Source: a virus. Taken from it: 24,558 bases of DNA. The notes under the pieces are model-generated. The model ran no database searches. It worked only from the letters and a program-made list of their open reading frames with translations, and was not told the origin of the DNA. The first letter of the stretch is position 1. The number at the start of each line of letters is the position of its first letter. Of the stretch, positions 1 to 24,558 are shown piece by piece. The translations under genes and the position numbers were made by a program. The DNA is taken from IMG/VR virus record IMGVR_UViG_3300025326_000195, positions 1 through 24,558 of that record. The stretch is one strand, 5' to 3'.

Positions 1-2
1 CC

Positions 3-782
3 TTCCCTGAAGCCAAGCGATTCGATGGTTATAGATCTCAACTCGCCCCGGCTTATGAGCCGATTATTCTAGCCATGAAGCCGATAGATACCACCTTCGC
101 CGAGAATGCCCTTCAATGGGGGGTAGCGGGATTGAATATAGACGCTGGACGAATACCTATTGAAGGTGAAAGCCAAACAGCCATGCAAAAAACTTATGGT
201 TTTGCCATGAACAACGAAAAGGCAAGAGATAGTGAAGCAAGGGGGAAACTGAGAGATAGAACGGGCCCCGAAAAGAAGTCGATGCCCAACCCATCAGATG
301 ATTTGGGGCGTTATCCCAAAAACGTTATCCTCGATGGAAGTGATGAGGTGATGGCGGGGATGCCAGAGACGGGAACTAGCATACGCCCCAATATGGCATT
401 CCAAAGAAGTGGGGACAGCTCCTGGTTTGTTGGCATGACGCCTACGATTGCTTATCGTCATGCGGATTCAGGGAGTGCCTCCCGCTTTTTCTACTCAGCC
501 AAGGCCTCGCCAGCAGAGCGCGGTCATGATAATAATCACCCAACCGTCAAGCCGATAGCCCTGCTTGATTATCTTCTAAAACTGCTGTCCCCACCGGGTG
601 GTGGGCTATTGCTTGACCCCTTTCTGGGAAGTGGTAGTGCCCTGATTGCATGCGCCAGGCTCGGCTATAATGGCGTGGGGATCGATATGGAAGCCGAGTA
701 TGTGGCGTTGGCAGAGAAGCGCATTCACGACGACGCCCCGATATTGAATGAGGTGTCAGTGATAAAAAGGGGAGGCGGGTAA
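3..782 (+). CDS. DNA methyltransferase (N4-cytosine/N6-adenine type), 5' partial
   Basis: The reading frame is open to the left edge, so the N-terminal part is missing; the ATG at 75 is probably internal, because the residues before it (FDGYRSQLAPAYEPIILA) match the usual run of such enzymes. The C-terminal part has the HPTVKP segment followed by LLLDPFLGSGSALIACARLGYNG, the S-adenosylmethionine-binding motif I (DPFxGSG) placed C-terminally, as in beta-class amino-methyltransferases. The catalytic (D/N/S)PP(Y/W) motif is expected upstream of the window. Phages carry such enzymes to modify their own DNA and escape restriction. It lies 6 bases before the small terminase gene, as is common in packaging modules. 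The target base and recognition site cannot be read from this fragment. Confidence 0.9.
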   Translation, partial: FPEAKRFDGYRSQLAPAYEPIILAMKPIDTTFAENALQWGVAGLNIDAGRIPIEGESQTAMQKTYGFAMNNEKARDSEARGKLRDRTGPEKKSMPNPSDDLGRYPKNVILDGSDEVMAGMPETGTSIRPNMAFQRSGDSSWFVGMTPTIAYRHADSGSASRFFYSAKASPAERGHDNNHPTVKPIALLDYLLKLLSPPGGGLLLDPFLGSGSALIACARLGYNGVGIDMEAEYVALAEKRIHDDAPILNEVSVIKRGGG

Positions 783-788
783 AAAAGA

Positions 789-1421
789 ATGAACGTATGG
801 GACCAACAACCAGACGAGCCCCATCGGTGGTTTAGTCGGTTTGATTCATATTATCGAGTCCTTCCGCCGAGCAGTCGGTCTATTGAGGAAGCGTGGCGTC
901 AGTGGAAGCTAAAAGAACCAAATCAAAGCAAAGCTAAAAGAGCGCCGGCACAATGGATATTGGTATCTCAGGAATGGAAATGGAAGGAACGAGCGCAGGC
1001 TTACGATAACGAGCAGCGGCGTCAACGGCTAATTGGCGAGCAGGAAGCGATATCCGATGCTAACAAACGTCATAGAAGATTAGCCGAAGCCATGCAGGTG
1101 ATTGGTGCAGAGGTGTTGAAAATCCTTCAGAAAGACCCCGCCGATATAAAGCCCTCCGATGCTCGCCAATTCATCGAAAGTGGTGTCAAGATTGAGAGAG
1201 AGACACTTGGGATGCCAACCGAGTTCATAAAGATTATGGGAATGAGCAATGATGAACTTACCGCACACTACAAAGTCCTACTTGCCCGCTTCAGTGGATC
1301 AGATTCTGATGACCCAGGAGATACTGCTGATCGAAGCGGAGATGAAGCGGAGGGGGCTGATCGCGGAACGGCCTCCGATGACGACCCCGATATGGAAGCC
1401 GAACCCGGGACCCCAGATTGA
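789..1421 (+). CDS. Probable terminase small subunit
   Basis: A 210-residue charged protein lies directly upstream of, and overlaps, the large terminase gene. The N-terminal half is rich in Trp and Arg (AWRQWK, EWKWKERAQAYD), the pattern seen in many phage small terminase or terminase-associated proteins that bind the packaging site. The middle (about 75-125) looks helical and could be the oligomerisation region. The tail from about residue 165 is very acidic (many Asp/Glu), and its DNA also encodes the N-terminus of TerL in another frame. A GGAGG lies about 12 bases before the ATG. The function rests mainly on position; no diagnostic motif is present. Confidence 0.65.
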   Translation: MNVWDQQPDEPHRWFSRFDSYYRVLPPSSRSIEEAWRQWKLKEPNQSKAKRAPAQWILVSQEWKWKERAQAYDNEQRRQRLIGEQEAISDANKRHRRLAEAMQVIGAEVLKILQKDPADIKPSDARQFIESGVKIERETLGMPTEFIKIMGMSNDELTAHYKVLLARFSGSDSDDPGDTADRSGDEAEGADRGTASDDDPDMEAEPGTPD

Positions 1422-2793
1422 AGCCATGCACTCTGAAGCCTTTGAAGTCTATTTCGGGGGATCGGCAGGAGGCGGGAAAAGTTTTTTGCTAATTTTGCTG
1501 GCTTTGACTCAGCACCGAAAGTCCATCATTTTTCGCCGTGAATATCCTCAGCTCAAAGAAATGATAGATGAGAGCCGAAGCCTATTACGAGGCACTACTG
1601 CCAAATTTAATGGTCAGTCGATGCTTTGGCGTGGTATTCCAGGAGGGCGTCAACTAGAGTTTGGCGCATGTCAACATGAGGATGACAAGCATCGGTATCA
1701 GGGGCGTCCCCACGATCTCAAGGCTTTCGACGAAATCTCCGCTTTCTCTGAATCGCAATACCGATTCTTGATTGGGTGGGCACGTTCTACGAAAAAGAAT
1801 CAAAGGGTCAGGGTGATGGCATGTGGCAACCCTCCAATGAATACTGACGGTGAATGGGTGATAAGGCGTTGGGGGGCATGGCTTGACCCACAGCATCGGA
1901 ATCCAGCAAAGCATGGCGAATTGCGCTGGTATGCCGTGATTGACGGAGACGACGTTGAACGTGAAGATGGACAGCCGTTTGAGTGGAAGGGAGAGACGAT
2001 TCAACCCAGAAGCCGAACCTTCATCCCGGCTCGGCTCTCTGATAATCCCTATCTTGTGAATACAGATTACGAGGCAACGCTTCAGGGCTTGCCCGAACCC
2101 TTGCGATCTCAACTGCTGTATGGAGATTTTAACATCTCAGTTGAGGACAATCCCTATCAAGTCATCCCTACCGAATGGATACGGCAGGCACAACGGCTTT
2201 GGGAAACATCGGAGAAGCCCGATATACCGTTATCGACTCTAGGGTGTGACGTGGCGCGCGGCGGAAAAGACCAGACCATCCTATCTAAGCGATATGGGCA
2301 TTGGTATGCGCCACTCATCAAGATTCCTGGTAGTCAGTCAAAAGACGGAAATGCCGTTGCGACATTCATCAAGGGGGCACTGGAAGAAAAAGAGCAAGAT
2401 ACTACTATCATCATCGACATCATCGGAGTAGGTGCGTCCCCTTACGATATTCTCGTGTCTAATGCAATGAACGTGATTGGCTACAATGCCGCAAGCAAGA
2501 GCCGTGCAACCGACAAAACGGGTAAACTCCATTTCGCCAACAAGCGGGCGGAATCATGGTGGCAGTTTCGGGAGGCATTAGATTCGTTGAATGGAGAAGG
2601 GATTGCGTTGCCGCCCGACCCTGAATTGCTCTCCGATCTTTGCGCGCCTCGCTGGAAGCTGACCGCGCGGGGCATTCAGGTTGAGTCAAAAGATGAGATT
2701 ATCAAGAGACTTGGCAGGTCGCCAGACTGCGGTGATGCCGTTGTCATGGCAAAAGAGAATCAGGATATTTCAAAATATCTAGTCTTTTTGTAG
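1249..2793 (+). CDS. terL: Terminase large subunit (packaging ATPase-nuclease)
   Basis: The motor that pumps DNA into the prohead and cuts it. Numbering from the ATG at 1249: Walker A is GSAGGGKS (71-78), Walker B with catalytic Glu is LKAFDE (158-162), and a coupling-type segment VMACGNPP follows (189-196). The C-terminal RNase H-like nuclease has the expected acidic residues: D334 in GCDVARGGKDQT, D390 in IIIDIIGVG and D496 in SPDCGDAV. At 514 residues it has the full family length. The start is uncertain: 1249 overlaps TerS by 173 bases; in-frame ATGs at 1309 and 1378 would also keep all motifs. Its 3' end is followed by a good ribosome site for the zinc-ribbon gene. Confidence 0.95.
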   Translation: MMNLPHTTKSYLPASVDQILMTQEILLIEAEMKRRGLIAERPPMTTPIWKPNPGPQIEAMHSEAFEVYFGGSAGGGKSFLLILLALTQHRKSIIFRREYPQLKEMIDESRSLLRGTTAKFNGQSMLWRGIPGGRQLEFGACQHEDDKHRYQGRPHDLKAFDEISAFSESQYRFLIGWARSTKKNQRVRVMACGNPPMNTDGEWVIRRWGAWLDPQHRNPAKHGELRWYAVIDGDDVEREDGQPFEWKGETIQPRSRTFIPARLSDNPYLVNTDYEATLQGLPEPLRSQLLYGDFNISVEDNPYQVIPTEWIRQAQRLWETSEKPDIPLSTLGCDVARGGKDQTILSKRYGHWYAPLIKIPGSQSKDGNAVATFIKGALEEKEQDTTIIIDIIGVGASPYDILVSNAMNVIGYNAASKSRATDKTGKLHFANKRAESWWQFREALDSLNGEGIALPPDPELLSDLCAPRWKLTARGIQVESKDEIIKRLGRSPDCGDAVVMAKENQDISKYLVFL

Positions 2794-2807
2794 GGGAGGA
2801 TTAAATT

Positions 2808-2984
2808 ATGCGAATCCAATGCCCGCGATGCAAAAATCGCATAAAAGTTGATGAGGCGATTGCATTGGCGGTTTTAAGGGTGGGAAGGATTGTTTGTTCA
2901 TATTGCGGGGGGTTGATTGAACTCAAGACCGACGAGCAGATAAGGGAGAGAACGGACTGGAAGAAAAAGATGGTAGTGAAATAG
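2808..2984 (+). CDS. Small zinc-ribbon protein (58 aa)
   Basis: A short gene 14 bases after TerL, with a strong ribosome site (GGGGAGG) 8 bases before the ATG. The protein starts MRIQCPRCKNRIKV and has a second pair, CSYCGG, so two CxxC knuckles about 22 residues apart form a typical zinc ribbon. The C-terminal third is charged (RERTDWKKKM). It may be a DNA- or RNA-binding accessory protein of the packaging operon, but no specific function can be assigned. The TAG stop is embedded in the left arm of the following terminator hairpin, so translation to the stop would cover the terminator arm. Confidence 0.75.
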   Translation: MRIQCPRCKNRIKVDEAIALAVLRVGRIVCSYCGGLIELKTDEQIRERTDWKKKMVVK

Positions 2985-3027
2985 CCCGCCCGCGTGGGCG
3001 TAACACACGCGGGCGGGCTATTTTATT
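2982..3027. terminator. Intrinsic terminator between convergent operons
   Basis: A perfect 15-base inverted repeat (2982-2996 TAGCCCGCCCGCGTG, 3006-3020 its complement) with a 9-base loop is followed by TTTTATT on the + strand. On the minus strand the stem is followed by TTTCAC, so it may also end the minus-strand unit. It closes the methyltransferase-terminase operon. Confidence 0.9.
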
Positions 3028-3172
3028 CTCCGTCTCCAATCCGTTCTACTTTCGTCCGCGCCTCAAACCGCCTTGCGGCGACTCGCTTGATGGCGTGGAC
3101 GATAACGGACTTATAAACGCACTCGACGCGCTCGACCTCACTGTCAAAAATGATGTAATCACCAGGCTTCAA
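3023..3172 (-). CDS. Possible small protein with TTG start (49 aa)
   Basis: A reading frame beginning TTG-AAG-CCT-GGT overlaps the TGA stop of the upstream 63-aa gene (TTGA overlap), suggesting translational coupling. The peptide begins LKPGDYIIFDSEVERVECVY and ends in a basic stretch; its composition looks protein-like and it runs right up to the terminator. No ATG is available in this frame. A strong GGAGGAG lies upstream, but it is best placed for an ATG that opens only a 9-residue frame (MTQEQFEAW). Either this is a coupled small gene or the remnant of a gene whose N-terminus lost frame. Function unknown. Confidence 0.4.
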   Translation of the reverse strand: MKPGDYIIFDSEVERVECVYKSVIVHAIKRVAARRFEARTKVERIGDGE

Positions 3173-3360
3173 ACTGTTCTTGGGTCATTGGGTTTCTCCT
3201 CCTCCAAGAACAGTTTGAGCTTTTCGATGCACCGCCTCAACGCACGATATGATTTGTGGTCTAAGTGCGGCTGCTGACTGTACAGAATCTCAAGCCATTC
3301 CAGCGCATCCTGCGCGGCGGCTTCGAGGTTGAGGGGTTGCCCCTCAAAATCCCAAATCAT
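3169..3360 (-). CDS. Small hypothetical protein (63 aa)
   Basis: An acidic, helical small protein (MIWDFEGQPLNLEAAAQDAL..., ending EEEKPNDPRTV). The start is supported by AAGGAG eight bases upstream of the ATG. It is the fourth gene of the minus-strand cassette. No recognisable domain; the amphipathic helices (ALEWLEIL, CIEKLKLFLEEE) would suit a small protein-protein adaptor, but that is only a guess. Confidence 0.65.
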   Translation of the reverse strand: MIWDFEGQPLNLEAAAQDALEWLEILYSQQPHLDHKSYRALRRCIEKLKLFLEEEKPNDPRTV

Positions 3361-3418
3361 TGTGTTTTCTCCTTTCCCCGACTTCTATCCCGCGGCGCTT
3401 ACCTTGCGCGGGTGAAAT

Positions 3419-3826
3419 TTAGAGGGGGCGAGTGAGTGGTATTAGCCGACTGCGGTTGGCATAATGCCTCTCTCCGCCCTCCTCGATTGCGACAGGGGGG
3501 AGAGATGGAATGACAAGGCACACACGATACGAGTATTCGCTTGTATCATTAGAACAAGCGAAAACCCTCTCCACCGCTGGGTCCTTGGCCTCCTCAACCC
3601 AAGAGGCGGGGACCTCGTACACCGAAAAATCCTGCCCCGCGTCGTGGGAGTTGTGGGCACAGGTGTCAGAACGACACCACACCGTGTACTCATCGCGTAC
3701 AAACGTGCCACCGTTCCCAACGATGGCCTCATGGGCCTCGTGGGTTGGGGCATCGAGTTTGATCTCTACCACACCCGTGGCTTCCTGTGCCGCCTGAATC
3801 GCGGCCTGGATTGCGGTTGCTATCAT
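3419..3826 (-). CDS. Hypothetical protein (135 aa)
   Basis: The best start is the ATG at 3826, preceded by GGAGGAG at ideal spacing, giving MIATAIQAAIQAAQEATGVVEI. A longer frame back to 3967 exists, but it has no ribosome site and would translate the repeat DNA upstream. The N-terminus is an Ala/Gln-rich amphipathic helix. The middle has Cys and His residues (WCRSDTCAHNSHD) that could bind a metal, followed by a beta-like part. No family recognised. Third gene of the minus-strand accessory cassette; probably an early or accessory phage function. Confidence 0.65.
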   Translation of the reverse strand: MIATAIQAAIQAAQEATGVVEIKLDAPTHEAHEAIVGNGGTFVRDEYTVWCRSDTCAHNSHDAGQDFSVYEVPASWVEEAKDPAVERVFACSNDTSEYSYRVCLVIPSLPPVAIEEGGERHYANRSRLIPLTRPL

Positions 3827-3924
3827 GTTTCTCCTCCGCACCCCGTTCGGGTCGGTGCCACCCATGAATTTGCCCGATATTGTACCCCTTGGGTCCGGGG
3901 ATTCCATACTGGTTCGATTAGATG

Positions 3925-4004
3925 AGCGAATCTGCGAATCTGCGAATAGGGAATAATTCACTCGCAAATTCGCCCATTCGCAAATTCGTCACTCGCAAAT
4001 TCGC
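3925..4004. repeat. GCGAAT-type palindromic repeat cluster
   Basis: The segment begins with tandem 8-base units (GCGAATCT twice, then GCGAATAG) and continues with three copies of CGCAAATTCG at 3963, 3979 and 3994. The two parts are roughly inverse to each other. It starts immediately next to the TAA of the 280-aa gene and fills the gap to the next gene's leader. Its design (short tandem words, inverted arms) parallels the ATTGCGG family elsewhere in the window, but the sequence is different. Confidence 0.75.
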
Positions 4005-4847
4005 TTATTCGGCGACGAAGCGCATCAGGTCGGCGATGCGCTGGCAATACGGATATCGGCTGGCGATTGCGCCTGCGCCCCCGGTCGCGTAGTTGTTGCG
4101 CGACCAGTCATCCCCATCCCTCCCGTTATTGCGGATGGTCCATAGGGCAACCTCGCCCTCGATTAGATACTCTGTGCCCCCGCCGTAGGGGTCGAAACCG
4201 CGCCCGATGATGATGCGCTCCCCACGGGGTTCGCATTCGCGGGGGGTTTCGTGCGGGGTTTGCGCGAAAAACTGTTCGATTTCGGCTTTGGCGGCCTTGA
4301 TCTCTACCGCTCGCTCTTTGCTACGAGCGAGCTCAGCCTTCCGTTCCTCGCCGTAATAGCCGAGTTCGGTGAGGAGGGTTTCGCTTATCTTGACCTCCTG
4401 CCCATCGGGTCCGCGTAGAATCCAGGGGAATACAAAGTCTCCCTCACTGGAGTCGGGCAGGTTGTAAAGATGTGCCTGCCCGGCGGAGATGTAGCGACTC
4501 TCTTTTTTCCACACGAACCCCTTGGTTCGGAGGAATACGTTTTTTGCGTCTTTTTCGGCTTCGCTCCTCACGTTCTCCGCCTCCCGCTCGACGGCGCAAT
4601 CGACTACGATTGTCCCGTCCAGGTTCTCACCGAGCTTGAGAACTGCCTTCCGCTCCTGCTCGGTCAGGGCGGAAAATTTCTTGTTGGCGACCGCTTCTGA
4701 TACGCCAGCGAGAGCGATTAAGTCTCGCGTAACGTAGGGCTTTGTACTGGGATCAACGGTACAGTAGCCGCCGAAGATGATGACGGGAATTGTTGCGCTC
4801 TTCCCGTCAGTTTTCGTGACCTTGCAAGTGATTCCTCTCTGGTTCAT
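4005..4847 (-). CDS. Hypothetical protein (280 aa)
   Basis: Not recognised. The ATG is preceded by AAGGAG at good spacing. The N-terminal 55 residues look like a compact beta/alpha domain (ITCKVTKTDGKSATIPVIIF). The middle (about 85-115 and 165-200) is highly charged and helical, possibly coiled coil (KAELARSKERAVEIKAAKAE). The C-terminus is Gly/Arg-rich and ends in a helix (CQRIADLMRFVAE). It is the second gene after the minus-strand promoter. No catalytic motif stands out. It could be an accessory protein acting early in infection. Confidence 0.75.
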   Translation of the reverse strand: MNQRGITCKVTKTDGKSATIPVIIFGGYCTVDPSTKPYVTRDLIALAGVSEAVANKKFSALTEQERKAVLKLGENLDGTIVVDCAVEREAENVRSEAEKDAKNVFLRTKGFVWKKESRYISAGQAHLYNLPDSSEGDFVFPWILRGPDGQEVKISETLLTELGYYGEERKAELARSKERAVEIKAAKAEIEQFFAQTPHETPRECEPRGERIIIGRGFDPYGGGTEYLIEGEVALWTIRNNGRDGDDWSRNNYATGGAGAIASRYPYCQRIADLMRFVAE

Positions 4848-4861
4848 TTTAAGTCTCCTTT

Positions 4862-4925
4862 GTGTCCGGGACTTGGGACCCGGTTCCCAGGCTTCTCACC
4901 TTGAAAGTCCTTAACCCCGGCACTG
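4862..4925. repeat. GC-rich imperfect palindrome (GGGACC type)
   Basis: The gap between two minus-strand genes holds CCGGGACTTGGGACCCGG followed by TTCCCAGG, with overlapping inverted words (TGGGA/TCCCA around CCCGGT). It resembles another interspersed repeat type that I recall from metagenomic genomes, where it translates as GSQVPG-like peptides; that link is from memory. Only one copy is seen here. Confidence 0.4.
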
Positions 4926-4945
4926 TCACTGCTGGGTCCCCTCGA

Positions 4946-5221
4946 TTAGGGCCGTGCGAGGATGAACAGTTCGCGCGCGCCCCTTGCGCGATTCTCAATC
5001 CACCATTGAGCATCGCGCCCTTCCACCCATGCCAGCATCCGAGAGATTTCCTGTTCCTGCTGGGGTGTGGGATGGTTTCCCGCATTGGCTGCTTTATCAG
5101 CCGCCCGTGCGGCGTGGGCGTACATCTCATCCATCATCCTCTGGCGGATTTTCGTTGCCCACGCGATTTGTTTCTCAGTTCCGCCGGCCATCGGCGGTGG
5201 GTCAAATATTTGCTCAAACAT
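4946..5221 (-). CDS. Hypothetical protein with GTEKQIAWA motif (91 aa)
   Basis: First gene of the minus-strand unit, about 65 bases downstream of its promoter, with AAGGAG well placed before the ATG. The segment GTEKQIAWATKIRQRMMDEM resembles a short helical motif I have seen near the start of many phage and plasmid proteins of unknown function. The rest is helical and charged, ending WWIENRARGARELFILARP. A different minus-strand frame overlaps it (4849-5130) but has no ribosome site and is a shadow. The role may be regulatory or anti-host, inferred only from its leading place in an isolated early-type unit. Confidence 0.75.
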   Translation of the reverse strand: MFEQIFDPPPMAGGTEKQIAWATKIRQRMMDEMYAHAARAADKAANAGNHPTPQQEQEISRMLAWVEGRDAQWWIENRARGARELFILARP

Positions 5222-5286
5222 TTCAAATCTCCTTTTGCCCTTTCGGGCGATTCGGGGCTTGCGATGCGCTTCCCCTTGTTGCGGAT

Positions 5287-5316
5287 ATTATAACATATCA
5301 CCTTGAGACTTGTCAA
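5287..5316 (-). promoter_or_regulatory. Sigma-70-type promoter for the minus-strand cassette
   Basis: On the minus strand, a perfect TTGACA (5311-5316) is followed by an 18-base spacer and a perfect TATAAT (5287-5292). The -35 box lies inside the 11-base dyad ACTTGACAAGT (5308-5318), a possible operator. The first gene starts about 65 bases downstream. Confidence 0.85.
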
Positions 5317-5364
5317 GTAAAAATACATTGTTTAACAAAATAATTCGTCTTTTTTTGATTCTTC

Positions 5365-5393
5365 TTGACAAGTCCCTGATTTTATTGTATTTT
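5365..5393 (+). promoter_or_regulatory. Sigma-70-type promoter facing the structural operon
   Basis: TTGACA (5365-5370), a 17-base spacer, then TATTTT (5388-5393). The -35 box again lies in an odd dyad, CTTGACAAG (5364-5372), like that of the divergent promoter. Transcripts would start near 5400 and meet the terminator at 5434-5473 before reaching the portal gene. Confidence 0.75.
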
Positions 5394-5433
5394 ATATGGA
5401 CTAAACATCAGAAAAATCGTATAGTGTGAAAAG

Positions 5434-5473
5434 AGGCTCACCTGATCGATCAGCCTTGAGGTGAGCCTTTTTT
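5434..5473. terminator. Intrinsic terminator or attenuator ahead of the portal gene
   Basis: A perfect 10-base stem AGGCTCACCT (5434-5443) / AGGTGAGCCT (5459-5468) has a 15-base loop containing the TGATCGATCA palindrome and is followed by TTTTTT. AAAAG on the left flank can pair with the T run, so it can also act on the minus strand. It lies only about 35 bases after the predicted + strand start point. Confidence 0.85.
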
Positions 5474-5475
5474 AT

Positions 5476-5514
5476 GAATTGCGGAATGATCCGAATTGCG
5501 GATTTCGGAATTGA
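5476..5514. repeat. Heptamer inverted-repeat element R1 (half element)
   Basis: GAATTGCGG, ATCCGAATTGCGG and ATTTCGGAATTGA words lie between the terminator and the portal ATG. Its complement reappears almost whole in R2 (7298-7350), so the portal gene is bracketed by inverted copies. There is no opposite arm beside it. Confidence 0.85.
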
Positions 5515-5523
5515 GTTTTCAAA

Positions 5524-7125
5524 ATGTCTTTCAATCTACAATTCCCCGAGAATTTAGCAATGAATCTAATCAATCCCCTTGTGGGTCCCATCATTGACCG
5601 ATTGTACGCATATCGTACCAAACTGCTACTCTTGAAACAAGCGCAAGAGGCGGAATTATTCTATGCCTTGCAACAGCGGGCAGAGAAGGCAGTGCAACTC
5701 GTCAATCTAAAAGCGAAAGTTGAGCCGCCTAAAATTGACGCCACACAAGAGGAATTGGAACAGAGTTACGGGGCGGGGGTATGGATTTATGCGGCGATCA
5801 ATGTCATTGCCGAAAAGTCTGCATCCATCCCCTGGAGGGTCGTTGACCGAAACAGGGAGGATATACCCTCTCCGTTGCCAATCCGTCCCAATCCCCTGAT
5901 GAGTTGGAATCACCTCCGCCAGTGTCTACAAATCTCATTGGACACGACGGGTAATGGGTTCATTTTCTGGGATAATGAGTCTAATCAGTTTTGGCTATTG
6001 CGAACCTCACGGGTACGGATTGTGCCGGGGCCCGACGGGCGATCAATTCTCGGCTATGCCTATAAAAGTGAGGCAGCGTTCAAGCCAGCGCAGACGGTTC
6101 AAGGACGGCTGTGGACCTTACGACAAGATGAGGCGATGTACATCTCTCGTAAGGAATTTGACGAGCATATTCACAAGACGAAGGCATGGTTGACGAGAGG
6201 AGATGTCAGTGAAAAAATGTCGATCGCGGGCGGAGAAGCGTGGCTACCGATTGAGCCAGAGAATATGATTCACGTCCGCTATGCTCACTCCTACAATAGC
6301 TGGTACGGCATGTCTCCGCTTCAACCCCTCCTGATCTCTTTCATCACCGAGATGCACGCCCGAAAGTGGAATCAACTCTTTTTTGAGAATGGCGCGTTGC
6401 CCCCTGGCGTATTGGTGTTCCCCGAAACCTTGCAACCCGCGCAATATAAAGCGATTTCCGAGCAGTTCAAAGAAAAGCATCAAGGCATTAAAAATGCGTG
6501 GATGCCGTTTATCGCGCAGGGCGGCGCAACCTTTACCCCATTCCCCAATCAGCACAAAGATTTAGACTTTTTGAACCTACTCCGCTGGACCCGCGATGAG
6601 ACCCTTGCCGTGCTAAATGTTCCGCCCGCGATGGTCATGGCGTTTGCTGGAATGGATGGCTCGACCCGCTCTCTGGGAATCGCCGAGCAACGCCAAATCT
6701 TCTGGAAAGATACTATCATTCCAAAAGAAGAAAATAAAGTTGAACAATTTACGATAGACCTTGAATCCCTGCTTGGCGCAGGAAATTCAATCATCATTGA
6801 CACCAGCACGATTGAAGAATTACAGCCGAACTGGACAGAGCTAGCAAAAGCGGGTAAGGATTTGATTATCTCTGGGATGTCAGTGCAAGAGGTGAGAGAG
6901 AAAGTTTACGGATTAACCGATCTCCCAAAAGACCCAATTTATTTGCCGATGGGACTTGCGCCAGTTGACCTGGCGAACCCCGTTTCGGTTCAATCCTATT
7001 ACCTCTACCAGCGACCTATGCAACCGATTGAAGCGGGCTATGCGTCTTACCCATACGCGCAACAGATAGCGAGCCATCGCAAAGAACTTCCGTCAGCCGA
7101 TGAAGCTGAAACGGAGGCAGACTGA
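5524..7125 (+). CDS. Portal protein (HK97-type)
   Basis: The dodecameric ring at the capsid vertex through which DNA enters and leaves. At 533 residues it has full portal size. Typical features: the N-terminal core segment YGAGVWIYAAINVIAEKSASIPWRV, the middle HVRYAHSYNSWYGMSPLQPLL, then FENGALPPGVLVFPE and the C-terminal ETLAVLNVPPAMVMAF with STRSLGIAEQRQIFWKDTI, all characteristic of HK97-family portals. A helical N-terminal extension of about 65 residues is probable coiled coil. The ATG has no visible Shine-Dalgarno; repeat R1 ends only 9 bases upstream. An in-frame ATG at residue 13 has none either. It overlaps the MuF-like gene by 26 bases. Confidence 0.93.
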   Translation: MSFNLQFPENLAMNLINPLVGPIIDRLYAYRTKLLLLKQAQEAELFYALQQRAEKAVQLVNLKAKVEPPKIDATQEELEQSYGAGVWIYAAINVIAEKSASIPWRVVDRNREDIPSPLPIRPNPLMSWNHLRQCLQISLDTTGNGFIFWDNESNQFWLLRTSRVRIVPGPDGRSILGYAYKSEAAFKPAQTVQGRLWTLRQDEAMYISRKEFDEHIHKTKAWLTRGDVSEKMSIAGGEAWLPIEPENMIHVRYAHSYNSWYGMSPLQPLLISFITEMHARKWNQLFFENGALPPGVLVFPETLQPAQYKAISEQFKEKHQGIKNAWMPFIAQGGATFTPFPNQHKDLDFLNLLRWTRDETLAVLNVPPAMVMAFAGMDGSTRSLGIAEQRQIFWKDTIIPKEENKVEQFTIDLESLLGAGNSIIIDTSTIEELQPNWTELAKAGKDLIISGMSVQEVREKVYGLTDLPKDPIYLPMGLAPVDLANPVSVQSYYLYQRPMQPIEAGYASYPYAQQIASHRKELPSADEAETEAD

Positions 7126-7990
7126 TCGGCTTCTTCTTTCAGAAAGACGCCTTCGAACGGCGCTGTGGGAGGTCGTTGATAAGCGGTTTACGAAGGTTGA
7201 GAACCGCTTGTTTGACTGGCTCGTTGGCTTATTCACAACACAAGAGGAACGGTACATTGACGCAATCAAAATCGAGTATGTAAAGACAACGAGCCAGTCA
7301 ATTCCGAAATCATCAATCCGAAATCCGCAATTCGGATCATTCCGCAATTCCCTAACGAAGGAACCCGTCGAAGTCTTAAATGGCATCAACAAACAGCAGG
7401 CGTTGGAATGGCATATCTGGAAAGACGCAGCCTTTCTTGAGTTTACGGAGTTGGTCGATGACGCTGGCAAGTTTGGACTCAAACGGGCAAAGATTCAAGG
7501 AGCATGGGATGTCTTAAATCCACAGGTGTTACTGTTCCTCGACGAAAAGGTTTTCAACTTCGCCAATGGCTTGACCGATTCGATTGGCGATGCGCTGCGT
7601 GAAACCCTGAGAGAAGCTATCCGAAACGGTGAATCCATTGAGCAGATGACCGAGCGGATTCAGAAAGTCTTTCAGGGGACGGTGCGCGGCGATGCCCCTC
7701 GAGCCCGCATAATCGCCAGAACCGAAGCGACGGGGATTGTGAATGGCGGGCAACGGTTGGCATATCAGCAGAATGCCGATATTGTGGAAGGAGTTGAATG
7801 GCTGTCAAGCAAGGATGCCCGCGTCCGACCTTCCCATCAGGCGGCCGACGGACAGCAGGTTCTACTCAATAAGCCATTTACGGTTGGGGGGGCGTTGCTC
7901 AGGTTTCCTGGTGACCCACAAGGGCCGGCGCGGGAAGTGGTGAATTGCCGTTGCACAATCCTAAGTATTTTGAAAAAGGTGTCATCGTGA
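7100..7990 (+). CDS. MuF-like head morphogenesis protein with in-frame repeat insertion
   Basis: The C-terminal half carries the MuF/SPP1 gp7 pattern: ARIIARTEATGIVNGGQRLA (about 200-222), WLSSKDARVRPSHQAADGQ and the closing REVVNCRCTI, a Cys/His set typical of the family. Such minor head proteins sit inside the capsid near the portal and are often encoded just after it, as here (26-base overlap). Residues 67-84 (IPKSSIRNPQFGSFRNS region) come from repeat R2, inserted in frame in a linker between the helical N-terminal part and the conserved domain. A copy of the 28-base repeat (7127-7154) encodes residues about 10-19. Confidence 0.88.
   Translation: MKLKRRQTDRLLLSERRLRTALWEVVDKRFTKVENRLFDWLVGLFTTQEERYIDAIKIEYVKTTSQSIPKSSIRNPQFGSFRNSLTKEPVEVLNGINKQQALEWHIWKDAAFLEFTELVDDAGKFGLKRAKIQGAWDVLNPQVLLFLDEKVFNFANGLTDSIGDALRETLREAIRNGESIEQMTERIQKVFQGTVRGDAPRARIIARTEATGIVNGGQRLAYQQNADIVEGVEWLSSKDARVRPSHQAADGQQVLLNKPFTVGGALLRFPGDPQGPAREVVNCRCTILSILKKVSS
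7127..7154 (-). repeat. 28-base repeat, copy a (inverted)
   Basis: Reads CGGCTTCTTCTTTC...GACGCCTTC on the + strand, the exact complement of the copy at 9257-9284. It begins one base after the portal stop codon and is coding in the MuF-like gene. Confidence 0.9.
7298..7350. repeat. Heptamer inverted-repeat element R2 (inside the MuF-like gene)
   Basis: Composed of CCGAAAT, CCGCAAT and related words, ending ATTCGGATCATTCCGCAATTC. Apart from an extra stretch of about 15 bases it is the complement of R1 (5476-5514). It contains no stop in the MuF frame and adds about 18 residues. Confidence 0.9.
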
Positions 7991-8088
7991 AAGATAACAA
8001 ACCCTCTCATAATCGTCCAATGCCAAAGCCGAAGCCCAAGCCGAAACCTAAGCCTCCCAAGAAAAAGGAGTCACATAATGCAAATTGA
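7987..8088 (+). CDS. Pro/Lys-repeat mini-protein (33 aa, GTG start)
   Basis: A short frame starting at a GTG that overlaps the previous TGA (GTGA overlap) encodes a peptide with an uninterrupted alternating Lys-Pro stretch (PMPKPKPKPKPKPPKKK). Its 3' end overlaps the start of the protease gene, and its last codons contain that gene's ribosome site (AAAAAGGAG). It may be a real coupled mini-gene or only a translated leader that feeds ribosomes to the protease start. Low complexity prevents any functional call. Confidence 0.4.
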   Translation: MKDNKPSHNRPMPKPKPKPKPKPPKKKESHNAN

Positions 8089-9727
8089 CGAAAAGACACG
8101 TAATCTCATCCGCTCCATGATTCTCGGTGGGATTCAGATTGAAGCGGCGGAACGGAATACTCTCATTGAGAAAGCCATTGAGCAGGGGTTCTACCGACGC
8201 AAGACCAGCCTGGCAATCAAATCCGTTGACCTCGACACCCATCGAATCGACTTCATTGTGACAACGGACACGGTAGACCGAGACGATGAGCGAGTGATGC
8301 CCAGATCTTTTGAAAAGGATTTCAAGTTATATCAGGAGAACCCTGTCGTTTTGTGGGCTCATAAGCACGATGTCCCAGCAGTGGCTCGGATGGTTGATTT
8401 CAAGTTTACCGACAAGGATTTCTCAGTCACCGATCAGTTCGCCGTTGACACCACGCCACTGGCGACTGAACTCTGGAAACTCTACTCCGCAGACCCCCCT
8501 TATATGCGAGCCGTGAGTGTAGGCTTTATCCCTGTCGATTGGACATTCGACGAAAAGGATAAACTGCCAGGTCAACAGGGACGGACATTTCTGGAGAATG
8601 AGATGATTGAGCACTCGCTTGTCAATGTCGGCTCTAACCGCTTTGCGCTTTCCAAAGCCTACCAAACCGAGAAAGACCCGACACTGAAAGCGGTGCTTGA
8701 GGCATTGATTGAGCAACCTTCAGCCCACCCATGCGGGCATCGGGTGCTATATGATGGGGATGGGAAGATTGTTGATTGCCCGCTCTGTGAGGGGGAATTA
8801 GGAAGAATTGCGGACGTCTCGATTGCGGATTTCGGATTGCGGATTTCGGAATTGAAGAATTTAAGAGACTCTTATCCTCTTCAATCTGCAATCCGCAATC
8901 CGCAATCTGCAATTCCCCAAGGGCTGATAAGCCAAGAGCGGATTGAAGTGACTGGCGAGAAGCCCTATCCTAATGAACACGCCTGCCGACTGCGCTCCCC
9001 TTCCGATTTTGAGAAGGATTCTTTTGTTCGCACCAAACGGCAACACGAAGGAAAAGGCTATTCAGTGATTATGGGTAAGTTAAAGGGTAAAACAACCTTG
9101 ACTCAACAGGCTTTCCGCTATCCGAAATCAGACTGGACAGCGAAAGCGGCGAAATCTCATTGTACCGATCACAAGGGGATTCTATTTGAGCCCGCTTCAA
9201 AGGATATGGAGGTGCTCACTCAAGCGGAGATAAAAGCCATAAATGAGAGCGACTCTGAAGGCGTCTTTCTGAAAGAAGAAGCCGAAAAGATGTACGGGCG
9301 GTTCACCATTCCCGGCACCTATGAGCGAACCCATCGGGACATCCATAAAGCTGTGGAAGATTACAAAAAAGAATTGATTGGACGTGAATGGCATTATATC
9401 GTCATCATCGGCACAACGGATACATGGGTTATCTGTTACGACGAAGATGCGGACGTATTCTATCAGCTTGACTGGATGCGTGATGCGAATGGCATGGTAG
9501 TATTCTCAAATCCCCGTCAAATCGAAATGACAATTGGGGATGAGGCGGTGCAACTGTCCATTGATGACGTAATTCCTAAAGCGGCTGTCATCATAGAAGA
9601 TGAACTGATTGCGTCAGTCAGAAATATCATGCGTGAAATCAATGCCATTGAGCCGATCGTAAGCCCACAAACGGAAGGAGACTTAGAGCAAAGGCTCTCA
9701 ACAATCATTCAGACTTTAACACATTAG
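8078..9727 (+). CDS. Prohead protease with C-terminal extension and in-frame repeat insertion
   Basis: The capsid maturation protease (HK97 gp4/U35 type). The first 200 residues hold the protease domain: VDRDDERVMPRSF, the catalytic His in VVLWAHKHDVP (H95) and Ser in MRAVSVGFIP (S147), then MIEHSLVNVGSN. A zinc-ribbon-like element follows (CGH 219-221, CPLC 234-237). Residues about 239-280 are repeat R3, inserted in frame. Beyond it lies a domain with PYPNEHACRLRSPSDF and GKLKGKTTLTQQAFRYPKSDW, which I recognise from other protease or head-gene fusions but cannot name. The C-terminus (about 375-549) is unassigned and includes residues encoded by the 28-base repeat. The start has AAAAAGGAG six bases upstream. 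Confidence 0.88.
   Translation: MQIDEKTRNLIRSMILGGIQIEAAERNTLIEKAIEQGFYRRKTSLAIKSVDLDTHRIDFIVTTDTVDRDDERVMPRSFEKDFKLYQENPVVLWAHKHDVPAVARMVDFKFTDKDFSVTDQFAVDTTPLATELWKLYSADPPYMRAVSVGFIPVDWTFDEKDKLPGQQGRTFLENEMIEHSLVNVGSNRFALSKAYQTEKDPTLKAVLEALIEQPSAHPCGHRVLYDGDGKIVDCPLCEGELGRIADVSIADFGLRISELKNLRDSYPLQSAIRNPQSAIPQGLISQERIEVTGEKPYPNEHACRLRSPSDFEKDSFVRTKRQHEGKGYSVIMGKLKGKTTLTQQAFRYPKSDWTAKAAKSHCTDHKGILFEPASKDMEVLTQAEIKAINESDSEGVFLKEEAEKMYGRFTIPGTYERTHRDIHKAVEDYKKELIGREWHYIVIIGTTDTWVICYDEDADVFYQLDWMRDANGMVVFSNPRQIEMTIGDEAVQLSIDDVIPKAAVIIEDELIASVRNIMREINAIEPIVSPQTEGDLEQRLSTIIQTLTH
8792..8918. repeat. Heptamer inverted-repeat element R3 (inside the protease gene)
   Basis: Left arm GGGGAATT plus ATTGCGG/ATTTCGG units to about 8855, a centre TTGAAGAA...CTCTTCAA, and right arm CCGCAAT/CTGCAAT units ending AATTCCCC. 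The arms are complementary, and the whole element is open in the protease frame (IADFGLRI... and SAIRNPQSAI). Confidence 0.92.
9257..9284 (+). repeat. 28-base repeat, copy b
   Basis: GAAGGCGTCTTTC...GAAGAAGCCG, exactly complementary to copy a and one base different from copy c. It encodes EGVFLKEEA in the C-terminal part of the protease. Confidence 0.9.
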
Positions 9728-9736
9728 GGAGGGGAA

Positions 9737-9820
9737 GGGGAATTGCGGAATTATGAAGAATTGCGGAATTCGGAATTGAAGATGTCTCTTCCAATCCGCA
9801 ATCCGCAATCCGAAATTCCT
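9737..9820. repeat. Heptamer inverted-repeat element R4 (before the capsid gene)
   Basis: GGGGAATTGCGG ... GGAATTGAAGATGTCTCTTCC ... CCGCAATCCGCAATCCGAAATTCC. The centre GAAGATGTCTCTTCC is the exact complement of that of R9, so the same element type occurs in both orientations. It is open upstream of the capsid start and can be mistaken for a capsid N-terminus. Confidence 0.92.
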
Positions 9821-9850
9821 TATGATGGTGGTCATCATAGGAGAGAAAAC

Positions 9851-11281
9851 ATGCCTCCAGCAGCAACAGTAATAACCGCGCCTGCCTATGTCACAGTTGA
9901 GCAATTCAAATCCGTTGAGCAAACTATACTTGAGCTTGCCAACGCGATGAAAATGCTTAATGGTACACTAAAGACGGTAGGCGAGCGACAGGAAGCGGCA
10001 GAAAAACAACTCGCCGATGCAACCCGAATTAACGAGGAAAAGAAATCACTGGCACGGAATATGCCGATCTTTGGCGTTGAGTCCGTACCGGGCGACTTCT
10101 TATTCAAAGAAATCACGGCGTCAACCCCGGCACCGATTGCGAAGGCGATCATAGAAAAGGTTATCGGCTCTCCGACTCAGGATGAGCGGATAAAGGAATT
10201 TCAGGAGAAGTCGGATACCATCAAGATTCTGTGCGGCTATCTCGGAAAGCAACCGCACGAATTAAAGATGTATAAAGAATATGAGGCCTGGTGCGAAAAG
10301 ACAGGGCTTGGGAAGGTTTTGTCTGTTATAGACTCCCCGGCGAACTTCATCGCTAACGGATGGTCAGCAGAAATAGCGACCTACTACCAGCAAGAATTGA
10401 TGATTGCCACCCTGTTTGGTGCACCTTTTGAGATGCCGAACGATCCCTTCCGATACGACTTTCTCGGAACAGGATTCACAAGCTATTTGCGCGGCGAACC
10501 GACAACCGATCCCGCCTCTAAATATCGTTCATCTCAACCCACCCAGGATGTCATTACGCTAACGACCAAAGAATTGGCCGGGCGGATGCTATTAACTCGG
10601 AAAATGACAGAGGACGCGCTTGCTGCGTATGTCCCTAAACTCCGAACCGAGTTGATTCCACGCGGTATGGCAGAGGGTATGGAAAATGGGCTTCTCAACG
10701 GAGATGATAGTGCGACTCATTTTGATACCGTTGTCACGGATGCCGACGACGTCCGCAAGGCATGGCCAGGGATTCGCAAAATCGCAGATCGGGAATCCGC
10801 AACGTATGATGTGCAAACTGGCAGTACGGCTTATGCCTATAACGACTTCGGGGAAGTCCTCTTAAAGGCCGGCAAATTTGGTGTAAAAGTCAATGAAGGC
10901 GCGTGGATTTCCAGCAACGTTGCCTACATCAAGTCAACGGTTTTCGATGAAGTCAAAACGGCAGAAAAAATCAGTTTGCCAACCAACATCAACGGCGTTG
11001 TGAATGTGTGGTTGGGCCGTCCTGTCATTGTTTCGCCACAGTATTCTGCGACACTTGCCGCTGCAACGGGCAAAGACGCGGGAACGGGTACTACCACCGG
11101 CTTCGCTTATGTCAATCATCGACAATTCATGATGGGATTCCGACGCGAAGACATCATCGAACAAGATCGAGACATCACGACGGGGATGGATACGATTGTT
11201 ATTTCAACCCGTAAAGCCTTCCAGCAGATGCTCCCCACGGGGAACACGACTTGCGCAACAGGCTTTAACGTGCCAACGTAG
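9851..11281 (+). CDS. Major capsid protein (HK97 fold)
   Basis: The main shell protein. The start is the ATG at 9851, with AGGAGAG before it; 36 in-frame codons upstream are repeat R4 and should not be included. The 476-residue protein begins with a short extension and a coiled coil (about 12-65: VEQFKSVEQTILELANAM, ERQEAAEKQLADATRINEE), the scaffolding delta domain normally removed by the protease. The fold proper follows, with GWSAEIATYYQQELMIATLFGAPFEMP, the E-loop-like TGFTSYLRGEPTTDP, the spine helix segment RMLLTRKMTEDALAAYVPKL and the late NGVVNVWLGRPVIVS...RQFMMGFRRE typical of these capsids. Confidence 0.93.
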   Translation: MPPAATVITAPAYVTVEQFKSVEQTILELANAMKMLNGTLKTVGERQEAAEKQLADATRINEEKKSLARNMPIFGVESVPGDFLFKEITASTPAPIAKAIIEKVIGSPTQDERIKEFQEKSDTIKILCGYLGKQPHELKMYKEYEAWCEKTGLGKVLSVIDSPANFIANGWSAEIATYYQQELMIATLFGAPFEMPNDPFRYDFLGTGFTSYLRGEPTTDPASKYRSSQPTQDVITLTTKELAGRMLLTRKMTEDALAAYVPKLRTELIPRGMAEGMENGLLNGDDSATHFDTVVTDADDVRKAWPGIRKIADRESATYDVQTGSTAYAYNDFGEVLLKAGKFGVKVNEGAWISSNVAYIKSTVFDEVKTAEKISLPTNINGVVNVWLGRPVIVSPQYSATLAAATGKDAGTGTTTGFAYVNHRQFMMGFRREDIIEQDRDITTGMDTIVISTRKAFQQMLPTGNTTCATGFNVPT

Positions 11282-11286
11282 GACGC

Positions 11287-11392
11287 TTGGGGAATTTCGG
11301 ATTAAAAAACATTTCGGATTTCGGAATTGAAGAACGTTTCTTCCAATCCGCAATCTGCAATCATCAATCCGCAATTCTTCATAATTCCCCAA
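11287..11392. repeat. Heptamer inverted-repeat element R5
   Basis: Bounded by TTGGGGAATT and AATTCCCCAA (perfect 10-base complement). Left arm ATTTCGG units, centre GAAGAACGTTTCTTCC, right arm CCGCAAT/CTGCAAT units. Lies between the capsid gene and the next gene's ribosome site. Confidence 0.92.
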
Positions 11393-11419
11393 CACTCATT
11401 AAAAAAGGAGGACACTTCA

Positions 11420-11875
11420 ATGCCTACTATTGTTAAATCCGCAAGCGGACTCGAATTTCGGCTCTCTGTCCCGGTTCCCGTGAGCGGCGGGACGGCCGTT
11501 CCTGCGACTGGTACGAACCGATATGTAATTACAAGATTAGATCGACGTATTCGATTTCGTGAGTTCGGCGTTGTTGCACAACAGACTGTTACCTCTGGGC
11601 ACCCAGCTACGAATTACATGGTAGCAAAGCTCTATAATTTCACGAAATCCACCCAGATTGCGCAGGGGACGGTTGTTGGGAAAGGGGCAAGCCCTGGGAC
11701 CATCAGCCTTAACCGAGCGGTGTATAGCCAGCTCGCCACCCTCAATAAATTCAAGGCGGGCTATGCTGTGGGCTCTGCGCAGGATGTAATTTCGGTTCAT
11801 TTTACCGCAACCGTCACGCTCAATCGGGGCTTGACCCGCCCGATAGTCGTTTTGCTTGGCGATTACATTGACTAA
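11420..11875 (+). CDS. Hypothetical head-associated protein (151 aa)
   Basis: The ATG at 11420 follows a strong AAGGAGGA; a longer frame from 11327 would translate repeat R5 and is rejected. The protein is beta-rich (RYVITRLDRRIRFREFGVV, VISVHFTATVTLNRGLTRPIVVLLGDYID) with no Cys. It follows the capsid gene directly, where phages often encode a decoration or capsid-stabilising protein; that role is inferred from position only. The next gene's Shine-Dalgarno (AAAGGAG) overlaps its stop codon, but element R6 separates the two. Confidence 0.75.
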   Translation: MPTIVKSASGLEFRLSVPVPVSGGTAVPATGTNRYVITRLDRRIRFREFGVVAQQTVTSGHPATNYMVAKLYNFTKSTQIAQGTVVGKGASPGTISLNRAVYSQLATLNKFKAGYAVGSAQDVISVHFTATVTLNRGLTRPIVVLLGDYID

Positions 11876-11885
11876 AGGAGGAAAA

Positions 11886-12019
11886 GAATTGCAGATTGCA
11901 GATTGCAGATTGCGGAACCTTGAAGAATTGCGGAATGCGGATTGCGGAATTTAATCCGAAATCCGAAATCCGAAATTCCCCAAGGTCCGAAATCCGCATT
12001 CCGCAATTCGGATCAATTC
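11886..12019. repeat. Heptamer inverted-repeat element R6, between a Shine-Dalgarno and its start codon
   Basis: Left arm with three ATTGCAG units, GCGGAACCTTGAAGAATTGCGG and AATGCGG; right arm CCGAAAT x3, CCCCAAGGTCC, CCGCATT, CCGCAATTCGG. The arms pair along most of the length, including AACCTTG with CAAGGT. AAAGGAG (11874-11880) lies just before it and the next ATG (12027) just after. Confidence 0.92.
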
Positions 12020-12026
12020 TTCTATC

Positions 12027-12755
12027 ATGGGTGCGACATTACAAGCATCATTCAATCAGGCAAAAAGAGCCGAGCCTATATGCGGGCAAGGTGTTTATCT
12101 GTCCGATTTCGTCGATGATCTCCGCAAGAAGTTCGGTGCCGGTGGAACCCTCCACCGGCATGATGGGATTTCGGGGGATGGGGGGACGGTACTATATTCT
12201 ACGCTTGCCACTCCTCCGACGGGTATGACGGGGGGAACCACCCATAACAAGACGGCTCATCGAAAGATAGCGGGGCGGGTAAGGCAGCTTCCGCTCTCCT
12301 TATGGAAGATGGCAAGCGGGACCGTACTCGGTGCCGTTTCCAGTGTGACCCTCCCCTACTTTTCAACAGCATCGGGTGTTCATAAAATCACCTGGCCTGC
12401 GACGGCAACTATCAAGCTATTACAAGAATTGGTTATTCCAGACAACTATAGCACTACCGTCAAAACCCAGAATCTTGCCATCTTTGCGCGTGCGAAAGCG
12501 GCATCGACGACAGTAACGTTCAAGGGTTCATTTCGTCACGTTCAAACCGCAGTGGCAATCCCAGCGGCGAAGGCACTATCAACCAAGATTCTGACTGCGG
12601 GCGCAACTGCTCCCCGTAAGTTCACGAATGTCATGACCTACGCGACCTTCGCCAAGGTAGACGTTGTAGCCATCCAGATTTATCCAACTGGCAATAGTGC
12701 AGGGGCGGACACCGAGCTATTCGCCTCCATGTTTGAGTACACGGCGGAGGAGTAG
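12027..12755 (+). CDS. Hypothetical structural protein (242 aa)
   Basis: A Thr/Ala-rich, beta-rich protein (TASGVHKITWPATATIKLL, STTVTFKGSFRHVQTAV) ending DTELFASMFEYTAEE; probably a virion component. Another frame overlaps its start (11896-12228), but that one merely reads through the repeat. No Shine-Dalgarno lies within 20 bases of the ATG; the nearest good one (AAAGGAG) is on the other side of R6. Its last codons contain the ribosome site of the next gene (GGAGGAG). No family recognised. Confidence 0.75.
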   Translation: MGATLQASFNQAKRAEPICGQGVYLSDFVDDLRKKFGAGGTLHRHDGISGDGGTVLYSTLATPPTGMTGGTTHNKTAHRKIAGRVRQLPLSLWKMASGTVLGAVSSVTLPYFSTASGVHKITWPATATIKLLQELVIPDNYSTTVKTQNLAIFARAKAASTTVTFKGSFRHVQTAVAIPAAKALSTKILTAGATAPRKFTNVMTYATFAKVDVVAIQIYPTGNSAGADTELFASMFEYTAEE

Positions 12756-12758
12756 ATT

Positions 12759-13139
12759 ATGTCAGCAACGCTTTCATTGGCTACTGCCTTATTATCCTCT
12801 CAAGAGAACCTGAATATTCTCAGGCTCAATGCAACCCAATTCATCATCCCAACCCTGATCAATACAACCCTGGTCACGGCGAACAAACAGTACACGGCGA
12901 CTATCCCTGCGAAAACTCGCCGTTTCTTCTTCCAATGCCGTCCGAAATCAACGGGTTTGCAATACAATATCCGCTATGCTTTTCAGGCGAATAAGGTGGC
13001 AACCCCAACCAACCCTTACACAACCCTCATTTCTGGACAGATTTTCGATGTGGACGGTTTCAAACTAAAGTCGAATGCAACCGTTTACTTCGCGACGCCC
13101 GGCACCAATGTGATCGTAGAAATTGCGGCATGGATTTAG
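12759..13139 (+). CDS. Hypothetical structural protein (126 aa)
   Basis: Small beta-rich protein starting 3 bases after the previous stop, with GGAGGAG upstream. The centre TATIPAKTRRFFFQCRPKST resembles the short beta-sandwich or decoration-like proteins common between head and tail genes of siphoviruses (I recall 'YTATIPAGT+RF' patterns). It ends ...VIVEIAAWI. One Cys. It is followed by a 30-base gap consisting almost wholly of the 28-base repeat, then by the first LamG gene. Exact role unknown. Confidence 0.72.
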   Translation: MSATLSLATALLSSQENLNILRLNATQFIIPTLINTTLVTANKQYTATIPAKTRRFFFQCRPKSTGLQYNIRYAFQANKVATPTNPYTTLISGQIFDVDGFKLKSNATVYFATPGTNVIVEIAAWI

Positions 13140-13140
13140 C

Positions 13141-13168
13141 GAAGGCGTCTTGCTGAAAGAAGAAGCCG
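13141..13168 (+). repeat. 28-base repeat, copy c (intergenic)
   Basis: GAAGGCGTCTTGC...GAAGAAGCCG, 27 of 28 bases identical to the copy at 9257. It begins two bases after the previous stop and ends one base before the next ATG, so it is essentially the whole intergenic gap. Confidence 0.9.
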
Positions 13169-13169
13169 T

Positions 13170-14648
13170 ATGCACTTTAACCCATTCGGAACCAAACATC
13201 AGAAAAATAAGGGGGATTGGTTCAATCTGACCCATATCCCAGATTGCAAGTTATGGCTAGATGCTTCGCCAAGTCCCGCAAATGTGAGTAATGTCAAAAG
13301 CGGTAACGCGGCGCAGTTCATAGCGGCAAACAGCGAGTATTTGTCCGTTGCGGATAACGCCGCGCTCTCAATGGGGGATGTGGATTTTACGCTTGCGGGG
13401 TGGGTGTATTTTGATACATTACCCGCAATCGGCAGTCATTTTGGACTTATAGGTAAATGGGAAAGCGTAGTTAGTAAAAGAGAGTATTTGATTTTTGTTA
13501 ATAATTCTGCCGGGGTGACGACATTTAGATTTCAGGTTCGCAATACCCTAGATACAGCAACTTCCGAGGTCGCCGCGACAACTTTTGGCGCGGTCTCTGT
13601 AGGGGCTTGGTATTTTGTTACTGCGTATCATAATACTGCAGCCGACCTTATTGGTATAAGTGTTAATGATGGCGCATTTAATACAGCAGCAAATACTGGC
13701 GGAGTTCAAGACGGAACAGCAGACTTTGAAATCGGAAGGTATAATATCGCCAATTATTTCAACGGGAGAGCGCACGATGTCATTATCGCTAAACAAATCT
13801 ACACCGCCGCCGAAATAACTTTTCTTTATAATGACAACAATGGCAGGCGATTTGAGGACTTGGGACTTGCGGGAACAGACGGTGCAAACATCAATGCCGC
13901 AAGCGGAGGCGTTGCCTACTTCAAACTTGGCGAGGAAAGTGGAACAAGAGCGGATAGTTGGGGGGCAAATACCCTCACCGACAACAACACGGTAACCCAG
14001 AATGATGGTGTGTCCTTAAAAGACGCAGTGAATAACGATTCTGTTCGGCAATGGACGGATTTGAGCGGGAATGGATTTAATGCGACTCAAACTGGAAATG
14101 TAACGACTAAATCGAAGTTTATCACAGGGGTTCAAAACGGAAAACCGTCTATTCGCACGGATGGTGTCAATGACTATCTCGCCTTTGCGACCCCATTCTC
14201 TTACTCCGATTTTACCTATTTTTGCGCTTTCATTAGAAGAACGGATACAGGTGCAGTTGAAATTCTGTTTGATAATCGGGATTCGGCGGCGGACGGTTTT
14301 TCTTTTCAGATTGACGCGAATGATAAGTTATCAGTGATTTACAATGCAATCACGGTAACGGGAGCTACGAGCATAGCAACCGCGACCGCCTATGTTCTCG
14401 GGGTAGTGGCTGACGGAACGAACATCACGATTTATCTAAATGGGGTTCAGGACGGACAAGCGGCTCAAAGCGGTTCAATCAGCATAACAACGAATGCGGT
14501 GATAGGCGCGAGAAACTTTACATCGCAGACCAGTTTTGTTGCGGCGGATTACCTGGAACAATCATTGCATAATCGCGGGATGAATGCGGGGGAGCTGGCA
14601 AGGGCTACACGATATTTAGGGAGAAGATGGGGGATAGCCGTTTCATAA
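13170..14648 (+). CDS. LamG-domain protein, probable virion surface or host-binding protein
   Basis: A 492-residue beta-rich protein with two laminin-G/concanavalin-like domains. Residues about 46-225 (AAQFIAANSEYLSVADNAAL ... VDFTLAGWVYF ... GAWYFVTAYHN ... YTAAEITFLYN) form one jelly-roll; GGVAYFKLGEESGTRADSWG (246-265) is a tail usually linked to such units. The second domain runs about 285-492 (VRQWTDLSGNGFNATQ, VNDYLAFATPF, ARATRYLGRRWGIAVS). The words DCKLWLDAS at 26-33 normally come just before QWxDLSGNG, so domain 1 seems nested inside domain 2. Such domains bind glycans; attachment or decoration is likely. No clear Shine-Dalgarno; the 28-base repeat precedes the ATG. Confidence 0.85.
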   Translation: MHFNPFGTKHQKNKGDWFNLTHIPDCKLWLDASPSPANVSNVKSGNAAQFIAANSEYLSVADNAALSMGDVDFTLAGWVYFDTLPAIGSHFGLIGKWESVVSKREYLIFVNNSAGVTTFRFQVRNTLDTATSEVAATTFGAVSVGAWYFVTAYHNTAADLIGISVNDGAFNTAANTGGVQDGTADFEIGRYNIANYFNGRAHDVIIAKQIYTAAEITFLYNDNNGRRFEDLGLAGTDGANINAASGGVAYFKLGEESGTRADSWGANTLTDNNTVTQNDGVSLKDAVNNDSVRQWTDLSGNGFNATQTGNVTTKSKFITGVQNGKPSIRTDGVNDYLAFATPFSYSDFTYFCAFIRRTDTGAVEILFDNRDSAADGFSFQIDANDKLSVIYNAITVTGATSIATATAYVLGVVADGTNITIYLNGVQDGQAAQSGSISITTNAVIGARNFTSQTSFVAADYLEQSLHNRGMNAGELARATRYLGRRWGIAVS

Positions 14649-14652
14649 AATT

Positions 14653-15111
14653 ATGCCACTTAAAAACACACAACTACAAGACTCCTGCGACGCTCTGCTT
14701 AATGACATCTATCAGCAAGTATTGACTTTGCAGGAGGGGTATAAAACTGAAGATGTAACAGAAAATTTAGGGACCGACGATGCTAGAAAGCCCATCACAA
14801 GAACCTACAAGCGCGACAAGTATTTCCAGCTTCTTGAGACGCACTCGGTAATACCAGCGGACGGAATAACAGTTGCAGAAGATGTGGGCGATAAAACGCC
14901 AACAGATCAGAGCGAAACTTATACCGACTTTGGGCTTGTCCTGCCCACTAAAATGCCTATGTCCATCAGCGTGTCGCCTTATCAAAGCCCGATTGGCTGT
15001 GGGTTTGAATTGCGGGCACGGGTTATTGATGCGGAAGTTGAATACCAAAAAGTATTGAACTATGGAAATGAGACTGAGCGAGAACAAAATTGGACGGCTA
15101 TTCAGGGGTAA
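14653..15111 (+). CDS. Hypothetical protein (152 aa)
   Basis: Starts 4 bases after the LamG gene, without a clear ribosome site, so probably coupled to it. The N-terminal part is helical and acidic (LQDSCDALLNDIYQQVLTLQEGY), the rest beta-rich (ETYTDFGLVLPTKMPMSISV, CGFELRARVIDAEVEYQKV). Not recognised. Its 3' end overlaps the kinase start by 50 bases in another frame. It may be a partner of the LamG protein, but only context says so. Confidence 0.7.
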   Translation: MPLKNTQLQDSCDALLNDIYQQVLTLQEGYKTEDVTENLGTDDARKPITRTYKRDKYFQLLETHSVIPADGITVAEDVGDKTPTDQSETYTDFGLVLPTKMPMSISVSPYQSPIGCGFELRARVIDAEVEYQKVLNYGNETEREQNWTAIQG

Positions 15112-16147
15112 GCGAATCTTGATTGTTGGCGACATCATGCTCGATCAGTACCTTGAGGGAAAGATTGAGCGGATGTCACCAGAGGCACCCGTCCCCATAC
15201 TCGATGTGCACCAGATTCGCAATCAATTGGGTGGTGCGGCGAACGTCGCGGCGAATGTTGCGTCATTGGGAGCGCAGGCTTTTTTGATGGGGCATGTCGG
15301 CGAGGATATGCCGGGGCAAATCGTTAGGAATCTATTGACATTGCATCGGGTAGCCTTTATTCCCTTGTCCATCCCAGATCGCCAAACAACCCTCAAGACC
15401 CGCCTTGTCTCAGGGCATCAGCAGATGATTCGCTTCGATCAAGAGACAAAGACACAAATCCATGAAATTGAAAAAGCGATGGAATTGGCATTGCGGCGGT
15501 TGACCTTCAATGGCATTATCCTCTCGGATTATGACAAAGGGGTTTTGACACCCGATTCAATTGCATTCTTCCGAGAGATTGAGAAGAATTGCGGAATGCG
15601 GAATGCGGATTGCGGAATTATGAAGAATTGCGGATTGCAGATTGCGGATTGCGGAATTCAATCCGAAATCCGAAATCCGCAATTCCCCAAGGTCCGAAAT
15701 CATCAATCCGAAATCCGAAATTCTTCAAGCGATATTCCGATTGTCGTTGACCCCAAGCAACGAAACTTCTGGGAATATCAAGGTTTCACCGCAATTACTC
15801 CGAACCTATCAGAAGCATTGAAGGCAACAGAACAGACCGATCATCAATTGGCTTGCGAACAAATCCAGCGAATGCTCAATCCGAAACAGCTTCTCTTAAA
15901 GCGAGGGGAGCAGGGAATGGTATTGATGGAAGGGGAGCAGACCTACGAAATCCCTGCACACCGAGTCGAAGTCGCTGATGTAACTGGCGCAGGAGATACT
16001 GTGATTGCGACATACACGTTAGGGTTGTCATCAGGAATGACAGCATTAGAAGCAGCAAAACTAGCAAATCTAGCGGCATCCATTAGCGTACAACATCATG
16101 GTTGTTATCATATCAAGCCAGAGGACTTAAATGCTCATATTCTTTGA
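15062..16147 (+). CDS. rfaE1: PfkB-family heptose 7-phosphate kinase (RfaE1/HldA-like) with in-frame repeat insertion
   Basis: Resembles D-glycero-beta-D-manno-heptose-7-phosphate kinase, which phosphorylates heptose-7-phosphate at C1 on the way to ADP-heptose. Signs: LIVGDIMLDQYLEGKIERMSPEAPVPILDV (20-49), LGGAANVAANVASLGA (56-71), VVDPKQRNFWEYQGFTAITPN and the PfkB signature DVTGAGDT with catalytic Asp312. There is no adenylyltransferase domain, so it corresponds to the monofunctional kinase. Residues 175-223 are repeat R7; without them the length is about 312, normal for the family. The insertion lies between a helix and the IPIVVDPK strand, probably a surface loop. It overlaps both neighbours in a phage structural operon, so it is cargo rather than a stray host gene. 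The start could also be the ATG at 15068. Confidence 0.88.
   Translation: MEMRLSENKIGRLFRGKRILIVGDIMLDQYLEGKIERMSPEAPVPILDVHQIRNQLGGAANVAANVASLGAQAFLMGHVGEDMPGQIVRNLLTLHRVAFIPLSIPDRQTTLKTRLVSGHQQMIRFDQETKTQIHEIEKAMELALRRLTFNGIILSDYDKGVLTPDSIAFFREIEKNCGMRNADCGIMKNCGLQIADCGIQSEIRNPQFPKVRNHQSEIRNSSSDIPIVVDPKQRNFWEYQGFTAITPNLSEALKATEQTDHQLACEQIQRMLNPKQLLLKRGEQGMVLMEGEQTYEIPAHRVEVADVTGAGDTVIATYTLGLSSGMTALEAAKLANLAASISVQHHGCYHIKPEDLNAHIL
15584..15729. repeat. Heptamer inverted-repeat element R7 (inside the kinase gene)
   Basis: One of the longest copies. Left arm AAGAATTGCGG, AATGCGG x2, ATTGCGG, a second AAGAATTGCGG block and ATTGCAG units; centre GGAATTCAATCC; right arm CCGAAAT/CCGCAAT units, CCCCAAGGTCC, and an outer AATCCGAAATTCTTCAAG. 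Open in the kinase frame (MRNADCG ... SEIRNPQF). Confidence 0.92.
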
Positions 16148-16481
16148 CATTCTCCTGATGTTGATTATTCAATTGGGTGTTGGTTCTTTTGACAATACTT
16201 GGGTATGGACAGCGGCTGAGGGTCCTGATGGATTAAAGTATGAGGTCTACATCCAGTTTGATACGAGCCCATGGGCTCAAGCGGGTATAGTTGACGGGCT
16301 TGAGTATCATCGAGTCAGTGTAAAGCCAGAAAAATACCGAATCAAGGTGCGTGCGGTCGATGAGGCAAACAATACGGGGCCGTTTTCTGATGAATCGGTA
16401 TGGCTCATTATTAAACCGTTCACGAAACCGGGAACGCCCGGTATCAAAACCATTACTGTGAATATAGATGCGGGGAAATAA
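16131..16481 (+). CDS. Small protein with hydrophobic N-terminus and fibronectin-III-like domain
   Basis: 116 residues; the ATG lies inside the last codons of the kinase gene (17-base overlap). Residues 1-19 are hydrophobic (MLIFFDILLMLIIQLGVGS), like a membrane anchor or signal segment. The rest reads as one fibronectin-III-like beta-sandwich: LKYEVYIQFDTSPW, HRVSVKPEKYRIKVRAVDEANNTGPFSDESVW. Such domains are common in phage fibres and tail proteins and mediate surface contacts. A membrane segment on a phage structural protein is odd; the true start might instead be further in, although no later ATG with a ribosome site is seen. Confidence 0.65.
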   Translation: MLIFFDILLMLIIQLGVGSFDNTWVWTAAEGPDGLKYEVYIQFDTSPWAQAGIVDGLEYHRVSVKPEKYRIKVRAVDEANNTGPFSDESVWLIIKPFTKPGTPGIKTITVNIDAGK

Positions 16482-17429
16482 GTGGCAGTCTCAACATTTG
16501 CGCTCGTGACATTGGGCAGAATCAAAACTGAATTAGATATAGCCGATGCTGACATCAATACTCGTCGTGATGCGTGGATTGAACGAACCATTGAGCAGGT
16601 CACGCGAGACTTTGAATCCTCAATCGGCAGGGGGATTATCGCGCGTGACTATCGACATGACCTTGACGGAACGGGCAGGAGTACCCTCTTTACTCCGCAA
16701 TATCCAATCCTCGCCATTCAGACGTTGATTGTTGACATAGAGCGCAAGTTTGAGAGAACCATTGACATCATACCCGCTACCAGCCGCGCCATAAACCCTT
16801 CGATGGATGGGGCGGTTCAGATTTATAATCAGTGGGGAGTTTTTGGGGAAGGCAACCGAAATGTTAGAATCTTCTATCATGCAGGGTACGCCTTGCTCGC
16901 CGTCAATTTCGGCAGTACCCAATTCGCCTTCTCCGAGCACACGACAGGAGGGACTCGGTATACCGTGACCATTCCTCCAGGTGAATATGATCCCATTACG
17001 CTCGGCTCGATTGTGGCGTCTGAAATGAGCGGAGCGGGCTTAAATACCTATCAACTCAACTATGTGACCACGACCCGCAAATTCAAAATGATTCGGACTG
17101 CCGGAAATGCCGCCGCAACCAAACTCAAGGTTTTTGCTAACAGCGGTACAAAGACCTTTTTGCCGATTATTGGGTTTAATACGAGTGCAGATCTGACAGG
17201 TGCAACTGCCTATACGGGCGGAACATCAGTCAAGCCTAAAGTTCCTTTCGATCTTGAGCGCGCCGCCGTGAGCATGGTTGTTTATCATTTTGATCGAAGC
17301 AATTATGGCGCAGCCAGACGACAGATAAGATCAGAGTCCATTGGGGATTACTCAGTAAGCTATACCGAGAAATTCCCTCCTGAAGTCGATTCGGTATTAG
17401 CCAAATACAGAGGATTTTATTTAGACTGA
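16482..17429 (+). CDS. Head-tail connector (gp6-like) with an inserted domain
   Basis: Starts with GTG directly after the previous stop, with GGGG upstream. Residues 1-138 match the gp6-type adaptor that docks under the portal: LVTLGRIKTELDI, a helix with AWIERTIEQVTRDFESSIGR, QYPILAIQTL and NVRIFYHAGYA. The C-terminal part, 252-315 (KVPFDLERAAVSMVVYHF, ESIGDYSVSY, PPEVDSVLAKYR), completes that fold. Residues about 140-251 form an extra domain (YTVTIPPGEYDPITLGSIV ... FNTSADLTGATAYTGG) not present in ordinary adaptors, which are about 100-200 residues long. It forms the first ring of the neck. Confidence 0.82.
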   Translation: MAVSTFALVTLGRIKTELDIADADINTRRDAWIERTIEQVTRDFESSIGRGIIARDYRHDLDGTGRSTLFTPQYPILAIQTLIVDIERKFERTIDIIPATSRAINPSMDGAVQIYNQWGVFGEGNRNVRIFYHAGYALLAVNFGSTQFAFSEHTTGGTRYTVTIPPGEYDPITLGSIVASEMSGAGLNTYQLNYVTTTRKFKMIRTAGNAAATKLKVFANSGTKTFLPIIGFNTSADLTGATAYTGGTSVKPKVPFDLERAAVSMVVYHFDRSNYGAARRQIRSESIGDYSVSYTEKFPPEVDSVLAKYRGFYLD

Positions 17430-17761
17430 TGAGCCTAAACGCCCTGCTTTATTCCACATGCACAGTCCAATCCTTTGCCACTGCCGTCAATGCAATCGGT
17501 GAAGTGACAGTATCATACACGGCAGGCACGGCTTACAAATGCCGAAAGACGGCGGTACTTATCGCAGGCGAAAACAGAAGTGCCGCGCGGATTGTCGATG
17601 TGAACCGCGACAAATTCTTTTTTCTTCCATCAACACCTGTTACGGAGCCGGGGCGGATTCAATTGCTCGGCCAATCCTACAATGTGTTGCGAGTCGATAA
17701 GTTTCCAGGTGGGCAAGGGACAATTCATCATTTGGAAGTCATTACGGAGAGAATGATATGA
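17429..17761 (+). CDS. Head-closure / head-tail joining protein
   Basis: 110 residues, start overlapping the previous stop (TGATG). Compact beta-barrel pattern with VTVSYTAGTAYKCRKTAVL and the closing YNVLRVDKFPGGQGTIHHLEVITERM, typical of SPP1 gp16 / HK97-type joining proteins, which plug the connector after packaging and bind the tail. Its order directly after the connector supports this. Confidence 0.75.
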   Translation: MSLNALLYSTCTVQSFATAVNAIGEVTVSYTAGTAYKCRKTAVLIAGENRSAARIVDVNRDKFFFLPSTPVTEPGRIQLLGQSYNVLRVDKFPGGQGTIHHLEVITERMI

Positions 17762-18231
17762 CCGAACAAGAATTAGCAAACCACATAACCACAGACCCCG
17801 ACACGATTGGGTTATCATGGCTCAAAACAGACAAAGAAATCTATGTACTTCTGCACGATAAGACACTTGGCATCTATGTGCCCATTGCCACGCCCAAGTA
17901 TCGTGTGCTTCAATGGACAGGTGGGAACGGATTGTTAGATCGATTAAACACCAATCAGACGGCGCATATTGATTCTACGATTCGGTCAATCTGCCGTGCC
18001 GGGATACTAATGTTTCAGGATGGCACTATCTCTGAAATTAACTTCAATGAGCCAGAGAATCAAGCACTACTTGATGCTCTTATTGCTGGAGGCGTCATGA
18101 CAGCGGACGAGAAAACAGACTTGATGAATAATCTTGCTCGTCATGCGGCGAGTACCCTTGAGAAGGCATTTGGGATTGGGGCGGAAACCACTTACGGGAT
18201 GATTGAACGAGCGCGGAAGGTAGGTGTGTGA
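17758..18231 (+). CDS. Phage protein of unknown function (157 aa)
   Basis: ATGA overlap with the previous gene. The first half is mixed alpha/beta (DTIGLSWLKTDKEIYVLLHD). The second half has ENQALLDALIAGGVMTADEKTDLMNNLARHAAS followed by AFGIGAETTYGMIERARKV, a helical C-terminal pattern I have seen in a recurrent family of phage proteins next to neck or tail genes (from memory). It is probably a structural or assembly protein. No catalytic motif. Confidence 0.75.
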   Translation: MTEQELANHITTDPDTIGLSWLKTDKEIYVLLHDKTLGIYVPIATPKYRVLQWTGGNGLLDRLNTNQTAHIDSTIRSICRAGILMFQDGTISEINFNEPENQALLDALIAGGVMTADEKTDLMNNLARHAASTLEKAFGIGAETTYGMIERARKVGV

Positions 18232-18794
18232 TGCCAAACGAAGTCTTACAAAAGGTTGGAACTCAGCTTGTTTTTGCTGACCATGCAGGTGACTTCGGCC
18301 CGGTAGCAGCAAATGATTTGCGGCAAGGAACGCCAACAACAGTACAAGCGGCGGTAGCATCATTGGCCGATGGTGCCGCGTGGCAAAGTGCTAAGTTTGA
18401 TTTCGGTGCAACTCGTGCAGCACAATTCTCACTCACCGCCGCGATTGAGTTCGCTGCAACACCTACAGCTGGTGACACCGTTCAGATCTATTTGGCACCA
18501 TCTTCTGATAGTGTTGCCGCAAATAGTAACCCAGGCGGAGTCTCTGGTAGTTCGTCTGCTTACGCGGGTTATTCCTCAAATCTTGCCGCAAGCGTTGCGC
18601 AATTGCAACAAATCGGAATCTTTATTTGCACGGCGCAAATCACAGGGACTGTGCAAATTGCATTCGTCTCAATCTTTTCTGCCCCCGAGCGCTACGGGAC
18701 ACTCATCATAAAAAATGAATCGAACGCTGCATTTCATTCAGATGATGTAGAGACCCACTTCGTGATAACCCCCATCATTGATGAGGTTCAATAA
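18231..18794 (+). CDS. Phage structural protein, beta-rich (187 aa)
   Basis: The ATG at 18231 overlaps the previous stop (TGATG); a GTG one codon earlier is unnecessary. The sequence ADHAGDFGPVAANDLRQGTP ... WQSAKFDFGATRAAQFSL ... AAIEFAATPTAGDTVQIYLAPS ... PERYGTLIIKNESNAAFHSDDVETHF follows a pattern I recall from virion proteins in siphoviruses of diverse hosts. Few charges and Ala/Ser-rich, as in fibre-associated or decoration proteins. The gene ends one base before the next ATG, so it is probably co-translated with the LamG fibre. Confidence 0.75.
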   Translation: MPNEVLQKVGTQLVFADHAGDFGPVAANDLRQGTPTTVQAAVASLADGAAWQSAKFDFGATRAAQFSLTAAIEFAATPTAGDTVQIYLAPSSDSVAANSNPGGVSGSSSAYAGYSSNLAASVAQLQQIGIFICTAQITGTVQIAFVSIFSAPERYGTLIIKNESNAAFHSDDVETHFVITPIIDEVQ

Positions 18795-18795
18795 A

Positions 18796-20463
18796 ATGAG
18801 ACGAACCCTAAAGCCCTCGGTCGGTGAGTTATCAGATGGTCGGTGGCGCGTGGATTCCGTCTGGCGTGGCTTGGTTGGGGCATGGTTCTTTCTGGAAGGT
18901 GGGGGGCAGGTCGCTCATGATTATTCGGGGCAAGGCCATCACGGAACGCTGACGGGCATGGCCTCTCCGCCGAGTCCCACGTCTGGGTGGAATGTGGGGC
19001 AATTTGGACATGCTCTAGCTTATGATGGAATTAATGATTATGTGTCAATCCCAGATACCCCAATTCTAAATCCTGCTCAAATTACCATTGCGGCGAGTCT
19101 TGTGCCGACTGATGTAACCTCAAACACAGTACTGTTAAAGCCAAAATCAACCCATACCAGCCCCTTTTATCAATATGGTTTTAGGTTTGGTTCTGGTGCA
19201 ACGCTGTCTTTTAACTACAGCGTTGGCTCAACGTTAGCGGCGGCGACTACGACTGCAACATATAGCGCTGGACAGAGACTGCACATCGTGGGTACTTACG
19301 ATGGAGTCACTGGAAAAATATATGTAAATGGCATTTTGCAAGCAACTAGCACTGCGGTATCGGGGAATCTGAATATTTATGCGACTGCTCTTAATATTGG
19401 GCGGAGCGCGAATGTGGGCGAATATGCCACGGGCAAAATGGACGGCGTGTTACTATACAATCGTGCGTTGATGGACTCTGAAGTTAAACAACTCTACGTT
19501 AATTTCTTCCCAGATGTTCGGCGTCGGGTGTATTTTGTACCGACGACAGGCATAACAACAAAAATCTTTACTGAGTCGGTTGGGTTATCGAAAGCATTGA
19601 TCCATCAACCAACCCAGATTTATACTGAGTCAATTGGGTTGGCAGAATCTTCTCTTGCCAAACTGATTCAAGCATTCTTAGAATCATTAGGGCTGACTGA
19701 ATCTCGGGCTTTACTCGCTTCAATGGTTCGCTCGGAGTCAACGGGATTATCCGAGTCTCACGTCAGAATATCGACCGAGATTTTTGCTGAGTCAGTTGGG
19801 TTGGCAGAATCTTCTCTTGCCAAATTGATTCAAGCATTCTTAGAATCATTCGGGGTGACTGAATCTCAGATGTTATTAGCTTCAATGGTACGCTTGGAGT
19901 CGGTGGGATTATCCGAGTCTCAAGTTAGACAGCCGACCCAGATTTATGAGGAGTCAATCGGATTAGCGGAATCGTCTCTTGCCAAATTGATTCAAGCATT
20001 CTTAGAATCATTAGGGTTGACTGAATCAAGGGCTTTGTTGGCTTCAATGGTTCGTTCGGAGTCGGTGGGATTATCTGAGGCTAATGTCAGAATGCCGACC
20101 GAGATTTTTGCTGAGTCGGTTGGGTTGGCCGAGTCATTCACAAAAGCACTTTTAGTGATTCAGGCATTCCTTGAATCATTGGATTTGATTGAATCTGAAA
20201 CCCGAATGGTGGTAGTGACTCACGATGAAGCGATGTTATTACAAGAGTCCTTCACAAAAACAGTCACGCAAATTTTACTTGAGCATTTGGGGTTATCAGA
20301 AGCCGCAACTTTTGGACAAGTTATCGTCACGGCAATCCTAATCCCTGTTTTCGTGGAACTGTTAGCGCAACGATTCTTTGATACCCTTATCGAATCCGAG
20401 TCATTTCTTGATATTTCAACTGAGTCTGCTAAAATGGTTGAGGTGAATATAGATAATGGCTAA
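18796..20463 (+). CDS. LamG fibre protein with 18-residue tandem repeats
   Basis: The true start is the ATG at 18796, one base after the previous stop. 555 residues: a LamG/concanavalin-like domain (about 25-235: LVGAWFFLEGGGQVAHDYSG, LAYDGINDYVSIPD, LHIVGTYDGVTGKIYVNG, MDGVLLYNRALMDSEVKQLY), a short linker VRRRVYFVPTTG, then from residue 260 about 13 units of 18 residues with the consensus ES.GL.ES followed by 10 mostly hydrophobic positions. The units group into a 54-residue higher-order repeat. Such repeats probably form an extended trimeric shaft; LamG would bind a host glycan. The last 8 bases overlap the next gene. Confidence 0.85.
   Translation: MRRTLKPSVGELSDGRWRVDSVWRGLVGAWFFLEGGGQVAHDYSGQGHHGTLTGMASPPSPTSGWNVGQFGHALAYDGINDYVSIPDTPILNPAQITIAASLVPTDVTSNTVLLKPKSTHTSPFYQYGFRFGSGATLSFNYSVGSTLAAATTTATYSAGQRLHIVGTYDGVTGKIYVNGILQATSTAVSGNLNIYATALNIGRSANVGEYATGKMDGVLLYNRALMDSEVKQLYVNFFPDVRRRVYFVPTTGITTKIFTESVGLSKALIHQPTQIYTESIGLAESSLAKLIQAFLESLGLTESRALLASMVRSESTGLSESHVRISTEIFAESVGLAESSLAKLIQAFLESFGVTESQMLLASMVRLESVGLSESQVRQPTQIYEESIGLAESSLAKLIQAFLESLGLTESRALLASMVRSESVGLSEANVRMPTEIFAESVGLAESFTKALLVIQAFLESLDLIESETRMVVVTHDEAMLLQESFTKTVTQILLEHLGLSEAATFGQVIVTAILIPVFVELLAQRFFDTLIESESFLDISTESAKMVEVNIDNG
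19573..20290 (+). repeat. 162-base tandem repeat in the fibre gene
   Basis: The motif GAGTC(A/G)..TGGGTT recurs at 19627, 19789, 19951 and 20113, exactly 162 bases apart, giving three full copies plus diverging edges. Each copy contains three 54-base sub-units. The words for SSLAKLIQAFLES are nearly identical between copies at DNA level, showing recent expansion. Confidence 0.92.
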
Positions 20464-20734
20464 AGAGGCATCAGGGCTTACAGAGGTATTAGTTCGGCGA
20501 ATTCAAACCGATAGCGGCATAACTGAACTCAGGAATGATGCACGGTTTCAGCTAAATAAGCGAATCACACAGGCATGGGATATGCTCTTAAAAGAGATGG
20601 AAGAATTGCGGATTTCGGATTGCGGAATTAAAATCCGAAATCATCAATCCGAAATCCGCAATTCCCTTATGCTCTTAAAAGAGATGGAAAAAAGGAGGGT
20701 TGAAAATGGAGCTTCACGGAATCCTGATTCGTAG
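20456..20734 (+). CDS. Small fibre-associated protein interrupted in frame by repeat R8
   Basis: 92 residues, ATG overlapping the end of the fibre gene. The native part is MAKEASGLTEVLVRRIQTDS...RITQAWDMLLKEMEK...; residues about 50-78 come from R8 plus a duplicated MLLKEME. Without the insertion (87 bases) the protein would be 63 residues, so the element kept the frame. The beginning, ASGLTEVLVRRIQ, resembles the ES.GL.ES fibre repeat. Its 3' end overlaps the next gene. Function unknown; perhaps a fibre tip or chaperone peptide. Confidence 0.65.
   Translation: MAKEASGLTEVLVRRIQTDSGITELRNDARFQLNKRITQAWDMLLKEMEELRISDCGIKIRNHQSEIRNSLMLLKEMEKRRVENGASRNPDS
20581..20689. mobile_element. Repeat R8 with 22-base target-site duplication
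   Basis: The core 20603-20667 (GAATTGCGGATTTCGGATT...GAAATCCGCAATTCCCT) is an inverted heptamer repeat. It is flanked by exact 22-base direct repeats at 20581-20602 and 20668-20689 (TATGCTCTTA...GATGGAA). Removing the core and one flank restores a continuous reading frame (QAWDMLLKEMEKRR). Confidence 0.9.
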
Positions 20735-21152
20735 GGTCACGATGAACGATGGAAAGATTGTTGAATTTGCACCCGCTCATAATACCATCGTCAATGTAGG
20801 GCGGTATCATGTCGCCGATTTGATTGGAAAGAAGTCAAGCAGGGGATTCACACACCTTGCAATGGGGACCAACAGAACAGGTGCAACCCCCGCCAACTCT
20901 GCGCTAGTGAGTGAATTGACAACGGGCGGGCTATCGAGGGCGGCGGCTACCATCACCAGAACCCTCACAACCGTCCAATTCGTTAAAACATTCACACTGA
21001 CGACGGCAAAGAGCATTATGGAATACGGCATCTTTAACTCACAGACGGTTGCTGTTGGCACCATGATGTCACGGATTACACAAGTGACGCTTACGCTGGC
21101 AAATGCAAACAAGATTCAACTGGACTGGAGCATTGGCGTTCGGAGGGTGTAA
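20706..21152 (+). CDS. Phage tail-fibre-like structural protein (148 aa)
   Basis: The ATG at 20706 follows AAAGGAGGG with good spacing; a TTG six bases earlier is less likely. The pattern HNTIVNVGRYHVADLIG ... FTHLAMGTNRTGATPANSALVSEL ... GLSRAAATITRT ... IMEYGIFNS ... GTMMSRITQ ... LDWSIGVRRV is one I associate with small virion or tail-tip proteins widespread in phages. The stop codon lies in the 16-base segment that is duplicated around R9. Exact position in the virion unknown. Confidence 0.75.
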   Translation: MELHGILIRRVTMNDGKIVEFAPAHNTIVNVGRYHVADLIGKKSSRGFTHLAMGTNRTGATPANSALVSELTTGGLSRAAATITRTLTTVQFVKTFTLTTAKSIMEYGIFNSQTVAVGTMMSRITQVTLTLANANKIQLDWSIGVRRV

Positions 21153-21347
21153 CTGGGAAGAGATTGCGGACCTTGGGGAATTAGGAAGAATTGCGGATTT
21201 GGGATTGCGGAATGCGGATTGGAAGAGACATCTTCAATTCCGAAATCCGAAATTCGGATCATTCCGAAATTCTTCGCGTCCGAAATCCTCAATTCTTCGC
21301 GTCCGAAATCCGCAATCTGCAATTCTTCAAAGTTCGGAGGGTGTAAC
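21138..21347. mobile_element. Repeat R9 with 16-base target-site duplication
   Basis: The insert 21154-21331 contains ATTGCGG units, CCTTGGGGAATT, the centre GGAAGAGACATCTTC and CCGAAAT/CCGCAAT units ending ATTCTTCAAA. It is flanked by the exact direct repeat GTTCGGAGGGTGTAAC at 21138-21153 and 21332-21347. That segment holds the upstream stop codon and the downstream Shine-Dalgarno, so both genes remain intact. Confidence 0.9.
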
Positions 21348-21349
21348 CG

Positions 21350-21667
21350 ATGATAACCTATACAGCGGGTGAACCCGTCTTGAGTTTAGTAACACTCAAG
21401 TCGCGAACCACAAGCAATCCATTCACGGCCGCAACCCTCTTTAATCCCGCAGTTGCTGCTAAGATGACCATCAAATTCAGGGAAGATAAATCGGTCAAAG
21501 TGAATGCCGTTTCGATGTCAAGCGTGAGTAAGGGAAAATACTACCACATCTACCAGACGCTTGCGACGACGCAGCCAGGACTTTATGATCGGCATATTCT
21601 CGTCGATGACACCACCTATGACACCGTAGGAGAAAACAGCTTTGAGATTCTCAAGCCGTTAGTTTAG
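21350..21667 (+). CDS. Small beta-rich structural protein (105 aa)
   Basis: Ribosome site GGAGG (right copy of the R9 duplication) before the ATG. Sequence pattern VLSLVTLKSRTTSNPF..ATLFNPAVAAKMTIKFRED..., then SKGKYYHIYQTLATTQPGLYDRHILVDDTTYDTVGENSFEIL, reads like one Ig-like beta-sandwich of the kind found in phage head-tail or tail proteins. No more specific assignment. The last base of its stop codon is the first base of hairpin H1. Confidence 0.7.
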   Translation: MITYTAGEPVLSLVTLKSRTTSNPFTAATLFNPAVAAKMTIKFREDKSVKVNAVSMSSVSKGKYYHIYQTLATTQPGLYDRHILVDDTTYDTVGENSFEILKPLV

Positions 21668-21692
21668 TTGTCTTTTAGAAACCTAAGACAAC
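21667..21692. other. Small hairpin H1, related to H2
   Basis: Stem GTTGTCTT (21667-21674) / AAGACAAC (21685-21692) around TTAGAAACCT. Read on the minus strand it is GTTGTCTTAGGTTTCTAAAAGACAAC in pieces, matching H2 in the inner sequence, with paired changes in the outer stem. It sits 6 bases before an ATG that has no Shine-Dalgarno. Confidence 0.7.
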
Positions 21693-21698
21693 GTTATC

Positions 21699-22046
21699 AT
21701 GCCAGTTACCATTAAAGACAATACAACTTTTGTCATCTTAGAGACCCGCCAAGAGGTCGAGCAATTCATTCGCCGCAAAGCCCTTGAGATTGTCAACGAG
21801 GCGAAGCGGTCGATGGTGGGCGGCGGAAAGCCCCATGTACCGAGTGCGCCAGGTGAGCCTCCGCATGTGGATACAGGGCGGTTGCGCTCATCAATTAGTT
21901 TTGAGTTTGAATCCTCGACATCGCAATTTGAGGCACGGGTAGGGACCAATGTCACCTATGGACGGGATTTAGAATTAGGGACCGAACGAATCAAGCCCCG
22001 CCCTTGGTTGCGACCTGCCTTCTTTAAGGTGCTTGGAGGGGCTTAA
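21699..22046 (+). CDS. HK97 gp10-like tail-completion / neck protein
   Basis: 115 residues. An N-terminal helix VEQFIRRKALEIVNEAKRSM is followed by the diagnostic PSAPGEPPHVDTGRLRSSISF and VTYGRDLELGTERIKPRPWLRPAF, the typical core of gp10-type tail components at the head-tail interface. No Shine-Dalgarno precedes the ATG; hairpin H1 lies directly upstream. The next gene's ribosome site (GGAGGGG) overlaps its end. Confidence 0.88.
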   Translation: MPVTIKDNTTFVILETRQEVEQFIRRKALEIVNEAKRSMVGGGKPHVPSAPGEPPHVDTGRLRSSISFEFESSTSQFEARVGTNVTYGRDLELGTERIKPRPWLRPAFFKVLGGA

Positions 22047-22047
22047 A

Positions 22048-22455
22048 GTGATCAACCAAAATGATGTGGCGAGGAAACTCCGATCGAAGCTGATTGCCAA
22101 CAGTACGATTGTCTCGTTGACGCAAGGGGTTTACTTCGCCAATGCTCCCCAGAACCAGGCCTATCCGTACATTTCATTCTTTCCTGTGTCGGGCGTGCCG
22201 ATTCAGCTTCAGCAGGGGAGTGGTATCTTAAATATGCACGCATGGCAGATTGACATCTGGGGACAGTCGGCATTGACGGTAAATCAGATTCACACGCAGA
22301 TTGCGACAACGCTGGATAACAATGCGCTTGGATTGGGTTCGTTATCCGAGATTGCGTTGCGTCGGTCAAGTATTCTTCCACTGATGATTGAAGCAACCGA
22401 GCAGGGCGGAAATGTATTTCATCAGCCTTTGGAGTATGTGGTTTATAGCAGATGA
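22048..22455 (+). CDS. Tail terminator / tail completion protein (DUF3168-like)
   Basis: The most likely start is the GTG at 22048, with GGAGGGG about 7 bases upstream; an in-frame TTG at 22033 would overlap the previous gene. 135 residues: VARKLRSKLIANSTIVSLTQGVYFANAPQNQAYPYISFFPVSG is the family hallmark (short helix, then the PYI.F strand), followed by HAWQIDIWG and a helix. These proteins cap the tail tube at the head-proximal end. The gene lies between gp10-like and tail tube, the standard order. Confidence 0.85.
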   Translation: MINQNDVARKLRSKLIANSTIVSLTQGVYFANAPQNQAYPYISFFPVSGVPIQLQQGSGILNMHAWQIDIWGQSALTVNQIHTQIATTLDNNALGLGSLSEIALRRSSILPLMIEATEQGGNVFHQPLEYVVYSR

Positions 22456-22528
22456 GAAGAATTGCGGATTTCGGATTGATGATTTCGGATTTTAATTCCG
22501 CAATCCGCAATCTGCATTCCGCAATTCC
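22456..22528. repeat. Heptamer inverted-repeat element R10
   Basis: Starts right after the tail-terminator stop. Its first 54 bases (22456-22509) are identical to 22620-22673 in R11, including the central part, so the two are recent local duplicates. Confidence 0.92.
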
Positions 22529-22619
22529 TCATGAAGTGTAGCAGGCAGGGGGACGGGGATCGACCACCACTCCGAAGCCTTTTACCGTACATTCCCTCAC
22601 GGTGCCTGCTACTGAATGG
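22529..22619. other. Segment trapped between R10 and R11, with a 10-base inverted repeat
   Basis: This 91-base stretch contains GTAGCAGGCA (22538-22547) and its exact complement (22603-22612), enclosing a G/C-rich loop. One + strand frame reads TTTPKPFTVHSLTVPATEW without a start codon, which looks like a fragment of a virion protein. A 10-base stem at this spacing can occur by chance a few times in a window of this size, so the structure alone proves nothing. Confidence 0.45.
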
Positions 22620-22696
22620 GAAGAATTGCGGATTTCGGATTGATGATTTCGGATTTTAATTCCGCAATCCGCATTCCGCATTCCGCAATTCTTCAA
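22620..22696. repeat. Heptamer inverted-repeat element R11
   Basis: Near-duplicate of R10; right arm CCGCAATCCGCATTCCGCATTCCGCAATTCTTCAA. It ends just before the ribosome site of the tail tube gene (AAAAGGAG). Confidence 0.92.
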
Positions 22697-22722
22697 GAGG
22701 AGGGGAAAAGGAGTAATACATC

Positions 22723-23130
22723 ATGGCAGTACAGCACGGAAAATCGGGCGGTATGTATAAAACGACGAGCGGAAATACCGCAACCCGCGTAATCGAAAGT
22801 ACCAGTTGGACACTGAACATAACCGCAGGGGAAGCAGAAATCCGCAAACATGCTTCCAATTGGGTGTCACGACTTCAGGGGATTTTAGATTGGACGGGAA
22901 CGATGGAAGGATTAAGCGATCCATCGTCGAACCAGACGCTATTTATGAATCGAGTCTTATCGGTGACGAAGCCAACTGTTGTGATTGCCTTTTATCACGG
23001 TACGGCAACCCTTCCGCGTTGGCAGGGAACGGCTTTGGTGAGAGGGCTTACACAAGCCGCCCCGGCGGCAGATATTGAGACGATGACGATTGACTTTGCT
23101 GGCGTAAACACGTTAGCACTCAAGGCATGA
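22723..23130 (+). CDS. Major tail (tube) protein
   Basis: 135 residues with AAAAGGAG upstream of the ATG. The layout MAVQHGKSGGMYKTT ... ESTSWTLNITAGEAEIRKHASNWVSRLQGILDWTGTMEGLSD ... and the repeated WQGTALVRGLTQAAPAADIETMTIDFAG is that of siphovirus tail tube proteins (tail-tube beta-barrel with W.G...G signatures). It polymerises as stacked hexamers around the tape measure. The next gene overlaps by ATGA. Confidence 0.82.
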   Translation: MAVQHGKSGGMYKTTSGNTATRVIESTSWTLNITAGEAEIRKHASNWVSRLQGILDWTGTMEGLSDPSSNQTLFMNRVLSVTKPTVVIAFYHGTATLPRWQGTALVRGLTQAAPAADIETMTIDFAGVNTLALKA

Positions 23131-23474
23131 TTCAACAAGGCGATGCAGGCATTATTCGGAATCTGGAAAGTACGCAAGCATTGGGGGGCTTCTTTCGCTG
23201 GCGATTAGCTTCGGCTCCAAAGACGCATGGTGAAGTTAATCAGACATTTGAAGCCGAAATGTACTGGTTGAATGTCCCCATAGAGAGTCAGCCCGTGCGC
23301 GTTCACCTTTTCGGGGTTTCCGCGCCTCAGAAGATTGGGTGCATCATAGCCCATGCGCAGCTTGATGGGCTTGATGTTATACCTGATGAGTTGATAATAA
23401 CCCCGCTGCGAGGTCAACTGGTGGAGATAATAGGATATGACCCCGACGCGGTAAGAGACGAAATCCATTTGTGA
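23127..23474 (+). CDS. Hypothetical tail-region protein (115 aa)
   Basis: ATGA overlap with the tail tube gene. Mixed alpha/beta protein with FRWRLASAPKTHGEVNQTFEAEMYWL and ending LRGQLVEIIGYDPDAVRDEIHL. No family recognised. Its position between the tail tube and the assembly chaperones suggests a tail assembly role. Hairpin H2 follows its stop after 5 bases. Confidence 0.7.
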   Translation: MIQQGDAGIIRNLESTQALGGFFRWRLASAPKTHGEVNQTFEAEMYWLNVPIESQPVRVHLFGVSAPQKIGCIIAHAQLDGLDVIPDELIITPLRGQLVEIIGYDPDAVRDEIHL

Positions 23475-23479
23475 CAAAC

Positions 23480-23503
23480 GCCGTCTTAGGTTCTAAAGAC
23501 GGC
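23480..23503. other. Small hairpin H2, related to H1
   Basis: Stem GCCGTCTT (23480-23487) / AAGACGGC (23496-23503), inner AG/CT pair and a GTT loop with one bulged A. Same inner sequence as H1 (in the opposite orientation), with CC/GG in place of TT/AA in the outer stem. No T run follows, so it is not a terminator. Confidence 0.7.
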
Positions 23504-23516
23504 AAGGAGGGAATAG

Positions 23517-23644
23517 ATAGATCACGCGAGAAGAATTGCGGATTGCGGATTTCGGATTTCGGAATTGAAGAACACTTCTTCCAATCCGAAATCCGAAATG
23601 TTTTTTAATCCGAAATTCTTCAAGGTCCGTGATCTATTTTTTTT
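23517..23644. repeat. Heptamer inverted-repeat element R12 with outer stem and T run
   Basis: ATTGCGG/ATTTCGG left arm, centre GAAGAACACTTCTTCC, CCGAAAT right arm. It is extended by a perfect 10-base outer stem, ATAGATCACG (23517-23526) / CGTGATCTAT (23628-23637), followed by eight T (23637-23644). AAGGAGG (23504-23510) precedes it; the chaperone ATG (23648) follows it. Confidence 0.9.
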
Positions 23645-23647
23645 ACC

Positions 23648-24070
23648 ATGAAAAATCAACAAACGAATGAGAACCGCCCCCATATCGATCAGGGGTTTTT
23701 CGACACCTTCAATCCCGTTTTTACTTTCCCCATCATGGGACAAGAGGTCAAGGGGCGCGGGCTGTCCATCAGAGACTTCAAAGAATTGAAGGGAAAGTTC
23801 AAGGATTGGCAGGGCTTTGACATTGGAATGCTGTTGACGAAACATGAGTTTGACGCGCTCCTAGAGATCTGCTGGCTTGGCGTTCGGGACTTGAATCCTG
23901 AAATCCCAGATAAAGCCCATCTGGAAGCGATGATAAATGTGCACACCTTCAATGAGTGGGGACTGGCTTGGCGCATGATGGCAGGGATGCCTGCCACCGA
24001 AGATGTAGGGGAGGAAACAAGCCAAAAAAAAGACGAATCCTCCGAAACTGGGGATATATCGTTGGCTTGA
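23648..24070 (+). CDS. Tail assembly chaperone, short form (gpG-like)
   Basis: 140 residues between the tail tube and the presumed tape-measure region, the classical place for the chaperone. Sequence features: VFTFPIMGQEVKGRGLSIRDFKEL, a helical core (GMLLTKHEFDALLEICWLGV) and an acidic disordered tail (EDVGEETSQKKDESSETGD). No Shine-Dalgarno directly before the ATG; the nearest AAGGAGG is beyond R12. The stop TGA overlaps an ATG in the next frame. A run of eight A near the 3' end permits a shift into that frame (see next entries). Confidence 0.8.
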   Translation: MKNQQTNENRPHIDQGFFDTFNPVFTFPIMGQEVKGRGLSIRDFKELKGKFKDWQGFDIGMLLTKHEFDALLEICWLGVRDLNPEIPDKAHLEAMINVHTFNEWGLAWRMMAGMPATEDVGEETSQKKDESSETGDISLA

Positions 24071-24297
24071 TGGCAAAGTTCTACAGCTTCAAGGTCTGGG
24101 AGGTTGAGCAGTTGACATTTGTGCAACTCAATGAGTACCTGTCCAATCTCCCATACCTTGCTGACCCGATGGGTAAGGAGTTTGGGAAGCCCCCCGAACC
24201 AATGCCACCGACTCATCCTCTGGTTGCTTTTGCGGAACGATGTGGGATTCTGGTGCCGTACAATGTTCGATATGACATCGTAAGCCTTGACAGGTGA
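23648..24297 (+). CDS. Tail assembly chaperone, long form by -1 frameshift (gpGT-like)
   Basis: If ribosomes slip back one base on the A run (24024-24031), translation continues as ...SQKKRRILRNWGYIVGLMAKFYSFKVWEVEQL... to the stop at 24295-24297, adding about 89 residues. Many tailed phages make a short and a long chaperone in this way, lambda G and GT being the model. The downstream part, KVWEVEQLTFVQLNEYLSNLPYLADP, is a helical domain as expected for T. The alternative is a separate protein from the ATG at 24070 (75 aa) by TGATG re-initiation; both may happen. Confidence 0.7.
24024..24055 (+). promoter_or_regulatory. Slippery A run plus downstream hairpin (frameshift signal)
   Basis: In the zero frame the codons are CAA-AAA-AAA-GAC, so A-AAA-AAA is available for simultaneous slippage. 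Five bases later ATCCTC (24037-24042) can pair with GGGGAT (24050-24055; one G-T pair) around a 7-base loop, the usual geometry of a stimulatory stem. Confidence 0.65.
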
Positions 24298-24306
24298 CCC
24301 TATGAT

Positions 24307-24558
24307 ATGTTAAGATTTGACGTGATACCATGTTACCTCATGCCCCCCCCGTCAACAAAAAAAGGGCGGGTGCAAGGCAACAATATCGAGGTGGAAATCA
24401 TGCCGAGAGGATATGCCGAAATCGTCATTACCATCAACCCCATCGGCTTTGAGAAAGCAGAAGTGATTGGCATTGAAGATGATCCCGACAGCGAAATGAT
24501 GGGCGTTGAAATGTATCAGCAATTGGCTGTCGCGATTCATCGCTGGAAGAAAGAAGCG
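24307..24558 (+). CDS. Unidentified phage protein, 3' partial
   Basis: Open to the right edge. Possible starts are ATG at 24307 (AGGTGA about 10 bases upstream), 24340 (before a run of eight C) and 24400. From 24340 it reads MPPPSTKKGRVQGNNIEVEI, then MPRGYAEIVITINPIGFEKA and VEMYQQLAVAIHRWKKEA. It follows the chaperones, where the tape measure normally lies, but what is visible (short, beta strands then a helix) does not look like a tape measure, so it may be a small protein placed before it. Confidence 0.6.
   Translation, partial: MLRFDVIPCYLMPPPSTKKGRVQGNNIEVEIMPRGYAEIVITINPIGFEKAEVIGIEDDPDSEMMGVEMYQQLAVAIHRWKKEA

Follow-up and report, generated by a model that had tools for sequence, protein, structure and literature searches.

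The STRR heptanucleotide repeats of cyanobacteria form heptamer arrays in intergenic DNA, with words that differ from those of the element described here. REP and BIME sequences are presented as short, multicopy intergenic hairpins, a fraction of which stand shortly after stop codons (PMC12306157, PMC3733652). An earlier study, cited in PMC12306157, proposed a role in translation for 260 of 496 E. coli REPs, ribosomes being stalled where a REP stands no more than 15 nt from a stop codon, while the larger REP set of the citing paper places just 446 of 4,072 at such a distance. Tandem TAACTGA heptamers are reported from Beggiatoaceae and from some Bacteroidetes and Cyanobacteria; in the sections consulted they are direct repeats, mostly just upstream of starts, and forward repeats carry stops in all frames (PMC4679880). 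Palindromic elements of Rickettsia, ~150 bp long and in frame within unrelated genes, and MITEs, which are small and non-autonomous with inverted ends, are described in PMC10969869.

The window analysed here, the whole 24,558-nucleotide stretch of the viral record IMGVR_UViG_3300025326_000195, carries a hairpin element made of heptamers. Twelve copies had been listed in a sequence-only reading, and all twelve were recovered at their places, with no further cluster of at least three of the seven searched words in the window. The double-heptamer pattern AWTKCRGAWTKCRG gave 50 matches against 0.04 expected in shuffles, every one of them within the twelve copies. A thirteenth copy, on the sister contig L012, falls close to the N-terminus of a putative queC ORF. 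A full copy is ~65–180 bp long and consists of two inverted arms of tandem heptamers (A-T/A-T-G/T-C-G/A-G, words of the ATTGCGG/ATTTCGG type) around a centre. In the phage this centre is GGAATT...AATC(C/T)G, an apical GAAGA...TCTTC stem being present in some copies and absent from others. Inverted ends are present (GAAGAATT/AATTCTTC and GGGGAATT/AATTCCCC), and the number of words differs between copies. The main words are stop-free in every frame and the rarer ATTGATG contains a stop codon; freedom from stops was rejected as a signal of selection, as a repeated heptamer taken at random has about an even chance of lacking stops in all six frames.

The common centre was found in 11 of the 13 copies, seven in one orientation and four in the other. 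The longest exact stretch common to copies is 54 nt in the same orientation (neighbouring copies 10 and 11), and stretches of up to 49 nt are common in opposite orientation. The complementary centre claimed for the copies at 9737 and 21154 is real, with 32 nt in common in opposite orientation. Because of these long exact stretches in both orientations and the common centre, the copies are related; they are copies of one another, set in unrelated phage sequence.

Four of the twelve lie in frame within genes, as the palindromes of Rickettsia do: copy 2 (7298–7350, minus strand) in a MuF-like head gene (7100–7990), copy 3 (8792–8925, plus; fold z −6.0) in a protease-like gene of 549 aa (8078–9727), copy 7 (15584–15730, plus; nested-looking, z −6.5) in a PfkB/HldE-type kinase gene (15062–16147) and copy 8 (20603–20667, plus; z −7.3) in an ORF at 20456–20734. 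With the copy in the ORF read as queC on L012, five genes are concerned; the frame of copy 2 was checked by translating the form on the sister contig L053. In the kinase the copy is an insert of ~48 residues in the heptose-kinase domain, which splits the Pfam match in two, and residues 165–225 stand opposite 13 residues of the solved homologue 4e84. Copy 8 is flanked by a 22-bp direct duplication, TATGCTCTTAAAAGAGATGGAA (20581–20602, plus), whose second occurrence at 20668–20689 lies 87 bp on, a multiple of three.

Eight of the twelve copies fall within the ~2.5% of intergenic sequence (P 7e-11, on our own gene list), and the six of 23 gene junctions that carry copies are 123–267 bp long, against −50 to 87 bp for the other 17. 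Copy 1 (5476–5516) is a short half-element between a terminator-like hairpin with a T run (5435–5473, by eye) and the portal gene start at 5524; it has 34 nt in common with the full form of copy 2, in opposite orientation. Copy 4 (9737–9820, plus; z −3.3) stands between a stop at 9727 and a start at 9851, and copy 5 (11287–11395, plus; z −3.8) between a stop at 11281 and a start at 11420. The nested-looking copy 6 (11886–12020, plus; z −6.7) is preceded by the Shine-Dalgarno-like AAAGGAGG (11874–11881) and followed by an ATG at 12027. Copy 9 (21154–21331, minus; z −5.8), also nested-looking, lies between a stop at 21152 and a start at 21350 and is flanked by a 16-bp direct duplication, GTTCGGAGGGTGTAAC (21138–21153, plus, and 21332–21347). 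Copy 10 (22456–22530, minus; z −6.1) directly follows the stop codon at 22453–22455, and the near-identical copy 11 (22620–22695, minus; z −7.6) is parted from it by a separate GTAGCAGGCA/TGCCTGCTAC hairpin (22538–22612). A terminator-like stem, ATAGATCACG/CGTGATCTAT (23517–23526, 23628–23637), followed by a T run, holds copy 12 (23517–23644, plus; z −6.5) in its loop; the copy has a 10-bp inverted flank, and the loop exceeds the limits of the terminator scan.

The sister contig L053 matches the window over 1711–15620 and is identical except at copy 2. There it holds a full hairpin (5582–5695, z −6.1), also in frame, of which the window's copy is a damaged version, the left arm being replaced by a 14-bp inverted patch of 7212–7225; judged by this patch, the change appears template-switch-like. 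Within copy 7 both sister contigs break off, L053 stopping at 15620 and L012 beginning from 15693, and the middle of the copy (15621–15692) is known from the window alone. Searches of viral contigs with portal, terminase, capsid and tail-region proteins returned just these two contigs and two terminase relatives of 51–52% identity, on whose short stretches eleven other window proteins had no match; no relative with empty sites was among the matches. Searches of named phages gave many distant relatives for the terminase, 11 for the portal, all below 30% identity, and none for the capsid. As a DNA query, copy 7 had no match in phage and plasmid collections. Two spellings were confined in viral contigs to the two sister contigs and a third occurred also in two others, in a collection from which records very near the window may be missing.

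The heptamer vocabulary is not phage-specific. The 21-mer pattern was found in 48 of 50 chosen genomes, its reversed control in none of the 50, and the vocabulary has a patchy distribution over bacteria, for the most part uncultured, from at least 11 phylum-level groups. One acidobacterium, G005, has 1,792 pattern hits against 34, 10 and 10 in its congeners, a difference of ~50- to 180-fold within the genus; its arms have similar inner flanks in 24 of 61 cases and similar outer flanks in 4 of 61, the inner stretches often running into the opposite arm. Of 225 loci, 22 show phage-type centre or end features, never more than two of them together. Phage and bacterial elements share words and the inverted-arm plan, a resemblance that may reflect common descent and falls short of proving it. 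The host search gave little: the phage-type spelling had 1–2 hits in 8 of 47 chosen genomes, which identified no host, and among 301 genomes of the phylum of G031 a single genome had 2 hits. A phage 25-mer allowed up to 2 mismatches hit 14 of 395 genomes of the phylum of G035, 1–3 times each and again with no host; every one of the 19 places listed had 2 mismatches, and the plain word ATTGCGG was present at 7. Of the proposed sharing with a host genome, the broader form is borne out, some bacterial genomes being rich in related elements; these searches gave no match that would tie the elements to the phage's own host. In a literature search covering sources other than subscription journals, no title among the 30 listed of 76 papers matching the word spellings concerned bacterial repeats, the peptide spellings had no match, and repeat terms listed no title describing these words.

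The alternative that survives best, which we still consider rather unlikely, is a MITE- or REP-like element that a hairpin-recognising host transposase (RAYT/Y1 HUH or DDE) would mobilise in trans, with the phage seeded in its host. The inverted ends, the two direct duplications, the occurrence in both orientations and the presence of Y1 transposases in 50 of 53 carrier genomes speak for it. The duplications are beyond what flanks shuffled among 59 elements produce, where the shared stretch never exceeded 9 bp; random places in the window shared at least 16 bp in 20 of 2000 cases, which we put down to internal tandem repeats of the window. Against such a transposase, the duplications differ in length (22 and 16 bp), so that the constant target-site duplication of MITEs is lacking, and 11 of the 13 phage copies have none; 49 elements from outside the window likewise showed no direct duplication above the null. 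The number of Y1 transposases is unrelated to that of elements (rho 0.04, n = 53), and G005, with 10, is no richer than its congeners with 10, 11 and 13. Nor was the tag of REP palindrome ends seen at the 24 copy ends (terminal 14 nt of the 12 window copies, searched for GTAG, CGTC, CTAC and GACG). Reverse transcriptases, present in 25 of the 53 genomes, are equally unrelated in number to the elements (rho 0.10, n = 53). No transposition event was observed in these data, and among the loci inspected there was no full-length relative carrying either kind of enzyme. Insertion into pre-existing hairpins was tried as a rule and rejected, inverted flanks beyond the null occurring in just 2 of 59 elements.

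A second alternative, which we regard as improbable, takes the copies as fixed functional RNA hairpins (3′-end stabilisers, translation-termination or attenuation devices) that selection maintains and that multiply slowly through duplication and gene conversion instead of transposition. It draws on the strong folds, 11 of the 12 copies folding at z −3.3 to −7.6 (copy 2 taken as the intact L053 version, not the window form) with copy 1 unremarkable at z −1.1, and on the sharp placement at stop codons. The arms of bacterial and IMG/VR loci, 249 in all outside the window, have their start −3 to 12 nt from a stop in 83 cases (23/59, 22/75 and 38/115 by set; random places 1.7–2.0%) and at 13–25 nt in 5 cases (0/59, 5/75 and 0/115; random places 1.3–1.8%); these counts rest on crude ORF calls, a random rather than intergenic-matched control and loci chosen by pattern, several per genome. 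Before start codons the counts were 9/81 and 15/117 against ~11% at random, and 10/57 against 8% in G005. In the window itself a strict count gave 0 of 6 arms, and by eye the first word follows 5–14 nt after a stop in 5 of the 8 intergenic copies. Such hairpins are at odds with the in-frame copies within five genes and with the copy-number differences within one genus. They also sit poorly with the pairing of the arms. The complementarity that the sequence-only reading described as kept was not confirmed for individual words: in a set of 35 elements, with 5 rows taken from the window and some right arms entered twice, 54 of 123 paired words were identical, against 54.5 ± 3.1 in shuffled order. 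Pairing arises because the two arms draw on one small stock of similar words. Terminator-like calls overlap 1 of the 12 copies, copy 1, in a scan that admits loops of 3–8 only, and a GC hairpin followed by a T run does not characterise the copies as a group. An Rfam search of the window gave 0 matches at the gathering score. In-situ growth from chance heptamers, with slippage during replication and fold-back acting separately at every site, would suit the varying word numbers and the templated inverted patch of copy 2, may still apply to single arms in bacteria, and for the phage copies is already largely refuted by the centre and side sequences of up to 49–54 nt common to copies in both orientations, which independent growth would not give, so that it is very improbable overall.

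The reading we prefer, with a probability of roughly 0.55, is a non-autonomous hairpin interspersed element, at once REP-like and similar to the Rickettsia palindromes, that spreads, probably by virtue of its structure, and settles at gene 3′ ends. That the copies represent a dispersed non-autonomous element and not a CRISPR, as first proposed, is borne out by their relatedness in both orientations, their position within unrelated genes and the direct duplications at two of them. In this reading the copies entered a compact phage operon whose genes were already in place, and they are retained where least harmful, at gene junctions or in frame in proteins. Related elements occur in patches and bursts in bacteria of many phyla and often stand immediately after stop codons, as part of the E. 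coli REPs do; the RNA hairpin there probably affects either the ribosome as it terminates or the 3′ end of the mRNA. Spread would most likely be structure-driven, a cruciform or looped-out single strand serving as the template for a copy at another site, through template switching or through some trans-acting enzyme, and phages may serve as carriers. Dispersal, insertion in frame, patchy abundance and the preference for stop codons rest on observation, whereas mobilisation, the RNA role and carriage by phages are inferred. More tentatively, and with some doubt on our side, one may think of a selfish lineage of heptamer-word hairpins that crosses phyla, is phage-borne, copies itself via a folded strand with no known transposase and lodges by translation stops.

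Measured against the described systems, as far as the excerpts of these sources go, the element resembles REP and BIME sequences (PMC12306157) in being a short hairpin of many copies, a share of those in the bacterial and IMG/VR loci being intergenic and near a stop codon. It differs from them in its 7-bp words, in its length (REPs have 20–40 bp), in the missing GTAG/CGTC end tag, in its occurrence in a phage operon and inside genes, and in a copy number unrelated to Y1 transposases. The earlier verdict that this is not a simple REP is therefore upheld for sequence and ends, whereas the position right after stop codons is REP-like. With the Rickettsia palindromes it shares size and in-frame insertion; compared by description only, it is set apart by its heptamer arrays and its presence in a phage and many phyla (PMC10969869). 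Like the TAACTGA repeats of PMC4679880, it is built of 7-bp words in tandem, lies mainly between genes next to a gene boundary and has a patchy distribution over distant phyla; unlike them, it has other words, inverted arms, a place behind stop codons rather than upstream of starts, and main words free of stops. With MITEs, as outlined in PMC10969869, it shares small size, lack of autonomy and inverted ends; it differs in having no target duplication of constant length and no known parent insertion sequence.

The phage element thus joins REP-like hairpins behind stops, in-frame palindromes of the Rickettsia type and the heptamer arrays of uncultured bacteria, known to us as separate topics. 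With its dozen interrelated copies, the phage offers a compact and tractable system for testing the mode of spread, and genera with 50-fold differences in copy number are a natural place to look for the mobiliser. Proteins predicted from metagenomes, moreover, gain spurious repeats from in-frame copies.

In the window, a viral record from IMG/VR of 24,558 bases that carries genes for terminase, portal, MuF-like, protease-like, connector and tail proteins, 12 clusters of ATTGCGG, ATTTCGG, AATGCGG, ATTGCAG and related heptamers lie between 5.4 and 23.7 kb. A word search placed all twelve copies where the sequence-only reading had located them (copies 1 to 12, starting at 5476, 7298, 8792, 9737, 11287, 11886, 15584, 20603, 21154, 22456, 22620 and 23517), and no cluster with at least three of the seven searched words was found elsewhere in the window. 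The double-word pattern matched 50 times against 0.04 expected. Hairpin folding relative to shuffles gave z values from −3.3 to −7.6 for 11 of the 12 copies, copy 2 being folded in the intact version of the sister contig L053; the half copy at 5476 did not stand out from its shuffles. The heptamer element, two inverted arms of tandem words round a centre, is a real, dispersed, non-autonomous hairpin element. Another palindromic repeat of the GCGAATCT/GCAAATTCGC type, with different words, was seen by eye between early genes (3925–4015), and a repeat of about 162 bp occupies 19606–20196 within a lectin-domain gene (18778–20463).

Judged by the stretches they share, the 12 copies in the window are copies of one another. 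The longest exact match in the same orientation is 54 nt (the neighbouring copies 10 and 11) and in opposite orientation 49 nt (copy 8 against 10 and 11). With the short form taken for copies 4, 6, 7 and 10, which the loose centre pattern matches twice (21–30 nt between halves), the centre GGAATT...AATC(C/T)G was found in 11 of 13 copies, seven on the plus and four on the minus strand; five of these 11 lack the apical GAAGA...TCTTC stem. Elements 6, 7 and 9 each give the impression of an element nested within another. The centres of copies 5 and 12 point the same way, yet the left arm of one equals the inverted right arm of the other over 34 nt, as if parts had been exchanged via the hairpin. 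The earlier claim that complementarity is kept word by word did not hold, as paired words agree no more than in shuffled order. In 35 elements, with some right arms entered twice, identical paired words numbered 54 of 123 in outer-end alignment (shuffled, 54.5 ± 3.1) and 48 of 123 in inner-end alignment (shuffled, 53.2 ± 3.0). The arms pair because the few words in use differ at just one or two positions.

Sequence comparison indicates that the copies were inserted into phage sequence. Copy 7 lies in a PfkB/HldE-type heptose kinase gene (15062–16147) amid phage structural genes, where 61 residues stand against 13 in 4e84 (about 48 extra residues) and the Pfam kinase domain match is interrupted at the insert point. 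Distant homologues of this kinase were found in cyanophages and further phage records (15 records). The open frame is maintained in all four in-gene copies. A 22-bp direct duplication flanks copy 8 with a period of 87 bp, a multiple of three, and a 16-bp duplication flanks copy 9, in a gene junction, with a period of 194 bp. By our own gene list for the window, the six of 23 junctions holding copies measure 123–267 bp and the other 17 from −50 to 87 bp. Copy 12 is within a terminator-like stem, and copy 6 stands between a Shine-Dalgarno-like sequence and the following ATG, which its predicted fold would rejoin.

Two sister contigs come from the same phage, L053 (window 1711–15620) and L012 (window 15693–24281), whose names both contain the sample number 3300002460. 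Between them they have copies 1–6 and 8–12 at identical sites, with a difference in copy 2. Each contig stops within copy 7, so that both edges of this copy are confirmed and its middle comes from the window alone. L012 extends beyond the window and holds a 13th copy, close to the N-terminal end of an ORF (11617–12492 of L012) that we take to be queC-like. The window and L012 differ at 56 positions, one an N at 21015 and the other 55 from 23695 on (23695–24281); the 8 kb before 23695 are identical, and a recombination edge at this position is possible. In copy 2 the window has lost the left arm present in L053 and has in addition 14 bp matching 7212–7225 in inverted form, a net difference of 48 bp with the reading frame intact. 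The change looks like template switching at a hairpin, but might instead be a chimera from assembly or amplification.

As to the mode of spread, the number of elements in 53 genomes correlated neither with the number of Y1 transposases (rho 0.04) nor with that of reverse transcriptases (rho 0.10). Duplications are rare and unequal in length, and the element ends vary. Together with the apparent arm exchange and the inverted patch of copy 2, these observations lead us to favour, with modest confidence, structure-driven copying over a classical transposase.

The pattern ATTKCGGATTKCGGATTKCGG matched 105 stretches of viral contigs. In GTDB genomes an 18-mer taken from it matched at least 120 stretches, which belong to many phyla by record title. 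Several chance matches are expected in a collection this large, so single matches carry little weight; of two single-match genomes, G031 has the 21-mer pattern 0 times and G030 once. Among 50 genomes reached via earlier matches, a biased sample in which matches overlap inside arrays, 48 had the 21-mer pattern and none the reversed control. At least ten matches were found in 32; by record title, one of these has no phylum and the remainder belong to 11 groups (Acidobacteria, Deltaproteobacteria, Planctomycetes, Verrucomicrobia, Nitrospirae, Bacteroidetes, Omnitrophota, Latescibacterota, Methylomirabilota, Hydrogenedentota and Gemmatimonadetes). By title, almost all of the genomes are MAGs. In an even draw from the phylum of G005, the acidobacterium with 1,792 matches, the pattern occurred in 19 of 199 genomes (two already known) and the control in three, one with 25 matches. 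In the latter genome (G178, same phylum), the reversed control pattern GGCKTTAGGCKTTAGGCKTTA perhaps represents a different heptamer family. The draw from the phylum of G030 gave one of 198 (a single match, G030 itself), and the control also one of 198.

Pattern counts within one genus were 1,792, 34, 10 and 10, and in a syntenic stretch the G005 arms at 8118–8241 and 9476 of locus L241 are missing from genome G051. Many bacterial copies have an inverted-arm plan like that of the phage. Common descent of phage and bacterial elements is a guess, not a result, since phage-type centre or end features appear in 22 of 225 loci, one or two each, and the viral contig search found the exact phage centre in no other contig. 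Other palindromes were noticed as well: at 580–740 of locus L119 a heptamer element sits in the loop formed by TCACCACGGAGACACGGAG and its inverse (19 bp), and L241 of G005 has palindromic repeats of another type, GCGGAATGGTATTCCGC/GCGAAATACCATTTCGC, at 2596–2681.

The heptamer element behaves most like REPs and the palindromic elements of Rickettsia, and its build is closest to that of heptamer arrays, TAACTGA for example; no family definition fits it completely, and no prior description was found in the literature searched. Reading arms in the ATT(G/T)CGG direction, we counted those starting at most 12 nt past a stop codon or just overlapping it. With ORFs of at least 100 codons these were 25 of 57 arms in G005, 27 of 81 at the remaining GTDB loci and, at IMG/VR loci, 41 of 117, against 2.5–3.5% of random positions. 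With ORFs of at least 150 codons, 23 of 59, 22 of 75 and 38 of 115 arms, respectively, lay −3 to 12 nt from the stop, and 0, 5 and 0 lay at 13–25 nt. Near start codons there was some excess in G005 (10/57 against 8% at random) and little or none in other GTDB (9/81) and IMG/VR loci (15/117; random about 11%). Between convergent genes, elements can reach the stops at both sides, as classed for 5 of 38 hairpins. In the window, none of six strict three-perfect-word arms passed the stop test; by eye, five of the eight intergenic copies have their first word 14, 12, 12, 10 and 5 nt past the stop. According to PMC12306157, just 446 of the 4,072 REPs of its own set lie within 15 nt of a stop, and work cited there found that E. 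coli REPs at this distance stall ribosomes. By analogy with these REPs, it is plausible that the heptamer hairpins act at stops in a REP-like way.

Follow-up and report, generated by a model that had tools for sequence, protein, structure and literature searches.

The window, by which we mean the whole stretch of DNA analysed here (24,558 bases, a complete IMG/VR record), is a 24.6-kb fragment of a tailed phage and carries late genes (Table 1). The portal and MuF proteins are encoded by separate, overlapping ORFs (5524-7990). Beyond the genes listed in Table 1, family matches were obtained for a methyltransferase, both terminase subunits, a PfkB kinase, a head-tail adaptor, and tail completion, tail terminator and major tail proteins. 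Two Laminin_G_3 proteins are encoded in the window, and repeats with a 162-nt period lie at 19606-20135 within a Laminin_G_3 protein. None of the window ORFs that were scanned could be recognised as an integrase, a recombinase or a transposase.

The head-gene region also holds a 28-base sequence, GAAGGCGTCTTTCTGAAAGAAGAAGCCG, whose three copies (a, b and c) lie within 6 kb, at boundaries of genes or protein domains, and in two orientations. The coordinates and strands given for it in the first-pass annotation proved right for all three copies. Their identity had been judged too high for chance, and dinucleotide shuffles of the window bore this out by yielding 0 matches at up to three mismatches. 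A fourth copy, even a degenerate one, is absent from the window, where the next best 28-mer has 10 mismatches. In pairwise comparisons, copies a and b share 29 nt, copies a and c share 29 nt with one mismatch, and copies b and c share 28 nt with one mismatch. The 20 nt flanking the copies on each side are identical at 1-7 of 20 positions, compared with a mean of 5 expected by chance. That the copies arose by copying is firm. Because the three have the same edges and flanks at chance level, we infer that a defined unit was copied, and copied as one piece.

Table 1. Features of the window, with positions counted from its first base
Feature	Coordinates	Strand	Description
28-mer copy a	7127..7154	-	exact; portal/MuF junction, N-terminus of MuF ORF, coding antisense to the unit
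28-mer copy b	9257..9284	+	exact; coding, residues 394-403 (EGVFLKEEAE) of head-protease ORF
28-mer copy c	13141..13168	+	single mismatch (position 12, T to G); in gene gap
Portal protein	5524..7125	+	Pfam Phage_portal, E 1.1e-46; stop one base before copy a
MuF-like head protein	7100..7990	+	contains copy a; Pfam Phage_Mu_F, E 2.3e-16
Head maturation protease-like ORF	8078..9727	+	contains copy b; PHROG 617, E 6.6e-15; PHROG 80, E 1.5e-10
ORF upstream of copy c	12759..13139	+	no family match at default threshold
Laminin_G_3 protein downstream of copy c	13170..14648	+	Pfam Laminin_G_3, E 1.3e-17
Heptamer array	5476-5525		
Heptamer array	7298-7350		
Heptamer array	8817-8927		
Heptamer array	9741-9830		
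Heptamer array	11286-11400		
Heptamer array	11890-12020		
Heptamer array	15571-15735		
Heptamer array	20588-20676		
Heptamer array	21173-21337		
Heptamer array	22452-22534		
Heptamer array	22616-22698		
Heptamer array	23518-23624		

Copies a and b had been described as coding in two genes and two orientations, and this description stands. Copy c, which had been thought to fill a whole gap between stop and start, is indeed intergenic: a gap of 30 nt separates the stop codon ending at 13139 from the ATG at 13170, and copy c takes up 28 of these. As also noticed at first pass, copies a and c both begin (in plus-strand coordinates) just after a stop codon, with one base between in each case. Placement of the copies is non-random in that two of the three start 1-3 nt after the stop of a gene (P ~1.5e-5 under random placement). 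Tolerance of insertions at gene boundaries can explain this pattern, with no function needed. An ATG lies 5 nt past copy b (9290) and 1 nt past copy c.

The protease ORF has 68 distant relatives, which lie on viral contigs, and none in GenBank phages. The ORF has no Pfam match, but its EKPYPNEH domain is common to many of these contigs. Relatives of the MuF and portal proteins in GenBank phages are distant ones only. Both portal and MuF domains were found in 28 of the 68 relatives of the protease ORF; they form one ORF in 24 of the 28 and are separate, as in the window, in the other 4. Comparison with the distant relatives places copy a within the variable portal-MuF linker. With copy a removed, the portal frame reads EAETEAD, then two stop codons, then TALWEVVDK, which is the MuF frame. 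A frame match of this kind is expected one time in three by chance and is suggestive only.

For copy b we used a structure model of the protease ORF, and given its mean pLDDT of 64.8 we relied on local confidence alone. A confident domain at about residues 300-375 precedes the region of copy b, residues 388-414 (which hold the peptide encoded by copy b) fall below 50, and a less certain C-terminal part follows. Copy b is predicted from this model to lie within a disordered linker of the head protease. If copy b is taken out, the reading frame closes after 423 codons and a gene of its own would be needed for the C-terminal part; a clean insertion at this site would therefore not have been neutral, unless it was accompanied by a gene fusion or the loss of bases. 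No relatives of the C-terminal part (from ATG 9290) were found in our searches. It is possible that ATG 9290 acts as an internal start that gives a scaffold-like protein.

Searches of IMG/VR with 25 and with 18 specified bases of the 28-mer retrieved a single contig besides the window, L004. This contig is 100% identical to positions 1711-7287 and 7298-15620 of the window, the three copies and their flanks included, and on the strength of this identity it is the same phage. Its sample may be that of the window or one linked to it, and hence it is perhaps not independent. L004 was also the only source in IMG/VR of close relatives of the portal protein and of the ORF at 9851-11281, and a search run without a positive control found no relatives of the latter in 396 genomes of the phylum of G002. 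Searches of GenBank phages and plasmids with the 28-mer gave matches at chance level only (best E ~1). The first-pass annotation had proposed looking for empty sites, and IMG/VR yielded none for any copy; L004, the sole other record of the phage, is filled. No repeated bases of the kind left by target-site duplication flank any of the copies. We saw no sign that the three copies are parts of longer coding sequence conserved in other phages, an explanation raised at first pass: the encoded peptides differ, and no convincing alignment with the distant relatives was obtained there. Dispersed repeats this long are uncommon in such phages, as an exact dispersed repeat of at least 24 nt was present in 0 of the 68 distantly related viral contigs (607 kb), where the longest was 23 bases. 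In another viral contig, L032, a dispersed repeat of 20-23 bases, GGGGATGATATAGTCTGAAC, lies at 9396, 10246 and 11076 and is perhaps intron- or homing-related.

The window also contains about twelve arrays of a heptamer (GATTGCG/GATTTCG), several of which have inverted arms around a centre. These arrays occupy gene gaps and also lie in frame within the MuF, protease and PfkB genes; one sits in a low-confidence stretch of the protease model. A 27-base string of the heptamer type also occurs in one Verrucomicrobiaceae and one Pyrinomonadaceae MAG, and a literature search for the heptamer sequence returned unrelated papers only. The 28-mer had been proposed to be a second, smaller interspersed repeat unrelated to these arrays, and our comparison supports this view. 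Both kinds of repeat are scattered through gene gaps and also occur in frame within the same genes, but they are unrelated in sequence, and the arrays vary in length, have inverted arms and are also found in bacterial genomes.

Over 13.9 kb, the window and L004 are identical but for one heptamer array in the MuF gene (window 7287-7301; L004 5578-5636). L004 keeps a fuller array with a left arm at this position, and the window instead has a short segment belonging to a 15-nt inverted copy of 7212-7226. Both alleles are in frame. Both arms are present in many of the other arrays, and for this reason the derived allele is probably that of the window. The difference resembles the outcome of a template switch or of an assembly effect, and short templated copying seems to occur in this phage lineage, or in the assemblies.

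The small dyad noted at first pass within the 28-mer, CTTTCTGAAAG, is broken in copy c, as was recognised then. A longer imperfect dyad, GGCKTCTT-N8-AAGANGCC, is intact in all three copies, and the lone mismatch falls in its spacer. The arms are identical across copies and pair at 7 of 8 positions, which sets the unit apart from perfect dyads of the Cluster O type (see below). The dyad is modest, its score being equalled by 2.6% of window 28-mers. Folded as bare RNA, the 28-mer forms a hairpin of about -7 to -8 kcal/mol, with z from -1.5 to -2.1; with the flanks included, its fold has no clear advantage over shuffles (z from -1.1 to +0.4).

The reading that best accounts for these data, and to which we give about an even chance, is that the 28-mer is a short dispersed repeat that was copied within the phage lineage and kept where it is harmless. 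We favour it because the copies are identical at 28/28 and 27/28 positions with flanks at chance level, because the distantly related contigs hold no exact dispersed repeat of this length, and because short sequences move elsewhere in the same genome, as in the heptamer array that differs from L004. A sharply bounded, weakly hairpin-forming unit of 28 bases would have been copied at least twice in the lineage, in both orientations, and the copying would be recent, with 0-1 bases differing between copies. Copies would persist at sites where 28 added bases harm little, namely the portal/MuF junction, a disordered linker and a gene gap. The likeliest route of copying would be template switching at the dyad or, alternatively, recombination with an element located in the host or in the unseen part of the phage genome. 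Counting against this reading, no target-site duplication, empty site or mobilising enzyme was recognised, and a clean insertion of 28 bases shifts the frame at copy b.

The main alternative, which we consider possible but on balance unlikely, is that the 28-mer is a selected site for a dimeric phage or host protein (a regulator or a DNA-organising protein) that recognises the longer dyad and is tolerated in genes. A protein-binding or recombination site had been suggested at first pass. A binding site would fit the intact dyad in every copy and a sole mismatch confined to the spacer. It also has a putative precedent in the Cluster O mycobacteriophages (the Corndog group), in which 34 perfect 17-bp palindromes (7+3+7, with a variable spacer) are spread genome-wide and are common to five phages (PMC4351075). 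Those repeats are located between genes, close to 5' ends and within genes, in both orientations; they are absent from the mycobacterial genomes and other phages that the authors checked, save for two copies in one strain, and the authors proposed that they are bound by a dimer (PMC4351075). They are the nearest described case, being like the 28-mer short, phage-specific, located in both gaps and genes, and present in both orientations, but the 28-mer has three copies, an imperfect dyad and a nearly invariant spacer, and belongs to one phage. Against a binding site, the spacer and the asymmetric ends are as conserved as the arms, the dyad is modest in score, and none of only three copies has a promoter-like site. 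The conservation of all 28 bases, spacer included, favours recent copying over selected convergence. A role as promoter or terminator was rejected, as neither promoter-like nor terminator-like matches were found at the copies.

The copies might also be chance templated insertions, in which one 28-base stretch was copied by template-switch repair without there being a defined unit, and we regard this as improbable. The 15-nt inverted copy that separates the window from L004 speaks for such events. However, two independent events would have had to take the same stretch, with edges within one base, and they would have to span 2-6 kb in differing orientations.

A start-associated element, or an RNA element, that affects how the ORFs starting past copies b and c are translated has still less to recommend it. 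The ATGs close to these copies and the hairpin of the bare unit (about -8 kcal/mol) point in this direction, but copy a has the inverted orientation, copy b lies within an ORF, and the fold with flanks is no better than that of shuffles. Shine-Dalgarno pairing is weak (-1.8 kcal/mol, compared with about -6 to -11.6 at clear sites in the phage), and a ribosome-binding role was rejected on this ground. With E values of up to 1 allowed, Rfam matched none of the copies, and a described RNA family was likewise rejected. In Cluster K mycobacteriophages, start-associated sequences (SAS) lie mostly in one orientation and at translation starts, and ESAS hold imperfect inverted repeats (PMC3203893). The 28-mer resembles these in being a short repeat with two copies close upstream of an ATG, but with one copy inverted, one within a gene and weak Shine-Dalgarno pairing it differs from SAS.

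It is very unlikely that the phage acquired a repeat of host type, for example a mimic of a CRISPR repeat or an interspersed repeat of the host. A length of 28 bases is a usual one for CRISPR repeats, and the phage's own heptamer arrays are also present in bacterial genomes. However, the window lacks a CRISPR repeat-spacer array, a search of 84,980 GTDB bacterial and archaeal species genomes with 22 specified bases gave no exact match, and no copy at up to three mismatches was present in 119 genomes from the family to which G002 belongs (Pyrinomonadaceae, by its record title); we rejected a host interspersed repeat on the last two results. The host count suggested by the first-pass annotation stands at 0 among the species genomes, which may not include the true host. 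A 28-bp dif/Xer-type layout (11+6+11), considered on grounds of length, was discarded as the arms are unpaired in that register (by eye) and no recombinase was recognised in the window. Short repeats tolerated within protein-coding genes are familiar from the small in-gene palindromic elements and MITEs of bacteria, for example the Rickettsia palindromic elements, all of which are several times longer than the 28-mer. For the 28-mer we saw no target duplication or terminal repeats, and no related transposase among the window ORFs scanned.

The 28-mer is a real short dispersed phage repeat and at present a well-supported curiosity. A bolder proposal, of which we are doubtful, is that the 28-mer is a defined mini-element of 28 bases, mobile in phage genomes, which rewires gene layout by virtue of a length of 1 modulo 3. 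If this were true, portal and MuF would share a frame once copy a was removed, as they do in the fused ORF of 24 of 28 relatives, although two stop codons would remain; the loss of copy b would separate the protease from its C-terminal part. Should the 28-mer be a binding site, it would point to an unrecognised regulator or DNA-organising protein in an uncultured phage. Should it be mobile, its size would be very small for a unit of that kind, and it would illustrate how splits, fusions and new linkers arise in phage genes.
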